In this document: positions 1 through 43,947 of the stretch, piece by piece
How positions within the stretch are numbered: the first letter of the stretch is position 1
How the letters are laid out: every line of letters begins with the position of its first letter
From: a virus
Strand: one strand, 5' to 3'
DNA length: 43,947 nt
IMG/VR virus record: IMGVR_UViG_3300011115_000939
Coordinates: 1 to 43,947 of that record
Made by a program: the position numbers and the translations under genes
Notes under the pieces: generated by a model
The model's input: the letters and a program-made list of their open reading frames with translations, nothing else
What the model was told of the DNA's origin: nothing
Database searches by the model: none

Positions 1-205
1 TCAGACTTTTTGTGGGCGGCAGTTTTTTAGCGAGAAATCTTCTTTTATTTTTAAAACGGGTTTTATATTATTGAAAACCAATAAAAAAAGATGCAAAAAG
101 TTGTAAAATTGTTGCCTTTTTGTTTGTTAGTCTCGTTTAAATTTCGTAACTTTATAAGGAATTAAAAGAGGGGCGCAACCTCGCTAAACACTTGCAACAA
201 ATTTT
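1..205 (+). promoter_or_regulatory. AT-rich leader with host-type promoter
   Basis: This stretch holds no credible gene. A TTG at 124-126 is followed after 20 bases by TAACTTTA at 147-154, which differs by one base from the Bacteroidota -7 consensus TAnnTTTG at the normal spacing. Transcription would start near 160, about 45 bases before the first start codon. It would serve the 206-2618 cassette. The phage late motif TGTCCTTT is absent here, so this cassette is probably read by the ordinary host holoenzyme. The promoter call is inferred from consensus match only. Confidence 0.55.
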
Positions 206-625
206 ATGGTTACAAACACCAACGGCGTACAAAAGCCAACAGAGACAGTAGTAAAGCCAACAAACGGCACAACTGCAAAACCCGTAGTTTCAACGGTAGT
301 AGAAGCGGCAGAAATAAAACTGCAAACCCCACAACAGGAGGTACAAAAACCAAAATTACCACCCATTGAGAAGAGGATTGAAAAGTTAAAAACACTTTTG
401 GAGGTTTCAGAACGTAGGGAGAAAATAGTTGAAGCTCTCGAAAGCTTTGGCAAATTTTATATTGCCCCTACTGGCTCCAGTTGCAGCCTACGACTTACCG
501 ACAGCAACGCCAATTCTTTTACAGTTTCAAACTCTACAGTTATTGCCGAAATGGTAGAACTTGCTAAAAACAAGCTAAGAGCGGAACTGCAAGAAATAGA
601 AACGCAATTTGATTTTTCTATCTAG
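206..625 (+). CDS. hypothetical protein, coiled-coil, ssb/radC neighbour
   Basis: The 139-residue product is not assignable to a function. Residues 1-50 are low-complexity and rich in Thr, Val, Pro and Lys. Residues 50-80 form a charged helix (EKRIEKLKTLLEVSERREK) and residues 80-139 look like a small mixed alpha/beta domain ending in a helix. Proteins of this shape often sit beside ssb and radC in Bacteroidota mobile elements, so a role in DNA maintenance is possible, but this is context only. It is the first gene of a cassette with its own promoter, and a GTTAACCCC/GGGGTTAAC hairpin lies just after it. Confidence 0.65.
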   Translation: MVTNTNGVQKPTETVVKPTNGTTAKPVVSTVVEAAEIKLQTPQQEVQKPKLPPIEKRIEKLKTLLEVSERREKIVEALESFGKFYIAPTGSSCSLRLTDSNANSFTVSNSTVIAEMVELAKNKLRAELQEIETQFDFSI

Positions 626-636
626 TTTTTTTATCA

Positions 637-664
637 GTTAACCCCGCTAATGGGTGGGGTTAAC
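637..664 (+). terminator. inverted repeat between hypothetical gene and ssb
   Basis: GTTAACCCC at 637-645 pairs perfectly with GGGGTTAAC at 656-664 around a 10-base loop. No T-run follows, so it may be an attenuator, an RNA-processing or stability element, or a protein-binding dyad rather than a full terminator. It lies 29 bases before the ssb start codon. Confidence 0.45.
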
Positions 665-692
665 CCTTTATTAATCCCCTCAATTTTTAATC

Positions 693-1100
693 ATGATTAT
701 TTTATCAGTAAGCGGAAATATTACCGCAGATGCAAGCATTAAGCAAATAGGAGATAATACCCTAACATCTTTTACAGTCGCTAGCAATGAAAGATACAAA
801 GCCACAAACGGCGAAATAGTTAACGAAGTGACATATATAAGGTGCAGTATTTGGAACAATACAAAAGCAAAAGATTTGCTAGTAAAAGGGCGTAGCATTA
901 CTGCAATGGGTATTTTCAAACCTCGTAAGGCAGTAAACCAAAACGGAGAAATAGAAACCTATTTTAACCTTCGTGTTACCTTTTTTCAAGTCTTTGGAAA
1001 AAATGAAGCTAAAGAGAAAGCCCCCGAAACTTTCACAGCTTCAACGCCTGCAATGACACCAGCCGAACTAACAACAATTGAAACTGATTTGCCATTTTAA
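693..1100 (+). CDS. ssb: single-stranded DNA-binding protein
   Basis: This 135-residue protein has an OB-fold domain over about residues 1-105, beginning with a strand that ends in SVSGNITADA and containing the KDLLVKGRSITAMG segment typical of the SSB L45 region. A short linker follows, then an acidic tip ending in TDLPF, the peptide that recruits primases, helicases and repair enzymes to SSB. It would coat ssDNA during phage replication or conjugal or phage entry. It is shorter than the E. coli protein (178) because the linker is brief. It is followed after 12 bases by the RadC-like gene, so the two are likely co-transcribed. Confidence 0.9.
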   Translation: MIILSVSGNITADASIKQIGDNTLTSFTVASNERYKATNGEIVNEVTYIRCSIWNNTKAKDLLVKGRSITAMGIFKPRKAVNQNGEIETYFNLRVTFFQVFGKNEAKEKAPETFTASTPAMTPAELTTIETDLPF

Positions 1101-1112
1101 AACCCCCAAACC

Positions 1113-1586
1113 ATGAAAAAAAATAATATAGATGCAAGAGGCTTGCAAGTAGCAGAGGTGGAAATTATCTACAAAGTGACACAGAAAGCAAGCGAACGAC
1201 CTACAATAAAAGGAAGCCGAAACGCAAGCGAAATTTTTTACAGTGTGTACGACCCGAATAAAATAGCACATAAAGAATTCTTTTATGCCATGTATTTGAA
1301 CAATGCAAACGCCGTTTTATCTGTTATGAAAGTAAGCGAGGGAAGTATAAACGGTACAATTTGCGACCCGATTATAATACTACAGGCTGCCATTAAATTA
1401 AACGCACAAGCGATAATTTTAAGCCACAACCACCCAAGCGGAAACCTAACACCAAGCGAAGCAGATAAACGCATGACACAGAAAATAAAACAGAGTGCAG
1501 AACTTTTTTCTATTCGCTTATTTGACCACATCATAATTAACGCAGAAAATCAATTTTTCAGTTTTGCGGATGATGGCTTAATCTAA
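1113..1586 (+). CDS. RadC-like JAB/MPN domain protein
   Basis: The 157-residue protein contains the JAMM metal site: H105-N-H107-P-S-G followed by D118, giving the HxH(x10)D pattern, with Glu54 a candidate upstream catalytic acid. This is the RadC C-terminal domain without the helix-hairpin-helix region of full-length RadC (about 220 residues). Such stand-alone copies are very common on Bacteroidota plasmids, ICEs and phages. The enzymatic role of the family is unresolved, and despite the name it is not an established DNA-repair factor. It lies between ssb and the DUF932 gene in one operon. Confidence 0.85.
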   Translation: MKKNNIDARGLQVAEVEIIYKVTQKASERPTIKGSRNASEIFYSVYDPNKIAHKEFFYAMYLNNANAVLSVMKVSEGSINGTICDPIIILQAAIKLNAQAIILSHNHPSGNLTPSEADKRMTQKIKQSAELFSIRLFDHIIINAENQFFSFADDGLI

Positions 1587-1613
1587 TTTTTTTAATCAAT
1601 TAAACTTTTTACA

Positions 1614-2618
1614 ATGGCTCACAATATTAACAGGAACATAAACACAGGTAAAGACGCTTTTTTTTCAGTAAAAGAAAAAGCATGGCACGGGCTAGGAACA
1701 ATAGTAAACGATTACCCTACAAGTGGGGAGGCTATAATTTACGCAGGGTTAGATTATGAAGTGACAAAGAAACCCATCCAAACAACGGAGGGCGAGGATA
1801 TTACAACACACTTCGCAACAGTAAGAACCGACACCGCCCAAATATTGGGCGTAGTCGGTAGTAAGTATGAAGTAGTGCAGAATAAAACCGCCTTTTCTTT
1901 TTTCGATACCCTAGTGGATAACAACGGCATCCAATACGAAACCGCAGGAGCATTGGGAGACGGTGAGAAAATATTTATAACTGCAAAGATGCCCGAGGTT
2001 ATAAAAGTTGGGCGCAATGACTTAATAGAACAGTATATATTTTTAACTACTTCGCACGATGGCAGCGGCTCAATAATGGCAGCCTTTACGCCTATTCGCA
2101 TAGTTTGTAATAATACCCTAAACATGGCATTGAAAAACCATTCAAACGCTGTTTATATTAAACACACCGCCAACGCAGAGCAGAAACTGACAGAAGCCGC
2201 CCGGATTATAAAAATTGCAGACAGCACGAGCGAAATGTTAAAGACTGTTTTTAACAAGTGGAGCAAAACACGCATAACAGACCCCGAACTTAAAAAACTT
2301 ATTGCCCTTGCAATGTCACCAAATAAAGAAGTATTTGAAGCGGTCGCAACCGAAAAAAAGGCTTTTGAATTTAGCAGACAATTTCAGGAAGTTTGCGGGC
2401 AAGTTTTTGAGTATGCAATGACAAGCGAAACCCAACAAATGGAAACAACCGCAGGCACTTTATTTGGTGCTTACAATTCAATAACAGGGTATTATCAGAA
2501 TGTAAACACATACAAGACAGACAGCCAGAAACTAAACAGCATACTTTTTGGCACAGGCTTAGAACGTACTAAAAAAGCTTTTGAAATATGTTTAGAGGTA
2601 AATGATTTTTTAAGTTAA
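1614..2618 (+). CDS. DUF932 (phage/plasmid-like protein TIGR03299) family
   Basis: The 334-residue product shows the family hallmarks: an N-terminal KAWHGLG segment (residues 22-28), the YEVVQN motif near residue 85, a central TSHDGSGS segment and the CNNTL motif near residue 166. The family is widespread on phages and plasmids, and its biochemical role is not established. It is the last gene of the ssb-radC cassette and is followed at once by a strong terminator. Family assignment is secure; function is not inferred. Confidence 0.88.
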   Translation: MAHNINRNINTGKDAFFSVKEKAWHGLGTIVNDYPTSGEAIIYAGLDYEVTKKPIQTTEGEDITTHFATVRTDTAQILGVVGSKYEVVQNKTAFSFFDTLVDNNGIQYETAGALGDGEKIFITAKMPEVIKVGRNDLIEQYIFLTTSHDGSGSIMAAFTPIRIVCNNTLNMALKNHSNAVYIKHTANAEQKLTEAARIIKIADSTSEMLKTVFNKWSKTRITDPELKKLIALAMSPNKEVFEAVATEKKAFEFSRQFQEVCGQVFEYAMTSETQQMETTAGTLFGAYNSITGYYQNVNTYKTDSQKLNSILFGTGLERTKKAFEICLEVNDFLS

Positions 2619-2639
2619 TACAGCCCCCACGCTTACCCG

Positions 2640-2729
2640 GTAGCCGTTCCCAGATATGGGGCGGCTACTTTTTTTTTCTAGCTTCGCTCCACTCCTACGT
2701 CATTGCGCTCGCTCGAAAAAAAAAGTAGC
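2640..2729 (+). terminator. strong rho-independent terminator with nested long inverted repeat
   Basis: GTAGCCG (2640-2646) pairs with CGGCTAC (2662-2668), with an inner CCC/GGG stem, and nine T residues follow directly (2669-2677). A second inverted repeat overlaps it: GCTACTTTTTTTTTC (2664-2678) is the exact reverse complement of GAAAAAAAAAGTAGC (2715-2729). The two arms could form a larger alternative hairpin, so termination may work from both sides. The element separates the ssb-radC-DUF932 cassette from late region I. Confidence 0.85.
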
Positions 2730-2759
2730 GTTTATGGTGTCTTCGACGGGTTGTTTTTT

Positions 2760-2795
2760 TGTCCTTTTGCCACCCTCAATCTAATGCCACTTTAG
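2760..2795 (+). promoter_or_regulatory. phage late promoter 1 (portal operon)
   Basis: TGTCCTTT at 2760-2767 is followed by a 20-base spacer and the -7-like box CACTTTAG at 2788-2795. The start codon at 2800 is exactly 40 bases from the motif start. From the motif to the end of the -7 box, 35 of the 36 bases are identical to promoter 3 at 9527 (the tenth base is G here and A there), so the two are recent duplicates. Confidence 0.75.
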
Positions 2796-2799
2796 CATT

Positions 2800-3114
2800 A
2801 TGGCAATAGATTTAAAGCGTGTTATTGAAATAGTAGAAAGCGGAGATTGGATAAGTCTCTGTTTTGTTACTGCCGATACAAAACGTGGCAATGGCGGCAA
2901 GTCAATAGAGCTTAAAAGATGCCGCATTGCTCGAAATAGACAGCCTAATGCCAATAAATCAACCTCAAATACTATTCCTTCAGCTAGTAATGCTACCGCT
3001 AGAAATCCACAGCACAACTACCACTTTACCCGTAACCTAGAACTACCCAATAAAAGGTTAGTGAAGGTACATCCACTATTAATTTTTCAAATAAACAACC
3101 AGCAAGTTATATGA
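2800..3114 (+). CDS. hypothetical phage protein upstream of portal
   Basis: The 104-residue basic protein has an N-terminal segment (VIEIVESGDWISLCFVTAD) followed by a GNGGK motif, and ends with KVHPLLIFQINNQQVI. Small proteins of this layout recur directly before the portal gene in Bacteroidota phages; their role is unknown. The start codon is the one placed 40 bases after the late promoter motif, implying a leaderless message. The stop overlaps the next start (ATGA at 3111-3114), consistent with coupled translation of this gene and the portal. Confidence 0.7.
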   Translation: MAIDLKRVIEIVESGDWISLCFVTADTKRGNGGKSIELKRCRIARNRQPNANKSTSNTIPSASNATARNPQHNYHFTRNLELPNKRLVKVHPLLIFQINNQQVI

Positions 3115-4598
3115 ACTATGACGACGATATTGTATTAGATGGTCCTGTTGCTTACATGAAATCAAGCCAGTCTGCTGTCTTTTTTTCTAAGACAAACGGA
3201 AGTGCTGGAACATTCAATTCTACTGGATTAAAAGGAACTGCCGCGCCCATCAGGAAGCTAATGAACCTTATTGATGTGGCACTATGGGGCGAAGACAATC
3301 GCTTTCCGCAAAACATAGAGCAGCAAATGGCTTATTGTGGTATCGGTAAATCTGCTCTAGGACGCAAAGCTCGCAGACTGTGGGGCAATGGAATAATGGC
3401 AGGAAAGATTACTGGGTATAAGGACGATGGTAGTGAAATATTCACCCCAATGCAACCAGGAGAAAACAAGGACTTGTTTAAAATGATGAACAGCCCTCAA
3501 TACTATCGCTTCTGGACTGAATATCTATTAGATTGGGCTTGGTTTGGTAATGTATTCCCTGAAGCAATATTTTCAAAAGATACAAAAAAGATTACTGGAT
3601 GGGTACACCAAGAATCTTGCGATTGCCGGTTCAAGCAAATGGACGATAAAGGCGACATTAGTTCTGTCTTCCTTACCAAAATGTGGGGAATGTCTGGCGA
3701 CCAGTTCTCTAAGTTCGACCCAAAAAGGGTAATGAGAGGCTTGATTCAAAACCCTGTCAATCTGGAGAATGTATTGCCTGTTGATGGCAATTTGCTAAAA
3801 CAATTGGATTGCGCTGATATGTACAATCCGGTTGAATCACTTAAAGCCATTGCAGAAAGGCAGTTATCCGAGCGTGGGTTAGGTGGGTTCAAATCGGCTA
3901 TTGTTCCAAATAATTATCCTTCACCTAACAAGACTTACTATCAGCTTCCTGCATGGGACGGGGCAAGGCTTTCAGGATGGGTTGAAATCGCTTGCAAAAT
4001 ACCTAACCTCATAAAAACCATGTACGAAAAAGCTTTCAATATCAAATACCATATTCAGATACCAGAGAAATACTTTGAGAAGAAATATGGTATTGAGAAG
4101 TGGGAGGCAATGGCGGCAGATGGTACACAGGCAAAAGCTAAAAAGAACCTGTTGCAGGAAATGAACGACTTTCTTTCTGGAAGTGAAAATGCCTTCAAAA
4201 CATTCATTTCATTCTTTGATGTTGACCCTCAGACACAAAAGGAATACGGACTCATCAAGATTGAGGCCATTGAAGATAAAACCAACCTTGACAAGGAATT
4301 GATGACCACCACCGCCGCCAATGTTGAAATATTGATGGCAATGGATGTACATCCTAGTGAAATGAGTGCAGGCTCACCAAGCAGCTCGCACCAATCAGGA
4401 GGTGGCTCTGGTTCAGATATTCGTGAAGCTGGACTAAATAATACAAGCTTGCTACACCTTGAAAGGCAATTGGCACTGTCTCCACTATATATCACTCGTG
4501 ATTTTAACGAGTGGGATAATGATCTAGTTTTTCGTTTTCGTGATGTTGTATTAACAACACTTGATAAAGGAACAGGCACACAAAAAAAGGTTTCTTAA
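3111..4598 (+). CDS. portal protein
   Basis: This 495-residue protein is best read as the portal, the dodecameric ring through which DNA is packaged and ejected and to which the tail attaches. The length fits HK97-type portals. Evidence: an N-terminal region with repeated aromatic and Arg-rich helices, a central WTEYLLDWAWFGNVF membrane-like helix typical of portal wing regions, and a C-terminal segment with VEILMAMDVHPSEMSAGSP followed by a Gly/Ser-rich SGGGSGSDIREAG stretch, matching the usual portal helix and tunnel-loop pattern. It lies just before a connector-like gene. The assignment is from pattern and position rather than a unique motif. Confidence 0.75.
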   Translation: MNYDDDIVLDGPVAYMKSSQSAVFFSKTNGSAGTFNSTGLKGTAAPIRKLMNLIDVALWGEDNRFPQNIEQQMAYCGIGKSALGRKARRLWGNGIMAGKITGYKDDGSEIFTPMQPGENKDLFKMMNSPQYYRFWTEYLLDWAWFGNVFPEAIFSKDTKKITGWVHQESCDCRFKQMDDKGDISSVFLTKMWGMSGDQFSKFDPKRVMRGLIQNPVNLENVLPVDGNLLKQLDCADMYNPVESLKAIAERQLSERGLGGFKSAIVPNNYPSPNKTYYQLPAWDGARLSGWVEIACKIPNLIKTMYEKAFNIKYHIQIPEKYFEKKYGIEKWEAMAADGTQAKAKKNLLQEMNDFLSGSENAFKTFISFFDVDPQTQKEYGLIKIEAIEDKTNLDKELMTTTAANVEILMAMDVHPSEMSAGSPSSSHQSGGGSGSDIREAGLNNTSLLHLERQLALSPLYITRDFNEWDNDLVFRFRDVVLTTLDKGTGTQKKVS

Positions 4599-4608
4599 AA
4601 CTTAGAAT

Positions 4609-5625
4609 ATGTTATTTAAAAAAATTGAAGAAGTTTTAGAGTTCGCAGAAATGACTGCTAGTGTAAACTTTGCTTCCATTCATGGAACCATCAGAAACAT
4701 AGAGCAATGGCATTTAGTCCCTATTCTAGATAAGGCACTTTACACCAGTTTACACAATGCGTATCAGGATGTAACAGATGAAGAGGACCTATCGGCAGCT
4801 AATAAAAACTTGCTGCTTTGGTGTCGCTATGTTATCGGCTCTTATCTGTGCTACCACTATGCACCAAAAGCAGAGGTAAGCCTATCCGATGGTGGAGTAA
4901 GAAGACTGGAAACGGATAAGGCAAAAACAGCCTTTCAGTACCAGGTTAAAAACTTTAGAGACCAACACCTCAGAGAAGCTGAGCAGCATTGTGAGAGCCT
5001 TTATTCTTTCCTTGATGAGAATAAAGATGATTACCCAACTTGGACTTCAAGCAAATCATACACCGCATACAAGAAACTATTTATAAAATCGGCTACCGAG
5101 TTCAATGAACTTTACACCACTGCATCTCCTTTCAGGAATTTCTTTGCCATGCGCTTTAAAATGGTAGATGTAGAAATACAAATGATTAAGCCAGCACTAA
5201 CAAGCCCTTTGTTTGCTGCACTCAAGGAAAAAGATTTATCTGCTCCTGAAACTTTCACTGATGCTGAAACGGAGCTTCTCTCCTACCTAAAAAAAGCTAT
5301 TGCTTACTACACAGTGGCTTATGCTCTACCCTATGTTGCTGTCCGATTCGATGAAAATGGCATTACCATCACATCAGAACAAGGGCGTAGTACCAATGAT
5401 AACCTTGGTAAAATGGGCGATGCAGGGGATGTAAAGATTAGTAACCTAATCAAAAAATGCACTGAAGATGGAAGGCAATGGCTTAAAACCGCCACGGATT
5501 ATATCAATGCCAACTTAGATGAATTCCCTTCATTTGAAGTGCCTACAGTCGTTGAAGTAGAAAACAAATTGGAAGATGCTAATTCATCCAACAATGAATT
5601 AAATGGAAGTTTCGGGTTGGTATAG
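4609..5625 (+). CDS. hypothetical head-tail region protein
   Basis: The 338-residue product is predominantly helical, with two similar-looking halves: an N-terminal part including WHLVPILDKALYTSLHNAYQ and a C-terminal part including LSYLKKAIAYYTVAYALPYVAVRF. It resembles proteins found next to the portal in other Bacteroidota phages (possibly the DUF6712 group), which are proposed head-tail adaptors. It is 10 bases downstream of the portal in the same operon. The family name is a memory-based guess; no catalytic motif is visible. Confidence 0.6.
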   Translation: MLFKKIEEVLEFAEMTASVNFASIHGTIRNIEQWHLVPILDKALYTSLHNAYQDVTDEEDLSAANKNLLLWCRYVIGSYLCYHYAPKAEVSLSDGGVRRLETDKAKTAFQYQVKNFRDQHLREAEQHCESLYSFLDENKDDYPTWTSSKSYTAYKKLFIKSATEFNELYTTASPFRNFFAMRFKMVDVEIQMIKPALTSPLFAALKEKDLSAPETFTDAETELLSYLKKAIAYYTVAYALPYVAVRFDENGITITSEQGRSTNDNLGKMGDAGDVKISNLIKKCTEDGRQWLKTATDYINANLDEFPSFEVPTVVEVENKLEDANSSNNELNGSFGLV

Positions 5626-5631
5626 ATTTTT

Positions 5632-5667
5632 TGTCCTTTTATAGCCATGGCCATAGAAGCATTTTTG
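5632..5667 (+). promoter_or_regulatory. phage late promoter 2 (tail fibre)
   Basis: TGTCCTTT at 5632-5639, a 20-base spacer, then CATTTTTG at 5660-5667. The start codon at 5686 gives a leader of roughly 15 bases. The spacer contains the near-palindrome TATAGCCATGGCCATA. Confidence 0.7.
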
Positions 5668-5685
5668 AAAAGCAAACAGTAAGTA

Positions 5686-6072
5686 ATGGGTAAGAAGATA
5701 AACGAATTAAATACAGCTACCGAAGTTAATAATGGTACACTATTATTCGTGGGCAATCCATCCAATGGAAGTCTCAAAAAGATTTCTTTACAGTCATTAT
5801 CAAAATATGTCAACTGCGATAAACTAGAACCAGGTACAACTAGCTATTATGTAGAAGCCGACACAATAATTAAAGGTTTCTGGTTTCAGGGTGGTAGTGA
5901 ATCGGATATATCTGTTGGTAATGATGAAGGGCTAGATGATCTAGTTGAATCTGGACACTTACCAGAGAATGACGATTTAGTTTTTGAAGTATTTCTAAAA
6001 TTCAGAAATCCACAATGGATATACTTTACTGGTATGCAAGAGGATACCGTTGTAATCATCTATAAATTATAA
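5686..6072 (+). CDS. probable tail/virion appendage protein
   Basis: The 128-residue protein starts with KINELNTATEVNNGTLLFVG and continues KKISLQSLSKYV. This layout, two short strands followed by an ISL-x-L helix, is the common N-terminal module by which phage tail fibres and appendage proteins attach to the virion. The rest is acidic and ends in a beta-rich segment. It is the first gene after late promoter 2 and lies two bases before the fibre-like gene, so it may be its adaptor. No enzymatic motif is visible. Confidence 0.55.
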   Translation: MGKKINELNTATEVNNGTLLFVGNPSNGSLKKISLQSLSKYVNCDKLEPGTTSYYVEADTIIKGFWFQGGSESDISVGNDEGLDDLVESGHLPENDDLVFEVFLKFRNPQWIYFTGMQEDTVVIIYKL

Positions 6073-6074
6073 TT

Positions 6075-7601
6075 ATGAAGAAAATCTTATTATTTAGTTT
6101 ACTACTTTCTTTTTGTTCAATTGTGTTTTCACAAACACAAGTTGACAGCATCAAGGTAAAGACATCATTAACCTTAGCAGGTAAGCGTGTAACTACCATC
6201 AGAAATGATACCATTACTAGGGCTACGGATAGTGAGGAACTAATTACTAAGGCGGCGGCAAGGAAGTTAGGCGGTGGCTCATCCTTTGACCCATCCACCC
6301 CACAAACCATTACTGCTCCTTGGTGGAAGTTTAAAAACAATATCCAAATAGGAGAAAATGGTTCAAGTGGATTATTTACCAACAATACCGTTACCACTAT
6401 TGGCGATTGGGCTAATGATGGCGCAAATATTACTGTTGATGCAGGTAATGGAAGCATACAATCTTGGGGGAATTTTGAAGTATGGGGTACTGTAGGCGAG
6501 AATGATTATGCAACTAAAAATGCGCTAATTAATAGTGATGGTAGTGGCTATTTTGCTAATGGTTTGATAAATTTATATGCTAGCGGTCGTGGTGATTTTG
6601 CTGATGGTAATATAGCTTTAAAAGAAGACGGTGGAGCGTTTTTTGCAAATGTCAAAGCTGCAATAGATGGATATAATGGAGCAGTTCATTTTGACAATTA
6701 CAATATAAATTCTGACGGGTATGGAAACTTATCTGTTAATGAATTATATAATAACAACATGACCATTTATCAAAATGGTCAAATAGATGTAGCAGAAGCA
6801 ATAGACTTATACCCTAGTGGTAGGGCTGATTTTGCAAGTGGAAAGTCTCGACTTGAAGCCGACGGTGGAGGGCATTTAGCTAATTGGGCTATCTATTGGG
6901 ATGCTGCTGGCAATCTTAGTAATGATAACAATGGAGCATGGAGTATTGGGCATGAAGGGGCGGCATCGTTTCGAAGTATAGGAACTAGCTACTATGATGG
7001 TGATAATGGCTATACTAAAGAGTTTAATTTAAGTACATACGAAATAAATGGCAATATAAATAATAATGAAGGTGCTATCAATTATTGGAGTTTAGGCACA
7101 TCAGGATTTTCTATCGGTAATTCAAATGATGGTGGAGAAACTTGGATAGCTTGGGGGATAGATGGTACTGGCAACGCTACTTTATCGAGTGCTTCGGTTG
7201 GTGGTTTAATTACAAGTCGTGGAATATCAATAAATAACGACGATGATGTAGAAGTAGCTTATATAAGTAATGTAGGACAAATCGCTTTTGATAATTATCT
7301 AATATATAGCGATGGTGAAGGATTATTTACCGCAGTAAGTTTTAGTGGAGGCTCTGTAAGTTTTGACGGAGGGGGATTTACAAGTGATGGAGATGGTAAT
7401 ATAAGTGCCAATAGCATTACTATAGGTGGAGGTCAATCTTCATTAGATAATGGACTAATAAGTACTGATGGTGCTGGTAACTTGGCAGCGGAAACATTAA
7501 GTGCTAATAACGGAGCAAACGGAACATTTACGAGTTCTGATAGTAAGGTAGTTACTGTGGTTAATGGAATTGTAACAAGCATAGACTACTTCTTTCAATA
7601 G
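6075..7601 (+). CDS. tail-fibre/adhesin-like repeat protein with Sec signal peptide
   Basis: The 508-residue protein begins with a clear Sec signal (MKK, hydrophobic core, FCSIVFS then Gln; cleavage predicted after residue 19). From about residue 120 it is built of 16-25-residue imperfect repeats, with recurring units such as SDGSGYFANG, ASGRGDFADG, PSGRADFASG and STDGAGNLAAET. These are typical of beta-helical receptor-binding fibres. It is Gly, Asn and Asp rich with almost no Cys. It is likely the receptor-binding or adhesion protein. The export signal is unusual for a virion protein made in the cytoplasm and is treated as a separate finding. Confidence 0.7.
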   Translation: MKKILLFSLLLSFCSIVFSQTQVDSIKVKTSLTLAGKRVTTIRNDTITRATDSEELITKAAARKLGGGSSFDPSTPQTITAPWWKFKNNIQIGENGSSGLFTNNTVTTIGDWANDGANITVDAGNGSIQSWGNFEVWGTVGENDYATKNALINSDGSGYFANGLINLYASGRGDFADGNIALKEDGGAFFANVKAAIDGYNGAVHFDNYNINSDGYGNLSVNELYNNNMTIYQNGQIDVAEAIDLYPSGRADFASGKSRLEADGGGHLANWAIYWDAAGNLSNDNNGAWSIGHEGAASFRSIGTSYYDGDNGYTKEFNLSTYEINGNINNNEGAINYWSLGTSGFSIGNSNDGGETWIAWGIDGTGNATLSSASVGGLITSRGISINNDDDVEVAYISNVGQIAFDNYLIYSDGEGLFTAVSFSGGSVSFDGGGFTSDGDGNISANSITIGGGQSSLDNGLISTDGAGNLAAETLSANNGANGTFTSSDSKVVTVVNGIVTSIDYFFQ

Positions 7602-7627
7602 TTTTTTCACTTTTTCAAATAAATACA

Positions 7628-7978
7628 ATGAAACGTTTAATGACAATCCTCGCTATGGTGGTAATAGCAACAATGGTATCTGTAGTAAGTAAGGCGCAGT
7701 ATGCACCACAAGGGCAGAGCCAAAAGCCAATTGTGAAAGCAATTGATAGTGTGCAGATTGCAGGAGTGCCGGTGAACTTTATGTCTATCGCCATCACTAG
7801 CTTAACTGATAGTGTAGCAACGGTACAGAGTTCTTTGCGCTATGTTGGTACTGGAAGGGTTACAAGTGTTGGGCAGATTTCTTTTAGAGACACACTTAAT
7901 ACTACGCCTTCCATTGGTATGAGTATCAATTCGGCAGCTAGTAGAGTGGCGGCAAAGCATGGGGTGAGGTTGAAGTAA
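7628..7978 (+). CDS. secreted hypothetical protein
   Basis: The 116-residue product has a Sec signal peptide (MKR, then a hydrophobic stretch ending VSVVSKA before Gln-Tyr; cleavage near residue 22). The mature part contains PIVKAIDSVQIAGVPVNF and a Ser/Thr-rich middle, with a basic C-terminus. No known domain is recognised. It sits between the fibre-like gene and the lysis genes, so it could be an adhesin accessory or a periplasmic lysis factor. Confidence 0.6.
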   Translation: MKRLMTILAMVVIATMVSVVSKAQYAPQGQSQKPIVKAIDSVQIAGVPVNFMSIAITSLTDSVATVQSSLRYVGTGRVTSVGQISFRDTLNTTPSIGMSINSAASRVAAKHGVRLK

Positions 7979-8029
7979 CCAACCCCCACTCCTATCAATC
8001 AGTTTTATATCTATTTCAATTTTAATTTA

Positions 8030-8275
8030 ATGGAAGCTAGAAAGCCATTTATATCGAGGACGGTTACAGTTGGGGAACTAATAGGGTTTATTATTACTAT
8101 TACCGTAATATGCTTCTCTACCTACATAGGTATTGATAAACGTGTGACTATCCTTGAGCAAGAGTACTTGCAGGAGAAGGAGAATAGAATGGACATTAAA
8201 GCAGACCTTAAAACATTGATTGAAGGACAAAAGAGTATTCAGATTTCATTACAAAATAAAATGGACAGAAAATGA
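8030..8275 (+). CDS. single-pass membrane protein, holin/spanin-like
   Basis: The 81-residue protein has one transmembrane helix (about residues 15-36, LIGFIITITVICFSTYIGI) followed by a charged coiled-coil (residues 40-80). This topology is shared by small phage lysis proteins such as XhlA-type partners and inner-membrane spanins. Its stop codon overlaps the start of the next gene (ATGA), and a holin-like gene and lysin follow. Its exact role within the lysis cassette cannot be told from sequence. Confidence 0.6.
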   Translation: MEARKPFISRTVTVGELIGFIITITVICFSTYIGIDKRVTILEQEYLQEKENRMDIKADLKTLIEGQKSIQISLQNKMDRK

Positions 8276-8526
8276 AAGAGTTAATCAACAGATTTCAGTC
8301 GCCTACACCGGGCTTCTTTAAGAAACTGATAAGGGTAGGGGTAATAATTGGAACTATTGGGGCTGGTATAATTACCGCACCAGTATCATTACCTGCATTG
8401 GTAGTAACAGTAGGTGGCTATATGGCTGCTATTGGTGGTGTGGCTGCCACTGTATCTAAGCTTGCAGTGGATGATAATGCGAAGATTGATGCTGGTAATG
8501 TAGAGGATACAAATACTTCAAAATAA
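8272..8526 (+). CDS. putative holin
   Basis: The 84-residue protein has a basic amphipathic N-terminus (residues 1-22) and two closely spaced hydrophobic segments, about 23-42 and 46-66, rich in Gly and Ala, followed by an acidic soluble tail. This matches small two-helix holins of Bacteroidota phages, which would form inner-membrane lesions that release or activate the lysin encoded 11 bases downstream. The assignment depends on topology and on the lysin neighbour. Confidence 0.65.
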   Translation: MKELINRFQSPTPGFFKKLIRVGVIIGTIGAGIITAPVSLPALVVTVGGYMAAIGGVAATVSKLAVDDNAKIDAGNVEDTNTSK

Positions 8527-8537
8527 TCTTTAAGGCT

Positions 8538-9083
8538 ATGAGTTTACCTAATAAATTTTCTTTTCTAAATACGTTAGTTCCTTTACCTAAATTAGTTTCT
8601 GCCGCTTTAGAATACTTCGGATTGAAAGAGATTAAAGGCGAAAAAAACAACTCAGTCATTATGGGCATGGCTAAAGATTTAGGCATAGCCAACATCTATG
8701 TTAATGACGAGATGAGTTGGTGCGCTTTATTCATTTCTTTTCTGCTAAAAAAAGTCGGGAAGCCTTTAACCTTTAGTGGGTATGAATTGATTAGAGCATC
8801 TAGTTTCTCTCAATGGGGTAATCCCGTTTTAAAGGGGCAAGAAAAGCTCGGAGATATTCTAGTATTCTCAAGACCAGGTGGGGCTCATGTTGGTATTTAC
8901 GTTGCAGAAAGTAAAGAAACATTCTTTGTGTTGGGAGGAAACCAAAGTGATAGCGTGAGCATAACAGAAATTAGTAAAAGTAGATTAGTAGCCGCTAGAA
9001 GATTTTATAGCATTGCACCGCCTAGTACTGTAGATAAGTACATAATGGATAGCAATGGGTTGGTATCTACAAATGAAGCTTAG
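8538..9083 (+). CDS. endolysin, TIGR02594 (NlpC/P60-CHAP-like) family
   Basis: This 181-residue peptidoglycan hydrolase carries the family signature: W61-C62-A-L-F with the catalytic Cys62, GGAHVGIY with His117, and GGNQSD with Asn135 as the probable third residue. The enzyme would cut cell-wall peptide bonds in the periplasm at the end of the lytic cycle. There is no signal peptide, so it needs the holin encoded just upstream. The N-terminal 60 residues form a helical cap typical of the family. Confidence 0.88.
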   Translation: MSLPNKFSFLNTLVPLPKLVSAALEYFGLKEIKGEKNNSVIMGMAKDLGIANIYVNDEMSWCALFISFLLKKVGKPLTFSGYELIRASSFSQWGNPVLKGQEKLGDILVFSRPGGAHVGIYVAESKETFFVLGGNQSDSVSITEISKSRLVAARRFYSIAPPSTVDKYIMDSNGLVSTNEA

Positions 9084-9177
9084 TATAAATTTTTGCAGTT
9101 AGTTTTAGCCTCCGCATTTATGACAATGCTAGAAGTAAAGCACAAAAAGAATTGATGGCTATTTTAAAAAAATAATT

Positions 9178-9525
9178 ATGATGAACGAACAAGTATTGAA
9201 TGAAGCCCGCAACTTATTTGCGGGCTTTTTTAAAAAACGCCGTGAAGAGTTGAAACTTACACAACAGGAACTGGCGGATAAGGTAAACATGAGCCGTGAG
9301 ACCATCTCACGGATGGAAGCTGGTAAATTCTGGCTAGGCATGAAACAATATTTACTTATTTGTGAAGCTCTTCACCTTTTCCCTGCCATTGCTGAAATGG
9401 AGGCAAAAGACGAAATTGCAGAGGCATTAAGAAGCAATTGGACGGCTAAGCCAAAAGCTATGAGTATAGAAGATGCTTTGAAATTAAAAGAGAGTAGACA
9501 CAATAGAGATGGGCAACATAATTAG
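9178..9525 (+). CDS. XRE-family helix-turn-helix regulator
   Basis: The 115-residue protein contains a classic XRE DNA-binding domain over about residues 17-75, with KLTQQELADKVNMSRETISR forming the helix-turn-helix and the MEAGKFW continuation. The C-terminal 35 residues are charged and lack a peptidase domain. A second ATG follows the first directly at 9181. It lies after the lysin and before late promoter 3, so it could regulate the late promoters or timing of lysis; this is inference. A perfect terminator hairpin lies inside codons 9-18, which is unusual. Confidence 0.85.
   Translation: MMNEQVLNEARNLFAGFFKKRREELKLTQQELADKVNMSRETISRMEAGKFWLGMKQYLLICEALHLFPAIAEMEAKDEIAEALRSNWTAKPKAMSIEDALKLKESRHNRDGQHN
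9203..9231 (+). terminator. rho-independent terminator inside the XRE gene
   Basis: AAGCCCGCAA (9203-9212) pairs perfectly with TTGCGGGCTT (9218-9227) around a 5-base loop, and the T-run extends to 9231. It is positioned to end the lysis transcript arriving from upstream, but it falls about 25-54 bases inside the XRE coding region. Confidence 0.75.
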
Positions 9526-9526
9526 T

Positions 9527-9562
9527 TGTCCTTTTACCACCCTCAATCTAATGCCACTTTAG
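9527..9562 (+). promoter_or_regulatory. phage late promoter 3 (tail assembly)
   Basis: TGTCCTTT at 9527-9534, 20-base spacer, then CACTTTAG at 9555-9562, nearly identical to promoter 1. The start codon (GTG at 9567) is exactly 40 bases from the motif start, which supports this unusual start. Confidence 0.75.
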
Positions 9563-9566
9563 CTAT

Positions 9567-10379
9567 GTGGTAGAAATAAACTTATATCAGGCAAAGGGTT
9601 TGGACATTCAAATCGACTTCCCTTCATGTTGGGATGACTTAACCCAAAATGAAGTTTTAGAGATATGTAAACTACAGCTACTCAACCCATCCAACAATGC
9701 AGATAATAGAGTATCTTTTTTCTTTTTTCTGATTGAAACCAGAGCGAAACAAAAAGGTGCACAATTACCAAAAGACTTTAAAGAGAAAATGGATTTGGAA
9801 ATTGTAGCAGCTTCTATCTTTCTACTGGACTTCCTGTATTCAGAAAACAACCTAACCATACAGCCACACAAAACAATTGAAGTTGCAGGGAAACAATTAA
9901 TTGGTCTAGAAAATGACTTTGAAAACATCACCTGTGGCGAATTTGAATGCCTAGAATTACTCTTCCATGAGTTTAATGACGCCCCATCAGCGGAGGTACT
10001 TGCTAAAATGTGTGCAATTATCTACCGAGAACAGGGAATTCCATTCCAAGAAATACTGAAGGATAAGTTAGAGACATACGACTTTGACAAAGCCTCAAAG
10101 CCTTTTCTTGAAGTAAAAGCATGGATTCTGTACAGTGCCTATACATGGTACTGTGGATGCAGGCTAAACCTCCCCAATAAGTTTCCAACTGTTTATGAAG
10201 GCAATGGGGAATCAACAGAGCCTGATATGCTCGCATTTACAAAGTGTATTCACGCCGGTGCAGGGGTAAAAAACGGAACGAGAAACCAAATTAGAATTAC
10301 ACCACTGCTTGAATACATGTTTGAAATGGAACAGGAAGCAATTAAAGTAAAAGAATTAAACGCACAACACAATGTCTAG
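9567..10379 (+). CDS. putative tail assembly chaperone-like protein
   Basis: The 270-residue protein has no recognised catalytic motif. Its helical body includes a GEFECLELLFHEF segment followed by EVLAKMCAIIYREQ, a pattern I associate with proteins placed before tail-tube and tape-measure genes in Bacteroidota phages. GTG at 9567 is chosen as the start because an ATG at 9565 leads straight to a stop and because GTG lies at the fixed 40-base distance from the late promoter. The stop overlaps the next gene by 8 bases. The chaperone role is inference. Confidence 0.6.
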   Translation: MVEINLYQAKGLDIQIDFPSCWDDLTQNEVLEICKLQLLNPSNNADNRVSFFFFLIETRAKQKGAQLPKDFKEKMDLEIVAASIFLLDFLYSENNLTIQPHKTIEVAGKQLIGLENDFENITCGEFECLELLFHEFNDAPSAEVLAKMCAIIYREQGIPFQEILKDKLETYDFDKASKPFLEVKAWILYSAYTWYCGCRLNLPNKFPTVYEGNGESTEPDMLAFTKCIHAGAGVKNGTRNQIRITPLLEYMFEMEQEAIKVKELNAQHNV

Positions 10380-10929
10380 TACACTAAACGTCAGCGGTTA
10401 CATAGCCTATTTCCGACAATTGGCCATTTCACACAAGGACATTAAGCATGATCCTCAAAGCGAAACGGGTAACGGTAAAATAGGCTCTAAGCACTTCGCT
10501 AGATGGAGCGCAGAAGAGGTAATAACAGGTCTAAGAAGCAGTATCAGCTTTACGCCATCCGCATTACTGCTTGAAATGTATGAGGTGGTAACTAAATCTG
10601 AGTCTCCTTATGACATCAAAGGAGAATACAAAGGAGCATTTACAGTGGTGGCTCTTGCCAAAATAGACGACCTAGTAGCTGAAGTAGATGCATTTGAGCT
10701 TACTGAAAAAATATGCCACGATTTACTTGCCAAAATTTGGCAAGATCATTACGGACCAGAAGCAGAGAGAGATGAAACGCCATTCCGCTATTTTGACTTT
10801 TCCAATATCTCCATTATCCCAGTGTCAAAACTGTTCGATAATGAATTTGGGTACAGGGTAGAATTTGGGTTTGAGTTCAGAGAAACAACCAGTATAACTA
10901 CACCACCCTTAACCGGTACATTTTTATAA
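10372..10929 (+). CDS. hypothetical tail-region structural protein
   Basis: The 185-residue protein is not recognised. It has an N-terminal helical part, a KHFARWSAEEVITGLRSSI segment and a beta-rich C-terminus (FGYRVEFGFEFRET). Its position, overlapping the gene before and just ahead of a tail-tube-like gene, fits a tail terminator or completion protein. Nothing in the sequence proves this. Confidence 0.55.
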   Translation: MSSTLNVSGYIAYFRQLAISHKDIKHDPQSETGNGKIGSKHFARWSAEEVITGLRSSISFTPSALLLEMYEVVTKSESPYDIKGEYKGAFTVVALAKIDDLVAEVDAFELTEKICHDLLAKIWQDHYGPEAERDETPFRYFDFSNISIIPVSKLFDNEFGYRVEFGFEFRETTSITTPPLTGTFL

Positions 10930-10931
10930 TC

Positions 10932-11513
10932 ATGCTAAAAAATCTTTTGTACCCAAAAAATATGTCATCAGGAACTGGCGAGGTAATTTACATCGCTCTG
11001 CAAAGTTGGTTTGCATCTATCGCAAAGCCTACAGACATGGTAATATCAGCAAGTCATTCTTTCAATGCAGACAAAGGCTTTCTTCGGCTACAAGCTACGC
11101 CCCAAAAAAATAGTGCATCGGGCAAGTCATCTGGAGAACTTGGGATGAACAATACGCAATACACCATCCAAGGATTTATAGCAGGCTCTTATGCTCTGCA
11201 ACACTCGTTACTAAGGAGTATAACCAACAAACCACTTTTTGTTATTGTACCAGATACCTCAGACCCTACCTTATTTTATCAGATTGGTTCAGAAGATATT
11301 CCAGCATACATCAAACCTGAATTTTCAACTGGTACTTCTAAAGATGGAACTAAAGGTTATGCCATTGATGCAAGCTCATCAAACTCAGCTTTCGCTATAT
11401 ATGAAGGAACTATCGCCATCTCCCCAGATGAAGTGTCTCTTTTGTTGGCGTTGATGATAGATGATGTTGATTACCTTATTAATGAACTGGAAGAAACAAT
11501 AGATACAGAATGA
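10932..11513 (+). CDS. tail tube-like protein (copy A)
   Basis: The 193-residue protein is a clear paralogue of the product at 38333-38875. Both share KGF...PQKN, a GEL segment, an (I/F)I(A/P)GSYA motif, YQ(I/L)G and FSTGT(S/T)KDG(T/V)KGY. The pattern of strands and its place two genes after a chaperone-like gene and before an HK97-gp10-like gene suggest the major tail-tube protein. Its C-terminus is extended by an acidic helix (residues 165-193). The stop overlaps the following start by 4 bases. Confidence 0.65.
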   Translation: MLKNLLYPKNMSSGTGEVIYIALQSWFASIAKPTDMVISASHSFNADKGFLRLQATPQKNSASGKSSGELGMNNTQYTIQGFIAGSYALQHSLLRSITNKPLFVIVPDTSDPTLFYQIGSEDIPAYIKPEFSTGTSKDGTKGYAIDASSSNSAFAIYEGTIAISPDEVSLLLALMIDDVDYLINELEETIDTE

Positions 11514-11944
11514 CAGACAGTTTAATGCAGCCTTTCATAATGAAGTGCCTCAATGACTACATGGATAGTCTTGATAACACTATGCGTATTTCTGCACAAA
11601 GGATGGGCATTGGCATAACACAAGAAGCTATAAATAGCCTTTCTTATGTTACAGCCGCTGCTGGTACTGGAGCTGTATCTAAACTATCTTTCAAGCAATA
11701 CCTCCGCTTTGTAGATATGGGCGTAGGTAAAGGGCATCCATTGGGCGGTATGTCTTCCATGAAAGTTACACTACTAAGCAAAAAAAAGACAGGCAACGTC
11801 CAATTGAATAAAAATGGCAGAAAGCCTAAGAAAGTTTATTCTAAACCTGCCTATGGGAAATTGAATTGGTTAGAAAACCAATTGCTATATGGCTACAGTG
11901 AGGAGGCAAAAGCATTGTTACAACAGGAATTAGTCAAACCATAA
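11510..11944 (+). CDS. HK97 gp10-like / minor head-tail protein
   Basis: The 144-residue protein has a helical N-terminus (residues 1-50) and a central YLRFVDMGVGKGHPLGG segment found in Bacteroidota phage proteins annotated as gp10-like tail-completion factors. The C-terminus is basic (KKVYSKPAYGKLNW). It overlaps the tail-tube gene start-to-stop and precedes the large 706-residue protein. Family assignment is moderate; it likely acts at the head-tail joint. Confidence 0.55.
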   Translation: MTDSLMQPFIMKCLNDYMDSLDNTMRISAQRMGIGITQEAINSLSYVTAAAGTGAVSKLSFKQYLRFVDMGVGKGHPLGGMSSMKVTLLSKKKTGNVQLNKNGRKPKKVYSKPAYGKLNWLENQLLYGYSEEAKALLQQELVKP

Positions 11945-11954
11945 ATTAGTAATC

Positions 11955-14075
11955 ATGGAAGTATTATGTATTAAAAAACCTTACGAAGTATCGTTCACCG
12001 GCAATCCAATACATTTTGTGTATGCAATAAGCCCCTATCGCGAGAACGATAAGAAGCAACTTACACAGCTATTGGTAAATGTATTGATAGAACAAACACC
12101 ATTTTCGGATTTGTATATCAAGGTAAAGTCTCAGTCTTTCTTCCCTTCTGCTGATGGGTTAGTCGAGGTTGATGTTAGGGCCTATGTAGACCCATACCTT
12201 TCATTTACTAATGTGCCTGCAAACTTGAATGTGCCAATTAACTGCGAAAGCCAAGCCCGAAGGTTTAAGATTTCTGTTCAGTTGTTACAAAATAATGCAG
12301 TTGTTACCCCCCTTGTAGAATCGGATGTACTATATGCAGTAAAGGGAGGGTTGCCTTATGAACAATGGCATCCATCCGAATATTTTAGTGAGATTGTTTT
12401 AACACAGAAAAAAGCATTGAATTACGAAGCCGCTGGTGAGCTTGTAGGGAAAGATGAAACAAGGTACATGTTTTGGCTATATCCTTTTGATGATGAATCA
12501 GACCAAACCGTGAATATAGTGGTGCATTTTGCGGATGGCAGCACAAATACTTACACTTATGATACTACTACAATTTCTACTATAAAGTGGGCGGTGTGCT
12601 GTATGGCAGTAGGATATAACCGAATGAATTTGGATAGCCTTGTAATTGGAGGGAAAGATATTGTTTCCTACACTGTTGCTGTACTTAACAACGACGATAT
12701 CGTAATTGCGTCAAAAAGATACTATCTTGACTATAGAACATTTTATAGAACCGAACAAATACTTTACCGCAATAGCCTAGGTGCTGTAGAAACTATCAGG
12801 TTAAGAGGGCAAATAGATTTTGAAGCAGATTATGTAAGGCAGAATGCATCTAAAATAATGGCACCAGCTTATTTTACCGATGGCATTTTAAACAATCAGA
12901 ACAGCAATTACTTTAGTGAGGAAACGGAAAAGAAAGTAGGCGATACTGGCTTTTTATCAAAAGCCGCACAACAAAAGATTAGGGCTTTGTTTTTAGCTGA
13001 AGAAACCTACGAATTAGTAGGCGATAAACTTTTGCCCGTTATTATAAGCTCGGCTAATGCCAAGTTTTATTCGAACAGAGACAGCCTAATTGCGATACAA
13101 ATAGAGTGGAAAAAAGCATACGCCAACCAGTTCTACTTGCCTGTTGGAGTAATGCCACTTACAAGAACATGCCCCAATATGCTGTCGCTAGTGGTAAGGC
13201 AGACAAACAGAAATAACCTCAGGGTGATGTGGTCAATACCTTTCCCTTATGATAGAGTTCAGGTAATAATAAGAATCCCAGATGTCAGTGGCGGGTTTAC
13301 TGATTACGAATATTTGCTAACAGGAAATAGTGGAGCAAAAGACCTTCAAATAGAAAATACATTGGGTCTTGGTGCAGATATGGATGTGATAGTAAAAGGA
13401 AGAGTAATTTGTAACCAATACGCCTCGCCAATGGAAATGGGGGCGCAATCGTCTGTAACTATTACCGTAAATGGTCCATCGTTACCAATAGCCAGAAATG
13501 ACTATTACCGCATTACTGCAGGTTACGGAATAGCCGTTACCCTATCACCATCGGTACTAAACAATGATGAAGACCCTGATGGTGATGCTATAGAAGTATT
13601 AGCCGCAGGTGGCGCAACTATTTTTGGCGGAACTTACACCATCAATGCAGATGGAATAATTGTTTATACCCCACCATCTAGTGAATGGGTTGGTCAAGAT
13701 GCATTCATTTATACCCTCAGAAAAGTAGCATTACCATCGCTTACCGATATAGCTTTCGCATATATCAATTCTGCCAATGACATTATTCCAGTATGGGTAA
13801 AGATTATTGATACAGGAACAGGCAGTGCAAGAACTGTTACCATACATTATTATTCTAACAGTGCAGGTACAGTAGCCGTTGATGTAACAGGATTTGGATT
13901 AACCATAAACTATAACAGGAAATGGGCTTATTATACCGGTAAGCCCGCAACCATCCACTATGATATTACTAAAAGAAACGTAATTCCTGCTGGCTCAACA
14001 ACATTGATTTCTACAGGCGAGGACACCAAAGCTACTTATGTATTGACAGAAGGAACAGGCTACACCATCATATAG
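11955..14075 (+). CDS. large virion protein with cadherin/Ig-like domain
   Basis: The 706-residue protein has an N-terminal region of about 400 residues without recognised motifs, an FN3-like segment (about 400-490), then a cadherin/VCBS-type beta-sandwich at about 512-592. That sandwich starts ARNDYY, has the LNNDEDPDGDAIEV calcium-binding-like motif and ends in DAFIYTLR. A final beta-rich region with a NSAGTVAVDVTG motif follows. Such domains on phage tails bind carbohydrate or cell-surface polymers. Position directly before the tape measure suggests a tail tube- or tip-associated protein. There is no signal peptide. Confidence 0.65.
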   Translation: MEVLCIKKPYEVSFTGNPIHFVYAISPYRENDKKQLTQLLVNVLIEQTPFSDLYIKVKSQSFFPSADGLVEVDVRAYVDPYLSFTNVPANLNVPINCESQARRFKISVQLLQNNAVVTPLVESDVLYAVKGGLPYEQWHPSEYFSEIVLTQKKALNYEAAGELVGKDETRYMFWLYPFDDESDQTVNIVVHFADGSTNTYTYDTTTISTIKWAVCCMAVGYNRMNLDSLVIGGKDIVSYTVAVLNNDDIVIASKRYYLDYRTFYRTEQILYRNSLGAVETIRLRGQIDFEADYVRQNASKIMAPAYFTDGILNNQNSNYFSEETEKKVGDTGFLSKAAQQKIRALFLAEETYELVGDKLLPVIISSANAKFYSNRDSLIAIQIEWKKAYANQFYLPVGVMPLTRTCPNMLSLVVRQTNRNNLRVMWSIPFPYDRVQVIIRIPDVSGGFTDYEYLLTGNSGAKDLQIENTLGLGADMDVIVKGRVICNQYASPMEMGAQSSVTITVNGPSLPIARNDYYRITAGYGIAVTLSPSVLNNDEDPDGDAIEVLAAGGATIFGGTYTINADGIIVYTPPSSEWVGQDAFIYTLRKVALPSLTDIAFAYINSANDIIPVWVKIIDTGTGSARTVTIHYYSNSAGTVAVDVTGFGLTINYNRKWAYYTGKPATIHYDITKRNVIPAGSTTLISTGEDTKATYVLTEGTGYTII

Positions 14076-14078
14076 CGA

Positions 14079-14114
14079 TGTCCTTTTATAAAGGATGATA
14101 CTAGACAAATTTTG
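14079..14114 (+). promoter_or_regulatory. phage late promoter 4 (tape measure)
   Basis: TGTCCTTT at 14079-14086, 20-base spacer, then AAATTTTG at 14107-14114. The start codon at 14146 leaves a leader of about 25-30 bases that contains the palindrome AGATACACAAAAGTATCT. The motif itself is part of TCCTTTTATAAAGGA, an inverted repeat. Confidence 0.7.
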
Positions 14115-14145
14115 AGGTAGATACACAAAAGTATCTCTCTTTTAT

Positions 14146-17100
14146 ATGAGTGTAAAAAGCGATGTAATTAACCTGAATATCAACGTAAACAACAATGCAG
14201 CGCAGGAATCATTGAACAAGCTTCGCAAAAGTGCCGCCGATGTCCGCTTTGAAATGGATGGTCTGAAAAAAGGTACCGCCGAGTATGCTGCCAAGAAAGC
14301 AGAGCTAGCCGGCATCAATCAGGAAATGGCTAACCTTAAACAAACAATCGGACTTACGGCTCTTACTCAAAAAGAACTTATCAGGGAACTAAACCAACTG
14401 AAAGCCTTAAAAGGAAGTGTACAGCCTTTCACAAAAGAGTTCAATGATTTGCAAAAGCAAATTGAAAAGGTTGAAGGAAGGCTTTACGATGTAAAGAATG
14501 GCGTACAAGGACTTTCGTCTTACTTCTCAAAAATGAGTGACGAGGTAAAGCAGTTTGGCGTAATGGCCGCTGGATACCTTGGGTTTCAATTCATCACCTC
14601 TCAGATAGGTAATATCATAGGTGGCGCAGGAAAATTGTCCGACTCTCTCGCTGATATACGCCGTGTGACAGGAATGACCGCCGTTGAAGTAGAACACTTA
14701 AATAGTTCATTGAGCGGACTTGATACTAGGACAAGCACCGGAGGACTACGAGAAATTGCCGTAATAGCTGGTAAGCTTGGCGTAGCAAAGGAGGATATAC
14801 TTGGGTTTGTTCAAGCAACTGACAAGCTGGTTGTATCGCTTGGCGATGAACTAGGTAACGCTGACGAGATTACTACCCAACTTGGTAAGATTATCAATGT
14901 ATATGCCAATGCAGATGCAGATGGTAAAGTAACCGTAACGGGTGACAAGCTAATGAACATTGGTAATGCCATCGTTCACATGGCCAATGCAGGCGTGGCA
15001 AGTGGAGGGTTCATTGTCGACTTTACCCAAAGGCTAGGAGGCTTGGCTAAGACGGCTCATGTTGGTCTTAATGAAAGTATTGGGCTTGCAGCCGGACTGG
15101 AAGAAAGTGGACAGAAAGCAGAAAGCTCTTCTACTGCTATCATCAAAGTGCTAGCACAAATGGGAAATGATGTACCAAAATTTGCAGGAGTAGCCAAAAT
15201 GAGTATTGCCGATTTCTCCGCTACCTTGAGAGATAAGCCAATGGAAGCCTTGATAAAAGTATCAGAAGGCTTCACAAAAGGCAAAGGATCATTCGAAGAA
15301 TTATCCAAAGCTTTTGCCAATGCAGGCGAAGACGGAGCGAAAATTGTAACTACACTTGGCATAATTGGAGGAAAAGCAGACTTCTTTAGAGATAAGATTA
15401 AAGCTGCTGGAGATACCCTCAGTTCCACAAATGAAATAAACGATGCCTTTGAATTAAAGAACCAAACACTTGGTGCAACCTTGGACAAATTGGGTAAGGA
15501 GTTCAATAAGATGTTTACCAGTAACGCTGTAACAGGCTTCCTGAAGGATGCAGCCATCGGAACTTACAACCTCATTATTTGGCTGAAAGATTTGCCAAAT
15601 TGGTTAGAGAAAAACAGGACTTCAATAATTGCAGTTACCACCGCTGTACTTGCTTTCATGGCATCTCAATTACAATTAACCACAGCCGCCGTAGCTAGTA
15701 GGCTTGCTTTGCTTGCAGAGAATATAGTTTTTGGTGCTCAATATGCTTGGGTGGTAATTACCACTGCCGCCACTAAGTCTTATGCTTATATAAAGGGAGT
15801 ATTAAGTGGCGAAATAAAACTTGCCACAGTTGCACAACAGCTATGGAATTTAGCATTAAAGCAAAACCCCATCATGTGGGCTGTAATGGCAGTAGGGTTA
15901 TTGGCCACAGGAATATCCTACTTGGTTGATAAGACGAAAGAATTGACCGCCGCACAAAGGATGCACAATGATTTGGCTGAAAGAAGCGCAGAGCTTTCAC
16001 GTGATGAAGAAGTTAAAGCGCGTACTCTTTGGAATCAACTCCAACAAATGAACCTTACCCTTGATGAAAAGAAGAAAAAGCTTCAGGAATTGATTGACTT
16101 AAACCCAAACTACTTAAAAGGCTTAACGCTTGAAAACTTAAAGACTCAAGAAGGTTTGGATATTCTTCAAAAATATATTGAGAAGCTTAGAGAAAGCTAC
16201 CGAGAAAAGGCAAGGGGCGAAATGATAATGGACAGGGAAAAGAAAATGAGTGAGTTGGAAGTGAAAACCAAATCACTTGAAAATGCCCCCGATAAAAAAG
16301 GAAGTCTTTTTGCAGACCTTGGAGCGCAAATAGGCATTGGCAATGGTAGTTCTGGTTACCAACTAATACAGGCTCAAAAAGAAATGGCAAAATATAAAGC
16401 CGAATTAAATGCACTTTACCAAGATACAGCCGACGACCTAAAGAAGGGGGTAAGTAATGCTTTTGGAGGTGATAAGTCTAAAGGAACTTCACCGGGAGAA
16501 GGGCTTATTGCTAAACTTAAAAGGGAGATTGGAGATTTAGAAAAGGAATTACCCGGCTTAGATTCAACCGAAAAGATTAATAAGAACCTTGCTGCAACAA
16601 AAGCCAAACAGGATGAGCTTGATAAACTCATGGGCAAGAAAGATAAAAGCGGCAAGAAAGAAGAAAGCGAGTTTGAAAGACTTACCAAAGAGCTGAAGAC
16701 GTTTAAAGCCGAAGTTGATAAGGTAAGGCGTGACAATGAGATTGACGGTACTACTGAAGACCAAAAGGAAATTGCCCGGATAGAAAAGAAATATGCAGAC
16801 CTATTGGCAAAAGCGCAAGAGTATCTGTTGAAAGTTCACCACCTAAAAGGTGGCAAAGGGAAACAACTAGAGGCAGGGGCTAGAGAAGGAATGGCTACCT
16901 TGGCGCAGGAAGAGGTAACCGAACTAAACAGAGCCAATAAAAAACAGTTTGAAAATAGTTCTACCAAAGAGTATGAACAAGCCTTAAAGGATAGTGAAAA
17001 CTATTTTGAAGGTCAAAAGAAACTGCAAGCAGAAAGGCTAGTTGCAGGACTCATTAATGAAAAAACTTATCAGGCAAACATTACGGCCATCGGTGCTGAA

Positions 17101-18423
17101 GCTGCAAAAGACCAAATAAATATTGCCAATGATTATAGCGGTGTAGTGAAGAAAGCCGAAACCGATTTGACCAAGCTAAAGTCGGAGGAGCTAAAAAAAC
17201 AAACAGCCGACCTTATCGCACAGTTGCGCGCTCAGGATGCAGAGCGTAAACTATTGGAGCAAATGCACAGCGATGGGCAGGAGGCTTCTATAAAAAGGCG
17301 TGTCATTATCAATAAGCCGGGTAGCTCCGAGCATGAAGCCGCTGAAAAAGAATTACTTGCTTTTGAAAAAGCTAAAGCATTAAAGGTTTTGCAGCTAAAA
17401 CGTGATGAAGCAATAAAAGGGTTGCAAGATTCTAAGATGGATGCAATGGAGAAGTGGGCAGCCATCCAACAAATTGATAGTGATTATTTGGCACAGGCAG
17501 ATTTATTGGATGCTGAGTACCAGGAGAAGGCAAAACAACGGAGAGACAAGCAAATTGAAAACATCAAAAAAGGTGTTGATACTACACTCTCTATGTTCTC
17601 TCAACTAAGTACTTTTTTGGGAAGCATGGAAAACGCACAGCTCAACAGGGAGATTGCCAATAATGACCGCAAGAAAACTGCACTGAAAAAACATTTGGAT
17701 GGTAAGTTGATGAATGAGCGGCAATACCAAGTAGAAGTGGACAGAATGGATGCTGCCCAAGAAAAGAAGAAAAAGGAAATTGCCAGAGAGCAGGCAAAAA
17801 GAGAAAAAGCAATCAACTTGTTTTCTGCCGTAGTGCATACCGCCGCCGCCATTGCCGAGGCATTGCCCAACATTCCTTTGAGTATATTGGCAGGATTGAT
17901 GGGTGGCTTACAAATAGCTTCTATTGCTGCCGCCCCACTACCAGAACTTGGGAAAGGTGATTGGATAAGAAACGGTGACAAACACAGTGATCCTTCTGGA
18001 GGAATAATGGCTAAGATAGAACGTGATGAGGCTGTGATGAAAGCGGCAGCAATGACTAACCCAGTTGCCTATACCGTAACAGGCAATACTGCACAAATAA
18101 CTAGCGCACTCAATTCGTTGGCTGGTGGTGTAAATTGGGCTAGTGGTGCAAAAATTAGTATGCCAAATGCCAGAGCGCAAAACATTAATCCTTCTTTGCC
18201 TAAAATTATGGAGCAAGGCGGCGTGGTACGCCCATTGTTTAATAGCACTGATACTCGTGGAGGTAATGAGAGCTTTGCAGAACTTCACGCAGAAATAAAG
18301 GCGATGCACAATACTATGGCAAACTTCAATACCAAACTTCATGCGGTGGTGAGCATAAAAGAATACAGGCGAGAAGAGGCAAAATATGAAGCCGCTAAAA
18401 AGGCAAGTAGTTTGAATCAATAA
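14146..18423 (+). CDS. tail tape measure protein
   Basis: This is the largest gene (1425 residues). Residues 1-110 are coiled-coil. Residues about 160-330 match the TP901 tape-measure core (LADIRRVTGM...LREIAVIAGKLGV). Several hydrophobic helices lie at about 495-590 (including PIMWAVMAVGLLATGISYLV). Long charged coiled-coil runs fill 600-1240, and an Ala/Gly-rich hydrophobic segment lies near 1230-1265. The protein would set tail length and pass DNA through the envelope. It is driven by its own late promoter and followed by a lipoprotein gene. Confidence 0.92.
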   Translation: MSVKSDVINLNINVNNNAAQESLNKLRKSAADVRFEMDGLKKGTAEYAAKKAELAGINQEMANLKQTIGLTALTQKELIRELNQLKALKGSVQPFTKEFNDLQKQIEKVEGRLYDVKNGVQGLSSYFSKMSDEVKQFGVMAAGYLGFQFITSQIGNIIGGAGKLSDSLADIRRVTGMTAVEVEHLNSSLSGLDTRTSTGGLREIAVIAGKLGVAKEDILGFVQATDKLVVSLGDELGNADEITTQLGKIINVYANADADGKVTVTGDKLMNIGNAIVHMANAGVASGGFIVDFTQRLGGLAKTAHVGLNESIGLAAGLEESGQKAESSSTAIIKVLAQMGNDVPKFAGVAKMSIADFSATLRDKPMEALIKVSEGFTKGKGSFEELSKAFANAGEDGAKIVTTLGIIGGKADFFRDKIKAAGDTLSSTNEINDAFELKNQTLGATLDKLGKEFNKMFTSNAVTGFLKDAAIGTYNLIIWLKDLPNWLEKNRTSIIAVTTAVLAFMASQLQLTTAAVASRLALLAENIVFGAQYAWVVITTAATKSYAYIKGVLSGEIKLATVAQQLWNLALKQNPIMWAVMAVGLLATGISYLVDKTKELTAAQRMHNDLAERSAELSRDEEVKARTLWNQLQQMNLTLDEKKKKLQELIDLNPNYLKGLTLENLKTQEGLDILQKYIEKLRESYREKARGEMIMDREKKMSELEVKTKSLENAPDKKGSLFADLGAQIGIGNGSSGYQLIQAQKEMAKYKAELNALYQDTADDLKKGVSNAFGGDKSKGTSPGEGLIAKLKREIGDLEKELPGLDSTEKINKNLAATKAKQDELDKLMGKKDKSGKKEESEFERLTKELKTFKAEVDKVRRDNEIDGTTEDQKEIARIEKKYADLLAKAQEYLLKVHHLKGGKGKQLEAGAREGMATLAQEEVTELNRANKKQFENSSTKEYEQALKDSENYFEGQKKLQAERLVAGLINEKTYQANITAIGAEAAKDQINIANDYSGVVKKAETDLTKLKSEELKKQTADLIAQLRAQDAERKLLEQMHSDGQEASIKRRVIINKPGSSEHEAAEKELLAFEKAKALKVLQLKRDEAIKGLQDSKMDAMEKWAAIQQIDSDYLAQADLLDAEYQEKAKQRRDKQIENIKKGVDTTLSMFSQLSTFLGSMENAQLNREIANNDRKKTALKKHLDGKLMNERQYQVEVDRMDAAQEKKKKEIAREQAKREKAINLFSAVVHTAAAIAEALPNIPLSILAGLMGGLQIASIAAAPLPELGKGDWIRNGDKHSDPSGGIMAKIERDEAVMKAAAMTNPVAYTVTGNTAQITSALNSLAGGVNWASGAKISMPNARAQNINPSLPKIMEQGGVVRPLFNSTDTRGGNESFAELHAEIKAMHNTMANFNTKLHAVVSIKEYRREEAKYEAAKKASSLNQ

Positions 18424-18457
18424 ATTTGCTACCATTGTATAAACAAATTAACTGAAA

Positions 18458-19111
18458 ATGAGAAACATTATCCTCTTATTGCTTTTATCAACCTTATTAA
18501 GCTGTGGTAGTTCTGAAACAAAAATTGAAGATGTGGTTTCAGATACAACAAGAACCCCAATTGAAAAAGAAGTTGTATATCCAGATTCAATTCAAAATAA
18601 GGTTATTGGTGAAATTAAGTTTGGAATGCCTGAAAAAGACGCCAAGAAAGCAATTGAAAAGTTTGAAAAACAATCTGAACGAATTATAGATAAAAATGAC
18701 GGGTTTGCTAAAAATTTCATTGGTAATTTTGGATATATAACTATTTACCCTCAATTTCATAATAAGAAACTCTATCAAATAATGATAAGGGGTAATTTTA
18801 TAAAATGGGAAGATTATAAAACTAAATTGCCAGAAGAACTGAGTAACATAAAAACAGTACTACAAAATAGCTTAGGTGACCCTATGAAAATAAATTCTAT
18901 ACCTGATTTTTCTGAAACAGAAAGAGGTAAGTCATATCTAGTTTATGGATGGTTGTTAGGCAATAAAAAAGTTACTGTATATATTGAGTCTGAAAATTCA
19001 GACTACTATATAAGCGTTTATATATCTAGAACTGATATAGAAAGTATTGTTGAGGAAGATAATCAACGAACAAAAGACAGTATAGCAAATGCAGCAAAGA
19101 AAGTTTTTTAA
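18458..19111 (+). CDS. lipoprotein of unknown function (moron candidate)
   Basis: The 217-residue product has a lipoprotein signal: MRN, a leucine-rich core and LLSC with the lipidated Cys at residue 16. The mature part has no recognised domain; it contains IGEIKFGMPEKDAKKAIEKF, similar in shape to small periplasmic domains where FGM starts a helix. It is more AT-rich than the tape measure gene. It interrupts the tail operon between the tape measure and the baseplate-like gene, which is driven by its own promoter. Phage lipoproteins in such places can exclude superinfecting phages; that is only inference here. Confidence 0.6.
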   Translation: MRNIILLLLLSTLLSCGSSETKIEDVVSDTTRTPIEKEVVYPDSIQNKVIGEIKFGMPEKDAKKAIEKFEKQSERIIDKNDGFAKNFIGNFGYITIYPQFHNKKLYQIMIRGNFIKWEDYKTKLPEELSNIKTVLQNSLGDPMKINSIPDFSETERGKSYLVYGWLLGNKKVTVYIESENSDYYISVYISRTDIESIVEEDNQRTKDSIANAAKKVF

Positions 19112-19114
19112 AAT

Positions 19115-19150
19115 TGTCCTTTAATACCAACTAGCATAGTGCAATCTTAG
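19115..19150 (+). promoter_or_regulatory. phage late promoter 5 (baseplate-like gene)
   Basis: TGTCCTTT at 19115-19122, 20-base spacer, then AATCTTAG at 19143-19150. The start codon at 19155 is exactly 40 bases from the motif. A perfect CATAGTGC/GCACTATG inverted repeat (19135-19157) spans the -7 box and the start codon. Confidence 0.72.
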
Positions 19151-19154
19151 CACT

Positions 19155-21068
19155 ATGATTAATCAATTGCAGATTTATGTATATGGTCCTCAGGAAGAGG
19201 GCTTTCTTGAGTTACCCATAGGTACCATACTTAATTTGGAAGAAATGGCAGACGCCTTTGATGATAATTTCAGCATAGGCGTCTTTTCTTTGCCCATTAC
19301 TGTAGCTTGGACTCCTACCAACAGGCGTTTACTTGGCTTTGCCGAAACCATCCAAAACAATAATGAGAAAGCATTTTACTTTAAATGCCATATTTATAAT
19401 GACGGCTTTCCCGAAATGATGAATGCTAAAATGCTTTTATTGGAAAAAGTAGGCAACTTTAAATACACAAAAGGTTCATTTAGCTTTTCTATATCTGGTA
19501 CTAAGGGTTTATTTGGTTCTCTCATCCAAAACAAAAAACTAAAAGACCTGGTACTTAGTGGACCAATAACCTACACTACAGAAAGCCGTGTATTTGCTAC
19601 CGAAGTAATGAAAGGATCATTCCCACAATATCCATTCTTGAAGTTTGCACCCGTAGCCATAGAAAACTATTTTGATACCAACCGTCCAGACTATGACAAC
19701 GTGAATGATTTTCTTTTCAAGGACACTGTAAATAACATAGTGGTAACCGGGAGCACTGCCAACGCTTGGAGCTTTGGTCGCCCTACGGCTCACTACGATG
19801 GTAGCACTATTGTTTTAACCTCCACGCTTACATCGCCCGGAGATAATTACCCACTATATCGCCATAGCGATGTAAGGACAGTGCCATTTTTTAGCCTGAA
19901 ATATGTTTTTAAAAAGGTTTTCGAAGAGCATGGTTATACTGTTTCTGGTGCATTTGTTGACGATGCCGCATGGGACGACTTGGTGCTTTTCAATAATTGC
20001 GCATTGGAAAATTACGCAACCCCATACATAGACAGAAACCGAACAATAATACCGGGCAATCATGTACCACCAGACATGTACATATTTGGTTTTCTGCAAG
20101 GCATATTTAGCTTGTTTAAAATATACCCTGTATTCGACCAAACAAATAATGTGAAGCTATACTACAAGGTAAATGACTTTGTAAACAAAAGAGTGTTGCC
20201 ACTTACGGACAAATGCACGGGCGAATTTGATAGTGCCATTAGCGATAGTAATAACTATGATAGTAATAACCCATCAAACAACGCCAATGGCTATAAATTA
20301 GCCTACTCGTGGGATAGTTACGATAGTTACCAAGGAGACAGGATAAAGGATATAACCATCAATAAATATGATGGCACTACGTGGGTGGGTGACAAACAAT
20401 TAGCGGCTACTGTAGCCACCATTGCCGCCTTACAAACACTCACCATCACACTTACCACAGACACCCTTGTACTTGTAGAAGCCGAAAACATGTTCTACCT
20501 ATGTGCCAATGCTACCACTATCCCTACCAAGTGGGATTGCTGGGCAGAAAACCTATCGGCATACACAAAGGGTACAGGCGCAAAGAGTATTGAAATTCCT
20601 ATTAGCACGCTTTGTACTTATGTAAAAAACAATACGCTTACTGCACTAATAGAAAAACAATTGTATTGTGGATGCCGACAGCTAGGTAGCTACAAGAATA
20701 AGCTAGGAGTACAAGTGGTAAACCCTTTTGGGTTGCGTGTTTTTTTTATAAGCAAACAACTAGTAGGTGGAGTAGATATTCCTGTAAGTACAAATTTTAA
20801 CAGGGTAGCTAGTGGAGTAAAAATTTACCCTTACAACCTTGGGTGGCGTGGTAGTGATGGACTAGCAGAAAACTTTCACGGTAAATGGGAGGAAATGCAA
20901 ATACAAATTGAGATTTTGAAAACTGATATTAGGGCAGATACCAAAGTAATAACCGAAATGGATGCCAGTAATATCTATGAGATTAATGGTATCCAGTTTT
21001 TGCCATATAAGAGAGAAAGGCAGATACCATGCAAAGTGCCTGTGACGCAATATCTTATTCCTATATAG
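19155..21068 (+). CDS. distal tail / baseplate-like protein
   Basis: The 637-residue protein starts with a beta-rich domain containing FLELPIGTILNLEEM and then FSLPITVAWTPTNRRLLGF, the 'native-state phage tail' pattern seen in siphophage distal-tail and baseplate hub proteins of Bacteroidota phages. The middle has repeated aromatic strands and a YDSNNPSNNANGY low-complexity stretch. No hydrolase motif is seen. As the last gene of late region I, after the tape measure, it fits the distal tail or hub role. It may carry receptor-binding loops. Confidence 0.6.
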   Translation: MINQLQIYVYGPQEEGFLELPIGTILNLEEMADAFDDNFSIGVFSLPITVAWTPTNRRLLGFAETIQNNNEKAFYFKCHIYNDGFPEMMNAKMLLLEKVGNFKYTKGSFSFSISGTKGLFGSLIQNKKLKDLVLSGPITYTTESRVFATEVMKGSFPQYPFLKFAPVAIENYFDTNRPDYDNVNDFLFKDTVNNIVVTGSTANAWSFGRPTAHYDGSTIVLTSTLTSPGDNYPLYRHSDVRTVPFFSLKYVFKKVFEEHGYTVSGAFVDDAAWDDLVLFNNCALENYATPYIDRNRTIIPGNHVPPDMYIFGFLQGIFSLFKIYPVFDQTNNVKLYYKVNDFVNKRVLPLTDKCTGEFDSAISDSNNYDSNNPSNNANGYKLAYSWDSYDSYQGDRIKDITINKYDGTTWVGDKQLAATVATIAALQTLTITLTTDTLVLVEAENMFYLCANATTIPTKWDCWAENLSAYTKGTGAKSIEIPISTLCTYVKNNTLTALIEKQLYCGCRQLGSYKNKLGVQVVNPFGLRVFFISKQLVGGVDIPVSTNFNRVASGVKIYPYNLGWRGSDGLAENFHGKWEEMQIQIEILKTDIRADTKVITEMDASNIYEINGIQFLPYKRERQIPCKVPVTQYLIPI

Positions 21069-21244
21069 TATTGGGTTATATTGCACTATTCGTTCACGTC
21101 CAATTTAACTAGTATGAAAAGTATTATCCATTTCATCCGTGCAGAAGTACTATACCCACATGCCTTTTATTATCGAAGTTGATAGATTATTCCTTCAAGA
21201 GTAGTCAATTTTTAGCTGCACTATTTTAGTGTGGTGGGGCTTTG
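21069..21244. other. intergenic junction between tail operon and repressor
   Basis: The stretch separates convergent units. It holds a short hairpin CACTA-TTT-TAGTG and a possible 22-codon open frame (21114-21182, ATG to TGA) that I cannot support as a gene. No T-rich terminator and no late motif are seen. Confidence 0.4.
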
Positions 21245-21637
21245 CTATGCGGAGATGGCTTTACTTTTATTATTGTCGGATGCATCTTTCAGTAATTCCT
21301 TCAGTAGCTTCACTTGCCCCTTTAGCTCGCTTATCTCCTTATCCTTCAACAGGCAGTCAGCACAAACAGGAAACTTAATTGATGCCTCCGCATACTTCTC
21401 TCTACGTTCCCTTTCTATTTCTTTCTCCGCTTTATCAATGTCAGCTCCGTAAGCTTCGTAGAATTTCTCTAGGAATTTGCTAGATGGCATTTTCTTGCCA
21501 TTGATCCATGAACTTACATTTCCTGTATCGTAAGATAACTTTTCACAAAGTTCTTTAGTTGGAAATCTAAAATTAAGCTTCTTTAAATCCTCTGAAAAAC
21601 GTATCCATCTGGGGCTATCAGTGATAGGAACTTTCAT
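21245..21637 (-). CDS. putative phage repressor (helix-turn-helix, coiled-coil tail)
   Basis: The 130-residue protein (start ATG at 21637; upstream in-frame codons run into the operator region and are not used) has a helix-turn-helix at about residues 15-60 (ELCEKLSYDTGNVSSWINGK). A charged coiled-coil (KDKEISELKGQVKLLKELL) with a CADC motif follows. No S24 peptidase domain is present, so induction by RecA-stimulated self-cleavage is not expected. It is the only clearly supported - strand gene in the window, divergent from the Cro-like gene, as in lambda-type switches. It probably maintains lysogeny. Confidence 0.75.
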   Translation of the reverse strand: MKVPITDSPRWIRFSEDLKKLNFRFPTKELCEKLSYDTGNVSSWINGKKMPSSKFLEKFYEAYGADIDKAEKEIERERREKYAEASIKFPVCADCLLKDKEISELKGQVKLLKELLKDASDNNKSKAISA

Positions 21638-21660
21638 AAAAAAATATTTTTTTTGAAAAA

Positions 21661-21761
21661 AAGTACAACTATTGTACAACTTATTTAAAATAACTGTATG
21701 TTTGCTGTACAATTACGATAACATAAACATAATCGTAATTAAAGAAACGAATTTTTGTACA
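21661..21761 (+). promoter_or_regulatory. lysogeny switch operators and rightward early promoter
   Basis: Three copies of the palindrome TGTACA lie at 21673-21678, 21706-21711 and 21756-21761, with near copies (AGTACA at 21662) between repressor and Cro-like genes. A separate inverted repeat, AATTACGAT (21711-21719) with ATCGTAATT (21732-21740), overlaps them. A host-type promoter runs rightward: TTG at 21672-21674, 22 bases, then TATGTTTG at 21697-21704, which matches TAnnTTTG exactly. Operators overlap both promoter elements, so the repressor would block early transcription. Which protein binds which site is inference. Confidence 0.6.
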
Positions 21762-21806
21762 GATTATTATACAAATCCTCTACAAAAGTTATATAAAATT
21801 TCTATT

Positions 21807-22004
21807 ATGGTAAAATTGACAAAAAGCGAAAGGAACAAATTAGAGAAAGCAGTCAGGAAAAAACATGGCAATCTGAAAGTAATCAGCGACATGAGTAAAC
21901 TAAGTTACAACACTATTAAAACTGCCTACAGAGGCAATGAAGTATCTGTTGAAACTTACGCTACTATTAAAAATATACTCCCTGAACTAGCATCCCTTAA
22001 CTAA
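21807..22004 (+). CDS. Cro-like helix-turn-helix protein
   Basis: The 65-residue basic protein has a helix-turn-helix spanning SDMSKLSYNTIKTAYRGN (about residues 23-40). ATG at 21807 is preferred because the upstream in-frame extension is AT-rich operator DNA. It is the first gene rightward of the switch, 3 bases before the next gene, and probably antagonises the repressor or acts as excision and replication regulator. Assignment rests on size, position and HTH. Confidence 0.65.
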   Translation: MVKLTKSERNKLEKAVRKKHGNLKVISDMSKLSYNTIKTAYRGNEVSVETYATIKNILPELASLN

Positions 22005-22006
22005 CG

Positions 22007-22432
22007 ATGGATAAGAAACTATTTGTTACACGCTTTGAAAAAGTATTTGATGGCAAACTATTCCCTTTGAATTTTGGAACTGTGCGCTTGCATAGTCCGA
22101 GTGAATATTTTATTGGTGCTAAACACAAAATATTTCTTGCAACTAATGAACTCGGTGAAGCTTCTGTTATTGCAGTTCGTTCATTCGACTTCAATACACT
22201 TCGCGAACCCATCACTTTACTTGATGGCAATCAGTCTGTACAGAGTTATGCTACCACATTCAAGAGATTGAATGAAAGTGAAATTCATGGAGGCATTAAG
22301 GAAAACACAAAGCTTGACCATGTAATATTTCAATGGGATAAAAGAATATTCCCTGTACATGTTAAGCTTCTAAACGAATACTACCAGAATATTCTGGACG
22401 ATGAAAAGTTTGTAGACGTAGAACCCCGATAA
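22007..22432 (+). CDS. hypothetical early protein
   Basis: The 141-residue product is not recognised. It is a mixed alpha/beta soluble protein without signal or membrane segment. It follows the Cro-like gene by two bases, so it is part of the early operon. No motif suggests a function. Confidence 0.6.
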   Translation: MDKKLFVTRFEKVFDGKLFPLNFGTVRLHSPSEYFIGAKHKIFLATNELGEASVIAVRSFDFNTLREPITLLDGNQSVQSYATTFKRLNESEIHGGIKENTKLDHVIFQWDKRIFPVHVKLLNEYYQNILDDEKFVDVEPR

Positions 22433-22460
22433 TTTTTTTCACTATTTAAAATAAAATTTT

Positions 22461-23177
22461 ATGACTGACTTGTTAAGAAGGCTTAAAAAAGCCAATGCAT
22501 CAAGATGCCCACATTATGGACACTTTATTGAAGATTGGACACCAACGGATTGGGCTTGTGCTGTTGCTGGTGAAGTTGGAGAATTATGCAACTTTATTAA
22601 AAAAGCAAAAAGGGGTGATGACATTCTATTAAAGGACATTGCAAAAGAAGCCGCAGACGTTATTATTTATTTAGACATACTTTGTCAAAGATTAGGGATT
22701 GATTTGCATGATGCAATTGTCAGCAAGTTCAATGAGTCATCTGCAAAACTTAAAGTAGATATTACACTTGAGCCAGATAACCCGATTAAGTACTTATATG
22801 AACTTTATGGCAAAGACCATTCTGGTAAAAGAGTTTTTAATAATGTTATCATATTCATAGGTCCAGTTGCGTCAGGGAAAACTTATGCCATTGATAGTTT
22901 TTTTGAGAAATACGCTTTTACCCCAAAAGAAATATATTCAACTTATAGTTGGAATCCTGCTAAACCAATAAAGGCCTCAGCAAGGGTAATTTATATTGAT
23001 GGTATAGTATTACCTCCCTATTTTACGACTATAGTCAATGACTTTCCAAAAGATATATTAGTAGTCGTAGAAGCTCAAGGGACAAAAGCCGATATACCAC
23101 TTGAAATAATTGACCGCTGTACAATAGTTGAATGTAATTATCATAACCCATCAATAAAAACTTATGAAATCATATAA
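22461..23177 (+). CDS. MazG-like pyrophosphohydrolase fused to P-loop domain
   Basis: The 238-residue protein joins two modules. Residues 1-100 carry the MazG all-alpha NTP-PPase signature E38-x-x-E41 and E63-x-x-D66 (EVGEL, KEAADVIIYLD), which binds Mg2+ to hydrolyse (d)NTPs to NMP and pyrophosphate. Residues 125-238 carry a Walker A motif GPVASGKT (134-141) and a hydrophobic strand ending in an acid (VIYIDG near 177), as in small AAA-type or kinase-like P-loop proteins. Phage MazG proteins can alter ppGpp or dNTP pools or sanitise nucleotides. The fusion is not one I recognise. It is in the early operon. Confidence 0.7.
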   Translation: MTDLLRRLKKANASRCPHYGHFIEDWTPTDWACAVAGEVGELCNFIKKAKRGDDILLKDIAKEAADVIIYLDILCQRLGIDLHDAIVSKFNESSAKLKVDITLEPDNPIKYLYELYGKDHSGKRVFNNVIIFIGPVASGKTYAIDSFFEKYAFTPKEIYSTYSWNPAKPIKASARVIYIDGIVLPPYFTTIVNDFPKDILVVVEAQGTKADIPLEIIDRCTIVECNYHNPSIKTYEII

Positions 23178-23325
23178 AAATGGGTTTAATACCCGCTCAT
23201 TTAACAAGCTTATCATTTTGGCTTACAACTGGAGGCTTCAAAGAGGAGGTGTAAGACCAAGAACTTTAGAAGAGCATATTAGAAACATCCACAATTATTG
23301 CAATTACGCTAAACAATTAAACTAG
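23164..23325 (+). CDS. small basic hypothetical protein
   Basis: A 53-residue open frame, Arg/Asn/Lys rich with a helical C-terminal half (RPRTLEEHIRNIHNY). It overlaps the stop of the MazG fusion gene by 14 bases and ends 7 bases before the next ATG, so it fits cleanly into the operon. No domain is recognised. Confidence 0.5.
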   Translation: MKSYKNGFNTRSFNKLIILAYNWRLQRGGVRPRTLEEHIRNIHNYCNYAKQLN

Positions 23326-23332
23326 CCCAATT

Positions 23333-23554
23333 ATGAAAGTATATGTCATTACGGTAGTAGTTAACGCTAAAAGAAGGTATCTGTTGAGTTACGATGTTCG
23401 TTCAGTAGATAACAAGCTGATACCCACTACCAGCACAAGAGAAATAGATGCCATAAAGTTCAAGACGAATGAACAAGCATTAGAGATAAAAGATAAGATT
23501 CTAAATCACTACAATTTAGAATACAAGATAGAGCCACTGGAAATAGAGGGATAA
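23333..23554 (+). CDS. small hypothetical protein
   Basis: The 73-residue protein is a short alpha/beta product (VYVITVVVNAKRRYLLSYDV then a helical C-terminus). It is the last gene before the noncoding RNA region, followed by a hairpin. No function can be inferred. Confidence 0.5.
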   Translation: MKVYVITVVVNAKRRYLLSYDVRSVDNKLIPTTSTREIDAIKFKTNEQALEIKDKILNHYNLEYKIEPLEIEG

Positions 23555-23586
23555 AGAGTTTTGTTTTTTTAAGGGGATTAATTATC

Positions 23587-23608
23587 GGCGGCTATTTCTA
23601 TAGCTGCC
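23587..23608 (+). terminator. hairpin after early operon 1
   Basis: GGCGGCTAT (23587-23595) pairs with ATAGCTGCC (23600-23608) around a TTCT tetraloop, with one G-T wobble. An interrupted T-run (ACTTTTAAAGCTTTT) follows. It probably weakens or ends the early transcript before the RNA cluster. Confidence 0.5.
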
Positions 23609-23645
23609 ACTTTTAAAGCTTTTACTCACAATTAAATATACGATT

Positions 23646-23741
23646 ATGCTTGCCACTGTGATTATTGTAGCCCTTTTGGTAGCCGATATGATTATCTATT
23701 CGAGCGCAATTGAGGTCAATACAGAAGAAAAAGAATTTTAA
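23646..23741 (+). CDS. 31-residue putative membrane peptide
   Basis: Open frame MLATVIIVALLVADMIIYSS followed by an acidic tail ending EEKEF. One transmembrane helix is predicted. There is no ribosome-binding site, as is usual here. A similar 36-residue membrane peptide lies at 26078. It could be a real small protein or chance. Confidence 0.35.
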   Translation: MLATVIIVALLVADMIIYSSAIEVNTEEKEF

Positions 23742-23809
23742 ACTAGGTTTTCAAGGACAATTACGTACGGAAGGGGTTTCTAATACTTACAATTTTTAAA
23801 AAAAATTAA

Positions 23810-23973
23810 GGCTTAGTGGCGAAATTGGTAAACGCTAGCCCACTAGATTGGGTGACATAGCGGAGAGTTCAATTCTCTCGCAAGAGTGAAGGGGAGCATA
23901 CTAGGAAGCTCGCATACTTCGAGTTTGTTCGTGGAATACGACTATGATGCAGGTTCGACTCCTGCCTAATCCA
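23810..23973 (+). ncRNA. tRNA-like RNA with extra T-arm hairpin
   Basis: The 5' end GGCTTAG (23810-23816), TG and a perfect D-arm GCG...CGC with GG in the loop (23819-23835) closely match bacterial tRNA-Leu. The 3' end has T-arm GCAGG-TTCGACT-CCTGC (23949-23965), then CTAATCC (23966-23972) pairing with GGCTTAG at six of seven positions, then A. Between them lies a GCCCA/TGGGT hairpin with loop CTAGAT, another T-arm-like hairpin GAGAG-TTCAATT-CTCTC (23863-23879), and about 70 more bases. No complete conventional tRNA fits. It could be a tRNA with an insertion, a degenerate tandem pair, or a tRNA mimic. Confidence 0.5.
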
Positions 23974-24109
23974 CACATTCTCCCTTCAATATGTGAGAAG
24001 CTTTAAAGAATGAAACCCTCTTCGTAGGATGGTTTTAGCGGCGACAAGAACGGAAAGACGTAAAGCCATAGCAGAGGGCGAATACTCTGCTAACTTTTAA
24101 AACTCGCAA
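23974..24109 (+). ncRNA. structured primase leader RNA
   Basis: CCCTCT (24016-24021) pairs with AGAGGG (24073-24078), and inside it ATGGTTTTA (24029-24037) pairs with TAAAGCCAT (24061-24069; one G-T) around a 23-base loop. The same AGAG bases also form GCAGAG (24071-24076) with CTCTGC (24085-24090), so the two folds exclude each other. The primase ATG is at 24110. A CACAT/ATGTG stem lies at 23974-23995. No T-run follows, so control would be translational if it exists. No known riboswitch class is recognised. Confidence 0.4.
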
Positions 24110-25171
24110 ATGATTAAGCAAGATTCCATAGAGCAAATAAAAGATACTGCCGACCTCACTGAGCTGATGGGCAGATATACTACCGTAAAGCAAAAGAAAG
24201 CTTGCTGCCCTTTTCATAATGAAAAGTCTCCTAGCCTAGTTATCTATCGCAATACAAACTTTAAATGCTTTGGCTGTGGCAAAAGTGGCGATGCGTTTAC
24301 ACTCATTCAAGACCAGGAGAAACTAAGTTTCTACGAGGCCATCAAGTGGGTTGCCGACTATTATAAAATAACTGTAGAATATGATCAGAATTATGAAAAA
24401 GAATCACAGGAAACAAAAGATTTACGAACAGAAATGTATGCCGTTACTAAGTGGGCGCAGGATAAATACACGACTATGCTCCGAGGATTACCCAGTGATG
24501 CTCAAGCTATACAATATCTCGAAGAGAGAGGCTATAATGAAGAGAAAAGGAATTACTGGGGCCTTGGATTTGCCCCCGATGAATGGAAAACAATCACCAC
24601 CCCCATTATCAATATGGGCAAGTATCAAGCAGCTAATGAAGCTGGGTTGGTTCAAACAAACCAAGGCAATAGTTTCGACTTTATGCGCAATAGAATTACC
24701 ATCCCAATACACGATACCAATGGGTTATTGGTTGGTTTGGCTGGACGCTTATTACCTCCAGTTAATAAGGGTGATGCAAAGTATTTCAATCCCAAAGAGA
24801 GCCTTATATATAATAAGAAAAAAGTACTATACGGCTTATGGCAGGCAACAGCCGCCATAAAAGAACGTGGCTTTGTGTATATATGTGAAGGCTATTTTGA
24901 TGTACAAGCGATGCACGATGCAGGAATGCAAAACAGCATAGGCGTATGTGGTACCGAAATGGACAGCTTACAGATAAAGTTCCTTAAAAGATACACAGAA
25001 CACTTTGTTCTAGCCCTTGATGGCGATAACGCAGGAAACAAAAAGATGATGACGTTGATTGATGAATGTTTAAAACAAGACATCAAACTATCAGTATTAG
25101 ACCTGCCAAACTTAAAAGACCCTGATGAGTACATCAGGTATTTGATTAACGAAGAAAAACTAGTTGTATGA
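24110..25171 (+). CDS. DNA primase, DnaG type, lacking the C-terminal helicase domain
   Basis: The 353-residue primase makes RNA primers for phage DNA replication. An N-terminal CHC2 zinc ribbon is clear (C33, H36, C53, C56 in CCPFH and FKCFGCGKSGD). A RNAP-like core follows, with a TOPRIM domain: EGYFDVQAMHDAG (Glu near 264) and LALDGDNAG (near 303). It is much shorter than E. coli DnaG (581) and stops after TOPRIM, so it lacks the helicase-interaction domain. It overlaps the next gene (ATGA), implying coupling. It works with the AAA+ ATPase and SSB encoded elsewhere. Confidence 0.92.
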   Translation: MIKQDSIEQIKDTADLTELMGRYTTVKQKKACCPFHNEKSPSLVIYRNTNFKCFGCGKSGDAFTLIQDQEKLSFYEAIKWVADYYKITVEYDQNYEKESQETKDLRTEMYAVTKWAQDKYTTMLRGLPSDAQAIQYLEERGYNEEKRNYWGLGFAPDEWKTITTPIINMGKYQAANEAGLVQTNQGNSFDFMRNRITIPIHDTNGLLVGLAGRLLPPVNKGDAKYFNPKESLIYNKKKVLYGLWQATAAIKERGFVYICEGYFDVQAMHDAGMQNSIGVCGTEMDSLQIKFLKRYTEHFVLALDGDNAGNKKMMTLIDECLKQDIKLSVLDLPNLKDPDEYIRYLINEEKLVV

Positions 25172-25479
25172 TTAATCTAACCACTTTCCCTCACTCAGAT
25201 TTAAGACTACTATGGGAATCATTTAAAGAAGGCTACAATAAACAACAACTGATGGCCTTGATGGGCTACGATGAAAAACAGTTTGCAGAAGCTTACCACC
25301 AAGCAAGAAAGGAGTTTGGCAAAGTGATACCAGCCCCAAGACAAAAGCCTTTAGTAGTTCAGTTGAAACATACCCGTAGACCAATACCCATCAATAAAAC
25401 AACATTTAAAAGACCAAAGCACGAAAACAGCGTAAAAAGCCCGTATGGCATAGCTAGACCGGGGATTATTAAACAGTAA
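25168..25479 (+). CDS. hypothetical basic protein coupled to primase
   Basis: The 103-residue protein has a helical N-terminal half (DLRLLWESFKEGYNKQQLMAL...) that may be a small HTH-like fold, and a disordered Lys/Arg/Pro-rich tail. It overlaps the primase stop by 4 bases and therefore is probably co-translated, perhaps as a primase partner. The link is only positional. Confidence 0.55.
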   Translation: MINLTTFPHSDLRLLWESFKEGYNKQQLMALMGYDEKQFAEAYHQARKEFGKVIPAPRQKPLVVQLKHTRRPIPINKTTFKRPKHENSVKSPYGIARPGIIKQ

Positions 25480-25493
25480 AATTTAAACAAATT

Positions 25494-25730
25494 ATGGCAC
25501 AAAAATTCACTATTTCTACTGCTGAAAACAGTGGCGGATTCTTATTTATTGGGAAAAAATTTCAAGTTAACGAAGAGCTTTTTTATTCAATCCTAGAAAA
25601 GACTGTAAAAACAATTTCAGCAGAACAACCAGAAAAATTTGAGGAGTGTTTTGAGACTTGTAAAGAAGCTATCCTTGAAAAAAACCTAACTGTTTTGAAC
25701 ATAAACTTCGAAATAAAAGGTAAGCCTTAG
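25494..25730 (+). CDS. hypothetical small early protein
   Basis: The 78-residue soluble protein is unassigned; it has a short beta-hairpin (GGFLFIGKKFQV) and a helical middle. It stands 14 bases after the previous gene in the early operon. Confidence 0.5.
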   Translation: MAQKFTISTAENSGGFLFIGKKFQVNEELFYSILEKTVKTISAEQPEKFEECFETCKEAILEKNLTVLNINFEIKGKP

Positions 25731-25774
25731 TAAACCCATTTTAATAATCAATAAATATTAAAAAAAACAATTTT

Positions 25775-26068
25775 ATGAGAATTTACATCAGCGGAAAAAT
25801 AAGCGGGCTTCCAAAAGAAGTATATGTAACTAACTTTTTATATGCAGAAATGCAACTAAAAGAGCAAGGTCACGAAGTGGCAAACCCGATAGTATTCACA
25901 AAAGGGATAGATGAAAACGATTACCCTGCACTAATGGGTAAGTGTGTAGAAGAATTACTAAGGTGTGAAGCTATTTACTTACTAAAAGATTGGGATAAAA
26001 GCAAAGGGGCTAGAACGGAAGCGTTTATTGCTAGTGAGTATAAAATACAAATGATTTGTGAAAAGTAA
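25775..26068 (+). CDS. DUF4406 (nucleoside 2-deoxyribosyltransferase-like) protein
   Basis: The 97-residue protein shows the family pattern: RIYISGKISGLP at the start, HEVANPIVF in the middle and CEAIYLLKDWDKSKGARTE near the end, with the Glu of GARTE corresponding to the catalytic acid of nucleoside deoxyribosyltransferases. These bind nucleosides or nucleotides. In phages the role is unknown but could involve nucleotide pool or base modification. It precedes DUF5131 and a DNA methyltransferase. Confidence 0.8.
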   Translation: MRIYISGKISGLPKEVYVTNFLYAEMQLKEQGHEVANPIVFTKGIDENDYPALMGKCVEELLRCEAIYLLKDWDKSKGARTEAFIASEYKIQMICEK

Positions 26069-26077
26069 AACCACATA

Positions 26078-26188
26078 ATGTACTTAGCTCTAGTAATACT
26101 AGCTATTGCCGCTGGTGGCCTTGCTTCACACCTATGGTTTGGAAGCATCATTGATGAAGAAACAAAACAATCAAATTCAAAAAATTAA
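26078..26188 (+). CDS. 36-residue putative membrane peptide
   Basis: Open frame MYLALVILAIAAGGLASHLW followed by a charged tail. One transmembrane helix. It lies between the DUF4406 and DUF5131 genes with 9- and 3-base gaps, the tight spacing expected for a real gene of this operon. Confidence 0.5.
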   Translation: MYLALVILAIAAGGLASHLWFGSIIDEETKQSNSKN

Positions 26189-26191
26189 CGC

Positions 26192-27157
26192 ATGAGTACA
26201 AAAATTGAGTGGCGAAATAGACCTGGCACTAAAGCAGAAGTTTGGAATGTTGTTACAGGATGCAGTAAGGTTAGCCAAGGGTGCAAGAACTGTTATGCTG
26301 AGGTAATGCACAAGCGCCTGCAAGGGATGTATCCAGAAAAATACAGTCATGACTTTTTGGGAGGAGCGCATGAGCATGAAGATTTACTAACGCTCCCATT
26401 GAAATGGAAAACTCCACGAACTGTTTTCGTAAATAGTATGAGTGACTTGTTTCATGGTGATGTAAGCTTTACGTTTATCGATGCTGTGATACGAGTAATG
26501 AGCGATTTAGACCAACATACATTTATTATTCTAACCAAAAGGCCAGAAAGGATACTAGATTTTATAAAATGGAAGAAAGTTCAGATTGTTTGGACATTAC
26601 CTAGTAATGTTTGGATTGGTGTTTCTGTAGAGAATCAGGAGGCGGCCAATGAAAGAATACCAATCCTCCTAAATATACCTTGTAGAGTTAAGTTTTTAAG
26701 TTGTGAACCATTATTAGAGAATATAAATATTCTAAAATATTTCGAGCTCGCAAAAGACAGAGGTATATATCCTTTTATGGCTGGGTTTATAAAAAAGGTT
26801 GACTGGGTAATAGTTGGGGGAGAAAGTGGCCATAATGCTAGACCTATGCACCCAGATTGGGTGAGGAGCATAAAAGACCAATGTGAAAAGGCTAATGTTC
26901 CTTTCTTTTTTAAGCAATGGGGTGAGTGGATGCCGGATAGAAGTTTTACTACAATTCAAGATATTTCGGATGACCCGACTATTCATAAGCAAGAAGTATC
27001 GCTCATTAAGATAAATGGCATACATGACAATCGTATTTTATTAGATGGTGTAACAGAACCTCTATATAGAATGGTTAAGGTCGGTAAAAAGAAATCTGGT
27101 AATATGTTGGATGGTAAACAATATTTAGAATTCCCTAAAACTGAACCCAATGCCTAA
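26192..27157 (+). CDS. DUF5131 (phage Gp37/Gp68) family protein
   Basis: The 321-residue product has the family hallmarks: C24-x6-C31-x2-C34 near the start (VTGCSKVSQGCKNCYA), FVNSMSDLFH near residue 80, ILTKRPER, VWIGVSVEN, FLSCEPLLE and DWVIVGGESG, ending in FFFKQWGEW. The cysteine cluster and barrel motifs are like those of radical SAM enzymes, though the spacing is not the canonical CX3CX2C. Substrate is unknown. It overlaps the methyltransferase gene by 8 bases, so the two are coupled and may act together on DNA or RNA. Confidence 0.85.
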   Translation: MSTKIEWRNRPGTKAEVWNVVTGCSKVSQGCKNCYAEVMHKRLQGMYPEKYSHDFLGGAHEHEDLLTLPLKWKTPRTVFVNSMSDLFHGDVSFTFIDAVIRVMSDLDQHTFIILTKRPERILDFIKWKKVQIVWTLPSNVWIGVSVENQEAANERIPILLNIPCRVKFLSCEPLLENINILKYFELAKDRGIYPFMAGFIKKVDWVIVGGESGHNARPMHPDWVRSIKDQCEKANVPFFFKQWGEWMPDRSFTTIQDISDDPTIHKQEVSLIKINGIHDNRILLDGVTEPLYRMVKVGKKKSGNMLDGKQYLEFPKTEPNA

Positions 27158-28709
27158 GAAAAATTCATTCATAACAGTAACGGACCAGTTCTGTGGAGCT
27201 GGGGGCAGCTCACAGGGCGCACAGGCCGCAGGCGTAGAAGTAAAGTTAGCACTAAACCATTGGAAGCTTGCTATTGAAACACACAATACTAACTTTCCAA
27301 ATGCTCTACACGAATGCACAGACATTAGTGCATGTGACCCACGTAGGTATCCTTCTACTGATATTCTGATAACTTCTCCAGAATGTACGAACCATTCCCT
27401 TGCAAAAGGAAAGAAGCAGATTAAAGCACAAATGGATTTGTTTGAATCAGGAACATTGGACGCATCGGCCGAAAGAAGCCGCGCCACCATGTGGGATGTT
27501 TGCCGCTTTGCAGAATACCATAACTACAATGCCATCATAGTAGAAAATGTAGTAGATGCCAGAAGTTGGATAATGTTTGAGGCATGGTTACAGGCAATGT
27601 TTGCATTGGGCTATAAACATAAATGTGTTTACCTCAACTCCATGCACTGCCATCCAACCCCTCAGAGCCGTGACAGGATGTATATTGTATTTTGGAAGAT
27701 TGGCAACAAAGCCCCAAACTTGGACTATACACCTTTGGCACACTGCCCAAAATGCGAAAAGGATGTTCATTCTGTACAGACTTGGAAAGATTCTACCAAA
27801 AGGGCAGGCAAGTATAATAAACAATACGTTTATTGTTGCCCTAATGATGGACAAAGAGTAGAGCCATACTACCATGCTGCCTTTAATGTTATTGATTGGA
27901 GTAACATTGGTACGAGAATAGGAGACCGCAAATATCCATTGAGTGAGAATACTGTTAGGCGTATTAACTACGGGCTTAACAAGTATGGCAAAGAACCAAT
28001 GATGGTCCACAACTTTACGCCGGGCTATTGCTCTCCAGTTGCAAAAAGCACTGGTACCATAACCACGAGTGATCAACATGCTTTGCTTACACCGTTTATT
28101 GTAAATGATCAACATAGTACGGGTATCGATTGCAGGGTAAAGAATACAAAAGAATATCTTGGTACATTAACAACTGCTCATCATTTCAAGCTTGTTACTC
28201 CTCCAATGATATTGCAGAATGAGCATAGCAAGCAGGAAGGATATGTAAGAAAAGCAACTGACCCTGTACAGACACAAGCCACAAGGCAGTCTATGAGTTT
28301 GGTCACACCGCCTTTTATTGTAGAGCTAAAGAAGAGCAGCAATACTAGACCAGTAACAAGCCCTCTTTCTTGTGCCACTACAGTTCCTTATCATGGAATT
28401 ATCACCAATGAAAGTTGGAACAGCTTTATACATTATAACTATGGCCAGACAACCCTTAGCCATATTACCGAAGCTTTGGGAACTGCTACTACAAAAGACA
28501 GGCACAGCCTTGTGAGCTACCAAGCTCCAAATATTGAAGATTGTTATTACCGTATGCTAAAGCCATCGGAGATAAAGCTTGCAATGGCTTTCGGAGCTGA
28601 GTACGTTGTATTGGGAAGTGGGAAAGACCAAGTAAGACAATTGGGAAATGCAGTTACACCTCCAGCAATGCAATGGCTAGTAAAACAAGTAGTTGAATCT
28701 TTAAACTAA
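27150..28709 (+). CDS. C5-cytosine DNA methyltransferase, variant
   Basis: The 519-residue protein has motif I (DQFCGAGGSSQG, 12-23), a catalytic-loop motif SPECTNHS with Cys79 in place of the usual PPCQ-F-S, motif VI with ENV (near 134), and QSRDR (near 173). Insertions include a likely zinc finger (CPKCEK...CCPNDG, 199-240) and, from about 290, about five repeats around a T(I/L)TT...H...L(V/L)TPP(F/M)I pattern in the target-recognition region. It ends with GNAVTPP (motif X). It would transfer a methyl from SAM to cytosine C5, possibly protecting phage DNA from restriction. No restriction enzyme gene is seen nearby. Confidence 0.9.
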   Translation: MPKKNSFITVTDQFCGAGGSSQGAQAAGVEVKLALNHWKLAIETHNTNFPNALHECTDISACDPRRYPSTDILITSPECTNHSLAKGKKQIKAQMDLFESGTLDASAERSRATMWDVCRFAEYHNYNAIIVENVVDARSWIMFEAWLQAMFALGYKHKCVYLNSMHCHPTPQSRDRMYIVFWKIGNKAPNLDYTPLAHCPKCEKDVHSVQTWKDSTKRAGKYNKQYVYCCPNDGQRVEPYYHAAFNVIDWSNIGTRIGDRKYPLSENTVRRINYGLNKYGKEPMMVHNFTPGYCSPVAKSTGTITTSDQHALLTPFIVNDQHSTGIDCRVKNTKEYLGTLTTAHHFKLVTPPMILQNEHSKQEGYVRKATDPVQTQATRQSMSLVTPPFIVELKKSSNTRPVTSPLSCATTVPYHGIITNESWNSFIHYNYGQTTLSHITEALGTATTKDRHSLVSYQAPNIEDCYYRMLKPSEIKLAMAFGAEYVVLGSGKDQVRQLGNAVTPPAMQWLVKQVVESLN

Positions 28710-28714
28710 ACCCC

Positions 28715-28981
28715 ATGCTAAACATAGAAAAAAAGAAAACTAAGAACGGGTTATATGAACTTAAAGTATTGGGGCTTTTGAGTCAATACAAATTTGAATG
28801 TGATAACCTAGAAACTTTAAAGTGGTCACTGGAGAAAGAGATTTCTAATATAGCTAGAGCTAATACTGCCGTAGCTGATAGATACTACAAACTTTTATTT
28901 ACAGACGAGACTAAAAAAGTACTGAAGCTTTACCATGATGGTAAAAAAGAAAGAATCCTCGCTCTAATAACCGTAAAATAA
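28715..28981 (+). CDS. hypothetical small early protein
   Basis: The 88-residue Lys-rich protein is unassigned; it is alpha/beta with a helix WSLEKEISNIARANTAVADRY. It follows the methyltransferase by 5 bases, so it probably belongs to the same operon. Confidence 0.5.
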   Translation: MLNIEKKKTKNGLYELKVLGLLSQYKFECDNLETLKWSLEKEISNIARANTAVADRYYKLLFTDETKKVLKLYHDGKKERILALITVK

Positions 28982-28989
28982 TCCCATTT

Positions 28990-29250
28990 ATGAAGCATAA
29001 TAAGCCTTTAGAAACAGGATGGAATAAAATATGGGTTGACTACTGCGATAAAGTGAATAGTATCCATAAAATAATCAGGGAAAGATATCTTGAATGTGGA
29101 GGCAGATTAATGGACTTACAAGGACACTATGACCAAGGAGGTCAGGAAGCTTCAAGAAGACATGTTGCGAGTGTAATAGGTGAATTAGAAGCTTACATGT
29201 TATTCGCTCAAAGAGATGCAATTGTTAAACCTCAATACGTTAAATCATGA
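28990..29250 (+). CDS. hypothetical helical protein
   Basis: The 86-residue protein is mostly helical, with a YLECGGRLMDLQGHYDQGG segment. No motif is recognised. Its stop overlaps the next start by 4 bases (ATGA), suggesting translation coupling with the ASCH-like gene. Confidence 0.5.
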   Translation: MKHNKPLETGWNKIWVDYCDKVNSIHKIIRERYLECGGRLMDLQGHYDQGGQEASRRHVASVIGELEAYMLFAQRDAIVKPQYVKS

Positions 29251-29855
29251 AATTTATTCCAATTTTATTCAGTACCCCAATGGTACAGGCAATCATTGAA
29301 GGTCGTAAGACAATGACCAGGAGAAAGATTAAGCTGTACAAAGCAGACGAACACCCACTAAGACAAACAAGTCAATGGATGCAGGAAAATAACACTTGCC
29401 CTTACGGTAAAGTAGGCGATGTACTTTGGGTAAGAGAAGCATTTGTTCCTGATTATTTTGATGACCATAGTTGTGGATATAAAGCAGATTGGAATAATGT
29501 TGCTGCTGAACTAATGCCAGAACCAAAATGGAAACCATCCCTATTCATGCCCAAAGCTGCTTGCCGTATCTTCTTAGAGATTACTGAAATAAGAGTGGAA
29601 AGGTTGAATGATATTACCAGAGAAGATGCTGTAAAAGAGGGTATCGAATGTAATGGAATAAATAAGCCAATTGTTTACAGAAATTACTTGTCTGATGGTG
29701 CAAAATTTCTTCACTCTACAAATGGCATAAGGTTTACTCCAATAGACTCTTTTAAATCTCTTTGGCAATCTATCAACGGTAAAGACAGTTGGAAGGCAAA
29801 TACTTGGGTTTGGGTTATCAGTTTCAAGCGCATTGATAAGTCAGAAGGATTTTAA
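29247..29855 (+). CDS. ASCH-domain-like phage protein
   Basis: The 202-residue protein shows the ASCH/YqfB-like layout: FIPILFSTPMVQAIIEGRKTMTRR at the N-terminus (a Lys-Thr-x-Thr-Arg-Arg segment at the nucleic acid-binding edge), GDVLWVREAF, RIFLEITEIRVERLNDI and a final FKSLWQSINGKDSWKANTW. In the family these bind RNA or modified bases and some are amidases or nucleases. Phage copies are common; function is open. The stop abuts the next gene. Confidence 0.75.
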   Translation: MKFIPILFSTPMVQAIIEGRKTMTRRKIKLYKADEHPLRQTSQWMQENNTCPYGKVGDVLWVREAFVPDYFDDHSCGYKADWNNVAAELMPEPKWKPSLFMPKAACRIFLEITEIRVERLNDITREDAVKEGIECNGINKPIVYRNYLSDGAKFLHSTNGIRFTPIDSFKSLWQSINGKDSWKANTWVWVISFKRIDKSEGF

Positions 29856-30043
29856 TGTATGCTAATAGCCAACATATTGAACCCCCTGATACATTAGTTG
29901 TACAAATGCTTACTCCAGAAGAGGAAAGGTTAGTAGATTTGTTTTCCAACGTCATAATTTCCACCACTTTAAAAGAACTGCATGAAAAAAGGAATACGTT
30001 ATTTAAGGTACAGCAGCAAGGGACAGAGCCACAGCAGCATTGA
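29855..30043 (+). CDS. hypothetical protein upstream of integrase
   Basis: The 62-residue protein starts with the base shared by the previous stop codon and overlaps the integrase start by 62 bases. It contains LTPEEERLVDLFSNVIISTTLKELHEKRN, a helical segment. Bacteroidota serine recombinase genes are often preceded by such a short gene. It may be an integrase accessory protein; this is inferred from location only. Confidence 0.5.
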   Translation: MYANSQHIEPPDTLVVQMLTPEEERLVDLFSNVIISTTLKELHEKRNTLFKVQQQGTEPQQH

Positions 30044-31571
30044 GACGCAGGATATGTACACCTCTAGGTGGTTTGAAATAAACAAAGTAGAACTGACAGA
30101 CACTTTTATTGATGCCGGGCATTCTGCAAAAACATTTGACCGCCCAGATATGACATTGCTTACTCAATTCATAGCCAAGCATCATAAAGATTGCGACTAT
30201 CTTGTAGTTACAGAAATGGATCGTTTCTCTCGCGATGCAGGAGAAGCCATCAGCCTTATCAAAAAACTTCAACTTAAATACGCTGTTCAGATTGTATCAG
30301 TAACTGAAGGTATTACCTACGATTACCGTGATAGCGGCAGTTTCTTCCGCACTGGATTATCTTTCCTTCTAGCTGAAGACGATAACATTCGTAGAGCCAA
30401 TAAAATAAACAGTGGCATCTACACAGCTAAAGCACAAGAGGGAAGATTTATTGGCGCAAAGCCACCTTATGGCTACAGAACCGAAGGAACTGGCAAGGCA
30501 AGAAAACTTGTTATTGATGAAGCTGAGGCAATCATAGTAAAGTTTATTTACCACTCATACCTAAAGAATGTTCCCATCTATATGATTAAGGAACAGGCTA
30601 AAGAGAAAGGCTTCAAGCTAGGAAGTAAATCTCCTGTTCAAGATATATTGGTTAATCCAATATACAGCGGACAGCAAAACGTAAAGCCTTGGAGGACATT
30701 ACCAGGAGGAATATTCCCTGCAATACATGAACCCATCATTGACATGATGACTTGGCAAATGACACAAAAAAAGCTAAGTGGTAAAGAAGACAAAGTTTTG
30801 ACGATGATTAGAGAAGAGTTCCCACTAAGGGGAGTTCTCAAATGTCATTGTGGAATAACCGCCACTGGAGCACCAAGCAAGGGAAGACTGAAATGGTACA
30901 ACTACTACAAGTGCAAGAAAAGTACAGGCCATTTAAATATTGGCACTATTAAGGCTCACAGCCAACTAAGAGAAATGCTTACCTATTTAAGCCTTCCTAA
31001 TTATTTGGTGGTGGCCATTGAGCAGAAGAGCAGGGAAATGTTAGAAGCTGCCATGCAAGAAAACAAAATACTGATAAGCCAATTTAAAACAGAGCTTATT
31101 ACTGTTGAGAAAAGGATTACCAGTGTAGAGACAAAATGGATTGATGAGCAAATGACATTTGAAACCTACAACAAACATTTCAAGGACTTAACTCAACAAC
31201 GAATATTCTTAAAATCAAAGATTGAAGAGTTATCTGCAGACGATAAAGAAGCCTATACGCTGTTATATGGAAATCTTAGAAAGTTGACTGATATGGTTTC
31301 CCTTTATGAAGCTGCTACAGTAATCCAAAAGCAAGAGCTTATCCGCATGGTGTTCGATAGTAAACTATACTATCAGAGCGGAAGCTATCGAACACCTTAT
31401 ATCATGAATATCTTTTCTCATAACCTATTGATTCTTAGTGAGAAAAAGCTGCTAGTTGTAGATGCAAAAACGGGTTCTATTGCTAGAACCCGCTTAGGTG
31501 GAAGTGAGCAGTCTCCAATCGAACACCTAACCCCATTTTTAAAATTTATTTCCTCAATTAAAGTCGCTTAA
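29982..31571 (+). CDS. int: large serine recombinase (phage integrase)
   Basis: The 529-residue protein has an N-terminal resolvase domain (Y7-L-R-Y-S11-S, Ser11 being the nucleophile; EMDRFSRD at about 78-85), a recombinase domain with GAKPPYGYR near 160, a zinc-ribbon-like segment (KCHC...KCKK near 288-312) and a coiled-coil (about 335-415). It would catalyse attP x attB integration through a 5'-phosphoserine link. Length fits phiC31-type enzymes. Translation continues to the stop at 31571 through a sequence that folds as DNA inverted repeats, where attP could lie. A directionality factor is not identified. Confidence 0.9.
   Translation: MKKGIRYLRYSSKGQSHSSIETQDMYTSRWFEINKVELTDTFIDAGHSAKTFDRPDMTLLTQFIAKHHKDCDYLVVTEMDRFSRDAGEAISLIKKLQLKYAVQIVSVTEGITYDYRDSGSFFRTGLSFLLAEDDNIRRANKINSGIYTAKAQEGRFIGAKPPYGYRTEGTGKARKLVIDEAEAIIVKFIYHSYLKNVPIYMIKEQAKEKGFKLGSKSPVQDILVNPIYSGQQNVKPWRTLPGGIFPAIHEPIIDMMTWQMTQKKLSGKEDKVLTMIREEFPLRGVLKCHCGITATGAPSKGRLKWYNYYKCKKSTGHLNIGTIKAHSQLREMLTYLSLPNYLVVAIEQKSREMLEAAMQENKILISQFKTELITVEKRITSVETKWIDEQMTFETYNKHFKDLTQQRIFLKSKIEELSADDKEAYTLLYGNLRKLTDMVSLYEAATVIQKQELIRMVFDSKLYYQSGSYRTPYIMNIFSHNLLILSEKKLLVVDAKTGSIARTRLGGSEQSPIEHLTPFLKFISSIKVA
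31471..31530. other. candidate attP region in 3' end of integrase gene
   Basis: CGGGTTCT (31471-31478) and AGAACCCG (31485-31492) form a perfect dyad flanked by AAAAA. Next, TTAGGTG (31494-31500) and CACCTAA (31524-31530) flank a 23-base core. Attachment sites of serine integrases are imperfect palindromes of about 50 bases next to int, so this is the best att candidate visible. The core crossover cannot be identified. The first dyad read on the - strand, followed by T5, would also look like a terminator. Confidence 0.35.
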
Positions 31572-31573
31572 AA

Positions 31574-33970
31574 ATGACCAATACTACTGCTATGTCAATT
31601 CCCGACAAATTCATTTCCCTTCATAATGATGCCATTATTTGGAAATACAACAAATTATGGAGTAATGTTAAAGAACCAGACGAACAAGCCTCCGCTGTTG
31701 AGTCTATTACTCAAATGCTTCTCTGCATTTCAAATGAAACAAAAAGAACTGCTTACATTAAAAGCATCACTGAAAACAACTCGTTTTACATTAAAAATAC
31801 TATCAATGACATCAACAATACTGAAAGGTCAATCAGTGACATTGATAAGTCAATCAAAAAACTATTGGCTAGGAAGAACAAAAGCGAAGAGCATGACAAA
31901 GAAGTGGAAACATTGCAGCAAGAGCTATCACTTCATAAGGATTCGTTGGCGGAGCTTCAGGCAAAAAGGATTATCAACCTCCCGGAGTCAACATTAAAAA
32001 AATCAGTGAACAAAGCCATCACTGATAAGGCTCAAAAAGAAGCTACTGCCAAAATGAAGGCACAGTTCGAAATGAAAATAAAAACCAAAGAAGAGGCTGG
32101 AATGCCCGAGGACTTCAAAGGAGATATGCAAGATGTGTATGATGCCTTGAAGTATGGCATTTATGAGCATGATGATGTTTATTACTCTCGTGGTGGTAAA
32201 GGTGATTATCCAATATCAAACTTTACCATGAAAATACTTTACCACGTTAATACCTCTGAAGACTCAGCTTTCAGGTTGATTGCACTAAAGAATGTATATG
32301 GCTTTGAGGTAGTGATTAATCTGAATACTGATGATTTTGTTGCGTTGGGATCGTTTAAAAAAGTATTGGCCAGAAAAGGAGACTTTGTCTTCAAAGGAAC
32401 AGATGCAGACCTTACCCGATTACAAGAGTTTCTGCAGAAGGATGAAGTAAAGACAGATTTAGTAAAAACATTAGGGTATCATTCTCGTGGAATGTTTTGG
32501 GCATGGTCAAATGGCATAATGCCATTAGAGGTTAATGCTGATGGTAAGCTTGACTTTATGCCAATTGACCAATATGGAATAGTTAATTACCAGGACAAAA
32601 ACTATTTCATTCCTGCATGCAGTAAAATGTTTGCTGAAAAAGATGATTTGTTTGTAAATGAAAAGAAGTTCAAATTCATTGAACCGTTAAATTCATTTGG
32701 GTTCAATGAATGGGCTACACTAATGGATAGGACTTATGGAAAGAAATCCATTCCATGTATCTTATTCTATATAGGTTCTCTATTCAGAGATATTACTATG
32801 AAACAAATCCAACGCTACCCAATGCTCAATTTGTTTGGTCCACCCGGAGCAGGTAAAGGACAGATGGCAGAAAGTATCATGACAATGTTTGGGGAGAAGC
32901 AAGACCAGATAATGTTAGGCGGTGCCAGTACAGTAGTTGGCTTTATGCGAAAGTTTGCCCAGTTCCGCAATGCCATCGTTTGGCTAGATGAATACAAGAA
33001 TAACCTACCTGTGAAGTTTATCGAGTCTCTAAAGAATATATATGATGGTAAAGGTTATGAGCGCGGTAAGATGACTAATGACTTTTCTACTGAAAGTACA
33101 CCAATATACTCAAGCTGCCTTTTATCTGGTCAAGATATGCCTACACAAGAGCCTGCTCTATTCATGCGTGTTATTATGCTAGCCTTCGAAGATGGGAAGT
33201 TTACTAATGAACAGAGAGAAGCTTTTGGAGAATTAAAGAACACTTATGAATCTCATGGCCTTTCTTCCATCACTGCCGATATATTCAAACACCGAAAAAT
33301 AATACAGGATGGATTCAAAGAGAAGCTTCAGATAATATTTAAGGAAGTAGTTAAGGATGTGAGCAATACGGAGGTAGATGATAGAATGATGATGAACATC
33401 TCTATCCTATTAACTTATATGAACCTATTAAATGAAGCCATTAAATTTCCATTCTCCTACAAAGAGGCAAAAGCGTTTCTTATAGATAACATGATTAATC
33501 AACACCATGTTCTTGCAGGTAATAATGATGTTTCTAAGTTCTGGGGAGTAGTTGAATCAATGTTCACTCAAGACATCATTCACGAAAACAAAGATTTTGT
33601 TTTGGAGGATGGCTACTTGTATCTAAGACTTATGCAAGTACATCCACTTTACCTTAAAGAATTGAGAAGTAGAAACGACCCAAACATTTTGAGTAAAAGC
33701 ACACTTGAACATTATCTTAAACTAGATTCTTCGATGTATATAGATTACGTAAGAAAAAGATTTTCTGATGGAAGTAATAACTGGTGTTATAAAATGAGGT
33801 ACTCTAAATTAGGTATAGATATGATTAGATTGAGACAAGAGGCTCTAGAAGGTGATGACAAATATGATAAAAGACTGGTATCAAAGTATAAAGAAATGGG
33901 TGTTGATATAGGGTCTAACATGCCATATGACAATAAAAACAAAAATAATGATGAGGACATGCCATTTTAG
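31574..33970 (+). CDS. AAA+ replication ATPase/helicase with SSB-like C-terminal tail
   Basis: The 798-residue protein has a coiled-coil N-terminal region (about 75-170), an uncharacterised middle, and a P-loop ATPase core with Walker A GPPGAGKG (about 422-429) and Walker B IVWLDEY (about 467-473), similar to DUF927/DnaC-like helicase cores. It is probably the phage replicative helicase or loader, working with the primase. The final residues NNDEDMPF match the acidic SSB C-terminal peptide (D/E-rich then [IL/M]PF), unusual for an ATPase. A terminator and iteron-like array follow, so it may initiate replication there. The start is 3 bases after the integrase stop. Confidence 0.75.
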   Translation: MTNTTAMSIPDKFISLHNDAIIWKYNKLWSNVKEPDEQASAVESITQMLLCISNETKRTAYIKSITENNSFYIKNTINDINNTERSISDIDKSIKKLLARKNKSEEHDKEVETLQQELSLHKDSLAELQAKRIINLPESTLKKSVNKAITDKAQKEATAKMKAQFEMKIKTKEEAGMPEDFKGDMQDVYDALKYGIYEHDDVYYSRGGKGDYPISNFTMKILYHVNTSEDSAFRLIALKNVYGFEVVINLNTDDFVALGSFKKVLARKGDFVFKGTDADLTRLQEFLQKDEVKTDLVKTLGYHSRGMFWAWSNGIMPLEVNADGKLDFMPIDQYGIVNYQDKNYFIPACSKMFAEKDDLFVNEKKFKFIEPLNSFGFNEWATLMDRTYGKKSIPCILFYIGSLFRDITMKQIQRYPMLNLFGPPGAGKGQMAESIMTMFGEKQDQIMLGGASTVVGFMRKFAQFRNAIVWLDEYKNNLPVKFIESLKNIYDGKGYERGKMTNDFSTESTPIYSSCLLSGQDMPTQEPALFMRVIMLAFEDGKFTNEQREAFGELKNTYESHGLSSITADIFKHRKIIQDGFKEKLQIIFKEVVKDVSNTEVDDRMMMNISILLTYMNLLNEAIKFPFSYKEAKAFLIDNMINQHHVLAGNNDVSKFWGVVESMFTQDIIHENKDFVLEDGYLYLRLMQVHPLYLKELRSRNDPNILSKSTLEHYLKLDSSMYIDYVRKRFSDGSNNWCYKMRYSKLGIDMIRLRQEALEGDDKYDKRLVSKYKEMGVDIGSNMPYDNKNKNNDEDMPF

Positions 33971-33990
33971 AACATATCGGAACACCCAAC

Positions 33991-34023
33991 AAAAGCACAT
34001 AAAAAATGTGCTTTTATTTTTTT
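33991..34023 (+). terminator. rho-independent terminator after ATPase gene
   Basis: AAAAGCACAT (33991-34000) pairs perfectly with ATGTGCTTTT (34006-34015) around an AAAAA loop, and further T residues follow (34017-34023). It probably ends early transcription at the origin-like array. Confidence 0.8.
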
Positions 34024-34058
34024 ATTATATAAAAAATTTGGCAGACCCTTAAAACGCT

Positions 34059-34167
34059 TGGAACACATGGAACAGATGGAACAATATTTAAAATCAATTA
34101 GTTATGAATAAAAAATGTTCCATCGTGTTCCATGTGTTCCACCATGTTCCATTGTTCCAATGTTCCA
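34059..34167. repeat. TGGAACA/TGTTCCA iteron-like array, candidate origin
   Basis: Three direct copies of TGGAACA lie at 34059, 34068 and 34077 (9-base period), then a 32-base AT-rich stretch, then six copies of the reverse complement TGTTCCA at 34116, 34126, 34135, 34145, 34153 and 34161 (8-10-base period). A further partial GGAACA is at 33979. The arrangement, oppositely oriented clusters around an AT-rich core beside replication genes, resembles iteron-type origins. A regulator-binding array is the alternative. Confidence 0.65.
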
Positions 34168-34217
34168 TTAAGAAAAAACGACTTTTTGAACTCATTTTTT
34201 AAAAAAAATAAAAAATT

Positions 34218-34403
34218 ATGAAGCACTTTTTTTTGCAATCAGGCTTTTCATGCTTGTGGTTTGTTGCCGGATTAATACTTGGGGGAGTAATAGCCACCCT
34301 CCTCCTTGTTATAGTAGGTAAAAAAGCAGCCAAAGAGGCTACTGATAGAATAAACCGAAACATGGAGGTTAACCATGAAATTTCTAAAATTTTAAATCAA
34401 TAA
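34218..34403 (+). CDS. small single-pass membrane protein
   Basis: The 61-residue protein has one strong transmembrane helix (about 13-35, GLILGGVIATLLLVIV) and a charged, soluble C-terminal helix. It lies after the origin-like array and before a 170-residue protein. Function is unknown. Confidence 0.55.
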   Translation: MKHFFLQSGFSCLWFVAGLILGGVIATLLLVIVGKKAAKEATDRINRNMEVNHEISKILNQ

Positions 34404-34408
34404 AGAAT

Positions 34409-34924
34409 ATGAAAGGATTCATGAGTATTGACATACCTACTAAGGCATACATCAAAGCTTACATTATCTCTCAACTAGGGGAACGCCCAGAGATGACTGC
34501 CAACAATCTGTTTGGCAATAAGTTACATGATCTGCTGGAGCACAAGACCAATGAAAGAAAAACAGAGTTCTCTAATGCCAGATATACAACCACCATAAGG
34601 GTATATATTCCCATGAGAACTTTCAGAGTAAGAGGGTTTAACCTCAATGAAACAAACATCAAAAACTTTAACCAGTTTGTGGAGCTGCTCATCAAGCATA
34701 GATACTACGAGCTGATGGATGATGCAATAGAAATACTCCCCTCTTTTGAGGCACACCTACCAGCAGTTAGAAAAAAGCTAGGAATTGACATTGAGGCTTG
34801 GAGTGATGATTCTATGAAGAAAGATTATTATAGATATAGGCAAAACAATAAAAAAAGGCTGTTTTATAACAAAAACATTTCCCGAACTGTCCTTTCAGAA
34901 GTGGCGGCGAACATTGCCTTTTAG
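34409..34924 (+). CDS. hypothetical DNA-associated early/middle protein
   Basis: The 170-residue protein is highly basic, helical, and has a beta element around YTTTIRVYIPMRTFRVRG. Proteins with this general shape (KAYI near the start, final YYRYR segment) occur on Bacteroidota phages and mobile elements next to replication genes; their role is not established. It is the last gene before the late promoters, so it is a candidate activator or alternative sigma-like factor for them. That is a guess from position. A late motif is buried at its 3' end. Confidence 0.55.
   Translation: MKGFMSIDIPTKAYIKAYIISQLGERPEMTANNLFGNKLHDLLEHKTNERKTEFSNARYTTTIRVYIPMRTFRVRGFNLNETNIKNFNQFVELLIKHRYYELMDDAIEILPSFEAHLPAVRKKLGIDIEAWSDDSMKKDYYRYRQNNKKRLFYNKNISRTVLSEVAANIAF
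34888..34923 (+). promoter_or_regulatory. phage late promoter 6
   Basis: TGTCCTTT at 34888-34895 lies inside the 3' end of the previous gene, followed after 20 bases by the weak box GCCTTTTA (34916-34923). An exact TAGTTTTG lies 6 bases further on (34922-34929), so the true -7 box is uncertain. The start codon ATG at 34935 is 47 bases from the motif. Confidence 0.6.
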
Positions 34925-34934
34925 TTTTGTTTAC

Positions 34935-35426
34935 ATGAAAGATGTTTATGATAATATTGAACTAAAGTCAGGCTCAACTAATGCTGGTATCAGCAAAATT
35001 CAAATAGTACCAAAACAATGGCTCAATGCAGACATTGTAATAGATTTTGCTACAGGCATCGTTGTTAATGCAATTTCATTGATTAGCGGGAAAAGTTTTC
35101 ACGAACTTGTTTTTGCTCCGTTGACCTATGATTTTGAAGAAAAACCGAAGTCTTCCAAGAGTGGACAGGTAATAAGCGTTAGTATTTCTGGGCTGATTAA
35201 TGATTTGGATGCCGCTACTCTTCAAGTTTTGGAGACTTACAGAATGAATGAGCTGGTCGTTATTGCCACAGACAGGAACAGGAGAAAAAGAATTGTAGGT
35301 AATAAAGAGTATGGTATGTTATTCTCATTCGACAACAAACAATCCAATAGCCCTAATGGTAATTTGAAGGCTCAAATAACCATGAATTTCGATTCAGAGT
35401 TTTATCCACCATTTTATATGGTATAA
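34935..35426 (+). CDS. hypothetical structural protein (capsid module)
   Basis: The 163-residue product is counted from ATG 34935, just after a late promoter; upstream TTG at 34914 is an unlikely start. The C-terminal part contains LVVIATDRNRRKRIVGNKEYGMLF and FDSEFYPPFYMV, a pattern I recognise from Bacteroidota phage proteins near capsid genes. Function is unassigned; it may be a head or tail component. Confidence 0.6.
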   Translation: MKDVYDNIELKSGSTNAGISKIQIVPKQWLNADIVIDFATGIVVNAISLISGKSFHELVFAPLTYDFEEKPKSSKSGQVISVSISGLINDLDAATLQVLETYRMNELVVIATDRNRRKRIVGNKEYGMLFSFDNKQSNSPNGNLKAQITMNFDSEFYPPFYMV

Positions 35427-35439
35427 AAAATTGATTTTT

Positions 35440-35475
35440 AGTCCTTTTAATCCCTTCTCAATGCCGTGATTTTCG
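35440..35475 (+). promoter_or_regulatory. phage late promoter 7 (capsid operon)
   Basis: AGTCCTTT at 35440-35447 (first base differs from the rest), 20-base spacer, then GATTTTCG at 35468-35475. ATG at 35495 gives a leader of about 15 bases. Confidence 0.65.
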
Positions 35476-35494
35476 TATAGAAATAAGGCACTAA

Positions 35495-36403
35495 ATGAGT
35501 TTTAAAACAGTTTCAGCAATACTAGATGGCAAATGGATGTTAGACAAGAATTGGGCTAGCAACCATATGCCAATGGTATTATTGTTACTTCAAGGAAAAG
35601 AAGTATCCTTCGCTCAACGCTCTGGAAATGAGCAAACAGAACAGCCTTTTTGCATTGATGCATCTACTGGAATTCAGTATTCATTAAATGTTTATGATGG
35701 AAGAAATGAAAGGATGATTCCAAATCCAAACATTCCACCTAATAGCGTTGGTGTACTTCCTATTTCTGGACCTATTACCAAATACAATGGTAGCTGTGGC
35801 ATTCCGGGTGGAATAAGTATGGCTTCTACTCTCATGCAGATGCTTAACACTGAGAACATCGGTTCAATTATTCAGTTAATTGATACTCCTGGTGGGGAAT
35901 CAGGCGCAGCAAATAATTATTGCGCAATTGCTGAAGCATCACCTAAGCCAATCCTTACTTATGTAAATGGCAGATGTGCATCACTAGGGATTATGTTTGC
36001 TAGTTGTGGCCAAGAAACTTACCTAAGTAATGAACTAGACCAAATGGGCAGCATTGGCTCATATTGTTCTTTCCTTGACTTCTCTGGATACCTTGAAAAA
36101 GAAGGTATCAAACTTCATGAAGTATATGCACCCCAAAGTATAGATAAGAATAAGAATTATAAGGATGCCATGCAAGGCGATTATTCTTGTTTAGAAGAAG
36201 AATTGGAAATACTAGTTGATGCCTTTATCAACTACGTAGCCAAAAGCAGAGGGGGAAAACCTTCAGATTCAATAAAAGAATGGAACTCAGGTAAAATGTT
36301 TTTTGCAAAGGATGCTGTTAAGCTAGGATTAGCTGATGGCATAAAACCATTTAACCAGGTAGTTAGTAAAGCCGCTTGGTTGGCAAAACGTAACAAAAAT
36401 TAA
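35495..36403 (+). CDS. S49-family phage capsid maturation protease
   Basis: The 302-residue protein is the SppA/ClpP-type head protease that processes the scaffold and capsid. Key parts are PISGPITKY, LIDTPGGESGAAN (oxyanion-hole Gly-Gly near 132) and CASLGIMFASCG with Ser163 as nucleophile. The QMGSIG segment near 186 and GKMFFAKDAVKLGLADGI also match S49 peptidases. A Lys in the later part would be the general base, and I did not fix it. It precedes scaffold and major capsid genes, the usual order. Confidence 0.85.
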   Translation: MSFKTVSAILDGKWMLDKNWASNHMPMVLLLLQGKEVSFAQRSGNEQTEQPFCIDASTGIQYSLNVYDGRNERMIPNPNIPPNSVGVLPISGPITKYNGSCGIPGGISMASTLMQMLNTENIGSIIQLIDTPGGESGAANNYCAIAEASPKPILTYVNGRCASLGIMFASCGQETYLSNELDQMGSIGSYCSFLDFSGYLEKEGIKLHEVYAPQSIDKNKNYKDAMQGDYSCLEEELEILVDAFINYVAKSRGGKPSDSIKEWNSGKMFFAKDAVKLGLADGIKPFNQVVSKAAWLAKRNKN

Positions 36404-36414
36404 TTTTTATTTAT

Positions 36415-36879
36415 ATGAAGTACCCAAAAGTTACAGCATTAGTTCCAGAGAAGGAACATTTCGATTCTTCAGTTATAGGAGAAGGAGTTTGGATGACCGT
36501 TGGTCATGTTAGTGCAATTGAAGGTGCATTACAAGCGCAAGAAACAGCTACTGCAGAGGCGGTAGCAACATTGCAAACTACCCTTACTGAAACTAAGGAC
36601 AGTCTTGAAATAGCAGAAACATCTGTTACAGCTCTTACTGCTACTGTATCTGAAAAAGAAACTACCATTTCTACACAATCTGCCAAGATTCAAGAATTGG
36701 AAGCAAAAGTTTTAGAGTTAGGTGGAAAGCCTAGTGGTATTGGTAGTACTACAACTGCTCCTTTAGATACTCCTCCTCCTGCACCTACAAGTGGAGCTAT
36801 CCCTTTTGATAGCCCAGAGCATCCGGCTAACATGATGGCAGATGAATTAACTGGCGGGAAAATGGTTCGATCAATTTAA
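36415..36879 (+). CDS. scaffolding protein-like coiled-coil protein
   Basis: The 154-residue acidic protein has a long coiled-coil over about residues 40-105 (heptads through ATAEAVATLQ to IQELEAKVLEL), then a Pro/Ser/Thr-rich linker and short tail. This, and the place between protease and major capsid protein, fits an internal scaffold removed during head maturation. No sequence motif is diagnostic. Confidence 0.65.
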   Translation: MKYPKVTALVPEKEHFDSSVIGEGVWMTVGHVSAIEGALQAQETATAEAVATLQTTLTETKDSLEIAETSVTALTATVSEKETTISTQSAKIQELEAKVLELGGKPSGIGSTTTAPLDTPPPAPTSGAIPFDSPEHPANMMADELTGGKMVRSI

Positions 36880-36922
36880 TTTTTTTAGTAACAATTTTTA
36901 ATAACAGTTTAAATCTTTTAGT

Positions 36923-37891
36923 ATGCCAGATACTACTTTAACCCCAGATCAGATTATAAGTGACTTTGGGGCGTACTACATCGACTCAGGTCAAGGTCTG
37001 AAAGACTTGCACCTTCGTCCGTTCCAACCGTTTGAAACGTTGGAAAACTTCACCATCATCCCTGAGACTGATACCATATTTAGGGCATCAGACGTACAAG
37101 TTGGTGAAATTTTGCAGTCTTACCAAGACACTTTCACCCCTAAAGGAAGTACTACTTTCAAGGGAATTACCATCAATATGTTCAATCAAAAGATTGATCA
37201 GGCTTTCAATCCTCAAAAGTTGGTGAAGTCATGGTTAGGATTCTTAACTAGCAATAGCACCAATCGTATTGAATGGCCGTTTGTTCGTTGGTTTATAGAA
37301 GCTTACATTTTAAAGCAATCCGATAAGGATTTAGAAATGGCAGCCATCTATGGTGGTAGCTATGTTGCGCCTACCGAAGGTACAGCCAATACTGCGGCAC
37401 AGAGTATGGATGGTATTAAGAAGTTTATCAATGCTGGTATTGCCGATAGCAGGATTGTTCCTATTGCTACGGGTTCTTTGTCTACCAACCCAGTAACTTT
37501 TGTTGGTCAGATTGAAACCTTCTTTAAAGGTATTCCTGAAATCTATTGGAGTGAAAAAATCTTTTTCAACATGAGTAAATCACTTCAATTGCGTTTCCGT
37601 GAGGGTGTACGTACTAAGTACAATATGTACTATGCGCAACAAACCGAGTTGGATCAATCGCCTTTGTTCCCTAATTTCTCTGTGGCAGGTCGTTATTCTC
37701 AAAATGGTTCTAGTAAAATATGGGGTACTCCTAAGTGGAACGCTTGGGCACCTATCAAGGGCTATGAGAATAAAAATGCCTTCCAGATTGAAAAGGTAGA
37801 TCGTAAGGTGAAAATCTATACTGACTGGTGGATGGGTGTAGGTTTCTTGTTGTATGATGTAATTTTCACCAACGACTTGGAAACAAGCTAG
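36923..37891 (+). CDS. major capsid protein
   Basis: The 322-residue product is placed after the protease and scaffold and before a strong hairpin that separates it from downstream genes, the standard position for the major capsid protein. It has HK97-like features: an N-terminal helical arm, a long beta-rich P-domain-like middle and a C-terminal FQIEKVDRKVKIYTDWWMGVGFLLYDVIF strand segment. It contains relatively few lysines at the end. Assignment is from synteny and fold-like pattern. Confidence 0.8.
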   Translation: MPDTTLTPDQIISDFGAYYIDSGQGLKDLHLRPFQPFETLENFTIIPETDTIFRASDVQVGEILQSYQDTFTPKGSTTFKGITINMFNQKIDQAFNPQKLVKSWLGFLTSNSTNRIEWPFVRWFIEAYILKQSDKDLEMAAIYGGSYVAPTEGTANTAAQSMDGIKKFINAGIADSRIVPIATGSLSTNPVTFVGQIETFFKGIPEIYWSEKIFFNMSKSLQLRFREGVRTKYNMYYAQQTELDQSPLFPNFSVAGRYSQNGSSKIWGTPKWNAWAPIKGYENKNAFQIEKVDRKVKIYTDWWMGVGFLLYDVIFTNDLETS

Positions 37892-37914
37892 TAGTAAACA
37901 ATATTTAATAAAAA

Positions 37915-37936
37915 GCCACCCTAGCAATAGGGTGGC
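37915..37936 (+). terminator. perfect hairpin after major capsid gene
   Basis: GCCACCCTA (37915-37923) pairs perfectly with TAGGGTGGC (37928-37936), closed by a GCAA (GNRA-type) tetraloop. Only ATAATTC follows, so it is not a classical terminator. It probably stabilises the capsid mRNA 3' end or reduces expression of downstream genes. Confidence 0.65.
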
Positions 37937-37951
37937 ATAATTCAAAAAAGC

Positions 37952-38278
37952 ATGTTTGAAGTAACAGAAGAAACGGAAATTACAACTGCTGATTTGCATG
38001 AGATTGTAAAAAAACAAGGGGAAGAAATTAATACCCTTAAATCATTATTGGCAGCAAAAAAAGAAACCGAAATAACTCTTAACAAAAAAGAGGAATTGCC
38101 AGAGATTCCTAAAGATGCTGTTAAGGTTGACGGCAAGGAATACAAATTTACTGTCGCTCGTTTCCGTTTGCCTAACAGAAGCGAAATTGTTTTAGCTGAT
38201 CAAGCTGCATTGGATAATGCTTTGCTAAAGGAAATTTTAGCTATTGAAGGGCAAAACATCCTGAAAGAACAGGTTTAA
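37952..38278 (+). CDS. hypothetical head protein
   Basis: The 108-residue protein has an acidic N-terminal coiled-coil (about 10-50) and a beta segment VDGKEYKFTVARFRL. Position after the capsid gene suggests a decoration or head-completion role; nothing more specific is seen. Confidence 0.5.
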   Translation: MFEVTEETEITTADLHEIVKKQGEEINTLKSLLAAKKETEITLNKKEELPEIPKDAVKVDGKEYKFTVARFRLPNRSEIVLADQAALDNALLKEILAIEGQNILKEQV

Positions 38279-38332
38279 AAATGGTTCTTTTAATAGTAAA
38301 AAATATTTAATCATTCATCAATTTATTAAGTT

Positions 38333-38875
38333 ATGTCTACTTACGCATACAAAAATTTAAAGACCCCTCAGAACATCCCTAGCGGATTGGCGGAGTTTGT
38401 TTTGATAGCGCCTATGGCTTGGATAACTGCTTTGTCAGTGCCTACGGCTCCATTCACTGATCCAGGTGATGAGATTACCATCACCACCGCACACACCTTT
38501 GCTACAGGTAAAGGATTTGCTAAACACCAACTTGCTCCTCAGAAAAACAAACTTGATATCAAGTCAAGAGGTGAACTTGCATTGCAAGGGCAAATGCAAG
38601 AGTTGGACATTTTTATTCCTGGTTCTTATGCTCAGGTTCACGAGCAAATGAAAAAGTTCCAAAACACACCTGTTGTTGCATTGGCTAAAGATGCCAACTC
38701 CGAAGCTGATATGTGGTATCAATTAGGAAACGATACTCTCAGCGCATGGATGACGGTTGATTTTAGCACCGGTACTACCAAGGATGGTGTGAAAGGATAC
38801 ACCGCAAAAATAACTTTTGATGGTGGACCATTAATTTACAATCCAGGAGCAGAGCCAGTAGTTATTACTGACTAG
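38333..38875 (+). CDS. tail tube-like protein (copy B)
   Basis: The 180-residue protein is a paralogue of the 193-residue product at 10932: shared KGF...APQKN, GEL, FIPGSYA, WYQLG and FSTGTTKDGVKGY. It is followed by a strong terminator. A tail-tube-type beta protein in the head region is unexpected if copy A is the tail tube; one may be a virion decoration or a second tail component. Confidence 0.65.
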   Translation: MSTYAYKNLKTPQNIPSGLAEFVLIAPMAWITALSVPTAPFTDPGDEITITTAHTFATGKGFAKHQLAPQKNKLDIKSRGELALQGQMQELDIFIPGSYAQVHEQMKKFQNTPVVALAKDANSEADMWYQLGNDTLSAWMTVDFSTGTTKDGVKGYTAKITFDGGPLIYNPGAEPVVITD

Positions 38876-38901
38876 TAGCTTTTAAAACGTAGTTTTAAAA
38901 A

Positions 38902-38929
38902 AGCCTTCCATCATTGGGAGGCTTTTTTT
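38902..38929 (+). terminator. rho-independent terminator of capsid operon
   Basis: AGCCTTCC (38902-38909) pairs with GGGAGGCT (38916-38923; one T-G wobble), loop of six, followed by a T-run to 38929. It ends the capsid operon. Confidence 0.85.
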
Positions 38930-38943
38930 GTTACTTTCGCCAG

Positions 38944-39064
38944 ACGCGAATACTTACAGTTTAATCAATATGCTACCTTAATGGTGGCTGCTTGGATTTC
39001 TATCCAATTGGTTAAACCTATGTATTCGCGTACAGCAGCCACTAATTTTTAAAAAGCGAATACG
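38944..39064 (+). ncRNA. interlocked (pseudoknot-type) RNA element before gene at 39065
   Basis: Stem 1: ACGCGAATAC (38944-38953) with GTATTCGCGT (39022-39031), 10 perfect pairs. Stem 2: GTGGCTGCT (38984-38992) with AGCAGCCAC (39034-39042), 9 perfect pairs. The strands alternate 1-2-1'-2', a pseudoknot order. A small hairpin TTGGAT-TTCT-ATCCAA sits at 38992-39007, so it competes for one base with stem 2. A second copy of strand 1, GCGAATAC, is at 39056-39063, touching the ATG at 39065. It lies directly after the terminator and no late motif precedes it. Class unknown. Confidence 0.6.
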
Positions 39065-39400
39065 ATGGAAGAAACTAATGAAAAAGAAAAACAGGATGTT
39101 TCAGAAAACGAAGTAATCATCAATGCTACTGATAAAAAGGAAAAGCAAGATGTTCCCGAAAATGAACTTATTACCAGGATAAAGAAATGCTTGCTTGATC
39201 TATATTGTCCAGCCGACAATATCAACGAAACTGAGTTTCATCTTTCCTCTTCAGAAGTCTACGAAAAATTAGTAAGCATATTTCCTTATTCAAATGAATT
39301 CACTATCAACTCAGTAAATATCTGGTTGCATGAACTAGGCTATAAGTTTAATGATTTTGGTGAAATGAGATTTGAATGGTTATTCAAGAGAAACGCTTAA
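39065..39400 (+). CDS. hypothetical acidic protein under RNA element
   Basis: The 111-residue protein has a duplicated N-terminal segment (EKEKQDVSENEVI and KKEKQDVPENELI, 13-residue repeats) and then a winged-helix-like C-terminal region (SSSEVYEKLVSIFPYSNEFTINSVNIWLHELGYKF). A DNA-binding role is conceivable. Its start codon directly follows the structured RNA element, which may control its translation. Confidence 0.6.
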   Translation: MEETNEKEKQDVSENEVIINATDKKEKQDVPENELITRIKKCLLDLYCPADNINETEFHLSSSEVYEKLVSIFPYSNEFTINSVNIWLHELGYKFNDFGEMRFEWLFKRNA

Positions 39401-39453
39401 CTTTACACTCATAAACAGGCGCATCACCTGTATAAACTCTGATAAACTTCACT

Positions 39454-39780
39454 ATGGCTAGAGAATATCCACGCTTTCTTTTCAGCAATCCACAGAACAC
39501 AAAAAGTAAAGGTCCGTTTATCGTTCATTGCCTTGAACCGTTCTGCATATTCAGGCTTACAAGCAAACCATTTGACAAAATCAAATATCCAAAATACGTA
39601 ATTGTCCGTGTTACCCCAAGTTTGGGATACCCTTTAATTCTTCTTAAACGTAATATCAAGGAAGCCAAAGAATTAAAAGAAGATTTTAATGGATTTAATG
39701 AAATCATGAATGATGCAGCTGCATTTGTTTTGGCAGGCTTTAAAAGTGGAGAAATTCCATTAGAAACAGAAGATTGGTAA
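39454..39780 (+). CDS. hypothetical protein before packaging operon
   Basis: The 108-residue protein is unassigned: alpha/beta with a basic patch (RLTSKPFDKIKYPKYVIVRV) and an acidic helical C-terminus. It lies between the RNA-controlled gene and late promoter 8. No function inferred. Confidence 0.5.
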   Translation: MAREYPRFLFSNPQNTKSKGPFIVHCLEPFCIFRLTSKPFDKIKYPKYVIVRVTPSLGYPLILLKRNIKEAKELKEDFNGFNEIMNDAAAFVLAGFKSGEIPLETEDW

Positions 39781-39781
39781 T

Positions 39782-39817
39782 TGTCCTTTAGATGGCGTTC
39801 GCCATGTTGTATTATTG
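39782..39817 (+). promoter_or_regulatory. phage late promoter 8 (packaging operon)
   Basis: TGTCCTTT at 39782-39789, 20-base spacer containing ATGGCG-TT-CGCCAT (perfect inverted repeat), then TATTATTG at 39810-39817. The start codon at 39822 is exactly 40 bases from the motif start. Confidence 0.75.
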
Positions 39818-39821
39818 AACT

Positions 39822-40559
39822 ATGCTAGATATAATTAGAGCATGGCTCAATGGTACAAGGGAGTTTTACAGTGGCGTTATTCTGTACGAAAAGCTACAGC
39901 ATAACCCAAAGATTCTTGCTGTACTCAAAAACAACGGCAAAACTGACTGGGGGTACAATAAGCTTCAGGAGGAATTACTACGCATTTGCCAAGAACTTAA
40001 AGCACAAAAAACACCTGAGCAGGAAGCAACTGAAAATATCATTAACAAGGTGATGGCTATCCAAAATCCTAAAAAAACAGTCGTAGTTACTTCTGATAAC
40101 TTCTCCCCTGTCAATCCAACGCTCTATGATGCATGTAAAAAAGAAGCAGATCTTCTTTACAAACAAATCATGAATCAAAGGGCTTTGTTATTTGCAGACA
40201 TCAAGGGAAATGCATTCCTTAATGTAAACCCGCCAGACAAAGTTGAGACCAGGGCAAGAATGGCCATCGACATCGTAAAGGATTATCAAAGAGTAAGTGA
40301 ACTCTATGACAAAGCCGATTATGTATACAAGAACGGCTCTCTTCCTGCAGGTGATTTTACCGAGCTTGATACGCAGGATAAATACAGCCACCTACCGGAT
40401 GAACTGGTAAAGCCTACACTGGACAATCTCAGGAAGAATTACAGTAAGAAAAAGAAGCTAGCACCAACACCTGAGAGAATTGTATCACTACAGGAGCATG
40501 AAGACAACATTAAAAAACTAGAGGTAAGATGGCACTCATTAAAATCGAAGACGATATAA
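39822..40559 (+). CDS. hypothetical protein, packaging operon gene 1
   Basis: The 245-residue protein is helical, with an N-terminal WLNGTREFYSGVILYEKL segment, a coiled-coil middle and a basic C-terminal tail. Such proteins recur upstream of terminase genes in Bacteroidota phages, without established function. It is the first gene after late promoter 8 and overlaps the PLD-like gene by 31 bases. Confidence 0.6.
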   Translation: MLDIIRAWLNGTREFYSGVILYEKLQHNPKILAVLKNNGKTDWGYNKLQEELLRICQELKAQKTPEQEATENIINKVMAIQNPKKTVVVTSDNFSPVNPTLYDACKKEADLLYKQIMNQRALLFADIKGNAFLNVNPPDKVETRARMAIDIVKDYQRVSELYDKADYVYKNGSLPAGDFTELDTQDKYSHLPDELVKPTLDNLRKNYSKKKKLAPTPERIVSLQEHEDNIKKLEVRWHSLKSKTI

Positions 40560-41104
40560 AGGTTGAAGACAACCACCTTCATGCTGAAACTGTATCAACC
40601 TTCGATATGGTTATCTGTCGCAATCCTGACAAGTTGAAGCTATTGGTTGAGGCAATTAAAACCAGTGAACACGTTCACTTTATCAGTGATGGCGATTGGA
40701 GCATGCACGACCTAGTAATGCAGCTTCTTACAATTTATAAACCGGCACAGCTTTACATCACTACTTATGCCATCAGGGAGTTTCCAATAAGGCAACTTAT
40801 TTTGGCACAAGAACGTGGTGAAATCACTAATGTAAAGATGCTACTTGACTATCGCGCCAAGGTTCGCACACCAGAAGTATTTCACCTGGCATCAATGAAC
40901 ATCAACTCAATATTCCTTACATCCATCCATGCGAAGGTTACAGTAATAAAAAGTGATGTTGGGTGCGTTACCATTGTTGCTAGTGCCAACTGGACACAAA
41001 ACCCGCGCATTGAGGCAGGTTTAGTAAGCACGAATAAAGACGTAGCAGAGTTTCATATTAATTGGATTGAAAAAGTTATGACAGATGCAACAATATTCGA
41101 ATGA
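40529..41104 (+). CDS. phospholipase D-like (HKD-related) protein
   Basis: The 191-residue protein contains one PLD-type signature: H-A-K-V-T-V-I-K-S-D (about residues 134-143) followed by IVASANWTQNPRIEAG, i.e. H-x-K and the GS/N-type glycine/serine element, although the Asp is two residues off the canonical HxKx4D place. A single HKD half usually dimerises. PLD folds include nucleases. Being in the terminase operon, it may process DNA ends, though it could also be inactive. Overlaps the following gene by 20 bases. Confidence 0.7.
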   Translation: MALIKIEDDIKVEDNHLHAETVSTFDMVICRNPDKLKLLVEAIKTSEHVHFISDGDWSMHDLVMQLLTIYKPAQLYITTYAIREFPIRQLILAQERGEITNVKMLLDYRAKVRTPEVFHLASMNINSIFLTSIHAKVTVIKSDVGCVTIVASANWTQNPRIEAGLVSTNKDVAEFHINWIEKVMTDATIFE

Positions 41105-41375
41105 TCTATTAAAACAAATTACTGATTTGGCTGCTTTGTTCTTTACGCCCCGTGAAGTAGCAATGATGCTTGAGTTAGATGTTGAACATTTTATTTGGGT
41201 GTGTGATTTGACGCCTGATCATGAAGGATACAAAGCTTTTCATAGCGGCAGGCTTCAAAGTGAAGTAGACCTTCGTAAAAGTGTTATCAAACTTGCCAAA
41301 AGTGGCAGCAGCCCTGCACAAACATTAGCTCTTGATATGTTATTGAAAAGTAAGGTTAAAATGATTGATAAATGA
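41085..41375 (+). CDS. small DNA-binding protein, terminase-linked
   Basis: The 96-residue protein has a helix-turn-helix-like segment (FFTPREVAMMLELDVEHFIWV) and a second helical region (SEVDLRKSVIKLAKSGSSPAQTLAL) typical of small terminase N-terminal domains. It overlaps the next gene by 4 bases (ATGA). It may recognise the packaging site. Confidence 0.6.
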   Translation: MQQYSNDLLKQITDLAALFFTPREVAMMLELDVEHFIWVCDLTPDHEGYKAFHSGRLQSEVDLRKSVIKLAKSGSSPAQTLALDMLLKSKVKMIDK

Positions 41376-42040
41376 AAAAAGAAAACAAGGTTCCCAAACT
41401 CAAAGAAATTCTTGCCGTCAAAGCAAATCAGTTGCAGAATGCCACCGATATGCTTATGGAGAAAACGCGTGATTGGCAGACTATCAAAGCTTTTCTGACC
41501 AATCGCTTTGGTGACTTCCAATTAACCCCGATGCAAGATGAAAAGCTTAAACGCTATCAGTTTGTATACAATCAATTGGTTTCGGGGAAATACACAGAAA
41601 AGGAAGTTCTTACTCAGCTTCAGAATTTCTATGGAATCAAGATAGCACAGGCTTATGAGGACATCAATGCCACCAAAGAAATATTCCCTTCATTCATCAA
41701 TATCAATAAACGCTTTGAGATAATTGTAGAAAAAGAAATACTGAAGGATGCCCGGCGCAAATGCCTTGAGTTGGGCGACCATAAAAATGCAGCTGCTTAC
41801 TCTAAAGTAATTCAATCTTTACTTGCATCTATCGAAGAAACTGACGACTCAGCAGGCGAACTATTTGAAGGCCATAAAATAGAAGCCACATTCGACCCTC
41901 GATTACTTGGAGCTCCTGACATCAACATGAAAGAATTACTTGACGCCATCAATGCTAAAAGAACCGTTAAGATTAATATGGATGTGTTTAGTCATTTTGA
42001 TAGTGAAGACATTGAACACGAAGACTTAAACAATGGATAA
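41372..42040 (+). CDS. putative terminase small subunit
   Basis: The 222-residue protein has a helical N-terminal region, a central helix-turn-helix-like part (YTEKEVLTQLQNFYGIKIAQAYEDI) and an acidic C-terminus. It lies between the HTH protein and the large terminase, overlapping the latter by 8 bases. Small terminase proteins bind pac or cos sites and stimulate the large subunit. Which of the two upstream genes is the true small subunit is unresolved. Confidence 0.6.
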   Translation: MKKENKVPKLKEILAVKANQLQNATDMLMEKTRDWQTIKAFLTNRFGDFQLTPMQDEKLKRYQFVYNQLVSGKYTEKEVLTQLQNFYGIKIAQAYEDINATKEIFPSFININKRFEIIVEKEILKDARRKCLELGDHKNAAAYSKVIQSLLASIEETDDSAGELFEGHKIEATFDPRLLGAPDINMKELLDAINAKRTVKINMDVFSHFDSEDIEHEDLNNG

Positions 42041-43667
42041 GAAACTACATTTTAATAAGCCTCAGCTTAAAAGTATGCTCGTTGGTGCAGGCAGTGAAAT
42101 GGTAGTAGCTGGACGTGGTACAGGTAAGAGTGAAGGTATTCTTGCACCAAAAAGCGCACAATGCTATTTAGGCACCATGCCAAGGGGAACAGGCGTTGCC
42201 GTTTCTGCTACCTACTCTCAGGCATTCACCAGAACTTTACCTGGTCTCATTGCAGGATGGCAAAACCTTGGTTATATTATGGATCATCATTTTCTCGTCG
42301 GACGTAAGCCATCCGACAAATGGAAAAAGATGTGGGGTTGGAAAGGCCCTTACCGTCCACCGCTAGACTATAAGTATTTTATCAGTTGGTTTAATGGTGG
42401 CGGATGCCACATCATCAGTCAGGATAGAAAAGGCTCTAGTAATGGTATCACCATCGATTGGATAATCGGTGATGAAGCTAAGCTGCTCAATGAAGAAAAG
42501 CTAAAGACTGAACTATTCCCGGCAAATAGAGGAATGATTCCTGCATTCGCGGGTAATCCTTACCATCATGGCATAACGTTCACAACCGATATGCCTGTCG
42601 GCTCTTCTGGTAGATGGATACTTGATAAGGTCAATGACATGGATAAAGAAGTGGTTAACCAAATATGGCAACTGCAAGTAGCTAGGTATAAACTCAACTA
42701 CTTCTTTACTAAATCACTAAAGCCAGTACAGGCTGAAATAACCAAACAGATTGCTGTTATTGATGATGAGCTTCGCCAGTTGCGTAGAGGTCTGCTCTAT
42801 TATCAGGAAGCTTCTACGCTGGAGAATATACACGCCCTTGGTATTGACTACATCAAACAACAATTGCGTGATACCAGCCAATTTCAGTTCGATACTCAAA
42901 TACTAAACCTTCGACCGTTAAAGCTAGAGAATGGGTTCTATCCTGACTTTGATGAAGAGGTACACGGTTACTTCAGTGAGAATGAAGATTACTTTGATGC
43001 TACTGAGATAGACTATGCTAACCCTTCCTTCGATTGCCGTAAGGATAAAGACCTTAATATAGATATGCCCCTGCACATCGCACTGGACTACAATAGGCGT
43101 ATCCACCCACTATTGGTAGCACAGGACTACCCAACTGAACTAAGGTTCTTGAAAGGTATGCATGCCTTATACCCTAATAAGCTAGATGCAGTAGTGAATG
43201 ACTTCTGTGCTTACTACAGACCCATGAAGCGTAGGTTAGTGTACTATTGGTATGACCACACAGCGGTTGGTGATGATAGACAGACACGTATATGTGATGA
43301 AGTAATAACCATACTAAGAAGGCACAAGTTTGTAGTGAAGACTATGTATATGGGTAAGGCACCGAACCATGAAAAGAAGTATCGTATGTGGGGTAACTTC
43401 CTAACTAACAATGGTACGTATAAGAAGAGACCTACCTTTAATAGAGAGAACTGTAGCGACTTAATACTATCTATGTACAACAGTCAGGCAGAGCAGAGAA
43501 AGGATGGCTTTGGAAAGGATAAGAGTACAGAGCATGATATGAATGTACCAGCACAAGAGTCTACGCATTACTCCGATACAGCAGACCAATTAGTAACAGG
43601 TATTTTGGAGAGTGGATTGAGTTACTCTAATGATAATTATGTATCCGATTCTATTATGATAGGTTAG
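42033..43667 (+). CDS. terminase large subunit
   Basis: The 544-residue DNA-packaging motor has an ATPase with Walker A VVAGRGTGKSEG (about 24-35), Walker B IDWIIGDEAK (about 140-149, with catalytic Glu) and a RNase H-type nuclease domain with ALDYN (near 349) and YYWYDHTAVGDD (near 401-412), the acidic residues coordinating Mg2+. It cuts concatemers and pumps DNA into proheads through the portal. It is the last gene of the late operon before the hairpin-rich end. Confidence 0.92.
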   Translation: MDKKLHFNKPQLKSMLVGAGSEMVVAGRGTGKSEGILAPKSAQCYLGTMPRGTGVAVSATYSQAFTRTLPGLIAGWQNLGYIMDHHFLVGRKPSDKWKKMWGWKGPYRPPLDYKYFISWFNGGGCHIISQDRKGSSNGITIDWIIGDEAKLLNEEKLKTELFPANRGMIPAFAGNPYHHGITFTTDMPVGSSGRWILDKVNDMDKEVVNQIWQLQVARYKLNYFFTKSLKPVQAEITKQIAVIDDELRQLRRGLLYYQEASTLENIHALGIDYIKQQLRDTSQFQFDTQILNLRPLKLENGFYPDFDEEVHGYFSENEDYFDATEIDYANPSFDCRKDKDLNIDMPLHIALDYNRRIHPLLVAQDYPTELRFLKGMHALYPNKLDAVVNDFCAYYRPMKRRLVYYWYDHTAVGDDRQTRICDEVITILRRHKFVVKTMYMGKAPNHEKKYRMWGNFLTNNGTYKKRPTFNRENCSDLILSMYNSQAEQRKDGFGKDKSTEHDMNVPAQESTHYSDTADQLVTGILESGLSYSNDNYVSDSIMIG

Positions 43668-43947
43668 TAGGGTGTACCCCTTCGGGTCACGCTTTACGCT
43701 ATACATGGTATACGCTCCAATCGTTTACACGCCGCAACACAAGCACGTCTACGACTGCTACTGTTGCGGCTTTCTTATGCAGAGTCATTAGCTAATGACA
43801 CTGCCCATAAGGACATGCCTTGCATGGGACTGTAGTGTGGGCTACGCCCATAGGGAAGCGGTACGCTTCGCGTGGTCTATAGGGGCGGCGAGCCGCCGCT
43901 GCATATATCTGTACGCACCTACCCAAGCGACCGCACAAACGCCACAG
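43668..43947 (+). other. GC-rich noncoding region with hairpin cluster
   Basis: No credible gene is seen. The region is visibly richer in G+C than the rest. Hairpins: GCCGCAACA (43731-43739)/TGTTGCGGC (43762-43770) followed by TTTCTT, possibly terminating the terminase operon; palindrome GTCATTAGCTAATGAC (43784-43799); CCCAT-AAGG...CCTT-ATGGG (43804-43828); TGGGC-TAC-GCCCA (43838-43850); AAGCG-GTA-CGCTT (43856-43868); GGCGG-CGAG-CCGCC (43884-43897). It could be a packaging/cos-type site, a structured RNA or, as the window edge, a region continuing elsewhere. Confidence 0.5.

Follow-up and report, generated by a model that had tools for sequence, protein, structure and literature searches.

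The window analysed here, the whole 43,947-nucleotide stretch of the viral record IMGVR_UViG_3300011115_000939, belongs to a phage that is temperate, to judge by an integrase, and carries repeated copies of the element TGTCCTTT ahead of its late genes. The plus strand holds seven exact copies (at 2760, 5632, 9527, 14079, 19115, 34888 and 39782) and one variant, AGTCCTTT, at 35440, just as the original prediction had them; two more exact copies lie within genes on the minus strand, at 22631 and 32855. Exact matches on both strands number 9 against an expected 2.6 ± 1.8, a count reached by 1 of 100 shuffled sequences. Six of the seven exact plus-strand copies fall in gene gaps, which make up 8.5% of the window (P = 2e-6). 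The family had been described as restricted to genes for structure, lysis and packaging, and indeed no member occurs in the replication and integration region at about 20–34 kb.

Both strands of the window were scanned with a weight matrix trained on the sites of other phages, with the window itself excluded. The seven best matches (5632, 2760, 39782, 14079, 9527, 19115 and 35440, in that order) score 15.8–24.7 bits, and all are on the plus strand and in gene gaps. The eighth match, at 11.6 bits, is intragenic, and the best of 20 dinucleotide shuffles reached 15.0 bits, below all seven window sites. Seven of the eight proposed members therefore stand as standard members (Table 1), but 34888 was rejected as one, being absent from the top matrix matches and having a poor −7 box (GCCTTTTA). 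The seven standard sites are one late-gene promoter type, found with a common 20-base spacing in very distantly related Bacteroidota phages.

Table 1. Late promoters of the window, the doubtful site at 34888 and the candidate activator gene; starts are predictions.
Feature	Position	Strand	Upstream element	−7 box	Matrix score (bits)	Predicted start and context
Late promoter 1	2760..2800	+	TGTCCTTT 2760–2767	CACTTTAG 2788–2795	22.8	2800 (by the offset-40 rule), A of the ATG of gene 2800–3114
Late promoter 2	5632..5672	+	TGTCCTTT 5632–5639	CATTTTTG 5660–5667	24.7 (window maximum)	5672; 14-nt leader, then ATG 5686
Late promoter 3	9527..9567	+	TGTCCTTT 9527–9534	CACTTTAG 9555–9562	18.6	9567, GTG start codon of gene 9567–10379
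Late promoter 4	14079..14119	+	TGTCCTTT 14079–14086	AAATTTTG 14107–14114	18.9	14119; 27-nt leader to ATG 14146, tape measure gene (PHROG)
Late promoter 5	19115..19155	+	TGTCCTTT 19115–19122	AATCTTAG 19143–19150	16.1	19155, A of ATG
Late promoter 6	35440..35480	+	AGTCCTTT 35440–35447	GATTTTCG 35468–35475	15.8	35480; 15-nt leader to ATG 35495, head maturation protease (PHROG)
Late promoter 7	39782..39822	+	TGTCCTTT 39782–39789	TATTATTG 39810–39817	20.1	39822, A of ATG; operon reaching the large terminase 42033–43667
Doubtful N20 promoter	34888..34895	+	TGTCCTTT	GCCTTTTA		At the 3' end, inside gene 34409–34924
gp34409, 171 aa, proposed late-gene activator	34409..34924	+				

The gene that follows promoter 1 precedes the portal gene (3111–4598), and the large terminase was identified by tblastn against annotated terminases.

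Because the −7 box spans −12 to −5 at the mapped starts of F. psychrophilum (PMC9723704), the RNA start is expected at offset 40 from the first base of the element. ATG stands at this offset in 31 of 196 viral sites, compared with four sites at offset 39 and four at 41, and offset 40 is an A in 59% of the leadered viral sites. In the window, a start codon lies at exactly +40 for 2760, 9527, 19115 and 39782, and transcription should accordingly begin on the start codon at four of the seven window sites, as at the 31 viral sites. A start at offset 40 would therefore make one class of late mRNAs leaderless and give the other short A-rich leaders, mostly of 13–18 nt. Leaderless mRNAs would then occur as a natural group within a phylum in which translation depends little on Shine–Dalgarno sequences.

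The pattern TGTCCTTT-N20-nAnnTTTG recurs at the late genes of phages with 24–28% portal identity and beyond, and phages carrying the element include those of Polaribacter, ‘Microcystis’, Cellulophaga, Bacteroides, Porphyromonas and the human gut. Scans for relatives with the window portal and with the 19155 protein found no close ones. A search of related Bacteroidota phages for motif, N20 and box, proposed with the original prediction, recovered the element in eight relatives that are annotated, as well as in numerous viral contigs, and the same element with exact N20 spacing is found at late genes of L003, L004, L005, L008, L009 and L010. Among 92 TGTCCTTT sites, counted only if they had not been used to fetch their contigs, the box stands at spacer 20 in nine, and no other spacer length between 0 and 66 accounts for more than two. 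A2, T5, T6 and G8 dominate the −7 box in sites selected by TGTCCTT alone. G follows TGTCCTTT in just 12% of the 196 viral sites, and the spacer is fixed at 20. Two Flavobacterium phages have lineage variants, TGTCACAA-N20 at 5/5 sites in laban6-1 and TGTCTTAA-N19 at 5/5 in FPSV-F7, and the diverged relatives L326 and L331 retain the matching element type. Among the matches listed for TGTCCTTT-N20-TAnnTTTG in genome contigs, an ORF follows 22 of 40 in Bacteroidota versus 6 of 41 outside, and those outside are mostly background. Conservation, exact spacing and restriction to the late side thus support the claim that a phage-specific −33 element and a host-type −7 box link the late operons.

The window gene for gp34409 immediately precedes the late block, and each of nine phages encodes exactly one homologue of its product; in the Bacteroides phage BT-TP2 (L009) the homologue lies at 5501–5989. 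Between the window-type and A4-type families hhalign gives an E of 3e-5, and AlphaFold models of both have the same Leef_1 protein as their first Foldseek match. Around 75 homologues, plus-strand TGTCCTTT occurs 0 times in 453 kb upstream and 39 times in 585 kb downstream. A TGTC element lies 40 nt or less from the homologue stop codon in eight of the nine phages; the Mea-Yong924-1 homologue is far from the late genes and has no adjoining TGTC. Two activators had been named at the outset, of which gp34409 is well supported, but the XRE/HTH_3 protein encoded at 9178 is not, and was rejected because just one of eight relatives matches it. Co-occurrence in a conserved late block may reflect shared descent of the whole block rather than a regulator–target pair, and the link between element subtype and homologue subtype comes from few independent lineages.

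Searches with gp34409 returned no Pfam or PDB relative. The window, A4-type and Leef members have no significant match to a regulator family in Pfam or PHROGs (GerE, XRE and others), and the laban member matches phrog_21888, of unknown function. A PDB fold search with the A4 model gave nothing at E ≤ 0.001 and no significant DNA-binding fold match; in the viral library, its matches to late-transcription coactivators reach just E 0.7–2 and are not evidence. In genome scans with a working positive control, the A4 family was found in 19 of 301 genomes from the bacterial family to which the Bacteroides fragilis genome belongs, in 0 of 297 of a Bacteroidota-wide sample and, for two other phyla, in 0 of 200 genomes each; the A4 family is thus uncommon when each species is sampled by one genome.

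We consider it likely that these late promoters are served by host sigma, with the −33 element bound by a phage activator, probably gp34409. From the box we infer transcription by the sigmaA/sigmaABfr holoenzyme: host RNA polymerase with the primary sigma would read the −7 box nAnnTTTG, and TGTCCTTT, at −40 to −33, would replace the host −33 element. A phage-encoded activator would bind TGTCCTTT, contact sigma and hold the polymerase at the fixed 20-bp spacing. We take it that gp34409, apparently an early gene just before the late block whose product would bind DNA, is most likely the activator that recruits host RNA polymerase; its family accompanies the element across phages of several families, with subfamilies that appear to pair with versions of the element. 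Made from the early operon, the activator would turn on all late operons together, and RNAs starting at offset 40 would include leaderless messages, translated as such, alongside those with short A-rich leaders. We give even chances to the broader proposition that temperate Bacteroidota phages have one late switch, in which the upstream half of the host's unusual primary-sigma promoter is captured by a protein family without a known fold relative, target bases vary by phage lineage and one class of transcripts starts on the start codon.

The same promoters could instead have another reader, such as a GerE/LuxR-type protein, some other phage protein or a host factor, with the gp34409 family doing something else, for example in packaging or lysis timing. 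LuxR genes have previously been noted in these phage groups (PMC8776804), a GerE-domain family lies near the primase in the Polaribacter phage Leef_1, in Mea-Yong924-1, in laban6-1 and in the Cellulophaga phage Ingeline_1, and DNA binding by gp34409 is itself a hypothesis. However, a LuxR/GerE protein was rejected as the common reader, as it was found in just four of nine phages; its homologue is absent from the window and from the BT-TP2, Porphyromonas, gut and FPSV-F7 phages, all of which have the promoter type. The 9178 protein is too rarely matched for this role, and a host factor would not account for elements that differ between phages infecting the same host genus. We regard another reader as unlikely. 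It is very improbable that these are plain host promoters, at which sigma reads the −7 box alone, TGTCCTTT is a regulator-free sequence that phages prefer, and timing comes from replication or read-through. Bacteroidota primary-sigma (sigmaABfr/sigmaA) promoters have TAnnTTTG at −7 and TTTG at −33 (PMC7366714, PMC9723704); the sites described here have the same host-type −7 box and, by published mapping, the same distance to the start, and the composite pattern also precedes some non-phage genes in Bacteroidota genomes. The host −33 TTTG with its variable AT-rich spacer is, however, replaced here by TGTCCTTT, TGTCACAA or TGTCTTAA; eight bases and the spacing stay fixed across distant phages, and many starts would fall on the start codon. 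The element is also restricted to the late side (0 versus 39) and is exchanged as a unit in other lineages.

A hairpin with the box in its loop could also define these sites, either by hiding the start codon in read-through RNA, for which T4 gene e is a precedent (PMC3014915), or by extruding to form the promoter, as in N4. Perfect stems, each different, surround the box at 2760, 19115, L322:12928, L324:665 and L004:28689, and predicted folding energy is below that of shuffles in both classes. The stem at 19115, CATAGTGC/GCACTATG, has a pairing probability of 1.0 and, in this folding model, would make the start codon inaccessible in read-through RNA; here and in a few relatives the arrangement resembles the occluded late promoters of T4 gene e, soc and I-TevI. 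Such occlusion is not general among our sites, most of which have no stem around the box, in contrast to the hairpin at every N4-type promoter, and spacing stays at 20 whatever the stem length. When only the spacer was shuffled, start-codon pairing compared as 0.53 versus 0.46 for leaderless and 0.60 versus 0.63 for leadered sites. Although striking at single sites, the hairpin was rejected as the defining feature because start-codon pairing is not raised in the class, and we find this reading extremely improbable. Five Rfam matches were all far below gathering scores.

Temperate phages have late-gene activators of the Q, ArpU and RinA types, whose genes close the early region. The candidate gene likewise stands just before the late block and has a like proposed role, whereas Pfam gives no match, and PHROGs no convincing one, between the window protein and these families; if active, the protein would act on numerous promoters spread over the late region. 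The arrangement also resembles sigma appropriation by T4, in whose middle promoters a MotA box at −30 replaces the −35 element and MotA works with AsiA (PMC6755090). In both, the host −10/−7 element is kept and the upstream element is exchanged for a phage-specific box at a fixed distance; redirection of host polymerase by a phage protein, known there, is proposed here. In contrast to the T4 middle promoters, ours serve late genes, and neither by sequence nor by fold does the candidate significantly match a known protein, MotA and AsiA included, in Pfam and PDB-fold searches covering a part of the early proteins.

Our literature search found no earlier account of late-gene activation in phages of the Bacteroidota, bacteria that are dominant in the human gut and in seawater. 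The conserved promoter now has a base-precise predicted start and a named candidate regulator, which each of the nine phages compared encodes, and the natural variants of element and regulator make specificity swaps possible. The promoters may also supply phage-dependent parts for use in bacteria that are poorly served by standard genetic tools.

At homologue loci, the TGTC element beside the candidate activator gene often stands without an N20 box. In the relatives L317 and L322, the TGTCC of 34888 is conserved in the same position.

The original prediction placed eight TGTCCTTT/AGTCCTTT sites in one late promoter family, and its positions agree with the window sequence in every case (see table). 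A weight matrix trained on the sites of other phages, with the window left out, was scanned over both window strands. Its top seven matches (15.8–24.7 bits) are each one of these sites, all on the + strand and all in gene gaps; the eighth match (11.6 bits) lies within a gene, and the best score among 20 dinucleotide shuffles of the window was 15.0 bits. The remaining site, 34888, was not recovered because its match to the -7 box (nAnnTTTG) is poor. TGTCC at its position, at the end of the gene for gp34409 (the proposed late-gene activator), is kept in two relatives (L317 and L322).

Predicted promoter sites and other features of the window
Feature	Position	Strand	Remark
Promoter site	2760	+	start codon at exactly +40
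Promoter site	5632	+	
Promoter site	9527	+	start codon (GTG) at exactly +40
Promoter site	14079	+	
Promoter site	19115	+	start codon at exactly +40
Doubtful site	34888		
Promoter site	35440	+	
Promoter site	39782	+	start codon at exactly +40
gp34409 gene	34409-34924	+	
TGGAACA/TGTTCCA cluster	34060-34180		direct and inverted copies; between replication gene (end 33970) and gene 34218
Gene-free stretch, 555 bp	23555-24109		contains GGTTCGACTCCTGCC, resembling T-arm of tRNA/tmRNA
Integrase gene	29982-31571		serine-recombinase type (PHROG integrase / DNA invertase)

A portal search of IMG/VR found no close relatives of the window phage, and one of a phage collection returned six records with 24–28% identity. 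Exact TGTCCTTT occurs six times on the + strand of Polaribacter phage Leef_1, each ahead of late genes. TGTCCTT-N20-box is found at five late genes of ‘Microcystis’ phage Mea-Yong924-1 and three of a human-gut phage, with 3–5 sites in each of Cellulophaga phage Ingeline_1, Bacteroides phage BT-TP2 and a Porphyromonas gingivalis phage. The promoter sites of relatives do not align beyond the motif. Spacing and box were assessed only on sites picked by TGTCCTT(T) alone. The analysis is based on sequence throughout, and counts from scanning contigs, viral or genomic, for the pattern refer to the matches listed. Among 92 additional viral TGTCCTTT sites that played no part in fetching their contigs, 9 have the box at spacer 20, and at most two have it at any other spacer. 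The genes and promoters of Mea-Yong924-1 (MZ447863) are of Bacteroidota-phage type, and its listed cyanobacterial host therefore seems doubtful. TGTCCTTT-N20-TAnnTTTG also precedes one shared non-phage gene (secreted, CPPCnnnCDD) in at least four Bacteroidota genomes (L141, L152, L178 and L183), so the element may be shared with a host gene or kept there by descent.

Two Flavobacterium phages, laban6-1 and FPSV-F7, lack TGTCCTTT promoters; by mechanical count, their late genes have TGTCACAA-N20-box (5/5) and TGTCTTAA-N19-box (5/5), respectively. Diverged relatives (L326 and L331) retain the matching variant type. Judging from these variants and their retention, TGTC is the constant part of the element, and the tetranucleotide after it varies with phage lineage, as does the spacing by a single base, in a comparison with few independent lineages.

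Families common to 8–9 of the nine phage proteomes (the window and the eight phages named here) are structural and packaging proteins, primase and integrase. We built a profile from one further family of about 160 amino acids, with known members in the BT-TP2, gut and Porphyromonas phages (A4-type). Its next six matches are precisely the homologues in Leef_1, laban6-1, the window (gp34409), Mea-Yong924-1, Ingeline_1 and FPSV-F7, and the iterated profile finds one member per phage in 9/9 (weakest 2.8e-4; next match 0.57). The window-type and A4-type families match in hhalign (E 3e-5) and have a common C-terminal acidic-K-x-YYR segment. Their AlphaFold models (mean pLDDT 81 and 91) are almost identical in element order, and both have as first viral-library match the same 157-amino-acid Leef_1 protein (E 2e-7 and 2e-5; probability 1.00). 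Searches of Pfam and, with the A4-type model, of solved structures (E ≤ 0.001) gave no match for the gp34409 family.

In eight of the nine phages, Mea-Yong924-1 being the sole exception, a TGTC element of the form TGTCCTTT, TGTCCCTT, TGTCCCCT, TGTCACAA or TGTCTTAA is placed within a range of 37 nt upstream to 38 nt downstream of the stop codon of the gp34409-family gene. Near 75 homologues whose loci were fetched by protein alone (67 A4-type and 8 window-type), TGTCCTTT (+) is absent from the 453 kb upstream and present 39 times in the 585 kb downstream. TTTGTCC lies within about 110 bp after most A4-type genes, and was also found after several of 20 loci fetched later. The N20 box is often missing from these elements beside the gene, which have 11–12-bp direct repeats in its place, so the adjoining promoter may differ in build. 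Just past the putative activator-family gene, five loci (L266, L271, L272, L286 and L291) have TTTGTCC, then 2–3 direct repeats of 11–12 bp spaced one helical turn (for example, AAAACTGTATC and AAAATGTCGG), then GTGTTTGAnTATCAA and the next gene.

The co-occurrence of the gp34409 family with the element may reflect DNA binding. We propose that the family would sit on TGTCCTTT at -40 to -33, replacing the host -33 contact, and that host polymerase with the host primary sigma would read the -7 box. This arrangement would resemble T4 middle promoters, in which a MotA box stands in place of the -35 element (PMC6755090), in that a phage-specific upstream box substitutes for a host element, although the tests made gave no relationship between the proteins. 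The main alternative is that LuxR-type phage proteins read the element; LuxR genes were noted in Leef and Ingeline by the authors of those phages (PMC8776804), but are missing in 5/9 phages.

Published start mapping in Flavobacterium psychrophilum puts the TAnnTTTG box at -12 to -5 (PMC9723704), which would place +1 of the phage element at offset 40 from its first base. Among the matches listed, 196 non-redundant viral sites were selected by motif and box with start codons ignored, such that only ATG distance and unselected positions are evidential: ATG lies at offset 40 in 31, at 39 in 4 and at 41 in 4, with a second hump at 53–58. Leadered sites among these matches have A at offset 40 in 59% and G at offset 39 in just 6%, and their leaders are A-rich. 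Because the start codon coincides with this +1, leaderless mRNA is predicted for 30 of 143 ORF-followed viral sites among the matches listed. By comparison, 3.7% of 5′ UTRs in B. thetaiotaomicron are shorter than 10 nt (PMC7366714), and 5.5% of mRNAs in F. psychrophilum are leaderless (PMC9723704).

At several sites (19115, L322 and Mea-Yong924-1), a perfect stem encloses the box in its loop. Start-codon occlusion, for which T4 gene e is a precedent (PMC3014915), was not borne out as a general rule on shuffling the spacer alone (start-codon pairing, native versus shuffled: leaderless, 0.53 versus 0.46; leadered, 0.60 versus 0.63), and may be relevant at single genes. Some spacers contain perfect inverted repeats directly ahead of the T-rich box (GCCCGC..GCGGGC, CCAAGAC..TCTTGG and GCCTCGC..GCGAGGC at L005, L312:8629 and L318:12441), which may be terminators of upstream operons overlapping the promoter.

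The TGGAACA/TGTTCCA cluster near the proposed activator gene is a possible operator or replication origin. ARAGORN and Rfam found nothing in the gene-free stretch, which is possibly an attachment site. The integrase gene suggests that the window phage is temperate.
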